A DNA stretch of 64,000 bases, taken from the NCBI GenBank assembly GCA_001725415.1, contig MEGH01000004.1, positions 161,964 to 225,963 on the forward strand. The letters run 5' to 3'. This document shows positions 1-64,000 of the stretch, piece by piece. Each line of letters begins with the position of its first letter. Positions within the stretch are counted from its first letter, which is position 1. Source of the DNA: Pseudonocardia sp. SCN 73-27. GTDB lineage: Bacteria > Actinomycetota > Actinomycetes > Mycobacteriales > Pseudonocardiaceae. A model generated the notes under the pieces. The model was not told where the DNA came from and made no database searches. It saw only the letters and a list, made by a program, of their open reading frames with translations. Position numbers and translations under genes: made by a program.

Positions 1-162
1 TCGGGTGTCGACGAGGCCGAGATCCGGGCGCACTGCAAGGCGGCGGGCCTGCCCAGCATCAAGATTCCGGAACGGGTGCTGACGATGGACTCGCTGCCGA
101 AGAACGCCGTCGGCAAGATCGCGAAGCGTTCGGTGGTCGAGATCGCGACCGGAGGCACGTGA
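1..162 (+). CDS. Acyl-CoA synthetase (AMP-forming), C-terminal fragment
   Basis: Only the last 53 codons lie in the window; the frame is open from base 1 to a TGA at 160-162. The fragment has the C-terminal A10 motif of adenylate-forming enzymes (LPKNAVGKIAK, lysine near the end), the residue that in this family catalyses adenylation of the carboxylate. The enzyme would activate a carboxylic acid to its CoA thioester. Its stop overlaps the ATG of the SDR that follows, so the two are probably co-transcribed. Substrate cannot be told from the tail. Confidence 0.85.
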   Translation, partial: SGVDEAEIRAHCKAAGLPSIKIPERVLTMDSLPKNAVGKIAKRSVVEIATGGT

Positions 163-911
163 TGGACCTGGGACTCGACGGCAAGGTCGCGATCGTCACC
201 GGCGCCAGCCGGGGGCTCGGTGCGGCGGCGGTGGAGGCGCTCGTCGCGGAGGGCGCGCTCGTCCTCGCGGCGGCCCGCACCACCGAGGCGCTCGAGAAGC
301 TGCAGGCCACGGCGCCGGAGCGGATCGCGGTCGCGACCGTCGACATGCGTGACGCCGACGCCGTCGGTGCGCTCGCCGACCTCGCGGTGGAACGGTTCGG
401 GCGGCTCGACATCGTTGTCAACAACGCCGGGATCGCGCCCGCGGGCAAGTTCTCCGCGCAGCCGCAGACCGAGTGGGACGAGGTGTTCGCGGTCAACGTT
501 GCCGCCCCCGCGGTACTGGCCCGGGCGGCGGGCAAGCACTTCCTCGCCCAGCGCTCGGGCAAGGTCATCAACATCGCCAGCACGTCAGGGATCAACGGCA
601 AGCCGATCCTGGTGTCGTACTCGGCGTCGAAGGGCGCGCTGGTGCAGTTCACCAAGGCGCTCGGCGCGGAGTGGGCGCCCTTCGGCATCCAGGTCAACGC
701 CATCGCACCCGGCGCGTTCACGACGGATGCGCAGGCGGCGGTGACGGGCGACCCGTCGATGCTGGAACGCCGTCTGCGGAAGATCCCGGCCGGGCGGATG
801 GCCGACCCGGCCGAGTTCGGGCCGCTCGTCTGTTACCTGGCGTCGCCGCTGTCGGACTTCGTCAACGGCTCGGTTCTCGTGATCGACGGGGGAGAGGTCA
901 CGAAGCTGTGA
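162..911 (+). CDS. Short-chain dehydrogenase/reductase (SDR), FabG-like
   Basis: 249-residue classical SDR. It has the cofactor motif TGASRGLG near residue 13, NNAG near 89, and the Ser...Tyr-x3-Lys triad (STSG ... SYSASK) near 140-157, plus the usual C-terminal VIDGG. Length is normal. An NAD(P)-dependent alcohol/ketone interconversion is expected. The ATG at 162 overlaps the preceding stop (TGATG); an in-frame GTG at 159 is an alternative. The stop overlaps the GTG of the amidohydrolase, indicating translational coupling. Confidence 0.9.
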   Translation: MDLGLDGKVAIVTGASRGLGAAAVEALVAEGALVLAAARTTEALEKLQATAPERIAVATVDMRDADAVGALADLAVERFGRLDIVVNNAGIAPAGKFSAQPQTEWDEVFAVNVAAPAVLARAAGKHFLAQRSGKVINIASTSGINGKPILVSYSASKGALVQFTKALGAEWAPFGIQVNAIAPGAFTTDAQAAVTGDPSMLERRLRKIPAGRMADPAEFGPLVCYLASPLSDFVNGSVLVIDGGEVTKL

Positions 912-1687
912 TCATCGACGGACATACCCATGTCTATCCGGATGCGGTGGCGCGCAAGGCGATCGCCGGGTCTCCAGCCGACCTGAAACGCTTCGGCGAC
1001 GGCACCGTCTCGTCGCTGATCGAGGTGATGGCGGCCTCGGGCGTCGACCGCTCGGTCTGTCTCGGCATCGCCAACACACCCGACCGCGTCGACAACGCCA
1101 ACCGCTTCGCCGGCTCGCTGGACGCCGACCGGTTCATCGGGTTCGGGTCCGTGCACCCGGGGCTGTCGCCGGAGGAGAACGTCGCGAGCCTGCGCGCCCA
1201 CGGCCTGCGCGGCGCCAAGGTCCATCCGATGTTCCAGCAGCTCACCCTCGACGACCCGCGGCTGCTCGCCACCCTCGACGCCATGTCGGGGGAGTTCGCG
1301 GTGATCGTGCACGTCGGCGGGGCGGGTGACGACCCCGGCGACCGCTGCAGTCCCGCGATGCTCGCCGACCTCGTCCGGCAGTTCCCGCGCCTCGACCTCA
1401 TCGCGTGCCACTTCGGCGGCTACAAACGCTTCGAGGAGGCCGCCGAGATCGTCATCGGGCTGCCCGTGCACCTCGACACGTCGTGGCCCCCGTCGCTGGC
1501 CACGCTCGATCCGCGCCGTGTCCGGGAGATCATCGAGAAGCACGGCCCTGAGCGGATCTGCTTCGCCTCCGACTGGCCGATGGCCGACCCGGCCGCCGAG
1601 ATCGCCACCATCCGCGACCTCGGGTTCTCCGACGACGACACCGACGCGATCCTCGGCGGGAACCTCGCGCGGCTGCTGAAGCTCTGA
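908..1687 (+). CDS. Amidohydrolase-2 family metal-dependent hydrolase
   Basis: 259-residue TIM-barrel amidohydrolase. It opens with the metal ligand motif HTH (IIDGHTHVYP) and continues with HVGG, CHFGG and FASDWPM, which fit the further His and Asp metal ligands of the ACMSD/amidohydrolase-2 group. Members decarboxylate or hydrolyse aromatic or cyclic acids. GTG at 908 overlaps the previous TGA and places the HxH motif at residues 6-8, as usual. The open frame extends far upstream antisense-free inside the SDR, but that part is a shadow. Substrate unknown. Confidence 0.82.
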   Translation: MIIDGHTHVYPDAVARKAIAGSPADLKRFGDGTVSSLIEVMAASGVDRSVCLGIANTPDRVDNANRFAGSLDADRFIGFGSVHPGLSPEENVASLRAHGLRGAKVHPMFQQLTLDDPRLLATLDAMSGEFAVIVHVGGAGDDPGDRCSPAMLADLVRQFPRLDLIACHFGGYKRFEEAAEIVIGLPVHLDTSWPPSLATLDPRRVREIIEKHGPERICFASDWPMADPAAEIATIRDLGFSDDDTDAILGGNLARLLKL

Positions 1688-1689
1688 GC

Positions 1690-2465
1690 ATGAGCACGCG
1701 GCGGGTGGCGCTCGTGACCGGCAGCGCGCGCGGCATCGGCCGCGCGATCGCCCTGCGGCTCGCGGCCGACCACGACTGCGTCGTCCACGGCCGTCGCGAC
1801 GCCCGCGCCGCCGCCGAGGTCGCCCGCGCCGTCGAGGAACGCGGCGGCCAGGCACTCGTCGTCACCGCCGACCTGGCCGATCCTGCGCAGGTCGCGGGCC
1901 TGGCCGAGGCCGCGCTCGAGCGATTCGGCCGCATCGACACCCTCGTCGCCAACGCCGCCGCGACCGCGTTCCGCCCGCTCGTCGACGTCACGGCCGGCAC
2001 AGCAGGCTCACCTTCGCGACGGTCGTCGACGGCCTGGTGGAGCTCGTGCACCGGCTCGCCGCCGCGATGGGCGACGGCGGGCGCATCCTCACCATCGGAG
2101 GTCTCGACGCCCGCTTCGCCCAGTCCGGGCACGGCCTGCTCGGCGGGGCCAAGGCGGCGCTGGAGGCGCTGACCCGCTCCTGGGCGGTCGAGCTGGGCCG
2201 GCGCGGCATCACCGCCAACACGATCGTCCCCGGCCCGGTGCTCACCGACTCGCTGGAGACCTACCTGGGCGGGCGCGAGGACGTGCGGGCGCTGCTCGTC
2301 GACAACACCCCGGTGGGGCGGCTCTGCACCCCCGACGACGTCGCCGGGCTCGCCGCGTTCCTCGTCTCGCCCGCCGCAGCGATGATCTCGGGCCAGGTGC
2401 TGACGATCGACGGCGGTATCAGCGCGCAGGGCGGGCCGTGGGGGGCGATGAAGGACCTGTGGTGA
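1690..2465 (+). pseudogene. SDR gene broken by a frameshift near base 2000
   Basis: The first ~100 codons (1690 to about 2000) encode an SDR N-terminus (TGSARGIG, then NAAATAF in place of NNAG). Homology then moves into another frame (LTFATVVDGL, GGRILTI, ending VLTIDGG) to a TGA at 2463-2465. The join is in the GC-rich stretch 1993-2005, consistent with a one-base indel. The second half resembles the FabI/FabL branch (GLLGGAKAALEALTR), but His or Leu occupies the position where catalytic Tyr is expected and Gly-Gly replaces the Ser. It is either a real pseudogene or a sequencing error in an atypical SDR. Confidence 0.75.
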
Positions 2466-3654
2466 CCGGCCCTTCCGGATCGGCGACACCGCGTCCGACC
2501 CCGCGGCACCACAGGAAGCACGCCGCCGACGCCGCAGTCAGCACGGTGCCGGTGACCCAGGCGACCGGGTAGCCGCCGGTGACGTCGACGAGCAGCCCGA
2601 ACAGCGGCGCGGCGACCAGCGCACCGAGGTAGAACCCGGCCATCGCCGCGCCCGAGCCGCGGCCCACCGCGTGCGGGGCCGCCGCGACGACGGAGGCGTG
2701 CATGAGCGACACCGCGCCCAGCTGGGCGCCCGTCGCGATCACGAGCGCGACCGCCGCGGCGGCGAGACCCCAGCCCGTCGCGAGCACGATCTCGGCGACG
2801 GCGAGCGTCGCGCACAACGCCGCGGCCAGCGGGAGCCGCCGCGTGGCGCCGAGCCGGTCGGCGAGCCGGGCGGCCCCGATCATCGGGACGAGCGCGACGA
2901 GGGAGGCGACGGCCGTGAGCACCCCGGCCACGGGCAGCGACGCGCCCGCGCCCTCGTGCAGGAACGGCACCGCCCACGAGTAGATGGCCTGCGAGCCGCA
3001 GATCAGCAGGGCCGCGGCGAGGGTGAACCGCCAGAACCCGGCGGGGAGCCGGCTGTCGGTGGTGATCGCCGGCGTCTGTGCGGCCCGGCCGTGGGCGTCC
3101 GGCAGGACGAGCGCCGCCGCGATCCCGACCGCGACGACGACGGGGATCGACCACAGCAGCACCGGCCGCCAGCCGTACGCGGCGCCGAGCCCGGGCACGA
3201 TGAACGATGTCACCGCGACCGCCGCGGGTACGCCCGCCGTCTTCACCGCGAGCCCGACGGCGTGCCGGGCCACCGGCAGCGCGGCCGTCACCGAGACGTT
3301 GGTGCCGACGTTGGCCAGCGCGTACGCGATCCCGGACACCAGCGCGCAGACGACCAGCGCGGGATAGCCGGGCGCCACCACAGGCACGACCAGCGCCACG
3401 AGGAGCAGGACGGCGGACGCGACGACGGTCGTCCGGGCGCCGATCCGCTCGGTCACCCGGCCCGCCATGAGGCAGCCGATGCCGGTGAGCCCGAACATCA
3501 ACCCGACGAGCAGCCCGATCCGGGTGCGGGAGAGGCCGAGGTCGGTCTGCAGGACGGGGCCGAGGAAGCCGAACAGGAACGCCGGAGCAGTCCCGAGCCC
3601 GACGGCGACGGTGCTGACGGCGACGACCGCCCGTTCCCCGCCGGTCCGGCGCAC
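2419..3654 (-). CDS. MFS transporter
   Basis: 411 residues, about 12 hydrophobic segments with the MFS loop pattern (GRVTERIGAR after TM2; ADRLGATRRL mid-protein). A single-polypeptide secondary transporter of the inner membrane, CynX/NarK-like by general appearance; ligand unknown. I chose the GTG at 3654 because AGGAGG lies 4 bases upstream; a TTG at 3693 would add 13 unlikely residues. It converges on and overlaps the 3' end of the frameshifted SDR by 47 bases, and is divergent from the first P450, sharing a control region that holds two copies of a repeated motif. Confidence 0.85.
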   Translation of the reverse strand: MRRTGGERAVVAVSTVAVGLGTAPAFLFGFLGPVLQTDLGLSRTRIGLLVGLMFGLTGIGCLMAGRVTERIGARTTVVASAVLLLVALVVPVVAPGYPALVVCALVSGIAYALANVGTNVSVTAALPVARHAVGLAVKTAGVPAAVAVTSFIVPGLGAAYGWRPVLLWSIPVVVAVGIAAALVLPDAHGRAAQTPAITTDSRLPAGFWRFTLAAALLICGSQAIYSWAVPFLHEGAGASLPVAGVLTAVASLVALVPMIGAARLADRLGATRRLPLAAALCATLAVAEIVLATGWGLAAAAVALVIATGAQLGAVSLMHASVVAAAPHAVGRGSGAAMAGFYLGALVAAPLFGLLVDVTGGYPVAWVTGTVLTAASAACFLWCRGVGRGVADPEGPVTTGPSSPPTARPAR

Positions 3655-3696
3655 CCGGCCTCCTCGCCGCTCTTCGTGGCTACACAGCTGCAAACA

Positions 3697-3707
3697 AGGG
3701 TCATGGT
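3697..3707 (+). promoter_or_regulatory. Shared motif copy A (AGGGTCATGGT)
   Basis: An 11-base match to the motif AGGGTCATAGT with one change. It lies in the divergent region between the MFS gene (start 3654) and the P450 (start 3807). It reads on the + strand, in inverted orientation to copy B 44 bases away. Function unknown; possible operator. Confidence 0.4.
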
Positions 3708-3750
3708 ATGCAGCGAACGAAGCCTTGAGAAGGCCATTCAGATGCTGTTG

Positions 3751-3765
3751 ACTATGACCCTGGAT
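3751..3765 (-). promoter_or_regulatory. Shared motif copy B (ATCCAGGGTCATAGT on - strand)
   Basis: A 15-base sequence exactly repeated, in the other orientation, at 7973-7987 upstream of the KstD-like gene. It sits 41 bases before the P450 start at 3807. Exact repetition before two genes of the same putative pathway suggests a common regulator site. Confidence 0.5.
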
Positions 3766-3806
3766 TTCAGCCCCGCTGGATCGACGACGACCCCGGGAGA
3801 GCCTCC

Positions 3807-5048
3807 ATGCGCGAATGGACCCCGCCGCCGCACATCGCGACGATGACCCAGATCTCCGACTTCCGCGAGATCGACGAGATCCTGCGCTCCAAGGACTTCC
3901 GACAGGGATCCCACACGGAGAGCCGCCCGCTGTTCGCGGACTCCCTGCTCCTGCTCGACGGCCCCGGCCATCGCGAGCGGCGCCGGCTGGAGAACCCGCT
4001 CTTCGACCGGACCGCCCTCATGTACTACGACCACGAGGCGCTCAACCCCGTCGTCGAGAAGATGGTGCGCGACTGCCTCGACGAGGCCGGCGACGACGGC
4101 ACCGTGACGGTCGACCTCGTCCCGCTCGTCCGCGCGATGCTGCACCGCATCGCCGCGACGACCACCGGCATCGACGGCGTCGACACCCCCGAGGCGACCG
4201 AGCGGTTCCGCCGGTTCCTCGAGGACCTCGGCGCGGCCGCGACCGTCGAATGGTCGACGAAGGACCACGACGAGGTGCTCGCCCACGGGCTCGCGCGTCG
4301 GGCGGAGTTCGTCGAGGAGTTCTTCGGGCCCTCGGTGGAGCGTCGCAAGAAGATCGTCGAGGACTTCCACGCGGGCCGGATCGAGCGCGACGACGTGCCG
4401 GTCGACCTGCTCACCCTGCTGTACCTGCACTGGGACGACGCGTGGGACGAGGAGTTCCCGCTGCGTGAGGCGACGCTCTTCCTCGTCGCCGCGACCCAGA
4501 CGACGACGCACACACTCCCGCACGTGATCGTGCACATGGAGGAGTGGCTGGCCTCGCACCCGGAGGACGTCGAGAAGAAGTCGGACCCGGACTTCCTGCG
4601 GCTCATGGTCAACGAGTCACTGCGGCTGCACCAGCCCGCGCCCACGCTGCTGCGCTACGCCACCGCGGCGGTGACGCTGGCGTCGGGTCGCGAGGTCGCC
4701 GAGGGGGAGCGCGTGGCGCTGCTGTTCACCCCGGCCAACCGTGACCCCGGCGTGTTCGGCGACGACGCCGGGCGCTTCAACCCGTACCGCGGCGCCCCGG
4801 AGGTGTCCGGGGTGCGGCCGTGGGGGCTGACGTTCGGCGGCGGCGCGCACGTCTGCGTCGGAAGACCGCTGGTCACGGGCCTGGCCAAGCGCGACGGGCA
4901 GGCGCCCACCGAGGGCACGATGATGCGCATCCTGCGCGCGCTCTACGCCGCCGACGTGCGGCTCGACCCCTCCTCGCCACCGGTGGCGGCGGCGTCGAGC
5001 AGCCACGACATGTACGACAGCATGCCCGTCGTACTGACTCGGCGTTAG
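3807..5048 (+). CDS. Cytochrome P450 (first)
   Basis: 413 residues. I-helix AATQTTTHT carries the A-x3-T-T oxygen-binding pattern (without the usual A/G-G-x-D/E), the K-helix ExxR is ESLR, and the heme loop FGGGAHVCVG places the thiolate Cys at residue 350. A soluble class I bacterial P450 taking electrons from a ferredoxin, probably the one at 7758. Start ATG has GGGAGAG about 8 bases upstream. First gene rightward from the control region with motif copies A and B. C-terminal residues after the heme loop depart from the strict LAxxE pattern (RPLVTGLAKRDG). Substrate unknown; likely a hydrophobic ring compound. Confidence 0.92.
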   Translation: MREWTPPPHIATMTQISDFREIDEILRSKDFRQGSHTESRPLFADSLLLLDGPGHRERRRLENPLFDRTALMYYDHEALNPVVEKMVRDCLDEAGDDGTVTVDLVPLVRAMLHRIAATTTGIDGVDTPEATERFRRFLEDLGAAATVEWSTKDHDEVLAHGLARRAEFVEEFFGPSVERRKKIVEDFHAGRIERDDVPVDLLTLLYLHWDDAWDEEFPLREATLFLVAATQTTTHTLPHVIVHMEEWLASHPEDVEKKSDPDFLRLMVNESLRLHQPAPTLLRYATAAVTLASGREVAEGERVALLFTPANRDPGVFGDDAGRFNPYRGAPEVSGVRPWGLTFGGGAHVCVGRPLVTGLAKRDGQAPTEGTMMRILRALYAADVRLDPSSPPVAAASSSHDMYDSMPVVLTRR

Positions 5049-5070
5049 AGTTATAGCTACTATGGCCGGT

Positions 5071-5092
5071 GTCACGACGCCGACGTCGTGAC
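5071..5092. promoter_or_regulatory. Inverted repeat upstream of the second P450
   Basis: Perfect 9-base arms GTCACGACG / CGTCGTGAC around CCGA, ending 16 bases before the second P450 start at 5109. An AT-richer patch with TATAGC and TACTAT lies just upstream (5050-5062). It could be an operator for an internal promoter or a small RNA hairpin between the two P450 genes. Confidence 0.4.
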
Positions 5093-5108
5093 CGGCACGG
5101 GAGGCTCC

Positions 5109-6338
5109 ATGACCGCGACGGCCCCGACGGCACTCGCCGAGCTGGAGGCGTTCGCCACCGGCGCGAACGCCCAGGATCCGTACCCGATCTTCGCGAGGCT
5201 GCGAGCCGAGGCACCCGTCGTGTGGAGCGAGCCGCTGCAGGCCTGGCTCGTGACCGGCTGGGCCGAGGTCACCCGCGGGTTCAAGGACGCCGAGACGTTC
5301 GGCCCGTTGACCGCCGGCGCGGGCAGCAGCGCGATCTACGGGCGCACGATCCTGCACATGTCCGGTGACGAGCACCGCCGCAAGGCCGCCATCGTCGCCC
5401 GCCGCATCCGCAACCGGCGCGAGCTGCGCGGAACCCTGCGCGAGCGGATCAGCGCGCTCGTCGACGAGCTGGGTGCCGAGCTGCCGGAGGCGCCCGGCGT
5501 CGCCGACATCCGCGCCGGGCTCACGACCCCGCTGCCGCTGACCGTCATCGCCGAGCTGACGACGATGCACGAGGCCGTCAACTTCCCGCAGTGGTACCAC
5601 GACCTCGCCGGCGCCAGCGTCTCCAACGTCTCCCGCGACCCGGCCGTGCACGCCCGCGGTGTGCAGGCCCGGGAGGAGATCGACGCCTGGCTCGACCCCG
5701 CGATCACCCGCAAGCGCGCCGACCCCGGCGACGACCTCCTGTCGGACCTCTGCACCGTCGAGTACGAGGGCCAGCGGCTGTCGGACACCGAGATCAAGTC
5801 GAACACCGCGTTCTTCCTCGCCGCCGGTATCGAGACCACCGACCGCGCGCTGGTCAACCTGCTCGGCGGGCTCATCCGCCACCCCGAGCAGTGGGAGCGG
5901 CTCCGCAGCGATCCGGCGCTCGTTCCGTCGGCGGTCGCCGAGGTCCTGCGCTGGAAGGCGCCCGTGCAGGGCTCGGTCCGCCAGGCCCTCGTCGATGCGT
6001 CCCTCGGCGGTGCGTCGATCGCGGCGGGGGAGAAGCTGATCCTGCTGCTCGGCGCCGCCAACCGCGACCCCGCCGTGTTCCCCGACCCCGACACGTTCGA
6101 CGTCGGTCGGTTCGCCGAGAACGCCGATCCCCAGTTCACGCCCGTCGGACCGTTGCGCGCCTTCGGCGGCGGCGAGCACACCTGCTCCGGGTCGCTGCTC
6201 GCGAAGCTCGAGATGGAGCTCGCGCTGGAGCACCTCCTGCGCCGCTACCGGCGGTTGTCGTTCGCCGGCGACCCACCCGTCGACGCGGGCTTCATGCTGC
6301 GCTCGGCCCCCTCGCTCCATCTCGCACTGCACCCCTGA
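5109..6338 (+). CDS. Cytochrome P450 (second)
   Basis: 409 residues. I-helix AAGIETTDR, ExxR (EVLR) and a canonical heme loop FGGGEHTCSG...LLAKLE with the thiolate Cys near residue 359. Typical class I bacterial P450. ATG at 5109 is preceded by GGGAGG; the in-frame GTG at 5088 falls inside the inverted repeat and lacks a ribosome site. 60 bases after the first P450 and 11 bases before an SDR, suggesting hydroxylation followed by alcohol oxidation. Redox partner is probably the ferredoxin at 7758. Confidence 0.93.
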   Translation: MTATAPTALAELEAFATGANAQDPYPIFARLRAEAPVVWSEPLQAWLVTGWAEVTRGFKDAETFGPLTAGAGSSAIYGRTILHMSGDEHRRKAAIVARRIRNRRELRGTLRERISALVDELGAELPEAPGVADIRAGLTTPLPLTVIAELTTMHEAVNFPQWYHDLAGASVSNVSRDPAVHARGVQAREEIDAWLDPAITRKRADPGDDLLSDLCTVEYEGQRLSDTEIKSNTAFFLAAGIETTDRALVNLLGGLIRHPEQWERLRSDPALVPSAVAEVLRWKAPVQGSVRQALVDASLGGASIAAGEKLILLLGAANRDPAVFPDPDTFDVGRFAENADPQFTPVGPLRAFGGGEHTCSGSLLAKLEMELALEHLLRRYRRLSFAGDPPVDAGFMLRSAPSLHLALHP

Positions 6339-6349
6339 GGAGACGAACG

Positions 6350-7144
6350 ATGACCCGCTTGTCGGGAAAGAGGGCCGTCATCACCGGAGCCGGCTCCGGC
6401 ATCGGCCGGGGGACCGCGCTGCGGTTCGCCATGGAAGGCGCCGCGGTCGTGTGCGCCGACCGCGACATCGCCGGCGCGCAGGAGACCGTCACCATGATCG
6501 CCGGCAAGGGCGGCACCGCGCTCGCCGTCGCCGCCGACGTCGCGAACGGGGCCGACGCCGCCGCGATGATCGACTTCTGCGCCGACGCGTTCGGCGGGAT
6601 CGACGTGCTCTACGCCAACGCCGGCATCCCCGGTGTCGGCACCGGCGCGAGCACCACGCTCGACGAGTGGCAGCGCGTCATCGACGTCAACCTCACCGGC
6701 GTCTTCCTCTCCGACAAGTACGCCCTCAAGCACCTCATCGCCCAGGGCGGAGGCGGGTCGATCATCAACCAGGCCAGCGTCGGCGGGCTCGTCGGCGTCG
6801 CCGGCATCGCCCCCTACGCCGCCGCCAAGGCCGGGGTCATCGGCCTGACCCGCCAGCTCGCCGTCGAGTACGGGCCCGCCCAGATCCGCGTCAACGCGCT
6901 CTGCCCCGGCACCGTCCCCACCCCGCTGGTGCGGGCCACCTACGAGGCCCGCGGCGGGTTCGGCACGGACACCGGCGAGTCCGTCGACGAGACGCTGGAG
7001 ATGCAGCGCACGCTGCGGTTCCCGCTCGGGCGCCTCGGCACCGAGGAGGACATCGCGATGGCCGCGGTCTACCTGGGCAGCGACGAGTCGACGTGGGTCA
7101 CCGGCCAGATCTGGGCCGTCGACGGCGGGCAGACCGCAGCATGA
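6350..7144 (+). CDS. SDR family oxidoreductase
   Basis: 264 residues. TGAGSGIGRG near residue 13, NAGIPG near 87, Ser...YAAAK triad (ASVGG ... PYAAAK) near 142-158, closing VDGGQTAA. Start has GAGGAGAC just upstream. Stop overlaps the ATG at 7141 of the VOC gene. Sits directly after two P450s, so oxidation of a newly made hydroxyl group is a plausible role (inference). Confidence 0.9.
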   Translation: MTRLSGKRAVITGAGSGIGRGTALRFAMEGAAVVCADRDIAGAQETVTMIAGKGGTALAVAADVANGADAAAMIDFCADAFGGIDVLYANAGIPGVGTGASTTLDEWQRVIDVNLTGVFLSDKYALKHLIAQGGGGSIINQASVGGLVGVAGIAPYAAAKAGVIGLTRQLAVEYGPAQIRVNALCPGTVPTPLVRATYEARGGFGTDTGESVDETLEMQRTLRFPLGRLGTEEDIAMAAVYLGSDESTWVTGQIWAVDGGQTAA

Positions 7145-7740
7145 GCACCGAACAGCCTGTGAGCGGTAATGGTCGCCATAGCGACCATTACCGCTCACGA
7201 GGCCCGATCGCCGAGCCGATGCGCGGCGCGGCCGCGGAGTCGATGCGCGGCGCGGCCGCGGAGCCGATGCGCGGCGCGGCCGCGGACGGCATCGCGCGGA
7301 TGCACCACGTCGGCATCCAGGTCTCCGACCTCGACCGCTCGCTCGCGTTCTACGAGGGACTGCTCGGGTTCGAGGTGATCACCCGGCAGGTCCGCGGCGA
7401 GGCCTACGCCGGCGAGGTCGTCGGCTATCCCGGTGTCGAGCTGCACCTCGCGCACCTGCGGCCGCCGAACTCGTCGGTCGTCATCGAGCTGACCGAGTAC
7501 CGCGGCGTCGCGCGCACCCCCGTCGACACCTCGACGGCCAACCCCGGTACCGCCCACACCTGCTACGTCGTCGACGACGTCGAGGCCGTCCACGCAGCGC
7601 TGATGGCAGCGGGCGTCCGGCCGGTGTCGCGCACGATCGTGTCCCCGGAGATCGGGGTCGCCAAGGGTGGCAAGGTCGTCTACGTCCAGGACCCCGACGG
7701 CGTGCGCGTCGAGCTGCTGCAACTACCACCGACGATCTGA
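7141..7740 (+). CDS. VOC (glyoxalase/dioxygenase fold) protein with repeat-derived N-terminal extension
   Basis: The 199-codon frame starts with ATG overlapping the previous stop. Residues ~7-19 are encoded by a 40-base palindrome and residues ~25-48 by three 24-base tandem repeats (units like EPMRGAAA). The conserved VOC domain begins only near residue 53 (MHHVGIQVSDLDRSLAFYEGLLGFEV) and has the typical C-terminal VQDPDGVRVELLQ; His at the start of the first module and Glu near the end fit metal ligands. VOC proteins include epimerases, isomerases and extradiol dioxygenases. An ATG at 7300 (MHHVG) would bypass the extension but has no clear ribosome site, so the true start is uncertain. Confidence 0.8.
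   Translation: MSTEQPVSGNGRHSDHYRSRGPIAEPMRGAAAESMRGAAAEPMRGAAADGIARMHHVGIQVSDLDRSLAFYEGLLGFEVITRQVRGEAYAGEVVGYPGVELHLAHLRPPNSSVVIELTEYRGVARTPVDTSTANPGTAHTCYVVDDVEAVHAALMAAGVRPVSRTIVSPEIGVAKGGKVVYVQDPDGVRVELLQLPPTI
7159..7198. repeat. Dispersed palindrome, copy 1 (GTGAGCGG type)
   Basis: Perfect 18-base arms around CATA: left arm GTGAGCGGTAATGGTCGC with its exact complement. Same family as 48793 and 62986. Lies 14 bases after the SDR stop and inside the VOC reading frame, where the left arm reads VSGNGR. No T-run follows. Could fold as a very stable RNA or single-strand DNA hairpin. Confidence 0.9.
7213..7284. repeat. Three tandem 24-base repeats
   Basis: Units 7213-7236, 7237-7260 and 7261-7284. 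Units 1 and 3 are identical, unit 2 differs by one base (Pro to Ser codon). 24 is a multiple of three, so copy number change keeps the VOC frame. Directly downstream of palindrome copy 1. Confidence 0.92.
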
Positions 7741-7757
7741 CCGACGGGAGGCACGCC

Positions 7758-7946
7758 GTGCGTGTCGACATCGATCTCGCCGCCTGTGCTGGCCACGGGC
7801 AGTGCGCCGCAACGTCTCCGGACGTCTACCACCTCGACGACGACGGGTTCGTCCTCGCCGACGTCACCGTTGCCGACGGGGCGGAGGACGACGCACGCGA
7901 AGGCGCTTCTGCCTGCCCGGAGAACGCGATCACCGTGCGGGACTGA
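7758..7946 (+). CDS. Small ferredoxin (3Fe-4S type), P450 partner
   Basis: 62 residues. Cys pattern CAGHGQC ... ACPENA, i.e. C-x5-C and a later C-P, as in single-cluster [3Fe-4S] ferredoxins that feed actinobacterial P450s (His replacing the fourth Cys region). GTG start with GGGAGG upstream. Downstream of two P450 genes and therefore the likely electron donor to one or both; no ferredoxin reductase is nearby. Confidence 0.93.
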   Translation: MRVDIDLAACAGHGQCAATSPDVYHLDDDGFVLADVTVADGAEDDAREGASACPENAITVRD

Positions 7947-7957
7947 GTCGGGAGCGG

Positions 7958-7987
7958 TTGACCCGGATCAGAATCCAGGGTCATAGT
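7958..7987 (+). promoter_or_regulatory. Probable promoter overlapping shared motif copy C
   Basis: TTGACC (7958-7963), 18-base spacer, CATAGT (7982-7987) resembles a -35/-10 pair before the KstD-like gene. The -10 region is part of a 15-base sequence (7973-7987, ATCCAGGGTCATAGT) repeated exactly at 3751-3765. A regulator binding here would block the polymerase site; this is inference. Confidence 0.5.
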
Positions 7988-8035
7988 AGTCAGTATCTTC
8001 ACCACGAATCGTCGGTCACGAGGAGGTGCGGGCTC

Positions 8036-9670
8036 GTGCGTGTCTGGAACGGCGATCTCGGTTCGGAACACGACATGGTGGTCGTCGGAGCCGGCGCGAT
8101 CGGGCTCACCGCGGCCCTGGTGGCCGCCGACGCCGGCGCCCGCGTCGCCGTCCTCGAGAAGGCGCCCTACCTCGGCGGAACCTCCGCGGTGTCCGGCGGG
8201 ATGTTCTGGATCCCGATGAACACCCGGATGTCGGCGCTCGGGCTGGCCGACGACCGCGACGACGCGCTGCGCTACCTGCGCGCCGTCACCGCCGGCCGCA
8301 CCGCCGACGACGTGCTCGCCGCCCTCGTCGACCGCGGCCCCGAGATGCTCGACTTCCTCGAGCGCCGCGCCGGGCTCCTCATGGCGCCCATGGACAACTT
8401 CCCCGACTACCACCCCGAGTGGGACGGCGCCCACCCCGGCGGCCGCTCCCTCGACCCGGAGCTCTACGACATCCGGCAGATGGGCGAGCTGGCCGAGAGC
8501 CTGCGCCCCGACGCCCGGCTGCCGTTCACGATGCGCGAGTACGAGGAATGGCGCATCTTCACCCGCTTCCCGACCGACATGCTCGAACGCCGCGCCGCCG
8601 ACGGCCTCGTCGCCCGCGGCCGCGCCCTGGTCGCGCCGCTCGTCGCCGCCTGCGCCGACGCCGGCGTCACCCTGGTCACCGACTGCGGCGCCCAACGGCT
8701 CGTCGTCGAGAACGACGCGATCGCGGGCGTCCGCACCGCCGACGGCCGACGTATCGACGCCAAAGCCGTCGTCATCGCGTGCGGCGGGTTCGAGTGGTCC
8801 CCGGAGATGGTCGACAACTTCCTGTCCGGCCCGGTCCACGGCAGCTGCAGCCCGCCCCACAACACCGGCGACGGCATCCGCATGGCCGCCAAGGCCGGCG
8901 TCCGCCTCGGTTCCATGCGTGAGGCCTGGTGGGGGCCCATGGTCCTCGTCCCCGGCGACGAGACCGACGGCTCGCAGACCGGCACACTGCTGCGGTTCGA
9001 GCGCACCGGTCCGCACACCGTGATCGTCAACCGCAACGGGCAGCGGTTCGTCAACGAGGCGCACAACTACAACGACATGACGAAGGCGTTCCACCTGTTC
9101 GACCCGGGCGCCTACGACTTCGCCAACCTGCCCGCCTACCTGATCTTCGACGAGCAGCACCTGCGCGAGTACGGCTTCCTGTCCCACCGCGCCGGGCAGC
9201 CGACACCGTCGTGGATCCGCACCGCGCCCACCGTCGCCGAGCTCGCCGCCCTGCTGGAGATCGACCCGGCCGGGCTCACCGCGACCCTCGAACGCTTCAA
9301 CTCCAACGCGCGCAACGGGATCGACCCCGACTTCAACCGTGGCGCCAGCGCCTACGACCAGTACTGGGGTGACCAGCACGCCCCGCACCCGGCGCTCGGG
9401 CCGGTCGAGACGGCGCCGTTCTACGCCGTCGAGGTCGTCTCCGGGGTCATCGGCACCAAGGGCGGCATCGTCACCGACGGCACCGGCCGCGCCCTCGACG
9501 CCTTCGGCGACCCCGTCCCCGGCCTCTACGCCGCGGGCAACACCACCGCGCACCCGATGGGCCCCGGCTACCCCGGCGCCGGCGCCACCCTCGGCCCCGG
9601 CTCGACGATGGCCTACACCGCCGGTCTCGCGGCCGTCGAGCAGCTCGGGCTGCGCCCCGTCTCGACCTGA
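8036..9670 (+). CDS. KstD-like FAD-dependent dehydrogenase (3-ketosteroid delta1-dehydrogenase/fumarate reductase superfamily)
   Basis: 544 residues. N-terminal dinucleotide fold VVVGAGAIGLTAA with a Glu ending strand 2, followed by GGTSAVSGGMFWIP, the signature of KstD-type flavoproteins. C-terminal FAD segment LYAAGNTTAHPMG...YPGAGATLGPG is also typical. Expected reaction: introduction of a C=C next to a ketone in a cyclic substrate. GTG at 8036 chosen for AGGAGG 9 bases upstream; the open frame extends upstream but is not coding there. Own promoter at 7958. KstD assignment to steroid substrate is not proven; the wider family acts on many ring ketones. Confidence 0.88.
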   Translation: MRVWNGDLGSEHDMVVVGAGAIGLTAALVAADAGARVAVLEKAPYLGGTSAVSGGMFWIPMNTRMSALGLADDRDDALRYLRAVTAGRTADDVLAALVDRGPEMLDFLERRAGLLMAPMDNFPDYHPEWDGAHPGGRSLDPELYDIRQMGELAESLRPDARLPFTMREYEEWRIFTRFPTDMLERRAADGLVARGRALVAPLVAACADAGVTLVTDCGAQRLVVENDAIAGVRTADGRRIDAKAVVIACGGFEWSPEMVDNFLSGPVHGSCSPPHNTGDGIRMAAKAGVRLGSMREAWWGPMVLVPGDETDGSQTGTLLRFERTGPHTVIVNRNGQRFVNEAHNYNDMTKAFHLFDPGAYDFANLPAYLIFDEQHLREYGFLSHRAGQPTPSWIRTAPTVAELAALLEIDPAGLTATLERFNSNARNGIDPDFNRGASAYDQYWGDQHAPHPALGPVETAPFYAVEVVSGVIGTKGGIVTDGTGRALDAFGDPVPGLYAAGNTTAHPMGPGYPGAGATLGPGSTMAYTAGLAAVEQLGLRPVST

Positions 9671-9719
9671 CCCGACCTGTCTCGACCTGACTCAGCCCAC
9701 CACCACAGGAGGAGTTCGC

Positions 9720-10154
9720 ATGAGGTCCCAGTTCCAGCCGATCATGGGCGGTGTCGGCGGACGGTCCCGCATCGACGACAACGAATGGCACTACCTCGCC
9801 GACCCGGACGAGAACCCCGAGTTCTTCGAACACATGACCGAGCCGGTCCAGATCCAGTTCCTCGGCAAGAACTGGGACGAAGGCCCGTGGATCATGCCGA
9901 ACAAGTTCCCGCCGGGCGCCAAGGCCGACCGGCACGCGCACAACCACGCCACGATCTACTACATCACCAAGGGCTCGATGACGTTCAACGACGGATCGGG
10001 CTGGTACCACCCCGGTGACCTGCGCTGGATCGAGCCGTACAACGAGTACGGCCCCGAGGAGGCGGGCCCCGACGGCGTCGAGTTCCTGCTGGTCTCGGCC
10101 GGGCCGATCGACGTGCAGTGGGAGGGCGGCGACACCCACATCGTCAAGGGGTGA
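9720..10154 (+). CDS. Cupin-domain protein
   Basis: 144 residues, AGGAGG before the ATG. A central cupin motif 1 (PPGAKADRHAHNHATIYYITKGSM) has the His-rich HAHNH ligand pattern and the second motif follows (WYHPGDLRWIEP). Such small cupins bind Fe, Mn or Zn and act as isomerases, dioxygenases or sensors. Between the KstD-like and the OYE-type reductase genes, so probably part of the ring-degrading pathway. Exact reaction unknown. Confidence 0.82.
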   Translation: MRSQFQPIMGGVGGRSRIDDNEWHYLADPDENPEFFEHMTEPVQIQFLGKNWDEGPWIMPNKFPPGAKADRHAHNHATIYYITKGSMTFNDGSGWYHPGDLRWIEPYNEYGPEEAGPDGVEFLLVSAGPIDVQWEGGDTHIVKG

Positions 10155-10159
10155 GCGCC

Positions 10160-12100
10160 GTGCCCTTCCCACACCTGACCGCGCCGCTCGACGCCGGCCG
10201 GCTGCACCTGAAGAACCGCACCGTGTTCCCCGGCCACCAGACGCTGATGTCGCACGACGGCGTCGTCGGGGACACGATGTACCGCTACTACCTCGAGCGG
10301 GCCAAGGGCGGCGTCGGGGCGGTCGTCGTCGAGGGCGCGGCGGTGCACCCGTCGGCACCGAAGTTCCCGAACTACCTCTACGCCTACGACGAGGCGATCG
10401 TCCCCTCCCTCGACCGGCTCGCCGACGGCCTCCACGAGCATGACTGCAGAGCGATCGTGCAGCTCGCCCACAGCGGCTCGCGGATGCCGTCTCTCGACTC
10501 GCAACGCCCGCTGTGGGCGCCGTCGGACGTGCGATCGGCGATCTCGCCGGAGTTCCCGCATGCCATGACCGAGGCGGAGATCGCCGAGCTGCTCGACGGC
10601 TACCTCCTCGCCGCTCGCAACGTCGGCCGCTCGGGTGCCGACGGTGTGGAGTTCCACTCGGCGCACGAGTACCTGCCCGGACAGTTCCTGTCGCCGGTGA
10701 ACAACCTGCGCACCGACCGCTGGGGCGGCTCCCTCGACAACCGGATGCGGTTCCTCCTCGAGGGCCTCGCCCGGGTGCGCGAGGGGCTGGGCGACGACAA
10801 GGTCCTCGGCGTCCGCATCAACGGCAGCGACCTGCGCGACGACGGCATCCAGACCGACGAGTACGTCGAGATCGCGCGGCGGCTGGAGGCGAGCGGGCTC
10901 GTCGACTACATCTCGGTGAGCGCCGGGACGTCGGCGGCAAACCACCTCATCGTCCCGCCCATGGACGTCGAGCAGCGGGTGTTCACGCCCTATGCCGCGG
11001 CCATCAAGGCAGCGGTGACGTCGGTACCGGTGTTCGCCGTCGGCCGGCTCAAGCGGCCCGGGACCGCCGAGGCGCTGCTCGCGGCGGGGGAAGCCGACGT
11101 CGTCGCCGAGGCGCGGGCGTTCATCGCCGACCCCGAGTGGCTCAACAAGCTCGTGTCGGCCCCGGAGACGGTGCGCCCCTGCATCGCCTGCAACCAGGGC
11201 TGCTTCGGCAACCTCTACCTCAACCGGCGGCTGACCTGCTCGGTCAACCCGGCGGTCGGGCGCGAGGCCGAACTGGGCCTGGGCACCGTCCCGACGATCG
11301 CCGTCCGGCGACGCGTGGCCGTCGTCGGTGGTGGGCCGGGCGGGATGGAGGCGGCGATCACCGCCGCGTCCCGCGGGCACGACGTCACGCTGTTCGAGGC
11401 GACCGGCCGGCTCGGTGGGCAGGTCCTGCTCGCCACCGCCGTCCCGGCGCGCACCGAGCTGGGCGAGCTCGTCGACTTCCAGGTCGACGAACTCGAACGC
11501 CTCGGCGTCGACGTCCGGCTCGGCACCCGCGCCCACGCCGACGACCTCACCGGGTACGACGCCGTCGTCACCGCGACCGGGTCGACGCCGCGGCCGGCGG
11601 CATTCGGGGCGGCGCTCACCCCGGAGGAGGCGATCGGATCGACGGAGGACTGGTCGGGGCGCGACGTCGTGGTGATCGACGACGTCGGGCACTTCGCCGC
11701 GTACCTCCCGGCCGAGTCGATGGCCGACCGCGGGGCGCGCGTCGTCGTCGCCACGGCCAGGCTCACCGCGGGCACCGGGCTCGACTCGGCGACGATGATG
11801 ACGATGCACATGCGCCTGGCGCGTAAGGGCGTCGAGTTCCTCGTGCACGCCGCGCCGGTCTCGGCGTCCGCTGGGGTGGTGACGTTCCGCGACACGCTCT
11901 CGGGCGCGTCGCTGACCCGGCCCGCCGACGCGGTGGTCGCCGCCGTCGGCAACCGGGCAGCCGACGCCCTGGCCCACGAGCTGCGCGACCGCGCGGGATC
12001 CGACGAGGGACCCGACCTGCACCTGGTCGGCGACTGCGTCGCCCCGCGCACCATCACCGAGGCGATCCGCGAGGGCCGCCTGGTGGGCCGGGCTCTCTAG
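10160..12100 (+). CDS. OYE-type NADH:flavin oxidoreductase / 2,4-dienoyl-CoA reductase family (FMN, 4Fe-4S, FAD)
   Basis: About 646 residues. N-terminal TIM barrel binds FMN and contains GVEFHSAHEYLPGQFLSP with the catalytic-region His, and RTDRWGGSLDNR. A [4Fe-4S] motif follows (CIACNQGC then a Cys 11 residues on, TCSVNP), then an FAD/NAD domain (VAVVGGGPGGMEAA). Architecture matches FadH/trimethylamine dehydrogenase-type enzymes that reduce conjugated enones or dienoyl-CoAs. GTG at 10160 has AAGGGG well placed; GTG at 10151 (overlapping the cupin stop) is the alternative. Last gene of the rightward block; palindrome copy 2 follows at once. Confidence 0.9.
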   Translation: MPFPHLTAPLDAGRLHLKNRTVFPGHQTLMSHDGVVGDTMYRYYLERAKGGVGAVVVEGAAVHPSAPKFPNYLYAYDEAIVPSLDRLADGLHEHDCRAIVQLAHSGSRMPSLDSQRPLWAPSDVRSAISPEFPHAMTEAEIAELLDGYLLAARNVGRSGADGVEFHSAHEYLPGQFLSPVNNLRTDRWGGSLDNRMRFLLEGLARVREGLGDDKVLGVRINGSDLRDDGIQTDEYVEIARRLEASGLVDYISVSAGTSAANHLIVPPMDVEQRVFTPYAAAIKAAVTSVPVFAVGRLKRPGTAEALLAAGEADVVAEARAFIADPEWLNKLVSAPETVRPCIACNQGCFGNLYLNRRLTCSVNPAVGREAELGLGTVPTIAVRRRVAVVGGGPGGMEAAITAASRGHDVTLFEATGRLGGQVLLATAVPARTELGELVDFQVDELERLGVDVRLGTRAHADDLTGYDAVVTATGSTPRPAAFGAALTPEEAIGSTEDWSGRDVVVIDDVGHFAAYLPAESMADRGARVVVATARLTAGTGLDSATMMTMHMRLARKGVEFLVHAAPVSASAGVVTFRDTLSGASLTRPADAVVAAVGNRAADALAHELRDRAGSDEGPDLHLVGDCVAPRTITEAIREGRLVGRAL

Positions 12101-12146
12101 CTCGTGAGTGGCATTACTGGCCATGGCCAGTAATGCCACTCACGAG
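12101..12146. repeat. Dispersed palindrome, copy 2 (GTGAGTGG type)
   Basis: A perfect 46-base palindrome, arms CTCGTGAGTGGCATTACTGG plus CCA, centre CCATGG. It begins the base after the TAG of the OYE-type gene and ends 19 bases before the convergent dehydrogenase's stop. Placement fits a bidirectional terminator without T-run, but it belongs to the same sequence family as four other copies. Confidence 0.92.
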
Positions 12147-12165
12147 CGCCGGGACGGCGCGCAAG

Positions 12166-13167
12166 TCACACGGTGACGAAGACCTTGACGACGTCCGCGG
12201 CCCCGGTGACGGCGTGGTCGAAGGCGGCGGCGACGTCGTCCAGCGGGTAGGTGCGGCTCACGAAGCGCGCCGCCGACTCCTTCTGCGTGCCCACCACCGC
12301 GAGGGCCTCGGGGAACAGGCCCGCACGGGCGCCGACGATCGTCACGCCCTGGAACAGCACCTTCGGTACGGGGACGACGATGTCGTGAGCCGCGACGCCC
12401 ACGACGACGAGGCGGCCGCCGTTGCCGACCGCGCCCAACGCCGAGTCGAGGCCCGGGCGGGTGCCGGAGGCCTCGAAGGCGACGTCGGCGCCCTCGCCGG
12501 CCGACCAGTCCGCAACGGCGTCGGGCTCGGCGAGCGGGTCGACGACGCGGGTGGCGCCCAGCTCGGCGGCCAGTGCGCGGCGGGCGGGGACGGGGTCGCT
12601 GACGAGGATGTCGTGTCCGGCCGCGGCGGCGCAGACGGTGATCGCCAGGCCGATCGGGCCGGCGCCGACGATCGCGAGCCGCTCGTCGCCACGCAGCTCT
12701 GCGCGGGCGACGGCCATCGCCGCGATGGAGAACGGCTCGACGAGCGCGGCCTCGGTCGGGGTCAGGTCGGGGGCGCCGAAGAGCTGGCCGACGGGCGCGA
12801 CGACCTGGTCGGCCAGCCCGCCCGGCAGGGCGACGCCGAGCGCGCGGAACGACGTGCAGGCAGGCCACGCGCCGCGGCTGCAGGGCCGGCACCTCCCACA
12901 GGGGATGGCGGGGTCGATGGTGACGGTGTCGCCGACCTGCAGCGGGCCGTCGTAGCCGCGGGGGAGCGCGGCGAGGGTGCCGCCGACCTCGTGGCCCTGC
13001 CGCAGCGGGAACCCGGTGTCGTGGCGTTCGCCGAGGTACATGTGCAGGTCGGTCCCGCAGAGCCCGACGGTGCCGACGTCGACGACGGCGTCACCGGGAC
13101 CCGGGTCGGGGTCGGCGACGGTCTCGACGCGGATGTCGCTGGGTCCGGTGGTGACGGCGGCGCGCAC
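12166..13167 (-). CDS. Zinc-dependent alcohol dehydrogenase (MDR superfamily)
   Basis: 333 residues. Catalytic zinc ligands in VGLCGTDLH and GHE, structural zinc cluster CGRCRPCSRGAWPAC, then Rossmann motif VGAGPIGLA. Resembles sorbitol/threonine dehydrogenase-type enzymes. GTG start with AGGAG upstream, 3 bases after the stop of the TIM-barrel gene. Third gene in a leftward operon. Confidence 0.9.
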   Translation of the reverse strand: MRAAVTTGPSDIRVETVADPDPGPGDAVVDVGTVGLCGTDLHMYLGERHDTGFPLRQGHEVGGTLAALPRGYDGPLQVGDTVTIDPAIPCGRCRPCSRGAWPACTSFRALGVALPGGLADQVVAPVGQLFGAPDLTPTEAALVEPFSIAAMAVARAELRGDERLAIVGAGPIGLAITVCAAAAGHDILVSDPVPARRALAAELGATRVVDPLAEPDAVADWSAGEGADVAFEASGTRPGLDSALGAVGNGGRLVVVGVAAHDIVVPVPKVLFQGVTIVGARAGLFPEALAVVGTQKESAARFVSRTYPLDDVAAAFDHAVTGAADVVKVFVTV

Positions 13168-13170
13168 GGT

Positions 13171-13980
13171 CTACTCCTGTCCGGGTTTCTGCGAGAGCAC
13201 GGCGCGGGTCGACTGCATGAGGTGACGGGCGCGTGCGACGGGGTCGTGCGAAGCGGCGAGCCGGTCGGACTGCACCTCGACGCTGACGGGCAGCCCGTCG
13301 GGGAGGGCGGTGACCAGGTCGTGCAGCGGGAGGTCGCCCTCGCCGGGTGCGAGCCGGTGGTGGCGGGCCTCGTCGACGACGCCGTCGAGGTCGGCGGGGT
13401 CGGCGGCGGGCCCGTCGCAGATCTGCCAGTAGCCGATCCGGTCCGGCGCGGTGGCGACGACCGCCGCGACGTCGGCGGGGGTCTCGCCGCTGCGCCGCAG
13501 GTGCAGGGCGTCGACGAGGACGGCCGCGTCGCCCGGTTCGGCGCCGATCTCGTCGAGGGTGGCGACGGCGTCGGCGAGGGTGGGGATGCGGGTGAACCGC
13601 ATGAACTCCAGCCCGATCCGGGTGGGGCCGCCGTGGGCGGCCTCGACCAGGGTCGCGAGCTCGGCACGGGTGTCGGCGGGATCGGGATGGCTGCTCACGG
13701 TGAGCAGGAACCTGGCGCCGAGGACGACGGCGAGGTCGAGCAGGCGCAGCGCCTCGTCGATGCCGCGGTCGGGGCCGAGGCGCACGACCTCCAGGTCGAG
13801 CAGGGCGAGGCCGTGGTCGTCGGCGCGGCGGCGCAGGGCGACCGCGGCCGCGGGGCAGGTGTCGGCGTCGAGGCGCAGCCCGGCGGCGTCGTAGCCCGCG
13901 GCCGCGGCGGCGTCGAGGGTCGCCTCGGGGCCGGCGTCGAGGACGGTCCCGGCGGCGAGGGAGAGCAACGGGGCGCTCAT
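13171..13980 (-). CDS. Sugar phosphate isomerase/epimerase-like TIM-barrel protein
   Basis: 269 residues, AP-endonuclease-2/xylose-isomerase-like fold. Seen: repeated beta-alpha units, IGLEFMRF with a metal-type Glu, LVDALHLRR and YWQICDGP, which match the conserved acidic/His metal positions of the family (IolE, hydroxypyruvate isomerase relatives). Neighbouring dehydrogenase and PanE-like reductase suggest small polyol or hydroxyacid metabolism. Precise reaction not identifiable. Confidence 0.75.
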   Translation of the reverse strand: MSAPLLSLAAGTVLDAGPEATLDAAAAAGYDAAGLRLDADTCPAAAVALRRRADDHGLALLDLEVVRLGPDRGIDEALRLLDLAVVLGARFLLTVSSHPDPADTRAELATLVEAAHGGPTRIGLEFMRFTRIPTLADAVATLDEIGAEPGDAAVLVDALHLRRSGETPADVAAVVATAPDRIGYWQICDGPAADPADLDGVVDEARHHRLAPGEGDLPLHDLVTALPDGLPVSVEVQSDRLAASHDPVARARHLMQSTRAVLSQKPGQE

Positions 13981-14017
13981 GTGTAGTCGCTAGAGGTGAG
14001 ACGACGGGTGCTCGGGG

Positions 14018-14962
14018 TCACCGGACACCCGCGAGCGCGAGGAGCCCCAGGACGGTGGTGTGCACGGGCACCGGGACGCCGTGCGCCTCGGCGAGCCGGG
14101 CGACGGCGGCGGCCATGCCGGACAGCTCGGTGCGGCGGCCGTTGCGGACGTCGGTGCACATCGACGTGTAGTGCTCGCCGGTGCCGGCCCAGACGGAGCG
14201 GGCGTGGTCGAGCGCGGCGTGGAGGTCGAGCTCCACGCCCTCGGCGTGGGCGACGGCGACGACCTCGGCAACCATGCGTTCGGCCAGGTCACGGCCCTCG
14301 GGGCTGTTCCACACGGTCGCGACGGTGACGCGGGGGACGGAGCTGAGCGGGCTCATCGACGCCAGCGCCAGCTTGTTCCAGATCAGGGTGTCGACCTGAG
14401 GGGCGGCCTCCGCGCCCAGGCCGGCCGCCTGCAGCGCGGCGGCCACGTCGGCGCCTCGTTCCAGGGAGGCGCGGCCCCGGCCCATCCGGCCGAGGTCGGT
14501 GCGGGAGTCGCCGGCGGCCGTCGACACCGAGACCGTGATGCGGCCGGGCTCGGCGAGCGCCGCGCCGACCGTCGTGGTGCCGACGAGCGTGCGTTCCTCG
14601 CCGAACACGTCGGCGACCAGCGCGTCGGTGCCCAGGCCGTTCTGCAGCGGGACCGCGACGCCGTCGGGGGCGAGGACGTGGCCGGCCGACGCGGCGGCCT
14701 CGCCCAGGTCGTAGGACTTGGTGAGCAGCAGCAGGACGTCGAGCGAGCCCGGGGCGACGTCGGTGGTGCGGGCGGCGACGGGGACGTCGACCTTCCACGG
14801 CTCGCCGCCGGGTGGGTCGACCTGCAACGGCCCGGCCGCGAGGGCCTGGACGTGGGCGCTCCCGCGGCCGACCAGCACCACGTCCGCGCCCGCGCGGGCC
14901 AGATGGGCGGCGTAGGCCGACCCCACCCCGCCTGCTCCCAGTACACCGATGCGTCCCGTCAT
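14018..14962 (-). CDS. Ketopantoate reductase (PanE/ApbA) family protein
   Basis: 314 residues. N-terminal NADP fold VLGAGGVGSAYAAHLARAG, LLLTKSYD with the family's catalytic Lys, PLQNGLG, then the C-terminal helical domain with IWNKLALAS. Family reduces 2-dehydropantoate, but catabolic operons often carry paralogs acting on other 2-oxoacids; the operon context makes a catabolic paralog more likely than the biosynthetic panE. First gene of the leftward three-gene operon. Confidence 0.8.
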   Translation of the reverse strand: MTGRIGVLGAGGVGSAYAAHLARAGADVVLVGRGSAHVQALAAGPLQVDPPGGEPWKVDVPVAARTTDVAPGSLDVLLLLTKSYDLGEAAASAGHVLAPDGVAVPLQNGLGTDALVADVFGEERTLVGTTTVGAALAEPGRITVSVSTAAGDSRTDLGRMGRGRASLERGADVAAALQAAGLGAEAAPQVDTLIWNKLALASMSPLSSVPRVTVATVWNSPEGRDLAERMVAEVVAVAHAEGVELDLHAALDHARSVWAGTGEHYTSMCTDVRNGRRTELSGMAAAVARLAEAHGVPVPVHTTVLGLLALAGVR

Positions 14963-15155
14963 CGCGACACCCTTCCCGTCGGTCGTGTCCGCACGACCGG
15001 TCGCCGTGGGCTCCGGGAATCCGGGTCCGCCCAGCCGGAAACTCTGACCATAAAAGCGTCACTAGAACCCTAGCGCCGCACCTGCGGGCCGGGCTAGCCT
15101 CCTTCTCAGGCGACGCCGCCCAGGCCGGAGGTGGCGTCCCGGACCGGAGGAAGCG
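14963..15155. promoter_or_regulatory. Divergent promoter region
   Basis: 193 bases between the leftward PanE-like operon and the rightward aldolase. An AT-richer patch at 15038-15075 (CTCTGACCATAAAAG, ACTAGAACCCTAG) stands out and contains a small inverted repeat CTAGaacCCTAG. Probably holds both promoters; no clear consensus pair. Confidence 0.4.
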
Positions 15156-15929
15156 ATGAGTCTCACCGAGAGCGAGAAGGCGCCGACCACCGCGACGGGC
15201 GCGCACGCCGTCGTCAGCGAGAGCGACCCGAGGTTCCAGATCGCCGCGTCGCGCCGCATCCTCCACCGCGAGGGGCTGGACAGTCAGGTCGGCGGGCACG
15301 TGAGCCTGCGGGTGCCCGGCGAGGAGGCCTTCCTGGTCACGCCCTTCCAGTACTTCGACGAGACCCTTCCCGAGCACGTCAGCAAGGTCGGGTTCGACCT
15401 GAAGGTCATCGAGCCGGGCACGCTGCCCGCCTCGCCCGGCATCAACTTCCACGCGTCGATCTACCTGGCCCGCCCGGACGTCAACTGCGTGATCCACACC
15501 CACGCGAAGAACATGTCGGTGCTGAGCACCACGGGTGAGCCCTTCGGCATGTACTACGACTACGCCTCGCTGCTGCTCGACGAGGTCGTGCCGTGGACCG
15601 ACGACCCGAACCTCGTCCCGTCCGAGGAGGGCGACCTCATGGTCGCGCAGCTCGGCGGGAAGAAGGCGCTGCTGATGGGCCACCACGGCTCGCTGCACGT
15701 GGGCGACACGCTGGAGCGCGTCACCATGGAGGCGCTGATCATGGAGATGTGCGCCGGCTACCAGCTGGCGGCCATGGCGGTCAACGGCAAGCAGCTCGAC
15801 CGTCAGATCGCCGAGAGCTACCGCGGCGCGTACCTCAAGAACGAGTTCCGCGAGCAGATGTGGATCGCGAACTACCGCCGTCTCCTGCGTAGCGACCCGG
15901 ACCTCTTCGCCACGCTGAAGCAGGACTGA
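15156..15929 (+). CDS. Class II aldolase/adducin family protein
   Basis: 257 residues. Zinc site HTHAKN near residue 112 and a further His in MGHHGSLHVG; GGHVSLR near the N-terminus fits the phosphate/substrate loop of fuculose-aldolase-type proteins. ATG with GGAGGAAG close upstream. Reaction may be aldol cleavage or decarboxylation of a hydroxyacid. Followed by an FMN alpha-hydroxyacid dehydrogenase, fitting sequential handling of a small hydroxyacid. Confidence 0.85.
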   Translation: MSLTESEKAPTTATGAHAVVSESDPRFQIAASRRILHREGLDSQVGGHVSLRVPGEEAFLVTPFQYFDETLPEHVSKVGFDLKVIEPGTLPASPGINFHASIYLARPDVNCVIHTHAKNMSVLSTTGEPFGMYYDYASLLLDEVVPWTDDPNLVPSEEGDLMVAQLGGKKALLMGHHGSLHVGDTLERVTMEALIMEMCAGYQLAAMAVNGKQLDRQIAESYRGAYLKNEFREQMWIANYRRLLRSDPDLFATLKQD

Positions 15930-16046
15930 CAACCGAGCGTCGTCGGTCGGGTCACGACGGTCACGACGCTCCCGGGGACCGCACGCGGGTTCCCTGCGGG
16001 GGCGGCGTGGCCGTCGTGGCGTGCCCGCGACCGGGGAGGAACGGAC

Positions 16047-17324
16047 GTGGCAGGAGACGGACGCGGAACCCGGCGTGCAGGGGGCCTGCGGGCTCGCCGC
16101 GCCGCCGCCGCGATCACGGTGGCGGACCTGCGTGTCGCGGCGCGCAAGCGGTTGCCGCGCATGGTCTTCGACTTCGTCGACGGTGGCGCCGAGGACGAGC
16201 TGACCGTCACCGAGAACGAGGCGGCGTTCGACCGCGTGGCCTTCCGGCCGCGGGTGCTCGTCGATGTCGCCGAGCGGCCGCAAGCGGTCACCGTGCTCGG
16301 CAGGCGCCTGGAGATGCCGGTCATCCTCGGCCCGACCGGGCTGATGCGGATGGTCGGGCACGAGGGCGAGCTGGCCTCCGCGGCCGCGGCGCACGCGTTC
16401 GGCACGGTGTCGGTGACCAGCTCCGGGTCGAGCGTGTCGATCGAGGACGTGGCCGCCTCGGTGGACTCGCCGCAGTGGTTCCAGCTCTACCCGTGGGGCG
16501 ACCGCTCCACCGTCGAGAACATCATCGCCCGCGCGCGCGACCTCGGGTTCGGGGCGATGGTCGTGACCGTCGACGTGCCGGTCGTCGGCGCCCGGGAGAA
16601 GGACCTGCGCAACGGGCTCACCGTTCCGCCGCAGGTCAACCCACGTACGGGCTGGGACCTGGCGCGCCATCCGGGCTGGCTCGCCGGCCTGCTGAGCCAT
16701 CCGAGGCCGACCTTCGCGAACTTCACCGGGCTCATGACCGAGGCCAAGGGCACCGCGGGCCTGGCCGTCTACACCAACGGGCTGCTCAACCCGGCCCACA
16801 CGTGGCGCGACCTCGAGTGGATGATCGAGCGCTGGGGCGGGCCGGTCGTGCTCAAGGGCGTCATGACCGGTGAGGACGCCAAGCGTGCCGTCGACGTCGG
16901 CTGCCAGGCCATCGCCGTGTCGAACCACGGCGGGAGGCAGGCCGACTCGGTCCCGGCGGCACTCGACGTGCTGCCCGAGATCGTCGACGCCGTGCCCGCG
17001 GACATCGACGTGCTCCTCGACGGCGGCGTCCGTCGCGGCGGGGACGTCGTGAAGGCGCTCGCGCTGGGCGCCAGGGCCTGTCTCGTCGGCAGGCCGTGGG
17101 TCTACGGGCTCGCCGCGGGCGGAACCGCGGGCGTGGAGCGGATGCTCGCGATCCTGCGCGACGAGATCGACCGGACGCTCGCACTCGTCGGACGGCCGGG
17201 CGTCGGGGCGCTCGACCGGTCCGCCGTGGGTCCGTGGCCGCGTGCCGCCGCGGCCGTTCGCGACCCGTTCGCGGACGACGTCCCGGCACCGTCTCCGAAT
17301 CGTGAGCAACGCAAACGTCGTTAG
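16047..17324 (+). CDS. FMN-dependent alpha-hydroxy acid dehydrogenase
   Basis: 425 residues. DFVDGGAEDE N-terminal, GPTGLMRM FMN loop, YPWGDR, VLKGV, SNHGGRQ with catalytic His and Arg, and LDGGVRRGGDVVKAL. This is the lactate/mandelate dehydrogenase-glycolate oxidase family. GTG at 16047 with GGGGAGGA upstream; the first ~25 residues are Arg-rich and not part of the domain. Likely oxidises an alpha-hydroxyacid to a ketoacid. Confidence 0.9.
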   Translation: MAGDGRGTRRAGGLRARRAAAAITVADLRVAARKRLPRMVFDFVDGGAEDELTVTENEAAFDRVAFRPRVLVDVAERPQAVTVLGRRLEMPVILGPTGLMRMVGHEGELASAAAAHAFGTVSVTSSGSSVSIEDVAASVDSPQWFQLYPWGDRSTVENIIARARDLGFGAMVVTVDVPVVGAREKDLRNGLTVPPQVNPRTGWDLARHPGWLAGLLSHPRPTFANFTGLMTEAKGTAGLAVYTNGLLNPAHTWRDLEWMIERWGGPVVLKGVMTGEDAKRAVDVGCQAIAVSNHGGRQADSVPAALDVLPEIVDAVPADIDVLLDGGVRRGGDVVKALALGARACLVGRPWVYGLAAGGTAGVERMLAILRDEIDRTLALVGRPGVGALDRSAVGPWPRAAAAVRDPFADDVPAPSPNREQRKRR

Positions 17325-17328
17325 CTTC

Positions 17329-17358
17329 TTGACGACGCTTATTTGTGACCCCTACATT
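17329..17358 (+). promoter_or_regulatory. Promoter of the ABC importer operon
   Basis: TTGACG (17329-17334), 18-base spacer, TACATT (17353-17358), 58 bases before the binding-protein start. The segment is visibly AT-richer than its surroundings. Confidence 0.6.
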
Positions 17359-17415
17359 TCCGCCCAGTTGCGGACGTCACACGTTCGTGCACCACCCCCA
17401 GCCGGAGGAACCCCG

Positions 17416-18624
17416 ATGATGCGCAAGCCCCTCCTGATCGCGGCAGCGGCCGTCACCGCGCTGCTCGCGGCCGCATGCGGAAACGTCTCGAGCAGCTCGG
17501 GAGCCGGGGGAGGGGAGACCCCGCCGGGCATCACGGCCGACCAGATCACGATCGGCGCGACGCTGCCGATCACCGGCACCGCGGCCGTCTCCGGGCAGGG
17601 CCTGCAGGCCGGCATCCAGATCGCCGTCGACGAGATCAACGCGAACGGCGGCATCGGCGGTCGCAAGGTCAACGCGATCATCCTCGACGACGGTTTCACT
17701 CCCGACCGCGTCGTCACCAACGTCAGGCGCCTGGTCTCGCAGGAGAAGGTCTACGCGATCGTCGCCCCCGCGGGCTCGCAGGGCCTGCCCGGGACCTGGC
17801 AGTTCCTCGCTGAGAACAAGACGCCGATGTGGGGCCCGATCTCCCCGGCCGACCCGAAGCAGGCCGAGGTCTACCTGCTCAGCGCCACCCGCGCCGCGCA
17901 GGACTCGGTCGCGATCGACTACTTCGCCAAGAAGGGCGCCAAGCGCCTCGCGGTCATCAAGCAGGACAACGACCTCGGTGTCTCGGCCAAGCAGGCGCTC
18001 GACGCGCAGATGCCCAAGCACCCGGACATGCAGGTCGTCGCCGACGAGACCACGGCCACCGGCAGCACCGAGGTCAGCTCCGCGGTCAACAAGGTCGTCG
18101 CGGCCCAGCCCGATGCCGTGCTGCTCGCCGAGGACAACACCTCGACCGCGCTGATCCTCAAGCAGCTGCGGGCGCAGGGCTTCACCGGCATGGTCTTCGC
18201 CGACCAGGGCGCCGGCGGCACCGGCGGCCCGTCGACCGTCGGCCCGGCGGGCGAGGCGGCCGAGGGCTTCCTCGGCGGCATGCAGGCCGACACCGTCTCC
18301 ACGAACAACCCGGCCGTCGAGCACTGGCGCGAGCTGGCGAAGAAGAGCGGCAAGCCGCAGGCCGAGAGCGGCTTCTCGCTGCAGACCTACAGCTTCGTCC
18401 AGGCGTTCGCCGAGCTGGTCAAGCGCATGGGTGACGACGTCTCCTACGCGAACTTCCAGAAGACCGCCGAGGGCCTCAAGTCCGACCCGATCAAGCTCGG
18501 GTCGATCCCGGACATCGAGTGCGGACCGCTGCCCGACGGACACACCTGCGCCAGGCAGGCCGGTATCGCGAAGTACACCGGTGGTAAGTGGGTCGTCGAG
18601 CAGGAGTTCATGGCCCCCATCTGA
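17416..18624 (+). CDS. Branched-chain-amino-acid-type ABC transporter, substrate-binding lipoprotein
   Basis: 402 residues. Lipoprotein signal peptide (basic MMRKP, hydrophobic run, lipobox LLAAAC with Cys near residue 19). Mature part is a type I periplasmic fold (GATLPITGTAAVSGQGLQAG; INANGGIGGRKV). Family binds branched-chain amino acids, amides, urea or aromatic acids; catabolic neighbours suggest the growth substrate or an intermediate. First of five genes forming a complete importer. Start ATG with GGAGGAA upstream. Confidence 0.92.
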   Translation: MMRKPLLIAAAAVTALLAAACGNVSSSSGAGGGETPPGITADQITIGATLPITGTAAVSGQGLQAGIQIAVDEINANGGIGGRKVNAIILDDGFTPDRVVTNVRRLVSQEKVYAIVAPAGSQGLPGTWQFLAENKTPMWGPISPADPKQAEVYLLSATRAAQDSVAIDYFAKKGAKRLAVIKQDNDLGVSAKQALDAQMPKHPDMQVVADETTATGSTEVSSAVNKVVAAQPDAVLLAEDNTSTALILKQLRAQGFTGMVFADQGAGGTGGPSTVGPAGEAAEGFLGGMQADTVSTNNPAVEHWRELAKKSGKPQAESGFSLQTYSFVQAFAELVKRMGDDVSYANFQKTAEGLKSDPIKLGSIPDIECGPLPDGHTCARQAGIAKYTGGKWVVEQEFMAPI

Positions 18625-18687
18625 TCCGCACCACCCCGGGAAATGACCCGGTCCTGACGGGCCGGGCCGAGCAGGAAGGAGAGAAAC

Positions 18688-19551
18688 GTGCTGCAGACCA
18701 TCGTCAGCGGGCTGGAGTCCGGAAGCTGGTTCGCCCTGCTCGGCCTGGCCATCGTCGTCGTCATGAAGGCCGCCGACGTCCCCAACTTCGCGATGGCGGA
18801 GATGGGGCTCGTCGCGACCTACGTCGGCATCTCGCTCGCCGCGGCAGGCCTGCCGTTCTGGATCACCGTGCTGGCGACACTCGTCGTCGGCATCGCACTC
18901 GGGGTGCTCATCGACGCCGCGCTCATGCGCCGGCTGTCCAAGTACGGGCACTTCCCGCTGCTACTCATGACGATCGGCCTCTCGCTCGCGCTCAACGCGG
19001 TCGTCGGCCTGATCTGGGGGCACGACCCCCGCAGCTTCCCCGCACCCTGGTCGGGTGTGTCGGTGAGCGTCGGCGGTGGCGTGTCCATCGGCGTCTCGCA
19101 GATCGTATCGATCGTCGTCGGGCTCGTCGGCGCCGTCGCGATCACCATGTTCTTCCGGTCGTCGACGGGAGCGCAGATGCGCGCCGTCGCCGAGAACCGG
19201 GCGACCGCACGGCTCATCGGCGTCAACGCGGGCCGGCTGTCGGCCATCGCGTGGGGTATCGGCGGGCTCATCGCCGCGGTCACCGTGATGCTGCAGGCGC
19301 AGTCGTCGCTGGTCTCGACGATCACGCCGACGTCGCTGATCATCTACGGCTTCGTCGCCGCCACGATGGGCGGCTTCACGTCGCTGATCGGCACGTTCGT
19401 CGGCGGCCTGATCCTGGGTGTCATCCAGCAGTTCGTCGGCGCCTACCTGTCGACCGCGGCGCAGTTCTCCGTCGCGCTGCTGGTCGTGTTCCTGGTCCTG
19501 GTCCTGCGTCCCGACGGGTTCACCAAGGGAGTGAGGTTGCGCGATGTCTGA
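18688..19551 (+). CDS. livH: ABC transporter permease, LivH type
   Basis: 287 residues, about eight hydrophobic segments, the LivH landmarks GSWFALLGLAIVVV and ENRATARLIGVNAGR (EAA-like loop). GTG start with GGAAGGAGAG upstream. Overlaps the LivM gene by 8 bases. Confidence 0.92.
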   Translation: MLQTIVSGLESGSWFALLGLAIVVVMKAADVPNFAMAEMGLVATYVGISLAAAGLPFWITVLATLVVGIALGVLIDAALMRRLSKYGHFPLLLMTIGLSLALNAVVGLIWGHDPRSFPAPWSGVSVSVGGGVSIGVSQIVSIVVGLVGAVAITMFFRSSTGAQMRAVAENRATARLIGVNAGRLSAIAWGIGGLIAAVTVMLQAQSSLVSTITPTSLIIYGFVAATMGGFTSLIGTFVGGLILGVIQQFVGAYLSTAAQFSVALLVVFLVLVLRPDGFTKGVRLRDV

Positions 19552-20662
19552 CTCGACCGAGGTGCTCGCGAGCGCCCCGACCACCGGGCCCGCCGCCGTC
19601 GCGGCCGGGATCAGAGCCAACGCCGGCGCCGCCGACGAGGGCGGGCGCGGGTCGGGCCTGCGCAAAGGCATCGTGGCGATCGTCGCCCTGGTGGTCCTCT
19701 TCGCGGTGCCGTTCGTCGCGAACTCCTACCTGGTGTTCGTCCTCAGCCTGACGCTCGTCTACGCGATCTCGACCGTCGGGTTCAACCTGCTCGTCGGCTG
19801 GTCGGGGCAGATCGGCCTGGCCCACGCCGCGCTGTTCGCCCTCGGCGCCTACGGGAGCGCGATCTCCGTCCAACACGGGGTGCCGTTCCTGATCACGATC
19901 CCCCTCGCGGGTGTCGCGGCCGCGCTGCTCGCCGTGATCATCGGGTTCCCCGCGGTCCGGTTGAAGGGCTTCTTCCTCGCCATCGCGACGCTCGCGCTCG
20001 GCATGGCGATCGTCGAGCTGCTGGTGTTCGCCCGGCCGATCACCGGCGGTGGCGCGGGCATGAACGTCGACGTGTGGACGCTGCCCGGCATCACCGGCAG
20101 CGCGTCGACGTACTTCGTGATCCTCGTCGTCGCGGCGCTGACGTTCTTCCTCACCCGTCGCGCCCTGCTCGGCCGCTTCGGGCGCACCCTGCAGGCGGTG
20201 CGCGACCTCGGGCCGCTCACCGGCTCGCTCGGGGTGTCGGTGCTGCGGTACCGGCTGGTCGCGTTCGGGCTGTCCGGATTCATCGCGGCGGTCGCCGGCA
20301 CGCTCTACTCCCAGCTGCAGACGTTCATCTTCCCGGCCATGTTCCACATGAACCTGCTGGTCCCGATGCTGGTCATGGTCTTCGTCGGTGGTGCCGGCTC
20401 GCTGTGGGGACCGCTGGTCGGCGCGGCGTTCGCCGTCGTCATCATCGAGTTCTTCCAGGACCTCGGTGACCAGCAGGCCATCGCCTACGGCCTCGTGCTG
20501 ATGGTCGTGATCGCGTTGCTGCCGGGTGGTCTCACCTCGCTGTTCCGGACCGTCCGTGACTCCCGCTTCGGGACGGCACTGTCGCGGCGCAAGCCCGCGA
20601 CGCCCGTGCCCGGCACCGAGGGCACCGCCGCTGCGGAGACCGCTGCGAAGGAGGACGCGTGA
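19544..20662 (+). CDS. livM: ABC transporter permease, LivM type
   Basis: 372 residues. About 40 polar residues precede the first transmembrane segment, and a ~30-residue Arg/Ala/Glu tail follows the last. LivM signature VGWSGQIGLAHAALFALGAYG and the cytoplasmic loop GRTLQAVRD are clear. Stop overlaps the LivG ATG. Confidence 0.92.
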   Translation: MSDSTEVLASAPTTGPAAVAAGIRANAGAADEGGRGSGLRKGIVAIVALVVLFAVPFVANSYLVFVLSLTLVYAISTVGFNLLVGWSGQIGLAHAALFALGAYGSAISVQHGVPFLITIPLAGVAAALLAVIIGFPAVRLKGFFLAIATLALGMAIVELLVFARPITGGGAGMNVDVWTLPGITGSASTYFVILVVAALTFFLTRRALLGRFGRTLQAVRDLGPLTGSLGVSVLRYRLVAFGLSGFIAAVAGTLYSQLQTFIFPAMFHMNLLVPMLVMVFVGGAGSLWGPLVGAAFAVVIIEFFQDLGDQQAIAYGLVLMVVIALLPGGLTSLFRTVRDSRFGTALSRRKPATPVPGTEGTAAAETAAKEDA

Positions 20663-21492
20663 TGTCCACCGAGACCGTCGACGCCGGTGACACGGCCACC
20701 CCCTCGCGTGAGGCGACGCCCGTCGTCGAGTTCGACGGGGTCAGCAAGTCCTTCGGCGGCAACTCCGTGCTGGAGGGCGTGAACCTCGCGGTGCGGCCCG
20801 GGTTCACCGGGCTCATCGGCCCCAACGGTGCCGGCAAGACGACGTGCCTCAACGTCGTCTCCGGCTACCTGCGACCCGACGCCGGCGACGTCCGCCTCGG
20901 CGAGCAGAGCGTCATCGGGCTGCGGCCCGACAAGGTCGCCCGGCTCGGCGTCTCCCGCACCTTCCAGACCCCGCGGCTCATCCCGAACCTCTCGGCGATC
21001 GAGAACGTCATGGTCGGCGGCGGCCGCCACCACCGGCACGGGCACATCGCCGAGCTGTTCGGCATCCCCGCCGCCCGCCGCGACGAGAAGGACCAGCGGG
21101 CCCGCGCCCGCGAGCTCCTGGGTGTCTTCGGCCTGGGCGAGCACCCCGACCGGGCGGCGAACCAGTTCCCGATCGGCAGCCAGAAGATCATCGAGGTCGC
21201 CCGGGGCCTGCTCAACGACCCCGCGCTGCTGCTGCTCGACGAACCCGCCGCGGGCCTGGGCGCCGAGGACGTCGACCGCCTGGTCGACGGGCTCAACGGC
21301 TGGCTGGGGGAGCGGCCGGAGGCCGCCGTCATGATCATCGAGCACGACCTCGAGCTCATCACCCGGCTGTGTCCCACGGCCGCGGTCCTGCACTTCGGGC
21401 GGATCATCCAGAACGGACCGCCCAAGGACGTCCTGCGCGACCCCGTCGTCGTCGAGGCCTACCTGGGAGCCGACGTTGCTGCTGGAGATTGA
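20662..21492 (+). CDS. livG: ABC transporter ATPase, LivG type, with atypical signature loop
   Basis: 276 residues. Walker A GPNGAGKTT, Q-loop region RTFQTPRL, Walker B LLLLDEPAAGL, switch His in IIEHDLEL. The usual LSxGQ signature is replaced by FPIGSQK, keeping only the Gly and Gln; the paired LivF keeps a normal LSGGQ. ATG 20662 with GAAGGAGG 7 bases upstream; GTG 20659 is possible. Partner of the two permeases. Confidence 0.9.
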   Translation: MSTETVDAGDTATPSREATPVVEFDGVSKSFGGNSVLEGVNLAVRPGFTGLIGPNGAGKTTCLNVVSGYLRPDAGDVRLGEQSVIGLRPDKVARLGVSRTFQTPRLIPNLSAIENVMVGGGRHHRHGHIAELFGIPAARRDEKDQRARARELLGVFGLGEHPDRAANQFPIGSQKIIEVARGLLNDPALLLLDEPAAGLGAEDVDRLVDGLNGWLGERPEAAVMIIEHDLELITRLCPTAAVLHFGRIIQNGPPKDVLRDPVVVEAYLGADVAAGD

Positions 21493-22180
21493 CGATGCCC
21501 GGACCGGCTACGGCGGTCTGGAGGTCCTGCACGGGGTGTCGCTGACCGTCGACGAGGGCGAGATCGTCACCGTCCTCGGGCCCAACGGCACCGGGAAGAC
21601 GTCGCTGATGCGCCTGCTGTCGGGGGTGCTGCCGCTGTGGTCGGGCCGCATCACCTTCGACGGCAAGGACCTCGGCAAGCTGCCGCCCAACAAGCGCGCC
21701 GGCCTCGGGCTGTGCCAGCTGCCGGAGGGCCGCGGCATCTTCCAGACGCTCACGGTGGGGGAGAACCTCGACCTGGGGCTCGCGGCCCGCCGCGCGCACG
21801 GCAACGCGGCCAAGGCCGACCGCGACCGCGTCCTGGACCTGTTCCCGGAGCTCGCGGGCCGCCTCGACCAGTCGGCGTCGTCGCTGTCGGGCGGGCAGCA
21901 GCAGATGCTCGCGCTCGGCCGCGCTCTGATGAGCCAGCCCCGGCTGCTGCTCATCGACGAGCTGTCGTTCGGTCTCGCGCCCCGCGTCGTGCGCGACCTG
22001 TTCGACGTCGTGCGCGAGCTGCGCGAGCAGGGCGTCACGCTGCTGATCGTGGAACAGCAAGCGGCCGCGCTGCGCGTCTCGGACCGCACCTACATCCTGC
22101 GGGGCGGGCGCAACGAGCTCACGCGGGACTCCGACGAGCTGTTGGCCTCCGACGAGCTGGTGAGCTCGTACCTGCGCTGA
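21476..22180 (+). CDS. livF: ABC transporter ATPase, LivF type
   Basis: 234 residues. Walker A GPNGTGKTS, EGRGIFQTLTVGENL (typical LivF), LSGGQQQMLALGRAL signature, Walker B LLLIDELSFGLAP, IVEQQ switch region. TTG start inside the end of LivG (17-base overlap) with GGGAG upstream. Confidence 0.92.
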   Translation: MLLEIDDARTGYGGLEVLHGVSLTVDEGEIVTVLGPNGTGKTSLMRLLSGVLPLWSGRITFDGKDLGKLPPNKRAGLGLCQLPEGRGIFQTLTVGENLDLGLAARRAHGNAAKADRDRVLDLFPELAGRLDQSASSLSGGQQQMLALGRALMSQPRLLLIDELSFGLAPRVVRDLFDVVRELREQGVTLLIVEQQAAALRVSDRTYILRGGRNELTRDSDELLASDELVSSYLR

Positions 22181-22203
22181 CAGCGGTACCCGAGGGGGAA
22201 CGG

Positions 22204-22776
22204 ATGACGGGGGACACGGGGGAGCTGCACCTGCGGCAGCTCCCCGACCAGCTGCGCGCGCTCGACCCACCGGTCGACCCGCGCGTCCTGGAACTGGTCG
22301 ACGCCGAGCACGGCCGCTGGCGCGGGCTGCACGACCGGCTCGTCGCGCTGATCGTGCAGCTCATCGACGTCGCCACCGACGCGACGGGCGGCGAGCACGC
22401 CGTGAACGACGTCATCACCCGGCTGATCGGGGAGACGACCGTCGGGATCGACGACCTCGTCGGCTCCGGGGTATCGGTCGACCCGGCCGAGATCGCGGCG
22501 CTGCTGCGGGCGCACGGATCGGTCGGGACCGTGTCGTCGGCCGGGCCGACGACGACGTTCCGGCACGCCTGCGGCAGCGGCGGGCACTACTGGCGCGACA
22601 ACCCCGACGTCTCGATGGTGTCCGACGGCGAGGTGCCGGGTGTGCCCGGCGACCATCCGCGCTACTGCGCCCGCTGCATCCGCAGCATCTCGAGCCACGC
22701 GGGCGACGCGTGGACGGTGACGCCACCGGACGCCGCGGAGGACCTGTGCACGTGGCAGGTCACGGTGTCGCAGTGA
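22204..22776 (+). CDS. Unknown protein with Cys/His putative metal site
   Basis: 190 residues, ATG preceded by GAGGGGGAACGG, 23 bases after LivF and 34 before an SDR, so likely in the operon. N-terminal half is helical and charged; C-terminal half has HACGSGGHYW ... HPRYCARCIRS, where three Cys and two or three His could bind zinc or iron. No family recognised. Might be a regulator or an accessory factor of the degradation pathway; function cannot be assigned. Confidence 0.7.
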   Translation: MTGDTGELHLRQLPDQLRALDPPVDPRVLELVDAEHGRWRGLHDRLVALIVQLIDVATDATGGEHAVNDVITRLIGETTVGIDDLVGSGVSVDPAEIAALLRAHGSVGTVSSAGPTTTFRHACGSGGHYWRDNPDVSMVSDGEVPGVPGDHPRYCARCIRSISSHAGDAWTVTPPDAAEDLCTWQVTVSQ

Positions 22777-22810
22777 GCGCGCTCCCCGACGTCCCCTCCA
22801 GGAGAAGACC

Positions 22811-23605
22811 ATGACTCTCGCCGTCGTCACGGGCGCGGGCAGCGGCATCGGTGCCGTCATCGCCCGCCACGCCGGCAAGGCCGGCTACCGCGTCGCCTGC
22901 TGGGACCTGGACGCCGACGCGGCCGCGGCCACCGCCGCGGGGATCGGCGACGCCGCGACCGCTCGCCGTGTGGACGTGACAAACGAGAACGACGTCGTCG
23001 CCGGGTTCGAGGCGCTCGCCGGGCCGCCGTCACTCGTCGTCAACAACGCCGGGCTGGTCCGTTTCGGGCCGCTCGCGACGCTGTCGGTCGCCGACTGGAA
23101 GGCCGTCCTCGACGTCAACCTCACCGGGACGTTCGTCGTCGCCCGCGAGGGCGCGAACCGGATGGGCGCCGAGGGTGGGGCCGTCGTCAACATCTCGTCG
23201 ATCAACGGGATCGCGGCCGCCCCCAACGGCGGCGCCTACACCGCGACCAAGGCCGCGGTGATCCGCCTGTCGGAGCAGATGGCGCTGGAGTGGGCGGGCA
23301 GCGGGGTGCGCGTCAACTGCGTCGCCCCGGGCCTGATCAACGCCGGCATGTCCGACGCGATCTACGCCGACCCCGAGATCCGGCGGCTCCGCCAGGGGCA
23401 GGTCCCGCTCGGCGAGCTCGGCACCGCCGAGCAGGTCGCCGACGCGGTCATGTTCCTGGCCTCGCCCGCCGCCGCGTACATCACCGGGCAGACCATCGCC
23501 GTCGACGGCGGCATCACCGTCGCCGCGCTGGCGCGGATGGCGCGCCCGAAGTCGGTCGACTCGGTCGGGGCCGACGGTCCCGGCTCGACGCAGGAGGTCT
23601 CGTGA
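22811..23605 (+). CDS. SDR family oxidoreductase
   Basis: 264 residues. TGAGSGIG near residue 8, NNAG, ISSINGIAA...YTATK catalytic triad, C-terminal VDGGI followed by a ~30-residue polar tail. ATG with CAGGAGAAG upstream. Stop overlaps the GTG of the next SDR. Confidence 0.9.
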   Translation: MTLAVVTGAGSGIGAVIARHAGKAGYRVACWDLDADAAAATAAGIGDAATARRVDVTNENDVVAGFEALAGPPSLVVNNAGLVRFGPLATLSVADWKAVLDVNLTGTFVVAREGANRMGAEGGAVVNISSINGIAAAPNGGAYTATKAAVIRLSEQMALEWAGSGVRVNCVAPGLINAGMSDAIYADPEIRRLRQGQVPLGELGTAEQVADAVMFLASPAAAYITGQTIAVDGGITVAALARMARPKSVDSVGADGPGSTQEVS

Positions 23606-24363
23606 AGCAGGTCGCCGGGACGTCGGTGCTGGTCACCGGCGGTGGCAGTGGCATCGGCGAAGGGGTGGCACGGCTGTTCGCCGCCCGCGGCGCGCGGGTG
23701 ACGATCAGCGGGCGCCGCGAGGACAAGATCCGCAAGGTCGCCGACGACATCGGCGAGGCCTGCGCGGTCGTCGCCGGTGACGTCACCGTGCCCGCGGACC
23801 GCGAGCGGATGCTGGCCGCCGCGATCGAGCACGGCGGCGGGCTCGACACGCTGGTCAACGCCGCGGGCAACATGTACCGCGGCAAGATCGACGAGCTCGA
23901 CGAGCGGCAGATGCTCGACCTCTACCACGCCAACGTCGTCGGGCCGGTGCAGCTGACCGGGCTCGCGATGCCCGCGCTGCGGGAGCGGTCCGGCTCGGTG
24001 GTCGTGTTCGGGTCGGTGCACACCCAGCGCGCCTTCCCCGGTGCGTCGCCCTACGCCGCGACCAAGGGCGCGCTCGAGGCACTGACCGGCGTGCTCGCGG
24101 CGGAGCTGGGCCCGCAGGGCGTCCGCATCAACTGCATCCGCCCCGGCGGCGTCTACACCGAGATCAACGAGCGCGCCGGGCTCGGCACCCCGGAGCAGGC
24201 CCAGGAGCGCCTCAAGGGGCTGGCGAGCGCGCACGCGATCGGGCGCATCGGCACGACCGAGGAGGTCGCCGAGGCGGTCGTCTACCTCGCCGAGGCCGAG
24301 TGGGCCACCGGCAGCATCCTGACGATCGACGGCGGCCTGTCGCTCGGCGTGACGAACGACTGA
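23602..24363 (+). CDS. SDR family oxidoreductase
   Basis: 253 residues. TGGGSGIGEG, NAAGN in place of NNAG, FGSVHTQRAFPGASPYAATKG triad with Ser, Tyr, Lys, closing TIDGG. GTG start with AGGAGG 4 bases upstream, overlapping the previous stop. Tandem SDRs in one operon suggest two successive hydroxyl/ketone steps. Confidence 0.9.
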   Translation: MKQVAGTSVLVTGGGSGIGEGVARLFAARGARVTISGRREDKIRKVADDIGEACAVVAGDVTVPADRERMLAAAIEHGGGLDTLVNAAGNMYRGKIDELDERQMLDLYHANVVGPVQLTGLAMPALRERSGSVVVFGSVHTQRAFPGASPYAATKGALEALTGVLAAELGPQGVRINCIRPGGVYTEINERAGLGTPEQAQERLKGLASAHAIGRIGTTEEVAEAVVYLAEAEWATGSILTIDGGLSLGVTND

Positions 24364-24375
24364 AAGGCCTTCTTC

Positions 24376-24837
24376 ATGGAGCTGTACCACGTCGGCTACG
24401 TCGTCGACGACATCGAGAAGGCGATGGCCGCGCTGTCGGCCACGGCCGGCCGCACCTGGTCGGAGATCCGCCCGCGGCACCTGAAGGTGCAGGTGGACGA
24501 CGACCCGACGATCGTCGAGATCGAGCTGCTCGCGGCCTACTCACAGCCCGGCCCGCCCTACGTCGAGCTGATCCAGGACGTGCGGGGCGGCATCTGGTCC
24601 GGCGGCGCCCACGGTGGTGGTCGCCTGGATCACCTCGGCTACTGGGAGGCCGACCTCCCGGGCCGTGTCGCCGCGCTGCGCGAGGCCGGCTGCACCCAGG
24701 TCGTGCACGCCGTCGACGACGAGGGGAACCCGACCCGGTTCGCCTACATGCGCGCCCCCGGCGGCGGACCCTGGCTCGAGCTGGTCGACGAGGCCGTGAG
24801 GCCGGAGCTGATGGCGTGGATCGAGGGCACGTCGTGA
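24376..24837 (+). CDS. VOC/glyoxalase-like protein
   Basis: 153 residues, two beta-alpha-beta-beta-beta modules. His5 (YHVGYVV) and His in RLDHLGYW with Glu in PYVELIQ and WLELVDE fit a two-module metal site. Resembles the glyoxalase_4 / methylmalonyl-CoA-epimerase-like subgroup. Overlaps the next gene's GTG. Confidence 0.85.
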   Translation: MELYHVGYVVDDIEKAMAALSATAGRTWSEIRPRHLKVQVDDDPTIVEIELLAAYSQPGPPYVELIQDVRGGIWSGGAHGGGRLDHLGYWEADLPGRVAALREAGCTQVVHAVDDEGNPTRFAYMRAPGGGPWLELVDEAVRPELMAWIEGTS

Positions 24838-26279
24838 CGGGGATGGAGTGCGACGTCGTCGTCCTCGGCACCGGACCCGCCGGGATGGCCGCGGTCGCCG
24901 CGGCCGCGGCGGAAGGCGTCGACGTCGTCGCCGTCGAAGCCATGGACCACATCGGCGGCAACTGCGTCTGGTCCACCGGTTACCTGACGTTCGTCAACTC
25001 GGCGATGCAGGCCGAGCAGGGCCTGGTCGACGACGTCGAGACCTTCGTCGCCGACGCCGCCCGCATGACCGCGGAGGCGGCCGAGGGCTACGGCATGGTC
25101 GTCGACGAGGACCTCGTGCGGCTGTTCGGCCGGGAGAGCGCCGAGACCTACGACATCCTCACCTCCCGCGGTGTGCGGTTCAGCCGCTTCATCCCACGCC
25201 CCAAGCAACACACCGTCGACCGGATGGCCGCGGTCGTCGACCCGTGGATGTTCACGGCGGCGTTCGAGCCCGACTTCGCGCTGCCCAACGTGCGAACCCT
25301 CTTCGGGACGACGGCGCGTCGGCTGCTGACCGAGGACGGTCGGGTCACCGGCGTGCTCGTCGACGCGCCCGGCGGCACCACCGCGATCAGCGCCCGCGGC
25401 GGGGTCGTCCTCGCCACCGGCGGCTACCAGTCCAACCCCGAGCTGCGGCAGCGCTACCAGCCCAACTTCCTGGCCCGCGGGCCCTACCTCGGCATCGACA
25501 CCTGCCGCGGCGACGGCCACCTCATGGGCCAGGCCGTCGGCGGCGACCTGGTCAACATGACGTTCGTGCCGCCGCTGGTGATCGTGTCGTCGTCGCTGGT
25601 GGAGGACGCGATCGCGGTCAACGAGTCGGGGGAGCGGTTCCACGACGAGGCCGGCGTCTACGAGGAGCGCGTCGAGGCGCTGCTCGCCCAGCCCGGCCGC
25701 CGCGGCTGGTACGTCGTCGACGACGTCGTCGCCCGCGAGAAGGCCACGCTCATCGGGCAGATGCCCGAGCCCGCCGTGCAGGCGCCGACCCTCGCCGCGC
25801 TCGCCGACACGATCGGCGTCCCCGCCGCCGCGCTGGAGGCCACCGTCGCCGGCTGGAACTCCTTCCTCGGCACCGAGGAGACCCGTGACCCGCAGACCGG
25901 GCGCGTCGTCATGCCGCCCGGGCGGCGCACCTGCGCCACCGCGCCGTTCACCGCGATCCCCATGGTCGTCGGGGTCAACTTCGTGTCCGGTGGCTTCCGC
26001 GCCACGCAGTCGTTGCAGGTCATCGACGTGTTCGGCGCGCCCGTCCCCGGCCTCTACGCGGCGGGGGACTGCCTCGGCGGCCTCGGCGGCACCGCCGAGC
26101 TGGGTGGCACCCGCATCTCCGGAGGCTTCACCCTCGGCCGGCTCGCCGGCCGGTCCGCCGCCCGCGGCGACGCCGACACGACGGTGCGCCACAGCGTCCA
26201 GGGCGCGTTCCTCCCGTCCAAACTGGACACCAAGATCGCGCTCGTGTCGCTCGACGACCACTTCTCGGACCAGAGATGA
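24834..26279 (+). CDS. FAD-dependent oxidoreductase, fumarate reductase/KstD superfamily
   Basis: 481 residues. VVVLGTGPAGMAAVAAA nucleotide fold, GGNCVWSTGYLTF, and a C-terminal LYAAGDCLGGLGG...GGTRISGGF FAD segment. Second KstD-like flavoprotein in the window but divergent from the one at 8036 (no SGGxxWIP). GTG 24834 overlaps the VOC stop; ATG 24843 is possible. Probably a desaturation or reduction step on the imported substrate. Confidence 0.87.
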   Translation: MTGMECDVVVLGTGPAGMAAVAAAAAEGVDVVAVEAMDHIGGNCVWSTGYLTFVNSAMQAEQGLVDDVETFVADAARMTAEAAEGYGMVVDEDLVRLFGRESAETYDILTSRGVRFSRFIPRPKQHTVDRMAAVVDPWMFTAAFEPDFALPNVRTLFGTTARRLLTEDGRVTGVLVDAPGGTTAISARGGVVLATGGYQSNPELRQRYQPNFLARGPYLGIDTCRGDGHLMGQAVGGDLVNMTFVPPLVIVSSSLVEDAIAVNESGERFHDEAGVYEERVEALLAQPGRRGWYVVDDVVAREKATLIGQMPEPAVQAPTLAALADTIGVPAAALEATVAGWNSFLGTEETRDPQTGRVVMPPGRRTCATAPFTAIPMVVGVNFVSGGFRATQSLQVIDVFGAPVPGLYAAGDCLGGLGGTAELGGTRISGGFTLGRLAGRSAARGDADTTVRHSVQGAFLPSKLDTKIALVSLDDHFSDQR

Positions 26280-27184
26280 CCGTCCCCGACGGTGTCGTCG
26301 CCCAGCTCCAGGAGCTGGGCATGTCGATGTACGAGGCCAAGGCCTACCTCGCCCTCGTCGCCGCGGGCGAGCCGCTCAACGGCTACGAGGTCGCCAAGCG
26401 TTCCGGGGTGCCGCGCAGCACCGTCTACGAGACGCTCGGCAAGCTCACCGCCAGCGGCGCCACCTACGAGGTCCGCACCCACGACGACACCGTCACCTAC
26501 CTGCCGCTGCCACCCGCGTCGCTGATCGACCGGCTCGGCCGCCGCTACGAGTCGACACTCGGCGCCCTGCGGGCGGCGCTGCCGTCGATCGCGCCGCCCT
26601 CGCGGGTACACCTGATCCACAACCTCACCGGCCGCGAACCGCTGCTCGAACGCGCAGGCGACGTCGTGTCCGGGGCCCGCCACGACCTGTTCCTCTCCAC
26701 CTGGCCGCAGGAGGGCGCGCAGCTCGAGTCCCTCGTCCGCGACGCCGACGCCCGCGGCGTCGCCGTCACCACGCTCACCTACGGCGAGAACGAGAACCTG
26801 CCCGGCCACGCCTACGAGCACACGCTCTCCCCGCCCGCCGTGGTGCTGGAGAACCTGGGCTGCCGGCTGTTCGTGGTCGTCGCCGATCGGCGCGAATGCG
26901 TCATCGGCGGGTTCGTCGACTCCGACGCGTGGGGCATCTTCTCCGACAACCCGGCCGTCGTCATGGTCGCCGTGGAGTACGTGCGCCACGACATCGCCAT
27001 GCAGCTCGTGGCCGCCCGGTTCCCCGCCGACGAGGTTGCGAGCTTCTGGAGCACCGACGACGACATCACGCGGCTGCGCTCCGACCACGGCTTCGCCGCC
27101 AGTGCCCTGCGCGCCGGGGGTGCCGACGGGGACCGTCCCGCCGCCGCGCGCCGCGGCGGTCGTCGCCGGGGGCGCAGCGCCTGA
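26276..27184 (+). CDS. TrmB-family transcriptional regulator
   Basis: 302 residues. N-terminal winged helix (LGMSMYEAKAYLALVAAGEPLNGYEVAKRSGVPRSTVYETLGKL, seen as the TrmB pattern) and a C-terminal effector domain (PLLERAGDVVSGARHDLFLSTWP). The last ~20 residues are a basic Arg/Gly/Ala tail. ATG overlaps the preceding stop, so it is co-transcribed with the transport/catabolic operon and is a candidate local regulator sensing a small molecule. Confidence 0.88.
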   Translation: MTVPDGVVAQLQELGMSMYEAKAYLALVAAGEPLNGYEVAKRSGVPRSTVYETLGKLTASGATYEVRTHDDTVTYLPLPPASLIDRLGRRYESTLGALRAALPSIAPPSRVHLIHNLTGREPLLERAGDVVSGARHDLFLSTWPQEGAQLESLVRDADARGVAVTTLTYGENENLPGHAYEHTLSPPAVVLENLGCRLFVVVADRRECVIGGFVDSDAWGIFSDNPAVVMVAVEYVRHDIAMQLVAARFPADEVASFWSTDDDITRLRSDHGFAASALRAGGADGDRPAAARRGGRRRGRSA

Positions 27185-27393
27185 TCCGTCCCACGGGGCC
27201 GGCGGCCCCGACCCCCCACGCCGAGTTCGACGTGAGGCTGGTCCCGATCATGATCGAACCGGTCTCCTCTCGGGCTCGGCGGGGTTCCGGGTCGCGCTGT
27301 CGGCCGCTACTGCGCGCGCGTGAACGCCGTTATCGTTCGACGGATGATGCTGCCGACAGTGCGGTCGCCGGGTCTGCCGCTGCCGGAGCCGTC
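27185..27393. other. Intergenic region, 209 bases
   Basis: Between the TrmB regulator and the membrane hydrolase. An AT-richer spot at 27326-27360 (CGTTATCGTTCGACGGATGATG) may hold the hydrolase promoter. No RNA or repeat recognised. Confidence 0.4.
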
Positions 27394-29085
27394 GTGACCG
27401 CGACCCGCGAGGCCCCGCCGGACGAGGTGCTCGACACCGACGACGAACCCGAGCCGCCGGCCCGGCGCTGGTTCGCGCCGAGCCTGCCGGGTCTCTGGGG
27501 TGCGCTGATCCTCGCGTGCCTGTCGTTCACCCCGTCGCTGCTGCCGCGCAGCGGGCTCCTGCAGGGCGCCGTCGCGGGCATCGGCGCGATCCTCGGCTAC
27601 GGGCTCGGCGTCCTCGCCGCCCTCGTGTGGCGGGCCTTCGCCGGGCGCGACCCGCGCCGCGCACGACGGGCGTCGGTGGTGGGGTTCCTGGTGGTGGCCG
27701 TGCTGCTCGTCGCCGCCGGGGTGCTCGCCGGTCGGTACTGGCAGGGGCAGCTGCGCGAGCTGATGGGCCTTCCGGCGCAGGGCTGGGGCGAGAGCCTGCT
27801 CGCCGTCCCGGTCGCCCTCGCCGCCTTCGTCGTGCTGTTCGCGTTGTGCCGCATGCTGTTCCTGCTCGGGCGCGGTGTCGGCAGGCTGCTGTCGCGGTGG
27901 ATGGGCCGCCGGGGCGCCCGCGCCCTCGGCGGGCTCGTCGTCGGCGCGGTCGTCGTCTACCTGGTCAGCGGGCTCGCGCTCGACAGCTTCTTCACCGCCA
28001 CCGATCGCGCCTTCGCCACCGCCAACGACGCCACCCCCGCAGGCGTCACCCGCCCCACCTCGGACCTGCGCTCCGGTGGCGCCGAGTCGCTGATCAGCTG
28101 GGAGTCCCTCGGTCGCGAGGGCCGCATCTTCGTCGCGGGTGGGCCGACGTCGGCCGACATCGCCGCCTTCACCGGCACCCGCGCCGCCGACCCGATCCGT
28201 GTCTACGCAGGCGTCGACTCCGCCGACACCGCCGAGGCCCGCGCCGCCCTGGCCGTCGCCGACCTGGACCGCGCCGGCGCCTTCGACCGGGCGCGGTTGC
28301 TCGTCGCCACCACCACCGGGCAGGGCTGGCTCGACGCCGGCGCGATGTCGTCGTTCGAGTACGTCGCGGGCGGTGACTCCGCGATCGTCGCCCTCCAGTA
28401 CTCGTTCGTGCCGTCGGGCTTCTCCTACCTCGTCGACGCCACCCGCGCCCAGGCCGCCGGCCGCGCGCTGTTCGACGCCGTCTACGGCAAGTGGGCGTCG
28501 CTACCGGTCGACCGTCGTCCGCAGCTCTACGTCTTCGGGGAGAGCCTCGGCTCGTTCGGGGGAGAGGCCGCGTTCAGCGGCGAGGCCGACCTGCGCAACC
28601 GCACCGCCGGCGCCTTGTTCGTGGGCCCACCGAACTTCAACGCCCTGCACACCGAGTTCAGCGACGACCGCGACCCCGGCAGTCGCGAGGTCGAGCCCGT
28701 CTACCGCGACGGGCGCACGGTCCGGTTCAGCACCGATGTCGCGGCCGGCGCGCCGCCCGTGGGCGCGCCCTGGGCGGGCTCGCGGACGCTGATCCTGCAG
28801 CACCCGTCCGACCCGATCACGTGGTGGAGCCCGAAGCTGCTGTTCAGCCGGCCCGACTGGCTCGCCGAGCCCCGCGGCCGCGACGTGCTGCCGTCGATGA
28901 CGTGGCTGCCGATCGTCACGTTCTGGCAGGTAACGCTCGACATGCCCGCCTCCGCCGAGGTCCCCGAGGGGCACGGCCACCGCTACACGGCCGAGTCCGT
29001 CGACGCCTGGGCCCTGCTGCTGCGCCCACCCGACTGGACCCCGCAGAAGGCCGACCAGCTCCGCGCGATCGTCACGGCCGGCTGA
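27394..29085 (+). CDS. Membrane-anchored alpha/beta-hydrolase (Abhydrolase_9 type)
   Basis: 563 residues. Four or so transmembrane helices in the first ~230 residues, then an extracytoplasmic hydrolase domain with nucleophile elbow GESLGSFG near residue 385 and a C-terminal His in EGHGHRYT. Matches the actinobacterial family of N-terminal-membrane / C-terminal-esterase proteins (PF15420+PF10081). Likely a cell-envelope lipid esterase; real substrate unknown. GTG at 27394 with GGAG upstream is the only start before the first helix in frame. Confidence 0.82.
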   Translation: MTATREAPPDEVLDTDDEPEPPARRWFAPSLPGLWGALILACLSFTPSLLPRSGLLQGAVAGIGAILGYGLGVLAALVWRAFAGRDPRRARRASVVGFLVVAVLLVAAGVLAGRYWQGQLRELMGLPAQGWGESLLAVPVALAAFVVLFALCRMLFLLGRGVGRLLSRWMGRRGARALGGLVVGAVVVYLVSGLALDSFFTATDRAFATANDATPAGVTRPTSDLRSGGAESLISWESLGREGRIFVAGGPTSADIAAFTGTRAADPIRVYAGVDSADTAEARAALAVADLDRAGAFDRARLLVATTTGQGWLDAGAMSSFEYVAGGDSAIVALQYSFVPSGFSYLVDATRAQAAGRALFDAVYGKWASLPVDRRPQLYVFGESLGSFGGEAAFSGEADLRNRTAGALFVGPPNFNALHTEFSDDRDPGSREVEPVYRDGRTVRFSTDVAAGAPPVGAPWAGSRTLILQHPSDPITWWSPKLLFSRPDWLAEPRGRDVLPSMTWLPIVTFWQVTLDMPASAEVPEGHGHRYTAESVDAWALLLRPPDWTPQKADQLRAIVTAG

Positions 29086-29099
29086 CCCTGCTCAGGAGG

Positions 29100-29921
29100 T
29101 CATTTTCCCGCCAGCAGCTCGACGACCGGGGCGAACTGCTCGAGGAACTGCGCGTTCACGCTGATGTAGGACGTGCCGATCCGGTCGCGGCGGCGCTGCA
29201 GTTCGTCGGCCATCTGCTGGGGGTTACCGCGCAACATCGTGAGGGCGTCGGCGGCGATCAGCTCGTCGGCGTCGACGCCCATGAACTGCTTCGTCCACGG
29301 CGGCACCTCCTCGCCGACGACGAAGATGTTCATCGCCAGCTCGATGGTCGCGGCGCGGTCGCCGGCCTTGGCGCGCAGGTCGTCGGCCATCGTGGCCATC
29401 TCGTCGATGTTCGCGAGCGCGCCCGCGGCGAGGGTGACGATGTCGGCCTTCTCGGCGGCCAGCGCCCGGGACTTCGGGCCGCCCGCGGCGACGAGCACAG
29501 GGGTGCGCACCCCGTCACCGCCGAGCTCGCGGACGCGGTCGATCGTCTCCCCGACCTGCGCGAGCCGCTCGGCCGCGCTCCCGTAGGGCATGCCGAGCCG
29601 CTCGGCCGACTGCTTCGCCGCCGGGATGCCGGTGCCGATGCCGAGCTCGAAGCGGCCGTCGGTCAGCACGGTCAAGGAGTGTGCGTCCCACGCCGCGGCC
29701 ATTGGCGTGCGCAGCGGTGATGCGAGCACGAACGTCGCGACGCGCACGTCCGCCGCCGACGCCGCGACGGCCAGCGACGGGAACGGCGAGAGGAGCTGGA
29801 GACCGTCGGGCATCAGCAGCGTCGAGTAGCCGAGTCCGGCGATCCGACGCGCGGTGGCACGCCAGGAGTCGCCGTCGCCCTGCGGTGTGGCGACGACGCC
29901 GAAGCGGAAGGTGCCGGTCAT
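29100..29921 (-). CDS. LLM-class (luciferase-like) oxidoreductase, probably F420-dependent
   Basis: 273 residues. RFGVVATPQGD, GYSTLLMPDGL, RTPMAAAWDAHSLTVLTDGRFELGIGTG are the standard LLM/F420 pattern, and C-terminal VVELLAGK is typical. Uses reduced F420 or FMN. Divergent from the MarR gene, with which it shares an AT-rich control region of under 80 bases. Confidence 0.88.
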   Translation of the reverse strand: MTGTFRFGVVATPQGDGDSWRATARRIAGLGYSTLLMPDGLQLLSPFPSLAVAASAADVRVATFVLASPLRTPMAAAWDAHSLTVLTDGRFELGIGTGIPAAKQSAERLGMPYGSAAERLAQVGETIDRVRELGGDGVRTPVLVAAGGPKSRALAAEKADIVTLAAGALANIDEMATMADDLRAKAGDRAATIELAMNIFVVGEEVPPWTKQFMGVDADELIAADALTMLRGNPQQMADELQRRRDRIGTSYISVNAQFLEQFAPVVELLAGK

Positions 29922-29939
29922 GGTGCCTCCTCGTCAGAT

Positions 29940-29999
29940 CGTTACACCTGTGAACGATTCTATGGTGTTTATCATTTGTCAACTGCTACGGTTCCGCTC
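29940..29999. promoter_or_regulatory. AT-rich divergent control region (LLM / MarR)
   Basis: Imperfect inverted repeat CGTTaCACctGTGAACG at 29940-29956, followed by an unusually AT-rich stretch to 29985. On the - strand TTGACA (revcomp of 29974-29979 area) points toward the LLM gene. Likely holds both promoters and the MarR site. The MarR gene has no ribosome site and may be leaderless. Confidence 0.45.
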
Positions 30000-30476
30000 A
30001 TGGACGACGCTCCGCAGCCGCCGGGACCCGGGCCCGGTTCGGCGTTCCTGCTCGCGCAGATCGGTGCCCACGCCGCGATGTGCTTCGCCGGGCGGATCGG
30101 CGAGCTCGACCTGACGCCGCCGCAGACGGGCCTGCTGCGGGCGGTCGCGGCCGCGCCGGGGCAGTCGCAGCAGGCGCTCGCCAAGGTTCTCGGGACGCCG
30201 CCGAGCCGGCTCGTCGCGCTCGTCGACCAGCTCGACGAGCGGGGCCTGGTGGAGCGCCGGCGCAACCCGGCGGACCGTCGGCTGCACGCCCTGCACGTGA
30301 CGTCGGCGGGGGAGAAGCTGTTGCGGCGCATCGCCGAGGTCGGCCGGGCGCACGACGACGCGGTGTGCGCGGCGCTCGACGACGACGAGCGCGCCACGCT
30401 GCGGGCGCTGCTCGGGCGGATCGCCGACGAGCAGGGACTGACGCCGGGGGTGCACCCCGGCTACCGGCACGTGTGA
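30000..30476 (+). CDS. MarR-family transcriptional regulator
   Basis: 158 residues. Winged helix QSQQALAKVLGTPPSRLVALVDQLDERGLVERRRNPADRRLHALHVT with the wing motif NPADRR. ATG at 30000; a TTG at 29976 is in frame. Probably controls the divergent LLM gene and itself. Confidence 0.88.
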   Translation: MDDAPQPPGPGPGSAFLLAQIGAHAAMCFAGRIGELDLTPPQTGLLRAVAAAPGQSQQALAKVLGTPPSRLVALVDQLDERGLVERRRNPADRRLHALHVTSAGEKLLRRIAEVGRAHDDAVCAALDDDERATLRALLGRIADEQGLTPGVHPGYRHV

Positions 30477-30477
30477 G

Positions 30478-31038
30478 TCAGCCGCCCGCGAGCTCCAGCG
30501 CCACCTCGAGCGCCGCGGTCTGGCGTTCCTCGGCCGACACCGGCAGGCTCTCCTGGTCCATGAACGCGCCGAGGTGCAGGGCGATCACGGCCAGCCGCAT
30601 GCGCATCTGGTCGGCGGCCGAGGCGTCGGGGTCGGTGACGGCGCGGCTCATCGCGAAGAAGCGCGCCTTCATGTCCTTGGCGGCGGCGACGTCGCGCAGC
30701 GACGACTGGCCCTCCTGCATCAGCCGCGCGACCTGCGCAGCCGAGGGGCCGGTCAGCAGGCCCTGGTAGCGGCGCAGCACCTCGGCGCGGGTCTCGGGCC
30801 CGGGGCCCTTGTTCAGCGCCCACTCCACGATCTCGTCGACGCCGGAGAGGAAGTCGTCGAACAGGGCGCCGACGATCTCCTCCTTGGTCTTGTAGTGGTA
30901 GTAGACCGCGGCCTTCGTGATGCCGAGCCTCTCCGCGATCTCGCGCAACGACGTGCCGTCGTAGCCGCGCTCGGCGAACAGCTCGAGAGCCACCTCGCGG
31001 ATCTGCGCACGGGTGTCCGTGCGTCGTGCGTCCGTCAC
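30478..31038 (-). CDS. TetR-family repressor
   Basis: 186 residues. N-terminal HTH FAERGYDGTSLREIAERLGITKAAVYYHYKTKEEI. GTG at 31038 has GGAGG 6 bases upstream; another GTG at 31041 is too close to it. Faces the MFS exporter, with two operators in between, so a drug-responsive repressor of that exporter is likely. Confidence 0.92.
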   Translation of the reverse strand: MTDARRTDTRAQIREVALELFAERGYDGTSLREIAERLGITKAAVYYHYKTKEEIVGALFDDFLSGVDEIVEWALNKGPGPETRAEVLRRYQGLLTGPSAAQVARLMQEGQSSLRDVAAAKDMKARFFAMSRAVTDPDASAADQMRMRLAVIALHLGAFMDQESLPVSAEERQTAALEVALELAGG

Positions 31039-31070
31039 CACTCACCTCCGGGTCGTGATACCCGTCATCT

Positions 31071-31090
31071 TACTTGCCGACCGGCTAGTG
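31071..31090. promoter_or_regulatory. TetR operator 1
   Basis: TACTTGCCGACCGGCTAGTG, a near-palindrome whose reverse complement matches operator 2. Arms TACTTGCC/GGCTAGTg. Between the TetR start and the exporter start. Confidence 0.8.
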
Positions 31091-31115
31091 CGGGCGTACC
31101 TTACCTCCCAGAGCT

Positions 31116-31135
31116 TACTAGCCGGTCGGCAAGTA
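31116..31135. promoter_or_regulatory. TetR operator 2
   Basis: TACTAGCCGGTCGGCAAGTA, a 20-base near-perfect palindrome (TACTwGCCGr arms). Inverted copy of operator 1, 45 bases centre to centre, 30 bases before the exporter start. Confidence 0.85.
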
Positions 31136-31164
31136 AGAGCACCGACGTCCGGGGGAGGACCGAG

Positions 31165-32838
31165 ATGAGCGAAGGGACCGGGACGGCGACGGCCGCGCCG
31201 GGCGACGAGCAGCGGGCCGGGAGGCACCGCGCCACGCCCGACAGCGCCGCGTCGACCGTCGTACTCCGGACGGAGCCGCAGACGCCCCGCCACGCCGTGG
31301 CGGAGACCGTCGCGCAGACCGTCGACGAGGACCGCCCGCGCAGCAAGCGCGAGATCTACACGGTCCTGTCCGGCCTGATGATCGCCATGCTGCTGGCGAT
31401 GCTGGACAACATGATCGTCGGCACCGCGATGCCGACGATCGTCGGCGAGCTCGGCGGGCTCGCCCACCTGTCGTGGGTCGTCACCGCGTACGCGCTGGCC
31501 ACCGCCGTCGCGACGCCCGTGTGGGCCAAGCTCGGCGACCTGTTCGGCCGCAAGGGCGTCTTCATGATGTCGATCGTCGTGTTCCTCGCCGGGTCCGCAC
31601 TCTCGGGGCTGGCGCAGAACATGGGCGAGCTGATCGCGTTCCGCGGCATCCAGGGCCTCGGTGCCGGTGGCCTCATGGTCGGCGCCATGGCGATCATCGG
31701 TGACCTCGTCCCGCCCCGTGAGCGGGGCCGCTACCAGGGCATGATGGCCGCGGTCATGCCGATCGCATTCGTCGGTGGCCCGCTGCTGGGCGGGTTCCTC
31801 ACCGACAACCTGAGCTGGCGCTGGGCGTTCTACATCAACATCCCGCTGGGCGTCCTGGCCCTGGTCGTCATCTGGTTCACGATGACGCTGCCGGGCCGCC
31901 GCGCGCAGGTCTCGATCGACTGGGCCGGAGCCGGCCTCCTCGCCGTCGCCGTGTCGGCGCTGACCCTGCTCACCAGCTGGGGCGGCACCGAGTACGCGTG
32001 GGCCTCGTGGCAGATCATCGGCCTGGGCGTGCTCGCCGTCGCCGCCGCGATCTGGTTCGTCCGGGTCGAGCGCCGGGTCGCCGAGCCGATCCTGCCGCTC
32101 GCGCTGTTCAAGGCCCCGAACTTCACGCCCGCGATCGCGCTGACGTTCCTGACCGGATTCGCGATGTTCGGCGCCGTGACGTTCCTGCCGCAGTACCAGC
32201 AGATCGTCCAGGGCGCGTCGGCGACGAGCAGCGGGCTGCTCCTGCTGCCGCTGATGGCGGGCATGCTCGTCACGTCGCTCGCGGGTGGGCAGTTCGTCAC
32301 CCGCACGGGCCGCTACCGGATCCTGCTGATCCTCGGCTCGTTCGCGATGGCCGCGGGCCTGGGCCTCCTGTCGCTGATGACCGTCGACACGACGATGCTC
32401 ACCAGCTCGCTGTTCATGGTCGTGCTCGGCGTCGGCATGGGCTTCCTGATGCAGACGACGATGCTCGTGGTGCAGAACAGCGTCGGCCGCAAGGACATGG
32501 GCGCGGCCAGCGGTGCCGCCACCCTGTTCCGGACGATCGGCGGGTCGCTCGGGGTGTCGCTGCTGGGCACGCTCTACGCCCAGCACCTGCAGTCCTCGCT
32601 CACCGGCAGCCTCGGTGCTGCCGCGGGTGCGCAGGTCAGCGGGGGGCAGCTCACCCCGGCGATGCTGAGCGGGTTGCCCGTGCAGGTGCAGGAGGCGTTC
32701 CGCGCCGCCGTCACCTCGGGCGTCTCGACGGCCTTCCTCTGGGCGGCAGGCGTCGCGCTGATCGCGATCGTCGCGGCCTTCGTCATCCGTGAGGTGACGC
32801 TGCGGGGGAGCGCCCCGGCGCCGGCCCCCACGCACTGA
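31165..32838 (+). CDS. MFS drug exporter, DHA2 (14-TM) family
   Basis: 557 residues. About 70 polar N-terminal residues, then 14 hydrophobic segments with LDNMIVGTAMPTIVGELGG, WVVTAYALATA, GRKGVFMM and GLGAGGLMVGAMAIIGD (motif C-like), all typical of EmrB/QacA exporters. ATG with GGGGGAGGA upstream. Under TetR control by position. Confidence 0.92.
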   Translation: MSEGTGTATAAPGDEQRAGRHRATPDSAASTVVLRTEPQTPRHAVAETVAQTVDEDRPRSKREIYTVLSGLMIAMLLAMLDNMIVGTAMPTIVGELGGLAHLSWVVTAYALATAVATPVWAKLGDLFGRKGVFMMSIVVFLAGSALSGLAQNMGELIAFRGIQGLGAGGLMVGAMAIIGDLVPPRERGRYQGMMAAVMPIAFVGGPLLGGFLTDNLSWRWAFYINIPLGVLALVVIWFTMTLPGRRAQVSIDWAGAGLLAVAVSALTLLTSWGGTEYAWASWQIIGLGVLAVAAAIWFVRVERRVAEPILPLALFKAPNFTPAIALTFLTGFAMFGAVTFLPQYQQIVQGASATSSGLLLLPLMAGMLVTSLAGGQFVTRTGRYRILLILGSFAMAAGLGLLSLMTVDTTMLTSSLFMVVLGVGMGFLMQTTMLVVQNSVGRKDMGAASGAATLFRTIGGSLGVSLLGTLYAQHLQSSLTGSLGAAAGAQVSGGQLTPAMLSGLPVQVQEAFRAAVTSGVSTAFLWAAGVALIAIVAAFVIREVTLRGSAPAPAPTH

Positions 32839-32851
32839 CGGGTCGTCACGA

Positions 32852-32890
32852 ACGGCCCGGTCGCGCGATTCAGTTGCGCGCCCGGGCCGT
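32852..32890. terminator. Bidirectional terminator-like hairpin
   Basis: Arms ACGGCCCGG / CCGGGCCGT with an inner CGCGC/GCGCG extension and loop GATTCAGTT, between convergent MFS (stop 32838) and ferredoxin (stop 32870-32872, inside the loop). No long T-run, as common in actinobacteria. Confidence 0.65.
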
Positions 32891-33130
32891 CCGTTCCGTC
32901 TGTTCGGCGGCGATGCGCAGGGCGCCCGACGGGCAGCCCTCCACGGCGCGGCGGACCGCGGTCCCGTCGGCGGGGTCCTCGACCAGGAGCCTGACCAGGC
33001 CGTCGTCGTCCTGGTCGAACACGTCCTCGGCCGACATCACGCACATCCCGGCTCCGATGCACACGTCGCGGTCGGCGACGACGTGCACGTGCCCCTGCTC
33101 GGTGTGCCCCTGATCGGTACTGCCGCTCAC
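32870..33130 (-). CDS. Ferredoxin, P450 partner
   Basis: 86 residues. Cluster motif CIGAGMC ... GCPSGAL (C-x5-C, later C-P), again the single-cluster actinobacterial type. GTG overlaps the TGA of the P450, so the pair is translationally coupled and the P450 is its evident partner. Longer open frame upstream is a shadow of the P450. N- and C-terminal tails are polar. Confidence 0.92.
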   Translation of the reverse strand: MSGSTDQGHTEQGHVHVVADRDVCIGAGMCVMSAEDVFDQDDDGLVRLLVEDPADGTAVRRAVEGCPSGALRIAAEQTERTARARN

Positions 33131-34341
33131 CAGGTCACCTCCATCTTCGCCATGCCGTAGATGACGTGGAACGACCGGAAGTCGGCCGTCCCCGGCACCT
33201 CGGCCAGTGTCGGGAAGCGGCGCAGCAGCGCCGCAAACCCGATCCGCATCTCCATGCGCGCCAACGGCGCCCCCAGGCAGTGGTGGATGCCGTGCCCGAA
33301 CGCGACGTGCCCGATCGCGCCGCGCGTGACGTCGAGCCGGTCGGGGTCGTCGATCGAGCGCGGGTCCCGGTTCGCGGCGGGCAGGGCACACAGCACCGTG
33401 TCGCCCTTCGGGATCGCGACGCCGCCGATCTCGGTGTCGGCCGTCGTCGTCTTCATCGTGCCGCTGTGCACGATGCTCAGCCAGCGCAGCAGCTCCTCGA
33501 CGGCCGGCTCGATCGCGTCGGGGTCGTCGCGCACGATCGCGAGCTGGTCGGGATGGCGCAGCAGCGCGAGCGTGCCCAGGCCCAGCATGTTCGACGTCGT
33601 CTCGTGCCCGGCGATGAGCAGCAGGCTCGCGATGCCGGCGAGCTCGTCGAACGACAGGTCGTCGCCGTGTTCGCGGACCAGCATGCCGAGCAGGTCCTCG
33701 CCCGGGTCGGCCTGCGTGCGGGTCACGAGCGTCGCCATGTACTCGCGCGACTCCAGTCCGACGCGGCGGCGTTCGGCCATCGGCAGCGACATGTCGAGCA
33801 GCTGCCCGGTGCGCCGCTGGAAGTCGTCACGATCGGCGTAGGGCACGCCGAGCAGCTCGCAGATCACCAGCGACGGCACGGGCAGCGCGAAGTCGGCGAC
33901 CAGGTCCGACGGCGGCCCCTTGGCCTCCATGGCGTCGAGATGCTCGTCGACGATCTCGTGGATGCGCGGTTCGAGGCGGCGCATCCGGCGGATCGTGAAC
34001 TCCGCGGTGAGCATGCGGCGCAGGCGGGTGTGGTCGGGTGGGTCGAACGCCAGCAGGTTGCCCGCGCGCATCCGGGCCCGTTCGGCGTCGGACAGGTCGT
34101 CCATCATCGCCATGCGCGCCATGCCGAGGGTGTTGCTGAACGTGCCGGCGTCGGACAGCACCTCGCGGACGTCCTCGTGGCGGGTGACCGCCCAGACGTC
34201 CATCCCGAACGCGGTGCGCACCTTGGCGACGCGTGGGCCGTCACGCAGCGCGGTCAGCTCCGGGACGGGGTCGAACTCGTTGCGGCGCATGTAGACGGGC
34301 ATCTCGGTGGCCCCGCGCGCCCTGGTGGTGGTCTCGGTCAT
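33127..34341 (-). CDS. Cytochrome P450 (third), CYP105/107-like
   Basis: 404 residues. I-helix LIAGHETTSN, ExxR (ELLR), heme loop FGHGIHHCLGAPLARME with thiolate Cys at residue 355. PPDHTRLRRMLTAEFT is the usual C-helix. Fully canonical class I P450. The 118-base gap to the acyl-CoA synthetase contains an AT-rich stretch (34380-34420), probably its promoter region. Confidence 0.94.
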   Translation of the reverse strand: MTETTTRARGATEMPVYMRRNEFDPVPELTALRDGPRVAKVRTAFGMDVWAVTRHEDVREVLSDAGTFSNTLGMARMAMMDDLSDAERARMRAGNLLAFDPPDHTRLRRMLTAEFTIRRMRRLEPRIHEIVDEHLDAMEAKGPPSDLVADFALPVPSLVICELLGVPYADRDDFQRRTGQLLDMSLPMAERRRVGLESREYMATLVTRTQADPGEDLLGMLVREHGDDLSFDELAGIASLLLIAGHETTSNMLGLGTLALLRHPDQLAIVRDDPDAIEPAVEELLRWLSIVHSGTMKTTTADTEIGGVAIPKGDTVLCALPAANRDPRSIDDPDRLDVTRGAIGHVAFGHGIHHCLGAPLARMEMRIGFAALLRRFPTLAEVPGTADFRSFHVIYGMAKMEVTW

Positions 34342-34459
34342 CGGTCGTCCCCCGACGTCGACGTCAGTTCTGTGTGTCAGCCACCCTTATTGACAGTCGC
34401 TGCCACATATTCAGGATGGCACGGCTCGGCCGGCCGCGCAGCCGACACGGGAGACGACG

Positions 34460-35995
34460 TCAGCCCGCGTAGCGGGCGCGAAGGACGTGTTTGCGCAGCT
34501 TGCCCGTCTCGGTGCGGGGGAGCTCGTCGACGAAGTCCACCACCCGCGGCACCTTCCGATGGGAGATGCGCGAGCGCAGGAACGCCCGCAGCTCCTCGGC
34601 GAGCTCCGGGCCCGGGGTGGCGCCGGGCGCGGCGCGGACGACGGCCGTGACGCGTTCGCCGAGGTCGTCGTCGGGCACCCCGATGACGGCGACGTCGAGG
34701 ACCGCCGGATGCAGCGCGAGCGCATCCTCGATCTCCTGCGGATAGACGTTCACACCCCCCGAGATGATCGTGAACGCGCGGCGGTCGGTGAGGTAGAGGT
34801 AGCCGTCGGCGTCGACGTGGCCGATGTCGCCGTTGGTGCCCCAGTTGGGGTGTTTCGGGTTCTGCGCCTCGGCGGTCTTACCGCTGTCCTTGTGGTAGCT
34901 GAACGGCAGCACGTCGCGCTCGAAGTACACGAGCCCGGTCTCGCCGGTCGCCACCTCGTCGCCGGCGTCGTCGCACACCCGCACGACGCCGAGCCGGGAC
35001 CGGCCCACCGAGCCGGGATGGGTGAGCCACTCGAGCGAGTCGATCATCGTGACGCCGAGGGCCTCGGTGGAGCCGTAGTACTCGTGCAGGACCGGCCCCC
35101 ACCAGTCGATCATCCGCTGCTTGACCTCGACCGGGCACGGCGCCGCCGCGTGCACCGCAACCTTCAGCGACGACACGTCGTGACGGGCGCGGACCTCGTC
35201 GGGCAGCTTGAGCATGCGGACGAACATCGTCGGCACCCACTGGCTGTGCGTGGCCCGGTAGCGCCCGATCGCGGCGAGCGAGGCCTCGGCGTCGAACCGC
35301 GGCATGACGACGACCGTGCCGCCGACGGCGTGCACCATCGCGCCGAACCGCAGCGGCGCCGCGTGGTACAGCGGGGCGGGGGAGAGGTAGACGGTGTCCG
35401 CGTCGAAGCCGTAGACGGGCCCGAACACCCCGAGCAGCGGGTCGGGCCCGTCGTCGATCCCCTTGTCGGACAACGGCGGCTTGACGCCCTTGGGGCGGCC
35501 CGTCGTGCCGGAGCTGTAGAGCATGTCCTTGCCGCGCGGCGGGGTGCCGGGAACCGGTTCGGCGGGGGCGGCGGCGAGCGCTGCCTCGAAGTCGTCGTGG
35601 CCGGCGACGTCACCGTCGAACGCCAGCCGCAGCCGGACGCGCGGGGTGCCGTCGATGATCGTGGTCGCCGTCGCGGCCTGGCCGGCCGAGGTGATCAGCG
35701 CCGTCGCGTCGCAGTCGTCGACGATGTAGGCCGCCTCGGCCGGCTGCAGGTGGAAGTCGACGGCGGTGACGTAGAGCCCGCTGCGGACGGCGGCCCAGTA
35801 GGCCTCGAAGCAGCGCGGCGAGTTCTCGGCCAGGACGACGACGTCGTCGCCCGGGCGCAGCCCCGCGTCGTACAGGACGCGGGCCAGCCGGAGCGAGCGC
35901 TCGTCGAGCTGGGCGTAGGTGAGCGTCTCGCCCGTGTCGGACATGACGACCGCGGGCTTGTCGGGCGTGAGAGCGGCGAACCGGCCGGGGTGCAC
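34460..35995 (-). CDS. Acyl-CoA synthetase (AMP-forming)
   Basis: 511 residues. P-loop YSSGTTGRPKG, EYYGSTEALG, YLTDRRAFTIISGGVNVYPQEIE and C-terminal LPRTETGKLRKHVL with the catalytic Lys. Close to long-chain/aryl-acyl-CoA synthetases. GTG at 35995 has no good ribosome site; translation may be coupled to the small upstream frame ending at 36006. Confidence 0.93.
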   Translation of the reverse strand: MHPGRFAALTPDKPAVVMSDTGETLTYAQLDERSLRLARVLYDAGLRPGDDVVVLAENSPRCFEAYWAAVRSGLYVTAVDFHLQPAEAAYIVDDCDATALITSAGQAATATTIIDGTPRVRLRLAFDGDVAGHDDFEAALAAAPAEPVPGTPPRGKDMLYSSGTTGRPKGVKPPLSDKGIDDGPDPLLGVFGPVYGFDADTVYLSPAPLYHAAPLRFGAMVHAVGGTVVVMPRFDAEASLAAIGRYRATHSQWVPTMFVRMLKLPDEVRARHDVSSLKVAVHAAAPCPVEVKQRMIDWWGPVLHEYYGSTEALGVTMIDSLEWLTHPGSVGRSRLGVVRVCDDAGDEVATGETGLVYFERDVLPFSYHKDSGKTAEAQNPKHPNWGTNGDIGHVDADGYLYLTDRRAFTIISGGVNVYPQEIEDALALHPAVLDVAVIGVPDDDLGERVTAVVRAAPGATPGPELAEELRAFLRSRISHRKVPRVVDFVDELPRTETGKLRKHVLRARYAG

Positions 35996-36005
35996 GTCGG
36001 CGAGG

Positions 36006-36203
36006 TTATGCGGCGCGCAGCCGCGCGGCGACCTCCGACGCGACCCGGTCGGCCGCCGCCGCGCACCGATGACAGCTCCGGGCCGGGTGGGCGCGACCGG
36101 GCCCGGGCGGCGATCCCGGACCGGATCGCGGCGGCGTCCAGCTCGGCGAACGCGGCGGCCGGCCGGGAGACGTGGGCGGCGAGCTCGTCGTCACCGCTCA
36201 CAG
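36006..36203 (-). pseudogene. Small, apparently frameshifted ORF (about 65 codons)
   Basis: From a GTG at 36203 one frame reads SGDDELAAHVSRPAAAFAEL... with G/C third positions; around 36090-36110 the coding character shifts to another frame ending ADRVASEVAARLRAA and a TAA at 36006. It lies exactly between the MFS gene and the acyl-CoA synthetase. Either a decayed small gene or a sequencing indel. No family recognised. Confidence 0.35.
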
Positions 36204-36206
36204 GGT

Positions 36207-37523
36207 CTACTCCGGGAGGGGCTTCCCCTTCGTCTCCGGGCCCGCGATCAGCGCGAACACGAGCCCGAGGACGTAGATGGAGCCGATGACGAGGGCAGCC
36301 GTGGCGATGCCGCCCAGACCGCCGACGATCGCGCCCGCCAGCAGCGCGCCGGCCGCGGCGAACACCCGGCTGACGTTGAACACGACGGTGATCGCGCTGC
36401 CCCGCAGGCTCGTCGGGAACAGCTCGCCCGGATAGGTCGCCATCCAGCCCATCTGGCCGAGGGTGAAGAAGCCGTTGACCGCGACGACGAGCGTCAGCAG
36501 CCCGAGCGAGGAGTACTGGAAGCCGAACAGCACCCACGTCAGCACCAGCGCACCGGCGAAGTAGGACCACAGCGCCCACCGGCGGCCGATCGCGTCGGCC
36601 AGCACGCCCCAGGCCAGCCAGCCCAGCACACCACCGACGTTGTAGGCGAGGACGATCAGCGTCGTGGTCGTCGGAGCCGCACCGGCGGCCTTCACCGCGG
36701 CACCCGCGTACTGCGGCACCCAGGTGGAGACGGCCCACCAGCCGACGAGGCTCGCCGTCGAGCACGCCAGCAGCTTCAGCAGCCTGCTGCGGCTCGCCGG
36801 CTCGGTGAACAGCCGGCGCAGGGTGAAGACGGTCAGGGCGCGCTCGTGCTCGTCGAGGGTCTCGCCCTTCGCCGCACGCGCCGTGGCGGCGCGGCGGCGG
36901 GCGTCGGCGTCCTCCCACATCGGCGACTCGCCGACCCGGCGCCGCACGAACAGCACCACCAGTGCGGGCAGCGCGCCGATGGCCAGCAGCCAGCGCCACG
37001 TCCCCGGGTCGGTGGGGCCGAGCAGCCAGAACACACCCGTCGCGACCAGGAAGCCGACTCCGAACGCGCACTGCAGCAGCGCGATGCCACGGCCACGGCT
37101 GCGGTCCGACCAGGTCTCGGCGACCAGCGCGCTGCCGGGACCCCACTCCGCGCCCATGCCCAGCCCGGCGATGATCCGCAGGACCAGGAAGATCGCGAAG
37201 TTGGGCGACAGCGCTGCGAGGCCGGTGGCGATGGCGTAGGTGAGGATCGAGGCCATCAGGACCTTGCGACGGCCGAAGTAGTCGATCAGCACGCCGGAGG
37301 CGAGGCCGCCGACCGCCCACGCGATCAGCTGGACCGCGAGGATCGTGCCGAAGTAGATCGGCGACGCCCCCTTCCCGACCAGGTCGGCGACGACCAGGCT
37401 GCCGACCAGCACGATCGCGTACGTCTCGAAGCCGTCGAGCATCCAGCCGAGCCAGGCGGACGCGAAGTTCGCGCGCCGGGTGTTGCGCGAGGTCGTCGGC
37501 GCGGCAGCGGTCTCGGTGCTCAT
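36207..37523 (-). CDS. MFS transporter, sugar/aromatic-acid porter type
   Basis: 438 residues, 12 TM pattern. GWMLDGFETYAIVLVG in TM1 and GVLIDYFGRRKVL after TM2 match AAHS/metabolite:H+ symporters; GAEWGPGSALVAE in TM5 is also characteristic. Likely uptake of an aromatic or other organic acid that the adjacent acyl-CoA synthetase would activate. Confidence 0.9.
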   Translation of the reverse strand: MSTETAAAPTTSRNTRRANFASAWLGWMLDGFETYAIVLVGSLVVADLVGKGASPIYFGTILAVQLIAWAVGGLASGVLIDYFGRRKVLMASILTYAIATGLAALSPNFAIFLVLRIIAGLGMGAEWGPGSALVAETWSDRSRGRGIALLQCAFGVGFLVATGVFWLLGPTDPGTWRWLLAIGALPALVVLFVRRRVGESPMWEDADARRRAATARAAKGETLDEHERALTVFTLRRLFTEPASRSRLLKLLACSTASLVGWWAVSTWVPQYAGAAVKAAGAAPTTTTLIVLAYNVGGVLGWLAWGVLADAIGRRWALWSYFAGALVLTWVLFGFQYSSLGLLTLVVAVNGFFTLGQMGWMATYPGELFPTSLRGSAITVVFNVSRVFAAAGALLAGAIVGGLGGIATAALVIGSIYVLGLVFALIAGPETKGKPLPE

Positions 37524-37596
37524 GCCCCCTCCTCGCTGACGCTCGTCGGCCGCATTCGCGACGCTGCTGTGTTGTCCGGTGAGCTCGCAAGCTCGC

Positions 37597-38322
37597 TCAC
37601 GACTGCCTCCGCTCGATCCAGGCGACCAGCCGCTCCACCGCGTACTCGCCGAACTCCTCGGCCGGACGCTGCTCGGGCGACTTGGCCTCGCCCGCGAACT
37701 CCTTGAGCAGCCGCAGTGCCGAGGCCTCGCGACCGGCGAGCTCGGCGACGGTCCGCTCGACCGTCGTGTCCAGGTCCGCCTCGGCGACGACGCGGCTGAC
37801 CAGTCCGAGCCGCAGCGCCTCGGCCGCGCCGACCTTGCGCGAGGTGAGTACGAGGTCGTCGGCGGCCTTCGGGGTGACGTGGCGGTACAGGTAGGTGAGG
37901 ACGACCAGCGGCGGCAGACCGGCCGCCAGCTCGTCGAACCCGAGGATCGCGGTGTCGGCGGCGATCGAGATGTCGGAATGCAGTGCGAGCCCGGTGCCGA
38001 AGCCGAACGCGCGCCCGCGCACGGCCGTCACGCTGACGCCGGGGAAGCCCGCGAGCAGCTCGTTGGCGCGCAGGATGAGCCGCAGGTTGTCGGCACGGGT
38101 GACGCCGGCGACGCGCTCGCCCTTGTCGCGGCCCAGGGTGAGGTCGGCGCCCGCGCCGGACACGACGAGGACCGTCGCGCCGCTCGTGTGGGCCTGCTCG
38201 AGGCCGGCGATGAACGCCTGCATCGTCGCGTAGGTGATCGTGTTGGCGTGGTCGGGTCGGTTGAAGGTCACGCGCGCGACACCGTCGGCGTGCGCGACGA
38301 GCACCGGATCGGGCTCGGTCAT
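37597..38322 (-). CDS. Enoyl-CoA hydratase/isomerase family protein
   Basis: 241 residues, crotonase fold. VTFNRPDHANTI start, GRAFGFGTGLALHSDISIAA oxyanion region, then LPPLVVLTYLYRHV. The oxyanion loop is DLTLGRDKG, not the usual ADLxAG, and the first catalytic Glu position is not evident, so the activity may be hydrolase- or isomerase-like. Confidence 0.88.
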   Translation of the reverse strand: MTEPDPVLVAHADGVARVTFNRPDHANTITYATMQAFIAGLEQAHTSGATVLVVSGAGADLTLGRDKGERVAGVTRADNLRLILRANELLAGFPGVSVTAVRGRAFGFGTGLALHSDISIAADTAILGFDELAAGLPPLVVLTYLYRHVTPKAADDLVLTSRKVGAAEALRLGLVSRVVAEADLDTTVERTVAELAGREASALRLLKEFAGEAKSPEQRPAEEFGEYAVERLVAWIERRQS

Positions 38323-38344
38323 GGGTTCGGCTCCGTCAGGGAGG

Positions 38345-39643
38345 TCAGGGGAGTGGGGGTAGGCCGAGATTGGTGCGCAGGGTGGACCCCGCGTACTCGT
38401 TCTGGAACAGACATCGCTTGCGCAGCAACGGAACGACGTGCTCGACGACGTCCTCCAGCCCCGACGGGAAGGCGTCGATCATGAGGTTGAAGCCGTCGAC
38501 GGCACCGGCCTCGACCCAGGTTTCGACGGTGTCGGCGATCTCCTCCGGCGTGCCCACCACCTGCTGGTGGCCGCCGCCGTTGGCGTAGAGCAGCTCGCGA
38601 ACTGTCAGGTTCTGCCGTGTCGCGAGCTCGACCGCGGCGTCGCGGAACCCGTGTGAGCCGCGGAAGCCCTCGTTGGCGCGGATCAGGTCGACCGGCAGGG
38701 GCTTGTCGAGCTCCAGGGCGTCGACCGGGATACCCACCCGCAGCGCCAGCTTCTCCAGCTCCGGGCCGACGCCGCGCAGCTCGTCGAGCTTCTCCTTGCG
38801 CGCCCTGGCCTCGTCGGTGGTGCTGCCGACGACCGGCAGCAGCCCGGGGACGATCTTCACCGTGTCGGCGGAGCGCCCGTGACCGACGGCGCGGCGCCGC
38901 ACGTCGGTGCGGAACGCCGTCGCGGCCTCGATGGTGTTCTGTGCGGTGAACACGACGTCGGCGTACTGCGCGGCCAGGTCGCGACCGCCCTCCGACGCCC
39001 CGGCCTGGAAGATCACCGGCCGGCCCTGCCGCGAGCGCGGCAGCGTCGACGGGCCGCGGACCGAGAAGTGCTCGCCGACGTGGTCGAGCGCGTGCACCCG
39101 GGCGGCGTCGACGAACGTGCCCGTCGTCTTGTCACCCACGGTCGCGCCCTGCTCCCAGCTCTCCCACAGCCCGATGACGACGTCGAGGAACTCCCGGGCG
39201 CGGGCGTAACGCTGGTCGTGGGCGGGCAGCGGGGTGCCGCCGAAGTTGCCGGCGACGGCGGGCACGAACGTCGTCACCGCGTTCCAGCCCGCGCGGCCGC
39301 GGCTCATGTGGTCGAGGCTCGCGAAGCGCCGGGCCAGGTTGAACGGCTCGTTGAACGTCGTCGACGAGGTGCCCACGAGCCCGATCCGCTCCGTGTGGGC
39401 GGCCATCACCGCCAGCGTCACCGCGGGGTCGAGCGCCCCGAGGTTGGGCCGGGCGAAGCGCTCCTCACTGACGTCGAGCGTGTCGGCGAGGAAGATCGCG
39501 TGCAGCGCGCCGGCCTCCGCGGTCCGCGCGATGTGCGCGTAGTAGTCCGGGTCGACGTAGTCGAACGCGTCGCCGTCGCGGTAGCGCCACGAGCCGTGGT
39601 GCATGCCCAGGCCCATCACGGTGGCGGTGAGGATGATCTCCAC
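38345..39643 (-). CDS. LLM-class FMN-dependent monooxygenase, NtaA/DszA type
   Basis: 432 residues. GLGMHHGSWRYRDGDAFDYVDPDYYAHIARTAE start and LVGTSSTTFNEPFNLARRFASLDHMSRGRAGWNAVT are hallmarks of the NtaA/SnaA/DszA group (two-component monooxygenases using FMNH2). GTG at 39643 gives the family's normal N-terminus. Substrates in this group include chelators, sulfones and streptogramin precursors. Separate flavin reductase not present nearby. Confidence 0.92.
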   Translation of the reverse strand: MEIILTATVMGLGMHHGSWRYRDGDAFDYVDPDYYAHIARTAEAGALHAIFLADTLDVSEERFARPNLGALDPAVTLAVMAAHTERIGLVGTSSTTFNEPFNLARRFASLDHMSRGRAGWNAVTTFVPAVAGNFGGTPLPAHDQRYARAREFLDVVIGLWESWEQGATVGDKTTGTFVDAARVHALDHVGEHFSVRGPSTLPRSRQGRPVIFQAGASEGGRDLAAQYADVVFTAQNTIEAATAFRTDVRRRAVGHGRSADTVKIVPGLLPVVGSTTDEARARKEKLDELRGVGPELEKLALRVGIPVDALELDKPLPVDLIRANEGFRGSHGFRDAAVELATRQNLTVRELLYANGGGHQQVVGTPEEIADTVETWVEAGAVDGFNLMIDAFPSGLEDVVEHVVPLLRKRCLFQNEYAGSTLRTNLGLPPLP

Positions 39644-39645
39644 GG

Positions 39646-40803
39646 CTATCCCCGCAGGCCCTTGGCCTTGAGCAGCGGGACGACGGCCTCGTCGAAGAAC
39701 GCAAGCTCCGGCTCGTAGTCGTAGAAGCCCAGCTGGACGCCGTCGAACCCGGCCGCGTGCAGCCGCTCCAGCGCGTCGGCGACCCGCTCCGGGCCGCCCG
39801 TGATCTGCAGGTGCCCACCCAGCGCGCGGTCGGCCAGCACGTGCTTCGGCCAGGCCTGGGCGTCGCCGGAGGTGTGCCGGGCGTGGTAGTTGACCAGCGA
39901 GCCGGTGTCGGCGTGGGCGACGATCTCGTCGCGGTACGCGAACGCCTCCGCGTCGGTCTCCTTGCAGATGACCAGCGGGAAGATGATGACCTTCACCTCG
40001 CGGCCGTGCGCGCGGGCGGCGTCCTTGATCTTCGCGACGTGCTCGGGCATCGCGTCGATCGCGCCGTCGAAGTCGGCGCCCGCGGGGCTCGCGGTGAACA
40101 CGATGTCGACGTGGCGGCCCGCGAAGTCGTAGCCGGCGGGCGACCCGCTGGCGGCCACCAGGATCGGCCGCCCGTATTTCGGGCGCGGGGACACGTACGC
40201 GTCGCGCAGCTTGTAGAACTCGCCGTCGTAGGTGAGGTTCTCGCGGCCGTTCCACAGGTCCTCGAGGATCGAGGTGAACTCGTCGGCCATGTCGTAGCGA
40301 CGGTCGTGGTCGATGCGGTCCATGCCGAACATCGGCGGCTCGCCCGTGGCGTAGCCGGTGACGATGTTGAGCCCGTAGCGCCCGCCCGCGATGTGGTCGG
40401 CCGTCGCGGCGAAGCGGGCCAGGTGCATCGGGTGCCAGTTGCCGTAGAGCACGTGGACCGTGGAGATCGACAGGATGTTCGTCGTCACCGTCGACAGGGC
40501 GATCGTCGAGATGAACGGGTCCAGGAAGTTCTCCCGGTAGTTCATCTCGCCGCCGAAGCCGCCTTTGCCCACCCACTGCTGCAGGCCGAACACGAACTCG
40601 AAGCCCGACGCCTCGGCGAGCTGGGTGAGGTGGCGGTTGTACTCGAAGTCCCACCGAGTCGCCCGCGGCAGCGTCGACTGCGAGAACGCGCCGGTCTGCA
40701 GCGGCAGGAACAGCCCGAGCATCAACGGCTGGCGCGACGCGCGCGACAGCGGGCTGTCGGGGAAGTCCAGCGGCCCGGGGACGGGATCGAGGGCGCGGCT
40801 CAT
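39646..40803 (-). CDS. LLM-class flavin-dependent monooxygenase
   Basis: 385 residues. GLFLPLQTGAFS, GFEFVFGLQQWVGKGGFGG, STVHVLYGNWHPMHLARFAATADHIAGGRYGLNIVTG match the alkanesulfonate/pyrimidine (SsuD/RutA) branch. ATG overlaps the cyclase stop (ATGA); stop is 2 bases before the NtaA-like start. Tandem LLM enzymes suggest oxidation of a sulfur-, nitrogen- or ring-containing compound. Confidence 0.92.
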   Translation of the reverse strand: MSRALDPVPGPLDFPDSPLSRASRQPLMLGLFLPLQTGAFSQSTLPRATRWDFEYNRHLTQLAEASGFEFVFGLQQWVGKGGFGGEMNYRENFLDPFISTIALSTVTTNILSISTVHVLYGNWHPMHLARFAATADHIAGGRYGLNIVTGYATGEPPMFGMDRIDHDRRYDMADEFTSILEDLWNGRENLTYDGEFYKLRDAYVSPRPKYGRPILVAASGSPAGYDFAGRHVDIVFTASPAGADFDGAIDAMPEHVAKIKDAARAHGREVKVIIFPLVICKETDAEAFAYRDEIVAHADTGSLVNYHARHTSGDAQAWPKHVLADRALGGHLQITGGPERVADALERLHAAGFDGVQLGFYDYEPELAFFDEAVVPLLKAKGLRG

Positions 40804-41462
40804 CGGTCGGCTCCCGTCTCGGCGACCACGCGGGCCGGACCGGCGTCGCCGCCGCGGATCGCCAGCGGGTGGGCGTGCACGTGGATCCGCTGCCCCGCGA
40901 CGGCGTCGAGGTTGGTGAGGTTCTCCGCGATCAGGACCTCGGCACCGAGGAGGGTGCGGTGCACGGGGAAGTCGAAACCCTCGCCGCGACGGTGCACCGG
41001 CAGGTCGGGGGTGATCATGTCGACGCCCACGAACGGCACCCCCTGCTCCACGCACCACGTGGCCAGCTCGGGGGACAGGCTCGGGTGGTCGGCGTAGTCG
41101 GGGGAGAGGAACTTGTCGCTCCAGCCGGTCGCGACCAGCAGGAACTCCCCGCGCTGCGGGGCGGGGCCGCCGGCGAGCACATCGTCGACGGTGATCTCCT
41201 CGCCGGGCTTGCGGTCCACCTTCGCGACGACGGCCGTCCCGGCGAACCGCTCGATCGGCAGCTCGTCGATCGTCTTCGCGCCGTCGACCGCGTGCGCGGG
41301 CGCGTCGATGTGCGTGCCGACGTGCAGCGCCAGCGTGATCGCGCTGATGTTGAGCGGGGCGCCGTCGGCGATCGAGGCCACCTGGTGGCGCTCGACCTCG
41401 GGCAGGATCGGGATCTTGGGCATCCCCGGCCACAGCTGGTGGGAGATGTCGATCAGGCTCAT
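40800..41462 (-). CDS. Cyclase-family (kynurenine formamidase-like) metal-dependent hydrolase
   Basis: 220 residues. Motif HVGTHIDAPAH (HxGTHxDxPxH metal site), DISHQLWPGMP start, VGVDMITPD and HRTLLGAEV. These hydrolyse amides or cyclic intermediates. Its ATG overlaps the DapA-like stop. Confidence 0.9.
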   Translation of the reverse strand: MSLIDISHQLWPGMPKIPILPEVERHQVASIADGAPLNISAITLALHVGTHIDAPAHAVDGAKTIDELPIERFAGTAVVAKVDRKPGEEITVDDVLAGGPAPQRGEFLLVATGWSDKFLSPDYADHPSLSPELATWCVEQGVPFVGVDMITPDLPVHRRGEGFDFPVHRTLLGAEVLIAENLTNLDAVAGQRIHVHAHPLAIRGGDAGPARVVAETGADR

Positions 41463-42382
41463 CAGGACTCCTTACCGGCGAAGTGGTCGAGCAGGTCCCA
41501 CTTCGCGAGGAACTCGCGCATCTCGGCGCGGGCGGTGTCGTCGAGACCGGACCAGGGCCACAGGGGCTCACCGAGCTCGCAGCCCATGAGCCCGGCCGCG
41601 GCCTTCACCGCGGGCAGGAAGCCCAAACCGGTCCAGCGGCCGGGGAACTCGGAGAAGAACAGCTGCAGCCGCGCCGCCTCGGTGACGTCGCCGGCCTCGA
41701 AGGCCTCGACGAGCCGCGACGCGATCGGCAGCCCCGACGTCGGCAGCATGGCACCGCTGCCGCCCAGCACCAGCGTCGAGAGCAGCAGCTCCATGTTCGT
41801 GTAGACGTGGGCGCTGCCCTGGATGCGGTTGACCAGCCCGAGCAGCTTCTGCTCGTCGCGGGAGGTCTCCTTGATCGCGACGACGTTCGGGTGGCTGCAG
41901 ATGCGGGCCATCGCGTCGACCGACAGGTCCACGCCCAGGCGCGGGTTGTTGTAGAGCAGCACCGGGATCGGACTCTCGTCGGCGAGCGTCGCGAACCAGC
42001 GGTGCGCCTCGTCCGGCGTCGGCGCGGCACCCCACGGCTTCGGGCTCGCCACCGCCGCCGCCACCGACGCGCCGCGCTTCGCGATCTCCCCGGCCAGCGC
42101 GATCGACTCCTTCAGCGACGCGCTCGACACCCCCGCCATCACCGGGACGTCGTCGGGCAGGCCCTCGCGGGCGGCGTCGACCAGGCCCAGCCGCGCGGCC
42201 TTCGACAGCACCTGGAACTCCTGGCTCTCGACCGCACCGACCGTCACCGCCACGGGGCGCGCCGCGGCGAGCACGTCGATCTGCGCGGCGAACCGCGCCT
42301 TGTCGACACGCACGCTCGTGCCCACGAACGGGGTCAGGGCCGCCACGACCAGTCCGCGGCGCAGCACGACGTCAGCCGTCAT
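41462..42382 (-). CDS. Dihydrodipicolinate synthase (DapA/NanA) family lyase
   Basis: 306 residues. LLYNNPRLG carries the catalytic-region Tyr and VVAIKETS the Schiff-base Lys near residue 163; VAALTPF start is typical. ATG 42382 with AGAGAGG upstream; the 54-codon upward extension of the frame is not used. Family cleaves or makes 2-oxoacid aldols; a catabolic aldolase/hydratase is likely here. First structural gene of the leftward LLM operon. Confidence 0.9.
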   Translation of the reverse strand: MTADVVLRRGLVVAALTPFVGTSVRVDKARFAAQIDVLAAARPVAVTVGAVESQEFQVLSKAARLGLVDAAREGLPDDVPVMAGVSSASLKESIALAGEIAKRGASVAAAVASPKPWGAAPTPDEAHRWFATLADESPIPVLLYNNPRLGVDLSVDAMARICSHPNVVAIKETSRDEQKLLGLVNRIQGSAHVYTNMELLLSTLVLGGSGAMLPTSGLPIASRLVEAFEAGDVTEAARLQLFFSEFPGRWTGLGFLPAVKAAAGLMGCELGEPLWPWSGLDDTARAEMREFLAKWDLLDHFAGKES

Positions 42383-42494
42383 CGAGAAACCTCTCTGGGA
42401 TTCGGTTCCGTGCCGACGTGCGGTCACGGACGGTGGCGCCACGAGGGCGCGAGCTGCCCGGCACGACGGCGCGAGCGGCGGCGGTCGAGTCGAC

Positions 42495-42599
42495 TCAGCC
42501 GCTGAGGGGACCAGGTCGACAGCTGCGGCAGCCGCGGTCACCACGGGTGTCGCGCGGCCGGGACAGGACGCTGCGCTGGGAGACGTGACGAGTCGTCAT
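42495..42599 (-). CDS. Possible 34-residue leader peptide with CRSCR motif
   Basis: ATG at 42599 is preceded by an excellent AGGAGG (revcomp of 42604-42609) and the frame ends TGA at 42495, 113 bases before the DapA-like start. It lies just downstream of the leftward promoter at 42636. The peptide is Arg-rich and has two Cys near its end (CRSCRP). Actinobacterial sulfur operons often carry small Cys-containing leader ORFs that act by attenuation; with LLM monooxygenases downstream that is an attractive but untested reading. Confidence 0.5.
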   Translation of the reverse strand: MTTRHVSQRSVLSRPRDTRGDRGCRSCRPGPLSG

Positions 42600-42635
42600 C
42601 GTTCCTCCTGGCCGTCGTCGTCGGGGTCGTCCGCG

Positions 42636-42664
42636 ACAGTAAGTGAGTCCCGCGCCATGTGCAA
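42636..42664 (-). promoter_or_regulatory. Leftward promoter of the LLM/cyclase/lyase operon
   Basis: On the - strand TTGCAC (42664-42659), 17-base spacer, TACTGT (42641-42636). It abuts the palindrome at 42664-42685. Confidence 0.55.
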
Positions 42665-42685
42665 GACGCGTGTCGACACGCGTCT
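42664..42685. promoter_or_regulatory. GntR-type operator palindrome
   Basis: Perfect 22-base palindrome with half-site AGACGCGTGTC, overlapping the -35 of the leftward promoter; a further half-like CACGCGTCTACG follows. 110 bases before the GntR gene. Likely the binding site of that regulator. Confidence 0.7.
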
Positions 42686-42795
42686 CCACGCGTCTACGTC
42701 ACGGACGTGCTCGCGGGAGCGTGCGGACACGTCCCGTACTCTGTGCCGCGTCGATGTCGTGGCGGACCTCACGGTCCGGCCGGTGAGGGGGATTC

Positions 42796-43458
42796 GTGGC
42801 CGCACCCGTGCAGACAGGCAACGCCGCCGAGTCGCAGTACCTCGTGCTGCGCGACGAGATCGTCGGCGGGGCGCTGCCGCCCGGGACGACCCTCCTCGAG
42901 ACCGCCCTCGCCGCCCGCCTCGGCGTCGGCCGCGCCCCGGTCCGCGAGGCCATCCTGCGGCTCGAGTGCGACGGGCTCGTCGTCCGTGGCCCCCGCGGCC
43001 CGCACGTGCGCACCCTCACCGCACCCGAGGTCGTCGACATCTACCAGGCGCGCATCGCGCTGGAGGCCGAAGCCGCGGCGTCCGCCGCCGCGCACCGTTC
43101 CGCCCTCGACCTCGCCCGGCTCCGCCACGTCGACGAGGAAGCCCGCGGCGCCCGCGACCAGGACGAACGCCGCGCCCTGCACGGTCGCTGGCACGCCGTC
43201 CTGCGCCAGGCCTGCCACAACCCGACCATCACCGGCATCCTCGAACAGCTGGCCCTGCAGCTCGCGCTCTACGACAGCGTCGACATGTCGCGCAACCCGA
43301 ACCTCGAGTCGAGCGACGACGAGCACGCCGAGGTCCTCGAAGCCATCTCCGACGGCGACCAGGACCGCGCCCGCACCGTCCTGCGCGCACATCTGGAACG
43401 CACCCGCGACGTCCGCATTGCCGCCCTCGTCCGCCAGGAGAACAGCTCGACCGCCTGA
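42796..43458 (+). CDS. GntR-family regulator, FCD subfamily
   Basis: 220 residues. Winged helix LLETALAARLGVGRAPVREAILRLECDGLVV and C-terminal FCD domain with metal/effector His/Asp residues (ALHGRWHAVL, DDEHAEVLEAI, RAHLERT). GTG start. Divergent from the lyase/LLM operon and probably its repressor. Confidence 0.92.
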   Translation: MAAPVQTGNAAESQYLVLRDEIVGGALPPGTTLLETALAARLGVGRAPVREAILRLECDGLVVRGPRGPHVRTLTAPEVVDIYQARIALEAEAAASAAAHRSALDLARLRHVDEEARGARDQDERRALHGRWHAVLRQACHNPTITGILEQLALQLALYDSVDMSRNPNLESSDDEHAEVLEAISDGDQDRARTVLRAHLERTRDVRIAALVRQENSSTA

Positions 43459-43769
43459 CCGCCGAGTTCGGCCTCACGCTGGTTCCTGCTGCGCCGCAAC
43501 AGTCTCTCGTCGAAGTCGGCGATCAGGTGAGGCGGGTTCACCGGCGCGTCGGGCCCGAACGGTCCGCCGTTGGCAGGCGTTCGTGTGACCCGGACGGACC
43601 TATCACCTGCGCCGAGCTCGGCCGGAGTCCGGTCGCGACGGTGTCGGCGCCTGCGTGGTGTCGGACGCGGCGGCGGAGGAGGTTTGGAATGCCGCGATTG
43701 CGGTGATCTTTCTCCCGCCGGGTCTCGCGTCGAACCCGGCACGGGTGGCGCGGAAGGTGGCTCGCAACG
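43459..43769. other. Intergenic region, 311 bases
   Basis: Between the GntR and STAS genes. Codon-position bias is lost in all frames and no RNA or repeat is evident. A lower-GC spot at 43695-43715 could be the promoter of the STAS gene. Confidence 0.4.
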
Positions 43770-44165
43770 GTGGACCAGGGCATTCAGATCGCGGTGGACA
43801 GGCCGGAGCACGACGTCGTGCTGGTGCGCGCGGCAGGCGCGCTCGACAGCAGGACGGCGACGCGGCTGCTCCGCAGCATCGAGGTCCAGCTCCTCGCGCC
43901 CGGCCTCATCCACGGCCGGCGGGTGCGGAGCCTGCTGGTCGACCTGTCGTCGGTGTCGCGCGTCGATGCCGACGGTCTTCGGGTGCTGCACCGTGCGGAG
44001 TACCTGGCGCGGCTCGCCGAGGCGACGGTGACCGTCGTGGGCCTCGACGAGCGTCGCGACGTGCTGCCCGGCCTGGTCGTCGAGGTGCTCGACTCGTTCG
44101 GGTCCGCTGCGGCCCAGGAGGAGCCCGTGACGGCCGACGACGTCGACCTGGCCGCCGCGTCCTGA
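43770..44165 (+). CDS. STAS-domain protein (anti-sigma factor antagonist-like)
   Basis: 131 residues. LVRAAGALDSRTATRLLRSIE and LLVDLSSVSRVDADGLRVL fit the STAS fold; Asp replaces the phosphorylatable Ser at the usual D-S-x-G position (VDADGL), which would mimic a modified state or make the protein phosphorylation-independent. GTG start with GGAAGG upstream. Convergent with a second STAS gene. Confidence 0.75.
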   Translation: MDQGIQIAVDRPEHDVVLVRAAGALDSRTATRLLRSIEVQLLAPGLIHGRRVRSLLVDLSSVSRVDADGLRVLHRAEYLARLAEATVTVVGLDERRDVLPGLVVEVLDSFGSAAAQEEPVTADDVDLAAAS

Positions 44166-44178
44166 TCCTCGCCGGGTG

Positions 44179-44586
44179 TCAGCCCTGACCGTCGACGGTG
44201 TCGACCAGGTCGAGGGTCGTGTCGACCTGCGTCAGTGTCAGCGGCCGCATGACGACGTGGCTGCCGCGGTCGACCACCACCCGCATCCGCCGGCCGGCGG
44301 CCTCGGCGTACCGGTGCACACGCAGCAGCGCGCTGATGCCCCGGGAGCCGAGGAAGGTGACGGCGCGCAGGTCGACGACGAGGTCGGCACCACAGTCGAC
44401 GACGTCGGTGCCCGCGGTGACGAGGTCGGCGGCCTCGGGGGCGTCGACGTCGCCGCACAGCCGCAGCAGCTGCTCGGACGCCGAGAGCGACGCCCGGCCC
44501 AGCGCGCCGGGGCGGGCGGCGGCACCGGACACGTCGGTGAACCGCAGGCCGTCGGCAGGGGAGGAATCGGGGGTCGCGGGCGACAC
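44179..44586 (-). CDS. STAS-domain anti-sigma factor antagonist
   Basis: 135 residues. LRLCGDVDAPEAADLV and LVVDLRAVTFLGSRGISALLR are the STAS pattern with the phosphorylatable Ser in LGSRG. GTG 44586 with AAAGGA upstream. A longer frame upstream is not supported. Partner anti-sigma kinase not present nearby. Confidence 0.82.
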   Translation of the reverse strand: MSPATPDSSPADGLRFTDVSGAAARPGALGRASLSASEQLLRLCGDVDAPEAADLVTAGTDVVDCGADLVVDLRAVTFLGSRGISALLRVHRYAEAAGRRMRVVVDRGSHVVMRPLTLTQVDTTLDLVDTVDGQG

Positions 44587-44991
44587 GGAGGTCCTTTCGG
44601 GGGTCCGGCGCTCTGCCGCTGGGGTCGGCTGGCCGGACGAGGGCGCGGTCGTTCCACAGACCCGGAAGCAGGCTGCTCGACCGCCGGACGCGTGGTGAAC
44701 CATATCCGCGGACGGCGCGGAGCGCGCGGGATGTACCGCCGGTTCCGCCGGTCGGAGGTCTGTGGGGGTGCGCCGGTCGGACCTCAGGGCGGCAGCGGCA
44801 CCGTCAACCGGACGTGGCGACGGCCGTCGCCGGCGTCGGTGATCGTGGCCTCGGGGATCGGGGGCTCGCCGGTGCAGGTGACGGTGCCGCCCTGAGGGGG
44901 CTCCGGGCAGTCGGAGGCGACGATCCCGGTGGTGCCCACCGCGCACAGTGCCTGCAGCGCCGTGCCCAGCAGGCTCTCGTCGCGGGCACGG
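44587..44991. other. Region of 405 bases with an orphan coding-like tail
   Basis: On the - strand, bases 44991 down to a TGA at 44784 read ESLLGTALQALCAVGTTGIV ... RRHVRLTVPLPP with good codon bias, but in a different frame from the MarR gene and without a usual start except a GTG near 44940. It may be a short gene starting there, or the end of a gene broken at the MarR junction. The remainder (44587-44783) shows nothing. Confidence 0.35.
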
Positions 44992-45414
44992 TCAGTCGCG
45001 CAGGGAACCGAGGATGCGCGCGAGCTCGCTGCGGTCGTGGGCGTCGAGTCCGCGGAAGAACTCCTCGGCCTCGGCGACGCGGGCGGCGCGGATGCCGTCG
45101 GCGATCTCGCGGCCGCGGGGGGTGACGCGGACGAGGGTGGCGCGCCGGTCGGCGGGGTCGGGGGAGCGTTCGACGAGGCCGCGGTCCTCGAGGTCGTCGA
45201 CGACCTCGGTGGCCGAGCGGGGCGCGATCCGCAGATGCTCGGACAGCGCGCCGGGGCGCATCTCGCCGTTGCGGACGAGGACGCCGAGGGCGCGGGACTG
45301 GCCGGGGGTGACCTCCCAAGGGGCGAGTGCGTCCTTGGAGAGCCTGCGCAGCCTGCGGGCGACGGCCCAGAAGGTCTCGGCGAGGGAGTCGTCGGGTGCG
45401 GGCTCACCGGTCAC
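44992..45414 (-). CDS. MarR-family regulator of the divergent ABC exporter
   Basis: 140 residues. MRPGALSEHLRIAPRSATEVVDDLEDRGLVERSPDPADRRATLVRVT is the winged helix with DPADRR wing. GTG start, no ribosome site, possibly leaderless. Divergent from the exporter with TGAGG repeats between them. Confidence 0.9.
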   Translation of the reverse strand: MTGEPAPDDSLAETFWAVARRLRRLSKDALAPWEVTPGQSRALGVLVRNGEMRPGALSEHLRIAPRSATEVVDDLEDRGLVERSPDPADRRATLVRVTPRGREIADGIRAARVAEAEEFFRGLDAHDRSELARILGSLRD

Positions 45415-45445
45415 GGAACAAAGCTAGCACCAGGTCGTGTTGTAG

Positions 45446-45466
45446 CCTCATGTTGAGGTAACCTCA
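45446..45466. promoter_or_regulatory. MarR operator repeats
   Basis: CCTCA (45446-45450) then TGAGGTAACCTCA (45454-45466), a 13-base palindrome; together three alternating CCTCA/TGAGG half-sites, 28 bases before the exporter start. Confidence 0.65.
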
Positions 45467-45493
45467 GCAAAACTCGACCGAGAGGGGTCCGGC

Positions 45494-47311
45494 TTGGAAC
45501 CCACGAGCTCCGGCGTCACCGCCGGCACCGAGGACCGTCCGCGCCGCGGCGGTCGTACCGTCACCGCGGCCGAGAAGGCCCAGGCGCGCGAGGTCTCGCT
45601 GCGCCGCATCGGCCGCCTCTTCACGCCCTACCGCAGCCGGCTGGCCGTGGTCGTCGCCATGATCGTCGCGTCGTCGATCGTCGGCATGGCCTCGCCGTTC
45701 CTGCTGCGCGCCGTCATCGACACGGCGCTCCCCGAGCGCGACGTCGCGCTCCTCGTCGCGCTGGCCGCCGGCATGGTCGGCGTCGCCGCACTGACGTCGG
45801 CGTTCGGCGTCGTGCAGACCTGGATCAGCACCCGCATCGGCCAGGAGGTGATGCACCGGCTGCGCACCGACGTCTTCGGGCACCTGCAGCGCCAGTCCAT
45901 CGCCTTCTTCACCCGCACCCGCACCGGCGAGGTGCAGTCGCGGATCACCAACGACATCGGCGGAATGCAGTCCGTCGTCACCTCCACGGCGACGTCGATC
46001 GCCGCCAACCTCACCACCGCCGTCGCGACGATCGTCGCCATGGCCGCCCTGTCCTGGCAGCTCCTGCTCGTCTCCCTCGTCGTGATGCCGCCCGCGATCC
46101 TGCTGACGCGCCGCGTCGCGAAGATGCGCCGCGCGATCACCGCCGCGCAGCAGCGCGAGCTCGCCGACCTCAACGTCACCGTCGAGGAGGGCCTGTCCAT
46201 CAGCGGTGTCCAGCTGACCAAGACCATGGGGTCGGGACCGGCCGTCGTCGAGCGGTTCACTCGGTCATCGGAACGGCTGATCGACCTGGAGCTACGCTCC
46301 CAGCTCGCCGGACGCTGGCGGATGGCGTCGATGAGCGTCATCTTCGCCGCGGTGCCCGCGATCATCTACATCGGCGCGGGCCTGCCCATCTCGCCCACCA
46401 CGATGACCATCGGCACGCTCGTCGCGTTCACGACGCTGCAGGCGGGGTTGTTCCGGCCCATCACGGGGCTGCTCAACGTCGGTGTCTCGATCGTCAGCTC
46501 GCTCGCCCTGTTCGCGCGGATCTTCGAGTACCTCGACCTGCCCGTCGAGGTCGACGACCCGGCCGACCCCGTCGACGTCGACCCGGCACGTGCGCGCGGC
46601 CACGTCCGCTTCTCCGACGTCACCTACGCCTACCCGGGCAGCGAGACCGCGGCCGTCGCCGGCGTGAGCCTCGACGTCCCCGCCGGCTCCACGCTCGCGC
46701 TGGTCGGCGAGACCGGATCGGGCAAGAGCACCCTCGCGGGGCTGGTCGCGCGGCTGCAGGACCCCAGCGGCGGACGCATCACGATCGACGGTGTCGACCT
46801 GCGCGACATGCGGCTGGCCGACCTCACCGCGATCGTCGGCACCGTCAGCCAGGAGACCTACCTGCTGCACACCACGGTCCGCGAGAACCTGCGGCACGCC
46901 AAGCCCGACGCCACCGACGCCGAGATCGAGACGGCCGCGCGCGCCGCGCAGGTCCACGACCTCATCGCGTCGCTGCCCGACGGCTACGACACCGTGGTCG
47001 GCTCCCGGGGCCACCGGTTCTCCGGCGGCGAGAAGCAGCGGCTGGCCATCGCGCGGACGCTGCTGCGCGACCCGCGGGTGCTCGTGCTCGACGAGGCCAC
47101 CAGCGCGCTCGACACCGAGACCGAACGGGCCGTGCAGCAGGCGTTCGACGCGCTCACCCGCGGTCGCACGACGATCACCATCGCCCACCGGCTCTCGACG
47201 GTCCGCGACGCCGACCGGATCGCGGTCCTCGACCACGGCCGCGTCGTCGAGTCCGGCACGCACGCCGAGCTCCTCGCCCGCGAGGGCCGCTACGCCGCGC
47301 TCGCGGCCTGA
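45494..47311 (+). CDS. ABC exporter, fused transmembrane and ATPase domains
   Basis: 605 residues. Six TM helices in ~40-330, then an NBD with Walker A GETGSGKSTLA, Q-loop TVSQETYLLH, signature FSGGEKQRLAIAR, Walker B VLVLDEATSALD, switch IAHRLST. Works as a homodimer or with a partner; none is adjacent. TTG at 45494 chosen for GAGAGGGG upstream. MarR-controlled drug export is likely. Confidence 0.93.
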   Translation: MEPTSSGVTAGTEDRPRRGGRTVTAAEKAQAREVSLRRIGRLFTPYRSRLAVVVAMIVASSIVGMASPFLLRAVIDTALPERDVALLVALAAGMVGVAALTSAFGVVQTWISTRIGQEVMHRLRTDVFGHLQRQSIAFFTRTRTGEVQSRITNDIGGMQSVVTSTATSIAANLTTAVATIVAMAALSWQLLLVSLVVMPPAILLTRRVAKMRRAITAAQQRELADLNVTVEEGLSISGVQLTKTMGSGPAVVERFTRSSERLIDLELRSQLAGRWRMASMSVIFAAVPAIIYIGAGLPISPTTMTIGTLVAFTTLQAGLFRPITGLLNVGVSIVSSLALFARIFEYLDLPVEVDDPADPVDVDPARARGHVRFSDVTYAYPGSETAAVAGVSLDVPAGSTLALVGETGSGKSTLAGLVARLQDPSGGRITIDGVDLRDMRLADLTAIVGTVSQETYLLHTTVRENLRHAKPDATDAEIETAARAAQVHDLIASLPDGYDTVVGSRGHRFSGGEKQRLAIARTLLRDPRVLVLDEATSALDTETERAVQQAFDALTRGRTTITIAHRLSTVRDADRIAVLDHGRVVESGTHAELLAREGRYAALAA

Positions 47312-47328
47312 CCGGCTGTGGCCGCACC

Positions 47329-47352
47329 CGGCCCGGGCTCAGCCCCGGGCCG
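47329..47352. terminator. Bidirectional terminator-like hairpin
   Basis: Perfect arms CGGCCCGGG / CCCGGGCCG, loop CTCAGC, between the ABC exporter stop (47311) and the convergent small gene's stop (47339). Confidence 0.7.
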
Positions 47353-47578
47353 ACGTGTACTCGGCGAACCGGTCGAGCGCCGCGGCGACGTGGTCGCGCC
47401 GGGTGCCCTTCTCGACGCAGTCGGCCATGAACCGGTCGCGACGCTGCTCGGCCGCGGTGTCGGCAGTCCACACCAGGTAGTGCTCGACGATCGACAGGTG
47501 CCGCCGACGGACATGGTCGTCGGGTTCCCGGGCGGCGAGCCACACGATGAACGGCGCGAGCGTCGGAGCGAGATTCAC
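47339..47578 (-). CDS. Small unknown protein
   Basis: 79 residues. Helical; starts VNLAPTLAPFIVWLAAREPDDHV and contains a charged YLVWTADTAAEQRRDRFMADCVEKG stretch, suggesting an all-helical fold. GTG 47578 placed 8 bases after GGAGG; GTG 47584 or 47593 are alternatives. Good third-position GC. Family not recognised. Confidence 0.6.
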   Translation of the reverse strand: MNLAPTLAPFIVWLAAREPDDHVRRRHLSIVEHYLVWTADTAAEQRRDRFMADCVEKGTRRDHVAAALDRFAEYTSARG

Positions 47579-47691
47579 GTCCACGTCCTCCACGGGTCAC
47601 GACCGCCACGCTGCGGCCCTCGTCTCATTTTCACCCGACGGCGGCCGCGCCGCCCGGGTTGACCCGCCCGGCCCACGGGTACGGGACGCGC

Positions 47692-48768
47692 GTGCCCGAC
47701 GACGAGGATCTTCCCAACGGCCTGACGCGTTCGGACACGGCGGCCCCCGGCTGGACCCGGCAGCGTCGCGGCAAGGGCTGGAGCTACTCCGACGATCGCG
47801 GCGAGATCATCACCGACCCGTTGGTGCGCACGAGGATCGGGCAACTCGCCATCCCTCCCGCGTGGCGGGACGTGTGGATCGCGCCGGAGGAGCACGGGCA
47901 CATCCAGGCCGTCGGCACCGACGACGCCGGCCGTCGCCAGTACCTCTACCACCCGGTGTGGCGGGAGGCCCGTGACCAGGTCAAGCACGACCGGGCGCTG
48001 GTGCTGGGCAGCCGGATGCCGCGGATTCGGGCGGAGATCGCGGCGCGCCTGGGGGAGCGGGGGCTGGGGGCGCGCCGGGTGCTCGCGGCGGGGTTGCGGA
48101 TGCTCGACCTGGGCGTCTTCCGCGCGGGTGGCGAGCAGTACGCGCCCGAGAACCCCGACGACGACGGCACCTTCGGCCTCGCGACGCTGCTGCGTGAGCA
48201 CGCGACCCTGACGAGGGGCGCTGTGCTCGTCGACTATCCGGCCAAGGGCGGCATCCAGCGCTCGGTGCGGCTGGCGGACCCCGACCTGCACAAGGTGATC
48301 GGGTCGTTGCGGCGGCGCCGGGGCGGGGGCGACGAGCTGCTCGCGTTCCGCAACGCGGGCCGTGGGCAGGACTGGCACGACGTCACGACCGCCGACCTCA
48401 ACGCCGCGGTGAAGGAGCTCGCGGGCGACGAGATGACCTGCAAGGACCTGCGGACCTGGAACGCGACGGTGCTCGCGGCGGTCGAGCTGGCGGCGCGCAG
48501 CCGTGACGGGATCCCCGACGCGGAGCGGGCGCGGAACCGGCAGGTGACGCAGACCATGAACGCGGTGTCCGACCACCTGGGCAACACCCCGGCGGTCGCG
48601 CGGGCATCGTACGTGGACCCGCGGGTGGTGGAGCGCTACGAGGACGGCCGCACGATCCTGCGGGCGTTGCGCCGGGTCGGGGACGTGACGTCGGAGGGCG
48701 GCTCGGTCGACGGCCGCTCCCGCGACATCCTCGACCGCGCGGTCGTCCGCCTCATCAGGAAACGCTGA
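47692..48768 (+). CDS. DNA topoisomerase IB (poxvirus/bacterial type)
   Basis: 358 residues. GWTRQRRGKGWSY and IPPAWRDVWIAP N-terminal domain, then catalytic RRMLxLGxxRxGxEQYA-like segment (LRMLDLGVFRAGGEQYAPENP), KDLRTWNATV with Arg, and SYVDPRVVERY with the active-site Tyr after ASY. Relaxes supercoils through a 3'-phosphotyrosine. GTG 47692 preferred; TTG 47659 in frame. Palindrome copy 3 follows 24 bases after the stop. Confidence 0.93.
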   Translation: MPDDEDLPNGLTRSDTAAPGWTRQRRGKGWSYSDDRGEIITDPLVRTRIGQLAIPPAWRDVWIAPEEHGHIQAVGTDDAGRRQYLYHPVWREARDQVKHDRALVLGSRMPRIRAEIAARLGERGLGARRVLAAGLRMLDLGVFRAGGEQYAPENPDDDGTFGLATLLREHATLTRGAVLVDYPAKGGIQRSVRLADPDLHKVIGSLRRRRGGGDELLAFRNAGRGQDWHDVTTADLNAAVKELAGDEMTCKDLRTWNATVLAAVELAARSRDGIPDAERARNRQVTQTMNAVSDHLGNTPAVARASYVDPRVVERYEDGRTILRALRRVGDVTSEGGSVDGRSRDILDRAVVRLIRKR

Positions 48769-48792
48769 TCGGTAAAGGGCTGGTCAGACGGC

Positions 48793-48832
48793 GTGAGCGG
48801 TAATGGTCGCGATAGCGACCATTACCGCTCAC
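48793..48832. repeat. Dispersed palindrome, copy 3 (GTGAGCGG type)
   Basis: Perfect 18-base arms identical to copy 1 (GTGAGCGGTAATGGTCGC), loop GATA instead of CATA. Between convergent topoisomerase and DJ-1 genes, 4 bases from the DJ-1 stop. Position fits a terminator. Confidence 0.92.
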
Positions 48833-48836
48833 AGGC

Positions 48837-49382
48837 TCATTTCGCCGCGAACTCCTGAACGATGCGCTCGCAGAAGGCGGGCAGGTCGTCGGGGTCGCGG
48901 CTGGTGGTGAGGCGGCCGTCGGTGACGACCTCCTCGTCGACGGCAGAGCCGCCGGCGTTGCGGATGTCGGTGCGCAGGCTCGGGAACGACGTCAGGGTCC
49001 GGCCCTTCACCAGGTCGGCCTCGACGAGCGTCCACGGCGCGTGGCAGATCGCGGCCACGGGCCGGTCGGCGGCGAAGGTGTCGCGCACGAAGGTCAGGAC
49101 GTTCTCGTCGAGACGGAGCCGGTCGGCGTTGACGGTCCCGCCCGGCATGATCACGGCGTCGTAGTCCGACGCCGAGACCTCGGAGACGACCCGGTCGACG
49201 GGGTGCTTGCCGGCAGGTTCGATGTCGCTGTTCATGGCCTGGATGTCGCCGTCGGCGAGCGAGACGAGCTCCGTCGTCGCCCCCGCCTGTTCGACGGCCT
49301 TGCGGGGCTCGACGAGCTCGACCTCCTCGACACCGTCGGTGGCGAGCACGGCGATGCGCAGTCCCTGGAGTTCTCCACTCAT
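48837..49382 (-). CDS. DJ-1/PfpI family protein
   Basis: 181 residues. LRIAVLATDGVEEVEL with the conserved Glu, VIMPGG, and nucleophile elbow AICHAPW (Cys-His). Long PfpI/YhbO-like form; these act as stress proteins, deglycase/chaperones or amidases. ATG start. Confidence 0.92.
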   Translation of the reverse strand: MSGELQGLRIAVLATDGVEEVELVEPRKAVEQAGATTELVSLADGDIQAMNSDIEPAGKHPVDRVVSEVSASDYDAVIMPGGTVNADRLRLDENVLTFVRDTFAADRPVAAICHAPWTLVEADLVKGRTLTSFPSLRTDIRNAGGSAVDEEVVTDGRLTTSRDPDDLPAFCERIVQEFAAK

Positions 49383-49419
49383 GGCTGCGGCGTTCCCGGA
49401 CCGGGCCGGGGCAAACGCC

Positions 49420-50598
49420 TCAGCGCACGAGCTCCACGATCGTCGCGTTCGCGGTGCCGCCGCCCTCGCACATGGTCTGCAGGCCGTAGCGGATGTCGTT
49501 GACGCGCATGTGGTGCACCAGCCGCGTCATGAGGATCGTCCCGGACGCACCGAGCGGGTGTCCGACGGCGATCGCCCCGCCGAGCGGGTTGAGGTACTTG
49601 CCGTCGGGGTCGTCGAGACCGAGCTCGATCTGCCAGGCCAGCGGGACGGGCGCGAACGCCTCGTTGACCTCGAAGGCGCCGATGTCGGAGATCGTGAGCC
49701 CGGTGCGGGCGAGGACCTTCTGCGTGGCGGGGATCGGGCCTGTGAGCATCATCAGCGGGTCGGCGCCGCTGACCGCGCCCCCGTGGTAGCGCGCGACAGG
49801 GGTGAGGCCCAGCTCCTTCGCGCGCTCGGGCGTCGTGATCAGGACGGCGGAGGCACCGTCGGAGATCTGGGAGGCGTTGCCGGCGTGGATCACCCCGTCG
49901 GCGCGGAACGACGGCTTCAGCTTGGCCAGGGTGGCGGGGGAGGTGCCGCGGCGCAGGCCCTCGTCGGCGGTGAACTCCGGCTTGCCGGGAACCTCGACGA
50001 GCTGCCCGGCGAACGCGCCGGAGTCGGTGGCCGCGGCGGCCAGCGCGTGGGAGCGGGAGGCGTACTCGTCGAGCCGGGCCCGCGACAGGCCCCAGGTGGC
50101 CGCGATCCGCTCGGCGCCCACGCCCTGGTTGAAGTCCTCGTTCGGGAACTCGCCCGACGTGAGGTCGTCGGCGTAGCGCTCGCGCACCAGCGGGCCGAAG
50201 GGGCGTCCGAGGTCACGGCCCGCGCCGAGGGGCACCCGCGACATCGACTCGACCCCGCCCGCGACGACGAGGTCGTACTGGCCTGCCATCACCATGCCGG
50301 CGGCGAAGTCGAGCGACGACTGGCTCGACCCGCACGCGCGGTTGATCGTCACCCCGGGCACCGTCTCCGGCCAGCCCGCGGCGAGCACGGCGTAGCGGCC
50401 GACCTGGGCGGCCTGGTCACCCGCCTGGTTCACACATCCCCAGACGACGTCGTCGACCACCGCGGGGTCGATGCCGGTGCGGTCGGCCAGCGCGCGCAGC
50501 ACGGCGGCCGACAGGTCGACGGGGTGGACGTCGGCGAGCGACCCGTTGCGTCGGCCGATGGGGGTGCGGACGGCGTCGACGATGACGGCTTCCGGCAT
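49420..50598 (-). CDS. Acetyl-CoA C-acyltransferase (thiolase)
   Basis: 392 residues. VDAVRTPIGRRNGSL start, nucleophile Cys in NRACGSSQSS, NEAFAPV, GHPLGASG (His) and CEGGGTAN (second Cys). Complete catalytic set. ATG at 50598; the open frame above is a shadow of GlgX. Degradative thiolase of beta-oxidation or ring catabolism, 37 bases after the DJ-1 gene but not necessarily co-regulated. Confidence 0.94.
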   Translation of the reverse strand: MPEAVIVDAVRTPIGRRNGSLADVHPVDLSAAVLRALADRTGIDPAVVDDVVWGCVNQAGDQAAQVGRYAVLAAGWPETVPGVTINRACGSSQSSLDFAAGMVMAGQYDLVVAGGVESMSRVPLGAGRDLGRPFGPLVRERYADDLTSGEFPNEDFNQGVGAERIAATWGLSRARLDEYASRSHALAAAATDSGAFAGQLVEVPGKPEFTADEGLRRGTSPATLAKLKPSFRADGVIHAGNASQISDGASAVLITTPERAKELGLTPVARYHGGAVSGADPLMMLTGPIPATQKVLARTGLTISDIGAFEVNEAFAPVPLAWQIELGLDDPDGKYLNPLGGAIAVGHPLGASGTILMTRLVHHMRVNDIRYGLQTMCEGGGTANATIVELVR

Positions 50599-50703
50599 GG
50601 GCGCTCCCGGGTGTCTCGAAGCGGATGTCTTCGAGACCGACGGTACGTCGTCGCATCCCCGCTCCACCGTGCCGTCCGCCACACGACGACGCATGCTGGA
50701 CGG

Positions 50704-52809
50704 GTGCGGATGTGGCCGGGGCAGCCGTTCCCGTTGGGGGCGTCGTGGGACGGTGGCGGGACGAACTTTGCGATCTGGTCGGGCGTGGCCGAGCGGATCG
50801 AGCTGTGCCTGTTCGACGACGCGGGCACCCAGACCCGGCTGACGCTGCCCGAGCGGCACGGCCTGGTGTGGCACGGCTACCTGCCGCGGGTCGGTCCCGG
50901 GCAGCGCTACGGCTATCGCGTGCACGGCCCCTACGACCCGGCGGCGGGGCTGCGCTGCAACCCGGCGAAGCTGCTGCTCGACCCGTACGCCAAGGCCGTC
51001 GAGGGCGACATCGCGTGGGGCCAGCCGATGTTCGGCTACCCGTTCGGTGATCCCTGGGCGCGCAACGACGACGACTCCGCGCCGTTCGCGATGCGCTCGG
51101 TCGTCGCCGACCCGTTCTTCGACTGGCAGGACGACCGGCCGCTGCGCATCCCCTACCACGAGACCGTGATCTACGAGGCGCACGTGCGCGGGCTGACGAT
51201 GCGCAACCCGCGGGTCCCCGAGGACGTGCGGGGCACCTACGCGGGCGTCGCGCACCCGGCGACGATCGCGCACCTGCGGTCGCTGGGCGTCACGGCGCTG
51301 GAGCTGATGCCGGTGCACCAGTTCGTCCACGACTCGCTGCTGCACGAGCGGGGCCTGTCCAACTACTGGGGTTACAACACGATCGGCTTCTTCGCCCCGC
51401 ACAACGGCTACACGGCCGGCGGCGCCCGCGGCCAGCAGGTGCAGGAGTTCAAGGCGATGGTGCGCACCCTGCACCGGGCGGGCATCGAGGTCATCCTCGA
51501 CGTCGTCTACAACCACACGGCCGAGGGCAACCACCTCGGGCCGACGCTGTCGTTCCGCGGCATCGACAGCCCCGCCTACTACCGGCTCGTCGAGGGCGAC
51601 CCGCGCTACCACTACGACACCACCGGCACCGGTAACAGCCTCAACGTGCGGCACCACGAGTCGCTGCGGCTGATCATGGACTCGTTGCGGTACTGGGTGA
51701 CGGAGATGCACGTCGACGGGTTCCGGTTCGACCTGGCGTCGAGCCTCGCGCGGGAGTTCCACGAGGTCGACCGGCTGGCGGCGTTCTTCGACCTGGTCAA
51801 CCAGGATCCGGTGGTGAGCCGGGTGAAGCTGATCGCCGAGCCGTGGGACGTCGGCGACGGCGGCTACCAGGTCGGCGGATTTCCTCCACTGTGGACGGAG
51901 TGGAACGGCCGCTACCGCGACACCGTCCGCGACTTCTGGCGCGGCGAGCAGGGTGTGCTGCCCGAGTTCGCGAGCCGCTTCTCCGGCTCCTCGGACCTGT
52001 ACGAGGTCGACGGCCGCCGGCCCTTCGCGTCGATCAACTTCGTCACCGCGCACGACGGGTTCACGCTCACGGACCTGGTGTCCTACAACGAGAAGCACAA
52101 CGACGCCAACGGCGAGGACAACCGCGACGGGGAGAGCCACAACCGGTCGTGGAACTGCGGCGTGGAGGGCCCGACCGACGACAGCGAGGTCAACGTCCTG
52201 CGGGAACGTCAGAAGCGCAACCTGCTGACGACGCTGCTGCTGTCGCAGGGCGTCCCGATGATCGCCCACGGCGACGAGCTCGGGCGCACCCAGGGTGGCA
52301 ACAACAACGCCTACTGCCAGGACTCGCCCCTGGCGTGGATCGACTGGGACGACGCCCGCGCCCACGAGGTGCTCACCGAGTTCACCGCCGGCCTCGCGCG
52401 GCTGCGCGCCGAGCACCCGGTGTTCCGGCGGCGCCGGTTCTTCCAGGGCCGCCCGATCCACGGTTCCGACGTCGCCGACATCGCCTGGCTGCGCCCCGAC
52501 GCCGCCCCGATGACCGACCACGACTGGCACACCCGGCACAGCGTCGCGATCTTCCTGAACGGCCGCGGCATCCCCGACCGCGACGAGGTGGGGGAACAGG
52601 TCGTCGACGACTCGTTCCTGCTGCTCGTCAACGGTGAGCACCGGCAGACGACGTTCACACTGCCCGACGAGTCCTACGGCCGGACGTGGCGGATCGTCGT
52701 CGACACCGCGGACCCGTTGCTGGCCACCGCGCGGCGGCGACGGCCCGCGCCGGGGAGCCGGCTGCGGACCGCGCCGCTGTCGATCACGGTGCTGGAGTGC
52801 CGCTACTGA
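50704..52809 (+). CDS. glgX: Glycogen debranching enzyme GlgX
   Basis: 701 residues, GH13 with N-terminal CBM48. MWPGQPFPLGASWDGGGTNFAIWS start, DVVYNHTAEG, GFRFDLASSL nucleophile Asp, LIAEPWDVGDGGYQVG acid Glu, FVTAHDGFTLTD. Cleaves alpha-1,6 branches of glycogen limit dextrin. GTG at 50704 gives the family N-terminus. Overlaps the convergent esterase-like gene by 26 bases. Confidence 0.95.
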   Translation: MRMWPGQPFPLGASWDGGGTNFAIWSGVAERIELCLFDDAGTQTRLTLPERHGLVWHGYLPRVGPGQRYGYRVHGPYDPAAGLRCNPAKLLLDPYAKAVEGDIAWGQPMFGYPFGDPWARNDDDSAPFAMRSVVADPFFDWQDDRPLRIPYHETVIYEAHVRGLTMRNPRVPEDVRGTYAGVAHPATIAHLRSLGVTALELMPVHQFVHDSLLHERGLSNYWGYNTIGFFAPHNGYTAGGARGQQVQEFKAMVRTLHRAGIEVILDVVYNHTAEGNHLGPTLSFRGIDSPAYYRLVEGDPRYHYDTTGTGNSLNVRHHESLRLIMDSLRYWVTEMHVDGFRFDLASSLAREFHEVDRLAAFFDLVNQDPVVSRVKLIAEPWDVGDGGYQVGGFPPLWTEWNGRYRDTVRDFWRGEQGVLPEFASRFSGSSDLYEVDGRRPFASINFVTAHDGFTLTDLVSYNEKHNDANGEDNRDGESHNRSWNCGVEGPTDDSEVNVLRERQKRNLLTTLLLSQGVPMIAHGDELGRTQGGNNNAYCQDSPLAWIDWDDARAHEVLTEFTAGLARLRAEHPVFRRRRFFQGRPIHGSDVADIAWLRPDAAPMTDHDWHTRHSVAIFLNGRGIPDRDEVGEQVVDDSFLLLVNGEHRQTTFTLPDESYGRTWRIVVDTADPLLATARRRRPAPGSRLRTAPLSITVLECRY

Positions 52810-53980
52810 GAGCGCAGTCGCGGACGAAGGCCAGGCCGTCGATCCGCGGCAGGTGCGCCGGGTCGAGCGGGGCGTAGCCGAACCAGGGCGACACCCGCGC
52901 CGGGGCGGACGGGTCGAACGCGCGTGGGTCGGCCAGCACCCGTGGCGCGCCGAGCGCGGACAACCGGCCCTCGACGGTGTCGGCGGCGGGCGCGTCCACG
53001 TCGTGCGCGGGGATGGTGCCGACGGCGGTGTGCACGAACGCGTAGTCGTCGCCGAGCCGGGCGTCGACGATCGCGCCTGCGCTCCACCAGTGCACCGGGA
53101 CGCCGCCCATCCGCATCGAGCTCTCGTCGCGCTGCAGGTGCGCGTTGTGCGCGAAGACGAGGACCGGGCCGCGGTCGGCGGCCGCGAGCAGGTTCTGCGC
53201 CATCATCGCGTCGCGCACGCCGAGCAGCCGCGCGATCCGCGCGGGCGAGGTGTCGGCCATCCAGGAGTGGTAGCGCAGCAGCCCGACGGCGGTGCGCCCG
53301 TGCAGCACCGCCCGGTCCCACTCGTCGCGCGACGACACCGCCCGCAGGCCGGGGGACCACGCGTCGAGCAGATCGACGAGGTCGTCGGCGAGCAGCCGCA
53401 ACGCCTGCGCGTCCGAGGTCCGGCCCACCGAGCGCGTCGGGTGGTACATCGCGGCGGCTTCGGTCCAGCGGGCGTCGTCACCGACGAGGGAGTCGAGGTC
53501 GGTGGCGGTGCAGGGCAGCAGCGACGCGTCGAGGCGGGCGGCCAGGAACGTGTGCAGCGCCGTCAGGGTCGCGCGCGGGCTCGCCGCGGCGGTGATCTCC
53601 AGCGGCCCGTCGACCCCCGCGAACCGCACCTGCTCCGCGGCCGCACGGCCCGCGTTGTGGGCGCGCATCCACGCGACCAGGGCCCGGTTGCCGGGCTGGG
53701 TGCCCCATTCGTGGCTGAAGCCACGGGCCATGACCTCGTCGAGGTCGCCGGCGCCGGTCGTGACGTGGTCGTCGACGAGCAGGCCCGCGACGCAGTCGCT
53801 CTCGACGGCGATCGTGCGGTAACCCTCGTGTTCGACGAGGTCGCGGAACAGGTCGTTGCGCAGGGCGAGCAGCTCCTCCTCGCCGTGGGTGGGTTCGCCG
53901 AGGGCGAGGACGCAGGGCCGGCGGCCCAGCAGGCCGAGGACGGCCGCGGCATCGACGATGCTGCTGTGAGCGGTATTCAT
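52784..53980 (-). CDS. Erythromycin esterase-like protein
   Basis: 398 residues. ALGEPTHGEEE (conserved Glu/His), GYRTIAVESDC, GFSHEWGT, FAHNAHLQRDES near 270-285 match the EreA/TraB-like fold. Known members hydrolyse macrolide lactones, but most actinobacterial homologs are uncharacterised. ATG 53980 preferred; GTG 54004 in frame would overlap the operator. Divergent from a MerR-type regulator. Confidence 0.85.
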   Translation of the reverse strand: MNTAHSSIVDAAAVLGLLGRRPCVLALGEPTHGEEELLALRNDLFRDLVEHEGYRTIAVESDCVAGLLVDDHVTTGAGDLDEVMARGFSHEWGTQPGNRALVAWMRAHNAGRAAAEQVRFAGVDGPLEITAAASPRATLTALHTFLAARLDASLLPCTATDLDSLVGDDARWTEAAAMYHPTRSVGRTSDAQALRLLADDLVDLLDAWSPGLRAVSSRDEWDRAVLHGRTAVGLLRYHSWMADTSPARIARLLGVRDAMMAQNLLAAADRGPVLVFAHNAHLQRDESSMRMGGVPVHWWSAGAIVDARLGDDYAFVHTAVGTIPAHDVDAPAADTVEGRLSALGAPRVLADPRAFDPSAPARVSPWFGYAPLDPAHLPRIDGLAFVRDCALSSGTPAP

Positions 53981-53984
53981 TGCC

Positions 53985-54030
53985 TCAACGGTATCGTTGA
54001 ACACTCGGTTGAGACTTTCACACGATACCG
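53985..54030. promoter_or_regulatory. MerR-type operator region
   Basis: TCAACGGTATCGTTGA (53985-54000) is a perfect 16-base palindrome, then CGGTTGAG and an ACGATACCG that repeats CGGTATCGT in reverse. Repeats fit binding by the divergent tandem-HTH regulator. Confidence 0.6.
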
Positions 54031-54038
54031 GCGGGACA

Positions 54039-54749
54039 ATGCCAGAGAACCCTCAACGGAGGCTGCGCCCCGTCGATCTCGCGCGGGCGCACGGCCTCTC
54101 CACGCAGGCGGTCCGCAACCACGAGGCCGCAGGCATCCTCCCGCCCGCCACGCGCAGCCCGCACGGCTACCGCCACTACACACCGCGGCACGCGCAGGCA
54201 CTGGCCGCGTTCCTCGCGCTCGTCCCGGGCCACGGGCACGGCCCCGCCACGGCGATCATGCGGGCGGTCAACGACGGGTCCGTCGACACCGCGCTGCGGA
54301 TCGTCGACGACAGCCACGCCCGGCTCGTCGACGACCGGGCCGTCCTGCGGGCCGTCGAGACGGCCCTCGCCGACCTGGAGCCTCCAACGCCGTCCCCGTC
54401 GTTCGGCGGCGAGATGTATGTCGGACCACTGGCGCACCGCCTCGGGATCCGGCCGGCCACACTGCGGCGCTGGGAACGCGCCGGGGTCGTCGCCCCGCGC
54501 CGCGACCCGGCCACCGGCTACCGCGTCTACGACGCCGCCGACGTCCGCGACGCCCTCATGGTTGGGCAGCTGCGCCGCGGCGGGTACCGGCTGGAGCAGA
54601 TCGCACCGGTCGTCGCGCACGTCCGGGCGGCGGGCGGTGTCGAACCGCTCGAACCGGTGCTGCGCGACTGGCGGGCCCGCCTCGCCGCCCGCAGCCGCGC
54701 GATGCTGCGCGGCGCCGCCGCCCTCGACGCCTACCTCGCCGGGGACTGA
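54039..54749 (+). CDS. MerR-family regulator with two HTH domains (TioE-like)
   Basis: 236 residues. First HTH LRPVDLARAHGLSTQAVRNHEAAGILPP...GYRHYT (res ~8-50); second YVGPLAHRLGIRPATLRRWERAGVVAPRRD...GYRVYDAADV (res ~128-170), each with its own wing. Tandem MerR domains are unusual and recall the TioE family. ATG 54039; TTG 53997 is in frame. Likely controls the esterase-like gene. Confidence 0.85.
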   Translation: MPENPQRRLRPVDLARAHGLSTQAVRNHEAAGILPPATRSPHGYRHYTPRHAQALAAFLALVPGHGHGPATAIMRAVNDGSVDTALRIVDDSHARLVDDRAVLRAVETALADLEPPTPSPSFGGEMYVGPLAHRLGIRPATLRRWERAGVVAPRRDPATGYRVYDAADVRDALMVGQLRRGGYRLEQIAPVVAHVRAAGGVEPLEPVLRDWRARLAARSRAMLRGAAALDAYLAGD

Positions 54750-54776
54750 CGAGGTCGGGCCGGGGTACGCGCGCGT

Positions 54777-55199
54777 GTGAGCACCGACCTCGACGCCCTG
54801 CGCGCCGCCGCCCGATGCACCGACTGCGAGCTGTCCGAAGACGCCACACAGGCCGTGTTCGGCGCGGGCCCGCCGTCGGCGTGGCTGATGCTGGTGGGGG
54901 AGCAGCCCGGTGACCGGGAGGACCTCGTCCGCGCCTGCCGGCACTGGTTCGACGACGAGCTCGACGTCGTCGGGCCGCAGGTCGTCGCGACGCTGGGGGC
55001 GACGGCGGCGAAGGCGCTGGTCGGGCCGGACGTCCGGATCACCGGCGAGCGCGGCCGGGCGCGCGAGTGGAACGGCAGGCAGCTGGTGCCGACGGTGCAC
55101 CCGTCGTCGATCCTGCGCGGCCCGCCGGACGCGCGGGAGTCGGCGCTGGACGCCCTCGCCACGGACCTGTCGGTGGCCGCGGCGTTGCGCCCCCGATGA
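54777..55199 (+). CDS. UdgX-like uracil-DNA glycosylase lacking its central region
   Basis: 140 residues against ~200 for the family. N-terminal CTDCELSEDATQAVFGAG...MLVGEQPGDREDL (iron-sulfur Cys pair and the water-activating motif) joins directly to ACRHWFDDELDVVGPQVVATLGATAAKAL and VPTVHPSSILRG. About 60 residues normally in between, containing GPAGRLL, the TNAVK strand and the KRRIH loop of UdgX, are absent without a frameshift. The protein probably cannot form the covalent uracil adduct. GTG start, 27 bases after the MerR gene. Confidence 0.85.
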   Translation: MSTDLDALRAAARCTDCELSEDATQAVFGAGPPSAWLMLVGEQPGDREDLVRACRHWFDDELDVVGPQVVATLGATAAKALVGPDVRITGERGRAREWNGRQLVPTVHPSSILRGPPDARESALDALATDLSVAAALRPR

Positions 55200-55275
55200 G
55201 GTGCCCGTCAGCCGCGGGATCGTCGGTCGACCCCGCGTACCCGGTGCGGCACAGCGTCATGTCAGCCCCGCCGGC

Positions 55276-57621
55276 CTACTTCGTGGCGCTGACGTTCCAC
55301 ACCTGCGTGCCCGCGGTGCAGCCCGTGGCCGGGATGGTGTGCTCCATGCGACCGTTCACCCCGGTCGCGGCCCACGCCGTGTTCTGCACCGACGCGTCCG
55401 TCGCCGACAGCGTCAGCATGAACGTCGCCGCGATGGGGCTGCCGTTGCAGTTGTAGCCGTACTGCTCGGCGATGGTACCGCCGACCGACCAGGCGCCGCT
55501 GCCGTCGGCACTCATCGTCAGGTTGCCGGCCCACTGCCCGTTGGGGGCGCGCGCCGTGCAGGTCTTGCGGTTGCAGTCGCTGATGATCACCGAGATCTCG
55601 AGGTTCGTCGACTTCGCGCAGTCGGACAGGTTGCAGTTGGCCTGCTGCCCCTTGAGGACGTAGGCGCCCTCGAGGGAGGCGTTGGCGGGCACGGCCTCGA
55701 AGTCGTCGCCACCGGTGGAGCCGGCGGGCCGGCGCAGGTTCGCGTTGGACAGGTCGATGAGGCCGAGCTCCTTGACCGCCTCGCCGGCTCCGACGACGGC
55801 GAGCGTCCGGTCCTTGTCGTAGCCGGGCCACGGGGCGCCGTCGGTCGACGCGGACGGGTCGGTGCTGCCCGGCGCGGTGAGCGGGTTGCCCGACGCGCAG
55901 CGCACCCGCGGGATGCCGTAGGAGTCGACGAGGACGGCGGTGCCCGCCTGCAGCACGGCCGGTGCCTGCTCGGCCTTCCCGTCGGTCCGGCCGTGCTCGG
56001 TGACGCGGGTGTCGGCGGCGAGCAGCACCGGGGTCAGCTCACGCAGGTAGGGGGTGATGTCGCCACTGGACAGGACGGTCGGGGTGCGGCTCCAGCGCAG
56101 GCCCGGGTCGGTGCGCAGCGCGGTCACCCAGGCGCCCGCGATGTCGGCGTGCCCGGACAGGAACGTCGACAGCCCGTCACGGTCGCAGGACGCGCTGCCC
56201 TTGACCCCGCGGTAGAGGCCGTCGGTGCTGCCGGGGACGGCGTCGCGGTTGGTCGCGTCCTTGGGCACCGACGACGCGTACACCGAGCCGGTCAGCCCGG
56301 AGGTGCGGGAGAAGTCGGTGGTGAACGCCCCGAGCACCGACGCGCCGATGGCGGGCTGGAACACGAGGTCGTTGCTGCTGCGCGACAGGAACCACCAGGT
56401 CCCGCCGCCGGCGAGCAGGGCGACGACCACGACGATCGCGGCGACGATCGGCCACTTCTTGCGCGGGCCCTTGCCCGTCGCGGACTGGGGCGGCGTGGTG
56501 CCCCACGGGTTGGTGGGGGCACCCGGCCCGGTGGCCGCGGCGGCGAACGCGGGCTGCGGCGTCCAGCTGTCGGGACCGGGTGGCGGGGACACCACCGGCG
56601 GCGTCGTGCCGTACGGCGGGGGTGCGGTCCCGTATGTGGGGGGAGCCGTGCCGTGCGCCGGCGGAGTCGTGCCGTGGGCCGGGGGAGTGGTCCCGTAGGA
56701 GGGGGGAACCGTCCCGCCGAAACCGTCGGGGGAGCCGATCAGCGTCGGCGCGGGAGGCGGACCGGGGGCGGCGACGGGACGGCCCGATTGCAGCGCACGT
56801 GCCTCGGCGACGGCATCGGCCATCGACTGCGGCCGCTGCGTCGGGTCGAGCGCGGCCATCCGCACCAGCAGCGCCGTGAACTCCGGCGGCACGCCCGGCA
56901 CGATCGGCTGCGGCAGCCCACCGCGCAGGATGCGGGCGACCATCGGGCCGGGGCCCGCATCGCTGTCGTCGCGGAACGGGCCGCGCCCGCACAGCAGCTC
57001 CCACACCGTCGTCGCGAGGGAGTAGACGTCGGACAGGACCGTCGGCCGGACGTTGTCGAGCACCTCGGGCGCGACGTGGTCGAGGCTGTAGCCGCCCGCG
57101 ACCGTCTGGGACTGGGCGCTCACGGTGCCGCGTGCGACGCCGAAGTCGGTCAGCGCCGGCGTCCCGTAGTCGGTGATCATGATGTTGGCCGGCTTGACGT
57201 CGCAGTGCAGCACGCCCTGCGCGTGCGCGGCGACGAGTGCCTCGCCGACGCGGATCAGCACGTCGAGGGCGTCGGCCGGGGGCATCGGGCCGTGCTGGCG
57301 CAGCGCGGCCGCGTAGGAGCCGCGGGCGCACAGCTGCAGCGCGAGCCACGGGTGGTTGCCGACGACGCCGGCGTCGTACAGCGCGACGATGTGGGGGTGC
57401 TGCGACAGCGCGGCCATGGCCTGGCGTTCGCGCTCGAACCGGCCGCGGGCGTCGGGATCGCGCAGGTCGACGTCGAGCAGCTTGAGCGCCACCGACCGCC
57501 CCGCGGACACCTGGGTGGCCTCCCAGACCACACTCGAGGCGCCCCGGCCGACGATCCGGATCGGGACGTACCCGGGCGGGACGGCGCCACCCGGACCGGA
57601 CCCGGCTCCCGTGCTGTTCAC
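55276..57621 (-). CDS. PknB-type membrane Ser/Thr protein kinase
   Basis: 781 residues. Kinase domain ~15-270: GRGASSVVWEA, VALKLLD, HCDVKPANIM (non-RD: Cys for Arg), DFGVA, APEV. Then a Pro-rich juxtamembrane with repeated PPxYGT/PPAHGT units (~295-370), TM helix IVAAIVVVVALLAGG near 395, and ~360 extracytoplasmic residues with paired Cys (CNLSDC, CNRKTC) but no PASTA repeats. GTG 57621 with GAGGGGGAG upstream. Ligand unknown. Confidence 0.92.
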   Translation of the reverse strand: MNSTGAGSGPGGAVPPGYVPIRIVGRGASSVVWEATQVSAGRSVALKLLDVDLRDPDARGRFERERQAMAALSQHPHIVALYDAGVVGNHPWLALQLCARGSYAAALRQHGPMPPADALDVLIRVGEALVAAHAQGVLHCDVKPANIMITDYGTPALTDFGVARGTVSAQSQTVAGGYSLDHVAPEVLDNVRPTVLSDVYSLATTVWELLCGRGPFRDDSDAGPGPMVARILRGGLPQPIVPGVPPEFTALLVRMAALDPTQRPQSMADAVAEARALQSGRPVAAPGPPPAPTLIGSPDGFGGTVPPSYGTTPPAHGTTPPAHGTAPPTYGTAPPPYGTTPPVVSPPPGPDSWTPQPAFAAAATGPGAPTNPWGTTPPQSATGKGPRKKWPIVAAIVVVVALLAGGGTWWFLSRSSNDLVFQPAIGASVLGAFTTDFSRTSGLTGSVYASSVPKDATNRDAVPGSTDGLYRGVKGSASCDRDGLSTFLSGHADIAGAWVTALRTDPGLRWSRTPTVLSSGDITPYLRELTPVLLAADTRVTEHGRTDGKAEQAPAVLQAGTAVLVDSYGIPRVRCASGNPLTAPGSTDPSASTDGAPWPGYDKDRTLAVVGAGEAVKELGLIDLSNANLRRPAGSTGGDDFEAVPANASLEGAYVLKGQQANCNLSDCAKSTNLEISVIISDCNRKTCTARAPNGQWAGNLTMSADGSGAWSVGGTIAEQYGYNCNGSPIAATFMLTLSATDASVQNTAWAATGVNGRMEHTIPATGCTAGTQVWNVSATK

Positions 57622-57808
57622 GCTGTGCTCCCCCTCGACAGCCCCGATACCGCGCGCGGAGGTGCCGTCGCCCTTGGCGTCGCCCGACCGCGGCCATCCG
57701 TTACGCGCAGTATTCCCAGGTGCCTCCGGACAGGCGTCCGCGGCCCTCGGGAGGCCGCGCACGTCCGAGATCTCCCGTGGGAGCCGCCCCCGATGACAGA
57801 CTGCGCGG

Positions 57809-58642
57809 ATGGCGAAGGACAAGGCGGGCGACGAGACGGCCGCGGGGGACAAGCCCGCCCGTGTTCCGAGGAAGGCCTACGAGGCCGAGCTGCTGCGGCT
57901 GCAGGGCGAGCTCGTGCAGATGCAGGAGTGGGTGCGCGACACCGGGGCGCGGATCGTCGTCGCCTTCGAGGGCCGCGACGCCGCGGGCAAGGGCGGCGCG
58001 ATCAAACGGGTCACCGAGCACCTCAACCCCCGCGTCGCACGGATCGTCGCGCTGCCCGCGCCGACGGAGCGCCAGCGCACGCAGTGGTACTTCCAGCGCT
58101 ACATCGAGCACCTGCCCGCGGCCGGGGAGATCGTGCTGCTCGACCGCAGCTGGTACAACCGCGCCGGCGTCGAACGCGTCATGGGCTTCTGCACGCCCGA
58201 GGAGTACCAGCGCTTCATGCGCCAGTGCCCGATCTTCGAGAACCTGCTCGTCGAGGACGGGATCCTGTTGCGCAAGTACTGGTTCTCGGTGAGCGACGAC
58301 GAGCAGGTGCGCCGCTTCTCCGAGCGCGCGGCCGACCCGCTCAAGCAGTGGAAGCTCTCGCCGATGGACCTGGAGTCGATCACCCGCTGGGACTCCTACT
58401 CCCAGGCCAAGGACGACATGCTCGTGCACACCGACACCGAGTCCTCGCCGTGGTGGGTCGTCGAGGCCGAGGACAAGCGGGCGGCGCGGCTCAACATGAT
58501 CCACCACCTGCTGACGTCGATCCCGTGGCAGCCCGTCCAGCGCCCGGCGCTGTCGCTGCCCGACAGGCCCGCCGGGTCCGGCTACGTCCGGCCGCCGCGG
58601 GAGATCCAGCGCAGCGTGCCCGACCACGCGGCCACCCTGTAG
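57809..58642 (+). CDS. Polyphosphate kinase 2 (PPK2) family protein
   Basis: 277 residues. VVAFEGRDAAGKGGAIKR (Walker A), LLDRSWYNRAGVERVMGFC (Walker B/lid), KYWFSVSDDEQ. Transfers phosphate between polyphosphate and nucleoside di-/triphosphates. ATG 57809, divergent from the kinase across 187 bases that probably hold both promoters. Confidence 0.94.
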   Translation: MAKDKAGDETAAGDKPARVPRKAYEAELLRLQGELVQMQEWVRDTGARIVVAFEGRDAAGKGGAIKRVTEHLNPRVARIVALPAPTERQRTQWYFQRYIEHLPAAGEIVLLDRSWYNRAGVERVMGFCTPEEYQRFMRQCPIFENLLVEDGILLRKYWFSVSDDEQVRRFSERAADPLKQWKLSPMDLESITRWDSYSQAKDDMLVHTDTESSPWWVVEAEDKRAARLNMIHHLLTSIPWQPVQRPALSLPDRPAGSGYVRPPREIQRSVPDHAATL

Positions 58643-58649
58643 GACGCTC

Positions 58650-59606
58650 CTAGCTCCAGATCGTCACGTACACGGGCGGGCGGAACCGCGCAGGGGCCAG
58701 TCCCTCACCCGGTGCCCGCAGCAGCTTCATCGCCTCCGGCGTGGACAGGAAGTGCCGCAGCGACGACGCGGCTGCCGAGCGCCGGTCCACCGGCAGCGTC
58801 GACACGTGCCAGACGACGTCGATGGGCGTGCCGGGGAGCTCGACCACGGTGAGCTCGCGGCGCCGGACGTGGTGCACCGCAAGATGTGCGATGCCGGGGG
58901 CGACGCCCGCGCCGCGGGCGGCGGCGTCCCAGGCTGCGGTCTGCGTCGGGAACACCGACAGGCTCGACTCGGGGATGCGCGCGGCGCGCAGCAGCCGGCC
59001 GACGTCGCTGTCCGGGTCGGTCGCCGACGTCTCGACCAGCCACGGCCAGCGCGCGGGCGGGCCGGTGAAACGGGCGTCGGGGGCGGCGAGCACGACGAGC
59101 CGCGCGCGGAAGATCGGCTCGCTCACCAGCCCCATCGAGCGCTCGCCGCCAAGGTGCGGGCCCAGCGCGACGTCGGCCAGGCGCTGGGAGACGAGCGCGC
59201 CCATCTCCGCGGTGGTCGCGACGCCGGAGCTGATCTCGATCGTCCCGGACGACCGCGCCCCGAACGTCTCGCCCAACGGACCGGCGACGAACTCGACGAC
59301 CGGGCTCGGCGCGACCAGCCGCAGCTGCTCGGGCGCGCCCTTGGCCGAGCGCACCGCCGACTCCGCCTCCGCGCCCAGCGCCACCATCTGTGCCGCGATC
59401 GCGAGCAGCCGGGTGCCGCCCGCCGTCATGGTCATGCCGTTCCCGCTGCGCACCAGCAGGGGATCGCCGAGGTACTTGCGCAGCGCCGCCAGGGCCTGGG
59501 AGACGGCGGGCTCGCTGACCGACAGCGCGTTCGCGGCCGCCTTGACCGACCCCAGGCGCGCCACGAGCACGAACGCGCTCAGCTGCGTCAGCGTCATGCC
59601 AGGCAT
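58650..59606 (-). CDS. LysR-family transcriptional regulator
   Basis: 318 residues. N-terminal HTH FVLVARLGSVKAAANALSVSEPAVSQALAALRKYLGDPLLVR, then a substrate-binding domain. Start M1 or M4. Convergent with PPK2 (8-base gap). Target not evident. Confidence 0.92.
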   Translation of the reverse strand: MPGMTLTQLSAFVLVARLGSVKAAANALSVSEPAVSQALAALRKYLGDPLLVRSGNGMTMTAGGTRLLAIAAQMVALGAEAESAVRSAKGAPEQLRLVAPSPVVEFVAGPLGETFGARSSGTIEISSGVATTAEMGALVSQRLADVALGPHLGGERSMGLVSEPIFRARLVVLAAPDARFTGPPARWPWLVETSATDPDSDVGRLLRAARIPESSLSVFPTQTAAWDAAARGAGVAPGIAHLAVHHVRRRELTVVELPGTPIDVVWHVSTLPVDRRSAAASSLRHFLSTPEAMKLLRAPGEGLAPARFRPPVYVTIWS

Positions 59607-59640
59607 TGTCGACCATCGACGCCCATGATCGGGGCACCGT

Positions 59641-59654
59641 TAAGCGATCACTTA
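59641..59654. promoter_or_regulatory. Palindrome TAAGCGatCaCTTA
   Basis: One-mismatch version of TAAGCGnnCGCTTA, overlapping the stop codon of the histidine-kinase fragment and 34 bases upstream of the LysR start. Confidence 0.5.
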
Positions 59655-59812
59655 GGACGCGTCACCGCTGCGTGTGGTGGGTCGTGCGGCACCGTCAGGA
59701 CGGGCAGCCGGGCCTCGACGACGGTGCCCCCGCCCGCACGCGGCCCCACCCGCAGCCGGCCGCCTGCTGCCTCGCCCCGGTCGGCGAGTCCCCGCCGGCG
59801 TCGCCGCTGCGA
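59648..59812 (-). pseudogene. Histidine-kinase C-terminal remnant (HATPase tail)
   Basis: On the - strand the frame reads RRGLADRGEAAGGRLRVGP then GGGTVVEARLPV and ends TGA at 59648. This matches the last part (G2 box) of NarL-type sensor-kinase ATPase domains. No start, no upstream domains, no response regulator. The fragment is bounded by the palindromes at 59641 and 59815. Probably a relic of a lost two-component system. Confidence 0.7.
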
Positions 59813-59814
59813 TT

Positions 59815-59828
59815 TAAGCGAACGCTTA
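59815..59828. promoter_or_regulatory. Palindrome TAAGCGaaCGCTTA
   Basis: Perfect 14-base palindrome at the other edge of the kinase remnant; similar to the copy at 59641. Resembles a TetR/other repressor site, but no cognate regulator gene is seen. Confidence 0.5.
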
Positions 59829-59946
59829 GCCGAGGGTGTCGTCCCGGGGGCTCTGCGGCGAGACTCGGCTCAACGGCGGACGGTGCTGCGGTGGCGCGGC
59901 AGACGGGCCACCATGGACGCTGAACCGCCGCGGGAGGAGGACGACG

Positions 59947-60261
59947 ATGTCCGAGCGCGAGACCGGCACCGACCCCGACAGCGATGCTGCCCTCACCGTG
60001 CTGCGCGGAATCTGGTCGGCCACCGGCCAGACCAGCGCCGAGCTGGAAGAACGCTTCGGCCGCCGCCCCGGCAAGGTCTGCAAGAACATGAAGAACATCG
60101 GCTTCGGCGGCATGCCCGGCGACCCGATCGACGGCGACACCAACACCCCCGTCGACGAGGACGTCCGCGCCGCATGGCGCCGGCGTCTGGAGCGCGACGG
60201 CAAGCTGCACCCGCGCGGGCGCAGCGTCGGCGAGACCCTCAACTCCCGTGAGTGGCGATAG
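59947..60261 (+). CDS. Small unknown protein
   Basis: 104 residues, ATG with GGGAGGAGG upstream. Acidic N-terminus, then RGIWSATGQTSAELEERFGRRPGKVCKNMKNIGFGGMPGDPIDGD. Two Lys-rich helices and a Gly-rich turn; single Cys. No family recognised. The last five codons and the stop (TAG) lie in palindrome copy 4. Lead gene before the MoxR/vWA pair. Confidence 0.75.
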   Translation: MSERETGTDPDSDAALTVLRGIWSATGQTSAELEERFGRRPGKVCKNMKNIGFGGMPGDPIDGDTNTPVDEDVRAAWRRRLERDGKLHPRGRSVGETLNSREWR

Positions 60262-60287
60262 TGGCCATGGCGGCCATTGCCACTCAC
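60248..60287. repeat. Dispersed palindrome, copy 4 (GTGAGTGG type)
   Basis: Arms GTGAGTGGC...GCCACTCAC with centre GGCCATGGCGGCC; several inner mismatches, so a less perfect member related to copy 2. Supplies the stop of the preceding gene and lies 30 bases before the next start. Confidence 0.85.
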
Positions 60288-60316
60288 GAGTCCCCCTGTT
60301 CCGAGGAGACCGTGCG

Positions 60317-61189
60317 TTGACCCGACCCGGCTCGGTTGCCGAGCTCACCGACGCCCTGCGCGCCACCGGTTACCTGGCCGACCGCGGCCTGGCCACCGCC
60401 GTCCACGTCGCGCTCGGGCTCGACCGGCCCGTCCTGCTCGAGGGCGAGGTCGGCGTCGGCAAGACGGAGCTGGCCAAGGCGCTCGCGGACGTGTTGGGGC
60501 GCAGGCTGATCCGGCTGCAGTGCCACGAGGGCATCGACGCCGCCCAGGCCCTCTACGAGTGGGACCACGCCCGTCAGCTCATGCACATCCGGGCGCTGCA
60601 GGAAACTGCGTCTGCAGACGGAGACGCCGTCGACGCCCTGTTCGGCCCCAAGTTCCTGCAGGAACGCCCCCTGCTCGCCGCCGTCCGGGCCGGTGCCGGG
60701 GCGGTGCTGCTCGTCGACGAGATCGACCGCGCCGACGACGAGTTCGAGGCCTTCCTGCTGGAGCTGCTGTCGGACTTCCAGGTGACGATCCCCGAGATCG
60801 GAACCGTTGCCGCCCAGGAGCCGCCGCTCGTGCTCCTCACGTCGAACCGCACCCGCGAGCTGCACGACGCCCTCAAGCGCCGCTGCCTCTACCACTGGAT
60901 CGGCTATCCGTCGGCGGCCCGCGAGGTCGCCATCGTCCGGTCACGCCGTCCCGAGGTGTCCGAGGCGCTCGCCGAGTCGGTCGTCGCGGCCGTGCACCGC
61001 CTGCGCGCCATGGATCTCGCCAAGCCGCCCGGCGTCGCCGAGACCATCGACTGGGCCCGCACCCTGGAGTTCCTCGGCGACGACCTCGACGCCGCCTCCG
61101 CCGACCTCACGCTCGGCTCGGTCGTGAAGGACCACGACGACGAGGAGCTCGTCCGCACGCGGCTCGACGAGCTGACCGCGCGTGGCTGA
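60317..61189 (+). CDS. MoxR-type AAA+ ATPase (CoxD-like)
   Basis: 290 residues. Walker A LEGEVGVGKTELAKAL, Walker B VLLVDEIDRADDEFEAFLLELL, sensor-1 LVLLTSNRTRELHDALKRRC, all typical of MoxR chaperone ATPases. TTG 60317 chosen for GAGGAGAC 7 bases upstream; an in-frame GTG at 60248 would read through palindrome 4. Overlaps the vWA gene by 8 bases, its usual partner. Confidence 0.92.
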   Translation: MTRPGSVAELTDALRATGYLADRGLATAVHVALGLDRPVLLEGEVGVGKTELAKALADVLGRRLIRLQCHEGIDAAQALYEWDHARQLMHIRALQETASADGDAVDALFGPKFLQERPLLAAVRAGAGAVLLVDEIDRADDEFEAFLLELLSDFQVTIPEIGTVAAQEPPLVLLTSNRTRELHDALKRRCLYHWIGYPSAAREVAIVRSRRPEVSEALAESVVAAVHRLRAMDLAKPPGVAETIDWARTLEFLGDDLDAASADLTLGSVVKDHDDEELVRTRLDELTARG

Positions 61190-62306
61190 CCTGGTCGGGC
61201 TGCTGGTCCGCTTCGCCCGCACCCTGCGCGCCGAGGGCGTCGCGATCGGGCCCGGCGACGTCCTCACCTACTGCGCGTCCGTCGCCACCCTCGACCCTTC
61301 CGACCTCGTCGACCTCTACTGGGGCGGGCGGATCGCGCTCGTCACCCGGCACGAGGACGTCGAGACCTACGACCGGGTCTTCGAGGACTTCTTCCTCGGC
61401 ACCGGTGTCGACGCCGGCTCCCTGCTGGAGCTGCTGCTGCGCGCCGAGCCCGACGCCGAGACGACGCTGGAGACCGTCGCGCCCGACCCCGGTGACGACG
61501 AACGTCCCGATGAAGAGACGACGCTCGGGCTCATGGCCTCCGATGTCGAGACCCTGTCGACCCGGGCGTTCGCCGAGTGCCGCGAGGAGGAGCTGGAGAC
61601 GTTGCGGCGCATCATGTCCCGCATCCGACTCCGCCCCCCGATGCGCCGCACCCGCCGCACCCGCGCCGCTCGCCGCGGCCGACGTCACGACCTGCGCGCC
61701 ACCGTCCGCCGCTCCCTGCGCACCCACGGCGAGCTCGTCGAACTGCGCTACCGGCGCCGCCGCGTCCGCCCCCGCCCGCTCGTGCTGATCCTCGACATCT
61801 CCGGTTCCATGGCCGACTACTCCCGCGCCCTGCTGCAGTTCGCGCACTCCGCCCAGCGCGGCGCCCGGTTCCGCGTCGAGGTGTTCTGCTTCGGCACCCG
61901 GCTCACCCATCTCACACCGTCGCTGCGCACCCGCAGTCCCGACGAGGCGCTCGCACGCGCCGCCGACCTCGTCGTCGACTGGGAAGGCGGGACCCGCATC
62001 GGGCAGGCGATCGACGAGTTCGTCCGACGCTTCGGCCGTCGCGGGATGGCGCGCGGCGGGATCGTCGTCGTGTGTTCCGACGGGCTCGACCGCGGCGACC
62101 CCGAGCTGCTGGAGTCGGCGATGCAGAAGCTCGCGCGGCTCTGCCACCGCGTGGTGTGGACCAACCCGCACGTCGTCGCCGGAGGCAGAGGGGTGCCGCG
62201 GACCGTCGGCATGCTCGTCGCCGAACCGTACGTCGACCTGCTGCTGTCGGGGCGCGACCTCGGCAGTCTCGACGAGCTGGCGGCGCTGCTGCCGGAGCTG
62301 GGATAG
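61182..62306 (+). CDS. vWA-domain protein, CoxE-like
   Basis: 374 residues. C-terminal von Willebrand A domain with MIDAS LILDISGSM, DWEGGTRIG and VCSDGLDRGD. Middle part is Arg-rich (RRTRRTRAARRG). CoxE family; with CoxD-like ATPase it matures metalloenzymes such as CO dehydrogenase, but no coxMSL or other Mo-hydroxylase gene is visible here. Confidence 0.92.
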   Translation: MADLVGLLVRFARTLRAEGVAIGPGDVLTYCASVATLDPSDLVDLYWGGRIALVTRHEDVETYDRVFEDFFLGTGVDAGSLLELLLRAEPDAETTLETVAPDPGDDERPDEETTLGLMASDVETLSTRAFAECREEELETLRRIMSRIRLRPPMRRTRRTRAARRGRRHDLRATVRRSLRTHGELVELRYRRRRVRPRPLVLILDISGSMADYSRALLQFAHSAQRGARFRVEVFCFGTRLTHLTPSLRTRSPDEALARAADLVVDWEGGTRIGQAIDEFVRRFGRRGMARGGIVVVCSDGLDRGDPELLESAMQKLARLCHRVVWTNPHVVAGGRGVPRTVGMLVAEPYVDLLLSGRDLGSLDELAALLPELG

Positions 62307-62315
62307 GAGCGGATC

Positions 62316-62603
62316 ATGCGGTGGAGTGTGGGACTCGAGGCCCAGGGGGACCGGCTGGTCACCCACGACGAGATCGTCGAGCTCGCCGACGCCGTCGCCC
62401 CGCACGGCGGCATCGCCTCCGGCATCGGCACCGACCGCTACGGGGCGCAGATCATCGTCGTCGCCTCGACCCACGACGAGGCCGTGGAACGTGGAACGGC
62501 GACCTTCCGCGCCGCCGCAGCCACCGCGGGCCTTCCTGAGTTCCCGATCGTCCGTGCGGAGGCGGTGAGCGAGGCCGACGACGACCTCGCCTGGGAGGCA
62601 TGA
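62316..62603 (+). CDS. Small unknown protein (ferredoxin-like fold possible)
   Basis: 95 residues. Alternating beta/alpha pattern: MRWSVGLEAQGDRLVTHDEIVELADAVAPHGG, GAQIIVVASTHDEAVERGTATFRAAA. Acidic C-terminus. ATG 62316 with AGGAGCGG upstream; stop overlaps the next ATG. Operon-linked to vWA. Function unknown. Confidence 0.75.
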   Translation: MRWSVGLEAQGDRLVTHDEIVELADAVAPHGGIASGIGTDRYGAQIIVVASTHDEAVERGTATFRAAAATAGLPEFPIVRAEAVSEADDDLAWEA

Positions 62604-62989
62604 TCCGCCTCGGCTCGTTGGCGGGCTACGCCTTCTCCGGTCCCCGGCTGCTCGCCGGCTGGGACCCGCCTGCCGAGCCGGGCGTCTACGCGATCCTCTA
62701 CAAGCCCGAACCCGAGCGGGAGCGCTACGCGGTCGTCTACGTCGGCCATGCCGACGACCTCACCAGCGAGGGCCTGCCCCTGCGCCACCCCCGCGCCCAC
62801 TGCTGGACCCAACGCGCCGGCGGGAAGTGGCGCCTGCACGTCGCGACCCTGTCGATCCCGGGCGGCACGAAGGGCCACCGCGAGATGGTCGCCGAGGAAC
62901 TGATCTCGATGTACACCCCCCACTGCAACGCCGAGCGCTACGAGGGCGCGTGGCGGGAGGAATGGATCGGCACGGACAAGCCCCTGTGA
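62600..62989 (+). CDS. GIY-YIG-like domain protein
   Basis: 129 residues. PGVYAILYKPEPERERYAVVYVGHADDL fits the GIY...YIG-like strands (VYVGHADDL), EMVAEELISMYTPHCN the conserved Glu and Asn region. Lacks a clear catalytic Arg, so nuclease activity is doubtful. ATG overlaps the preceding stop. Its TGA is inside palindrome copy 5. Confidence 0.65.
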   Translation: MIRLGSLAGYAFSGPRLLAGWDPPAEPGVYAILYKPEPERERYAVVYVGHADDLTSEGLPLRHPRAHCWTQRAGGKWRLHVATLSIPGGTKGHREMVAEELISMYTPHCNAERYEGAWREEWIGTDKPL

Positions 62990-63025
62990 GCGGTAATAGT
63001 CGCTATCGCGACTATTACCGCTCAC
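62986..63025. repeat. Dispersed palindrome, copy 5 (GTGAGCGG type)
   Basis: Perfect 18-base arms GTGAGCGGTAATAGTCGC, loop TATC. Compared with copies 1 and 3 a G is A in the left arm and the pairing C is T in the right arm, a compensatory change. Contains the stop codon of the GIY-YIG-like gene. Confidence 0.92.
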
Positions 63026-63110
63026 GACCTCCTGTCCACATGCACCCGCGCTGATCCACAGATCGCCCAACGGTCCCGACGGAGGCAGCGCGCGCAGCGA
63101 TCGTCGTCCG
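63026..63110. other. Short intergenic stretch before the AbiEi-like gene
   Basis: 85 bases between palindrome 5 and the ATG at 63111. Nothing recognisable except GGAGG at 63080, too far from the start to be its ribosome site. Confidence 0.4.
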
Positions 63111-64000
63111 ATGACGATCATCAATACGTCTACCGGGGTCGTCGCCGTCCCGACGGCGAACGACCGACGACAAGCATGTTCAGCACTGCTCGAACGGCAG
63201 CACGGCATGGCGTCGCTGACGCAGCTGCAGGAGCTCGGTATCAGCTGGAGCGCGGTCGTCGCCCAGACGAAGGCGGGCCGTTGGCGACGCCACCTCCCGC
63301 GCGTCTACGCGACGTTCACCGGTCCGCTTCCGCGCGCGGCGAGCATAAGCGCCGCATTGCTGTACGGCGGAGCGCATGCGGTGCTTAGCCATCGGACGGC
63401 AGCGGAGGAGTGGGGGCTGGTCCGTCATGAGGACGGGCCCATCCACGTGACGGTGCCGTACGGCACCTCTGCCATCTCGCAGCCCGGGCTCGTCGTGGTT
63501 CACCGCTCCCGCGCGTTCCACCACATCGTCGTCGCCTCCGACCCGCCGCGGACCAGCCCGGGCGACACGGCGATCGACCTCGCCGCTGCCGAGACCGACG
63601 CGGTACAGGCCCGCCGGACACTCGTCGCGCTGCTGACGACCGGCCGCGTCGGGCCGGACCGTCTCCGGCAGCGTCTCCTCGAACGGCCGCCGCGGCGACA
63701 TCGTCGTGCGCTCTCCGATGCGGTCGCCCTGGTGCGGGACGGGGTCCAGTCGGCACTCGAGGAGCTGTACGCGTCGGATGTCGAAGGGGCGCACGGGCTT
63801 CCCACCGGCCGTCGGCAGACACCGATGTCGGTCGACGGGTTCACGCTGTACGAGGACGTGACCTACGACCACGCCGGCGCGGACGTCACGATCCGTCTCG
63901 ACGGACGGACGCACCTTGCCGAGGGGACGTCGTTCCGAGACCGCCGCCGGGACAACGCCGCTGAGCTTGCTGGGCGGGCCCGGCTGGTCTATGGCTGGAT
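63111..64000 (+). CDS. AbiEi-antitoxin-domain / DUF559-type endonuclease-like protein, 3'-truncated by window
   Basis: Open for 296 codons to the window edge. N-terminal winged-helix domain LLERQHGMASLTQLQELGISWSAVVAQTKAGRWRRHLPRVYATF, then YGGAHAVLSHRTAAEEWGL, VHVTVPYG, HRSRAF and a C-terminal PD-(D/E)xK-like part (YEDVTYDHAGADVTIRLDGR; RRRDNAA; LVYGW). This is the actinobacterial 'type IV TA AbiEi antitoxin domain' family. Codon use is less GC-strict than neighbours (ATA, CTT, TTG, GTT), suggesting recent transfer. No toxin gene seen in the window. Confidence 0.8.
   Translation, partial: MTIINTSTGVVAVPTANDRRQACSALLERQHGMASLTQLQELGISWSAVVAQTKAGRWRRHLPRVYATFTGPLPRAASISAALLYGGAHAVLSHRTAAEEWGLVRHEDGPIHVTVPYGTSAISQPGLVVVHRSRAFHHIVVASDPPRTSPGDTAIDLAAAETDAVQARRTLVALLTTGRVGPDRLRQRLLERPPRRHRRALSDAVALVRDGVQSALEELYASDVEGAHGLPTGRRQTPMSVDGFTLYEDVTYDHAGADVTIRLDGRTHLAEGTSFRDRRRDNAAELAGRARLVYGW

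Follow-up and report, generated by a model that had tools for sequence, protein, structure and literature searches.

Five large palindromes were located in the window (the whole 64,000-nt stretch of Pseudonocardia sp. SCN 73-27 DNA analyzed here), each where the preliminary description had placed it, with a unit of 40 nt (18-bp arms, 4-nt centre). Gene ends were called by our own codon-usage gene caller, not taken from an annotation. Folds are those predicted for RNA, and G292, G169 and G273 are related genomes.

Element 1, 7159..7198, plus strand: perfect 40-nt palindrome, GTGAGCGGTAATGGTCGC-CATA-; starts 14 nt past the stop of a plus-strand SDR-like gene (6350-7144), with the next gene at 7219 on the same strand; predicted fold of 7155-7202, -38.5 kcal/mol.
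Element 2, 12104..12143, no strand assigned: perfect palindrome that extends to 48 nt (12100-12147); lies between the convergent genes at about 10160-12100 (plus) and 12166-13167 (minus), starting 3 nt past the plus-strand gene end, with the opposing minus-strand gene end 22 nt away; predicted fold -44.0 on both strands; same place filled in G292.
Element 3, 48793..48832, no strand assigned: perfect palindrome between convergent genes, starting 24 nt past the end of a plus-strand topoisomerase IB-like protein gene (47659-48768), with the opposing end of a minus-strand DJ-1/PfpI-like protein gene (48837-49382) 4 nt away; predicted fold -37.4; same place filled in G292 and also in G169 (longer centre there).
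Element 4, 60248..60287, plus strand: degenerate, 4 arm mismatches; overlaps the 3' end of a plus-strand gene by 14 nt, with an AAA ATPase-like gene (60317-61189) next; predicted fold -30.2; orthologous copies in G292, G169 and G273.
Element 5, 62986..63025, plus strand: perfect palindrome overlapping a plus-strand gene end by 4 nt, the TGA within its GTGAG being the stop of gene 62600-62989; polarity CCCT 5', GACC 3'; predicted fold -34.9; orthologues in G292 and G169, and a remnant of the element in G273.

The two sub-types described earlier among these copies are real, as is the G-C/A-T exchange by which element 5 keeps its pairing. All five were also correctly assigned to gene ends (elements 1-3 just past them, elements 4 and 5 overlapping them), and the two between convergent genes, elements 2 and 3, each face a minus-strand gene end. 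When the gene at about 10160-12100 was used as a probe against ten genomes of the genus, one close ortholog was obtained, in G192, which has no element copies; after this single-gene probe, a 19-kb DNA query was used for the ortholog search.

Copy number, range and placement

A search of the genome and of other Pseudonocardiaceae had been suggested in the preliminary description. The pattern GTGAGYGGN{20,28}CCRCTCAC gave 172 copies in the own genome (G000) and 0 for the reversed-pattern control, so the count is not at chance; 168/172 copies are exactly 40 nt. As the pattern fixes the outer 8 bp only, inner-arm pairing is an independent observation and outer 8-bp constancy is not. On contig C4 (287 kb), 19 palindromes (18-bp arms, 4-nt loop, ≤3 mismatches), not all of them of the GTGAGYGG family, were counted vs. 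1 in a single shuffle. The pattern was present in 121/249 genomes of the family Pseudonocardiaceae (0 to 367 copies each), with 0 to 314 copies per genome in the genus Pseudonocardia; whole-genome counts were 314 (G292), 74 (G169), 58 (G273), 259 (G250) and 86 (G253). The soil type strains Pseudonocardia acaciae and P. sulfidoxydans are high-copy, and G155 and G082 have no copies. The 395 other actinobacterial genomes held two pattern matches only, both non-palindromic, and palindromic copies were also present in Rhodococcus, among the matches listed in a named-genome scan. In viral contigs (IMG/VR) there was no palindromic copy, and a phage origin was rejected because each of the 26 stretches matching the 40-nt pattern shows 4-10 mismatches between its arms. 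No description of these elements was found among the literature matches listed (partial coverage, few subscription journals).

The copies examined closely are part of each genome and not a random draw: 48 (strict rule) or 57 (loose rule) of the 172 in G000, from contigs C3-C8, and under the loose rule 36 in G292, 20 in G169, 8 in G273, 28 in G250 and 25 in G253. Copies with >4 or >5 arm mismatches were dropped, as were duplicates and copies <150 nt from a stretch end (100 nt in the Kibdelosporangium T-run and loop count). Hairpin C4:132227, which is unrelated, was left out of the ortholog tests, and the tallies omit the doubtful C8a:8372 as well.

Placement at gene ends extends from the window to the genome, with 33/48 own-genome copies at -4 to +7 nt from a stop codon vs. 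7.4% of 64,660 random non-coding 40-mers. At -4, the element itself supplies the TGA stop codon (14/48). By context, the 48 copies are 26 tandem, 18 convergent, 2 inside genes, 1 divergent and 1 other; divergent gaps make up 32% of intergenic bases, yet hold only that single copy. Across seven sets, 293 loosely defined copies were distributed as 139 tandem, 123 convergent, 14 inside, 13 other and 4 divergent. The short flanks of the own clade are CCT/GA or TC/AG, around paired element ends GTGAG/CTCAC, and their polarity follows transcription: for tandem copies of four related genomes, with orthologues counted separately, 35 had the same direction, 6 the opposite and 21 were ambiguous, and G000 alone gave 14 to 3. 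In Kibdelosporangium, a TCTA loop lies in the sense strand in 12/14 tandem rows (11/13 distinct sites); loop polarity in Amycolatopsis is without clear bias (16 to 11).

Arm pairing and stem types in related species

Absence of arm covariation had been named beforehand as grounds for giving up the family. Between G000 and G292 orthologues, 63/270 pair positions changed, and 44 of the 63 changed on both sides with pairing kept. In G000, an arm fits its actual partner better than one assigned by re-dealing (z 10.7). The paired changes in the free inner 10 bp argue for a hairpin. A wobble test on the sense strand (53 G-U, 37 A-C, 50 other mismatches) was not significant (one-sided p 0.057). Flank pairing took opposite signs: z -3.2 for the own clade against z +11.9 (partly species mixture) for the named loci, with z 4.3 within Amycolatopsis.

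Related species share element positions, and different species have different stem types at the same place. The outer part is alike and the inner part varies between species, seemingly exchanged at existing places. Orthologous copies were no closer than re-paired ones (inner distance 2.87 vs. 3.05; G000-G292, n = 15). Stems ending in GGC/GGT (both arms) made up 22/52 sampled in G000 and 0/35 in G292, 0/19 in G169 and 0/8 in G273; absence from relatives refers to these three genomes only, and GGC-ending stems occur in more distant species too, e.g., G253. At 9/10 testable GGC-type sites of G000, a relative has the common TCG stem type at the same place. Within one arm, positions are strongly linked (z 36.8 in G000, 11.9 in G250); two or three unlike inner stems stand side by side in these two genomes, and G292 and G253 each have fairly uniform inner arms. 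The centre is variable. As immediate flanks diverge more than arms between G000 and G292 (215/592 vs. 107/540), copy-and-replace is not forced, and surgical replacement is not claimed from the flanks.

Sixteen intervals lack the element in a relative. Four hold another hairpin family, ACGGCMC...GKGCCGT, five show element remnants under simple string matching, suggesting loss, and seven hold nothing. At C8b 18826, one of the four exchange sites, G000 itself has the other hairpin beside the element.

Proposed gene-end RNA hairpins and competing readings

With moderate confidence, the palindromes are best read as RNA hairpins that resemble terminators, sit at gene ends, are maintained through pairing and are homogenized in place; they are probably signals that end or protect RNA. 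The 40 nt, transcribed with the stop codon or just past it, would form an 18-bp stem, most likely as an aid to ending the transcript or as a shield for its 3' end, and between convergent genes one hairpin would serve both sides. The outer stem GTGAGYGG may be the recognition part. The species-typical inner stem would arise as copies convert one another in place, in a presumed direction of stem-type change, and either compensatory change or template switching from one arm to the other could keep each copy perfect. The homogenized pattern could also result from selection for fit to a shared partner. More tentatively, an undescribed activity dedicated to the task, distinct from both RAYT and plain insertion, might rewrite the 40-nt hairpins genome-wide, new stem types replacing old ones at existing sites in the manner of homing or gene conversion, with the outer GTGAGYGG stem as handle; we give this less than an even chance.

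If the gene-end hairpin reading is true, several genera of one bacterial family mark many gene ends with hairpins of a single family that undergo concerted sequence evolution at shared positions. Two questions could then be put to the test: how transcripts of high-GC actinobacteria end when U-runs are missing, and what makes short, scattered repeats uniform if no known transposase acts on them. Copy numbers from 0 to >300 within one genus would serve as natural controls.

The lineage-specific terminator proposed in the preliminary description is the candidate that fits best, by gene-end position, polarity with transcription, the other hairpin family at a few empty sites and T-runs after some Kibdelosporangium copies; what does not fit is that the own clade has no T-run and that the next gene start lies ≤40 nt away in 35/94 tandem copies, which is odd for a strong terminator. 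A canonical intrinsic terminator combines a G+C-rich hairpin with a U-run, and here the hairpin is present and the U-run is not. A T-run past the hairpin is missing in the tandem copies (on average 1.2 T over 10 nt, 94 copies), a canonical terminator scan of 47000-64000 found 0, and Rfam 15 at gathering score gave 0 matches in the window. In Kibdelosporangium, a T-run ≥4 follows the hairpin at 9/46 gene ends, a count in which two sites in two overlapping loci are entered twice, vs. 1.0% background. Some of these copies, whose hairpin has an A-run upstream and a T-run downstream, resemble bidirectional A-/T-run terminators, whereas such runs are absent in the window's clade. For Streptomyces, the Term-seq results given in PMC12207403 include stable, long hairpins that are poor in U; the 10 nt past the hairpin contain 3-4 U there, and transcripts end at a median of 66-76 nt past the gene. 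The elements share gene-end position and a long stable hairpin with these high-GC actinobacterial terminators, and differ in the lower T content past the hairpin, in a sequence common to copies and in mostly beginning -4 to +7 nt from the stop, so that RNA ends would fall about 40-50 nt past it.

A REP-like mobile palindrome, in which single-stranded hairpins are spread by a non-Y1-RAYT transposase and settle harmlessly beside stop codons, is rather unlikely. REPs and REPINs, as treated in PMC3733652 and PMC8049555, are dispersed palindromes of 20-40 nt, mostly downstream of genes in tandem or convergent context; GTAG REPs often supply the stop codon (TAG; PMC3733652), and copies form per-genome sequence populations. 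The present palindromes work like REP elements but fail the defining tests of REPs. The likeness lies in a high-copy small palindrome mainly downstream of genes, and the range of copy number within one genus, the linked subfamilies resembling amplification lineages, the polarity and the element-supplied TGA stops would all suit mobility. The unit is, however, near-perfectly symmetric, has a species-typical inner stem within a common outer stem and no unpaired GTAG/CGTC tag at one end, and is hosted by Pseudonocardiaceae and Rhodococcus, among the matches listed. The profile of the RAYT/IS200 Y1 transposase (PF01797) had no match in the whole of G000; RAYT/IS200 was rejected as driver for this genome, and no driving enzyme was found by this one profile search. 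PF01797 occurs in 5/62 genomes of the genus, with 0, 1, 8, 11 and 66 element copies. CGTC-tagged REPs, too, are reported as a superfamily without dedicated transposase in the account of PMC3733652, but their tag differs, at one end, and so do their hosts. GGC-type copies stand at sites already filled in a relative, the remnants in empty intervals point to loss, no target duplication was evident in ten alignments and no clear new insertion was seen. The RAYT-like suggestion was therefore half right, as to a dispersed hairpin population.

Less probable still is a site for a putative DNA- or RNA-binding protein at GTGAGYGG, in which the inner arms track the shifting preference of a partner particular to each species and copies co-change by selection. 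In a hairpin search not requiring it, 92/100 family-like hairpins of the own clade carried the outer 8 bp unaltered at each end, and the uniform inner arms of G292 and G253 would agree; a symmetric DNA site is not expected to show polarity with genes, the unlike inner stems coexisting in G000 and G250 and the variable centre do not fit, and that the outer stem is constant between genera is preset by the search pattern. From the earlier protein-binding proposal, the outer 8 bp could still be such a site, whereas the freely changing, paired inner 10 bp favour a hairpin.

Pure mutation bias, in which functionless palindromes are made or kept perfect by template switching at replication forks and survive where genes are unbroken, is very improbable, since it leaves the fixed 40-nt length, near absence from divergent gaps, polarity and species-typical inner stems unexplained, even though template switching can create and repair stems (as described in PMC8794818) and in Amycolatopsis locus-specific pairing extends past the core into the flanks (z 4.2 at positions 4-8).

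The palindromes and their placement at gene ends

The preliminary description had claimed five palindromes of one family in the window, and all five were present:

Element 1, 7159-7198, perfect palindrome
Element 2, 12104-12143, perfect palindrome
Element 3, 48793-48832, perfect palindrome
Element 4, 60248-60287, palindrome with 4 mismatched pairs
Element 5, 62986-63025, perfect palindrome

The unit was 40 nt in each: GTGAGYGG is followed by ten free bases, a four-base centre and then the complement. RNA folds predicted on 48-nt stretches gave -30.2 to -44.0 kcal/mol. Genome-wide, the two-ended pattern (GTGAGYGGN{20,28}CCRCTCAC) matched 172 copies in the source genome (G000; 6.95 Mb, 99 contigs) vs. 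0 for the reversed control, with exactly 24 bases between the ends in 168.

For 48 G000 copies, distance from the stop codon was -4 to +7 nt in 33, vs. 7.4% of random non-coding 40-mers; the offset was exactly -4 in 14/48, the TGA within GTGAG then serving as the stop codon. Contexts were 26 tandem, 18 convergent, 2 inside genes, 1 divergent and 1 other, and divergent gaps made up 32% of G000 intergenic bases. The 293 loose copies from seven sets were 139 tandem, 123 convergent, 14 inside, 13 other and 4 divergent. As the next gene lay within 40 nt for 35 of 94 tandem copies, many copies sit inside operon-like runs, which favours a part in protection, in processing or in partial termination over a full stop.

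In the window's clade, polarity was read from the flanks (CT before and GA after the element). Across four genomes, with orthologues counted separately, the polarity of tandem copies agreed with adjacent gene direction in 35, opposed it in 6 and was ambiguous in 21; in G000 alone, 14 were the same and 3 opposite. In Kibdelosporangium the loop read TCTA on the sense strand in 12/14 tandem rows (11/13 distinct sites), and T-runs of 4 or more were found at 9/46 ends (two counted twice) vs. 1.0% background. Clear loop polarity was not found in Amycolatopsis (16 to 11, one other). In genome G176 (L288-L317), in contrast to the perfect window copies, inner mismatches beside the loop were frequent, and some copies had A-runs preceding or T-runs following the stem; around the element, one of these loci matched L127 of Kibdelosporangium philippinense exactly.

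Taxonomic spread and stem sequence

The two-ended pattern matched 121/249 genomes of the taxonomic family, in 30/46 genera (0 to 367 copies). Many of these held one to three copies, part of them chance-like, and ten or more were present in 45/249 (our own count from the table). Within Pseudonocardia, 45/62 genomes matched (0 to 314 copies). Among 395 other actinobacterial genomes, two had one hit each, neither palindromic. Matches listed in a named scan (116 stretches) included Pseudonocardia, Amycolatopsis, Kibdelosporangium, Saccharopolyspora, Actinophytocola, Actinomycetospora, Qaidamihabitans and Lentzea, and Rhodococcus also had palindromic copies among those listed. Five matches from bacteria and archaea unrelated to these (L090, L100, L131, L160, L178) appear to be chance hits, with 5-8 mismatches in the arms; in all 26 stretches from the viral contigs searched, arm mismatches numbered 4-10.

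Since the search patterns fixed the outer 8 bp, the constancy of these across genera cannot count as a finding. When any strong hairpin was searched for in the own clade, 92/100 family-like hairpins were unchanged in the outer 8 bp of both arms; the other 8 included paired changes, e.g., GTGCGCGG/CCGCGCAC. The inner 10 bp varied by species.

Main inner stems by genome (G292 and G169, relatives sharing positions with G000; G253, a more distant species; G250, another member of the genus)
G292: CGATAGTCGC
G169: CGATGGTCGC
G253: TTATCGCGGT and TTTTCGCGGT
G250: TTAGCGGTGC and CTAGGGNCGC
A. orientalis: TAATGACGGT

Main inner stems of the P. sulfidoxydans loci and G292 were identical. A copy just beyond the window end (G000:C4:226073) had its outer stem altered on both sides (GTGCGCGG/CCGCGCAC). 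At L118, L120, L151 and L156 (Actinophytocola, Amycolatopsis, Kibdelosporangium), locus-specific flank pairing continued past the 40-nt core, for a further 8-10 bp in single cases.

Shared sites and change between relatives

DNA matches to G000 were mostly 90-93% identical in G292 and 84-91% in G169 and a third relative, G273, and gene order was common to all four in the stretches compared. For 29 G000 copies tested, the syntenic interval was found in G292 for 16, G169 for 18 and G273 for 15, and the element was present at 15/16, 11/18 and 7/15, respectively. The 16 element-less intervals comprised 4 with another hairpin, 5 with remnants (simple string test) and 7 with nothing. One of these four, C8b 18826, is not a clean exchange, as G000 has that hairpin beside its own element. 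Remnants, e.g., both ends surviving in G273, point to loss. In reverse, for 23 G292 copies (its contig C3, 1-180 kb), G000 had 12, lacked 9 and was without synteny at 2.

For G000-G292, orthologues showed no clear excess of similarity over re-paired copies (n = 15; inner distance 2.87 vs. 3.05, centre distance 1.33 vs. 1.52); of four other pairs, G000-G169 came nearest to a signal (n = 11; 2.64 vs. 2.89, 7.2% of shuffles as low), all samples in this test being small. Changes often preserved pairing: both sides were altered at 44/63 changed pair positions for G000-G292 and at 23/52 for G000-G169. A GGC/GGT-ending stem on both arms occurred in 22/52 G000 copies vs. 0/35 in G292, 0/19 in G169 and 0/8 in G273. 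Ten G000 sites had an interval and carried this stem on one or both arms; at 9 of them one or more relatives had the TCG type in the corresponding position (one of the 9, 222211, element 4, being a degenerate copy), and none of the three held the GGC type. Judged from these relatives, we infer that the TCG type is probably the older. Linkage of positions within one arm greatly exceeded that in column shuffles (z = 36.8 in G000, 11.9 in G250, 2.7 in G292 and 2.8 in G253), as expected for lines of copies. The 20-nt flanks differed by 36% (G292) vs. 20% for arms; this greater divergence means that time sufficed for ordinary change under selection, which counts against a strong claim of concerted change. 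Copy uniformity may reflect conversion between copies, some form of mobility, or a shared partner that exerts selection. Template switching can maintain perfect stems (PMC8794818).

Possible RNA role, REP elements and other hairpins

A putative RNA role draws support from gene-end placement, from polarity and from a handful of hairpin exchanges. A G-U vs. A-C comparison leaned the right way and was not significant (53 to 37, P = 0.057). For Streptomyces terminators, long hairpins poor in U are reported (PMC12207403).

Of the known kinds, REP elements (PMC3733652) come closest. The REP/RAYT-like reading first proposed held for placement and population behaviour, in which the palindromes resemble REPs; tests for the REP tag and for RAYT (PF01797, in G000) both failed, and the palindromes are therefore not classed as REP elements.

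A second hairpin family, ACGGCMC...GKGCCGT, lay between genes (strict pattern; 28 copies in G169, 27 in G292, 11 in G273 and 3 in G000), its inner stem again mostly species-typical (AGTCGCGC in G292, TTTCCCGC in G169). Two further features were seen in the window:

32848-32894 (C4:194815), degenerate copy of the second family, where two genes converge
31068-31138, perfect inverted repeat (22 bp, 27-nt spacer) in the gap separating two divergent genes (ends 31038 and 31165), operator-like in appearance
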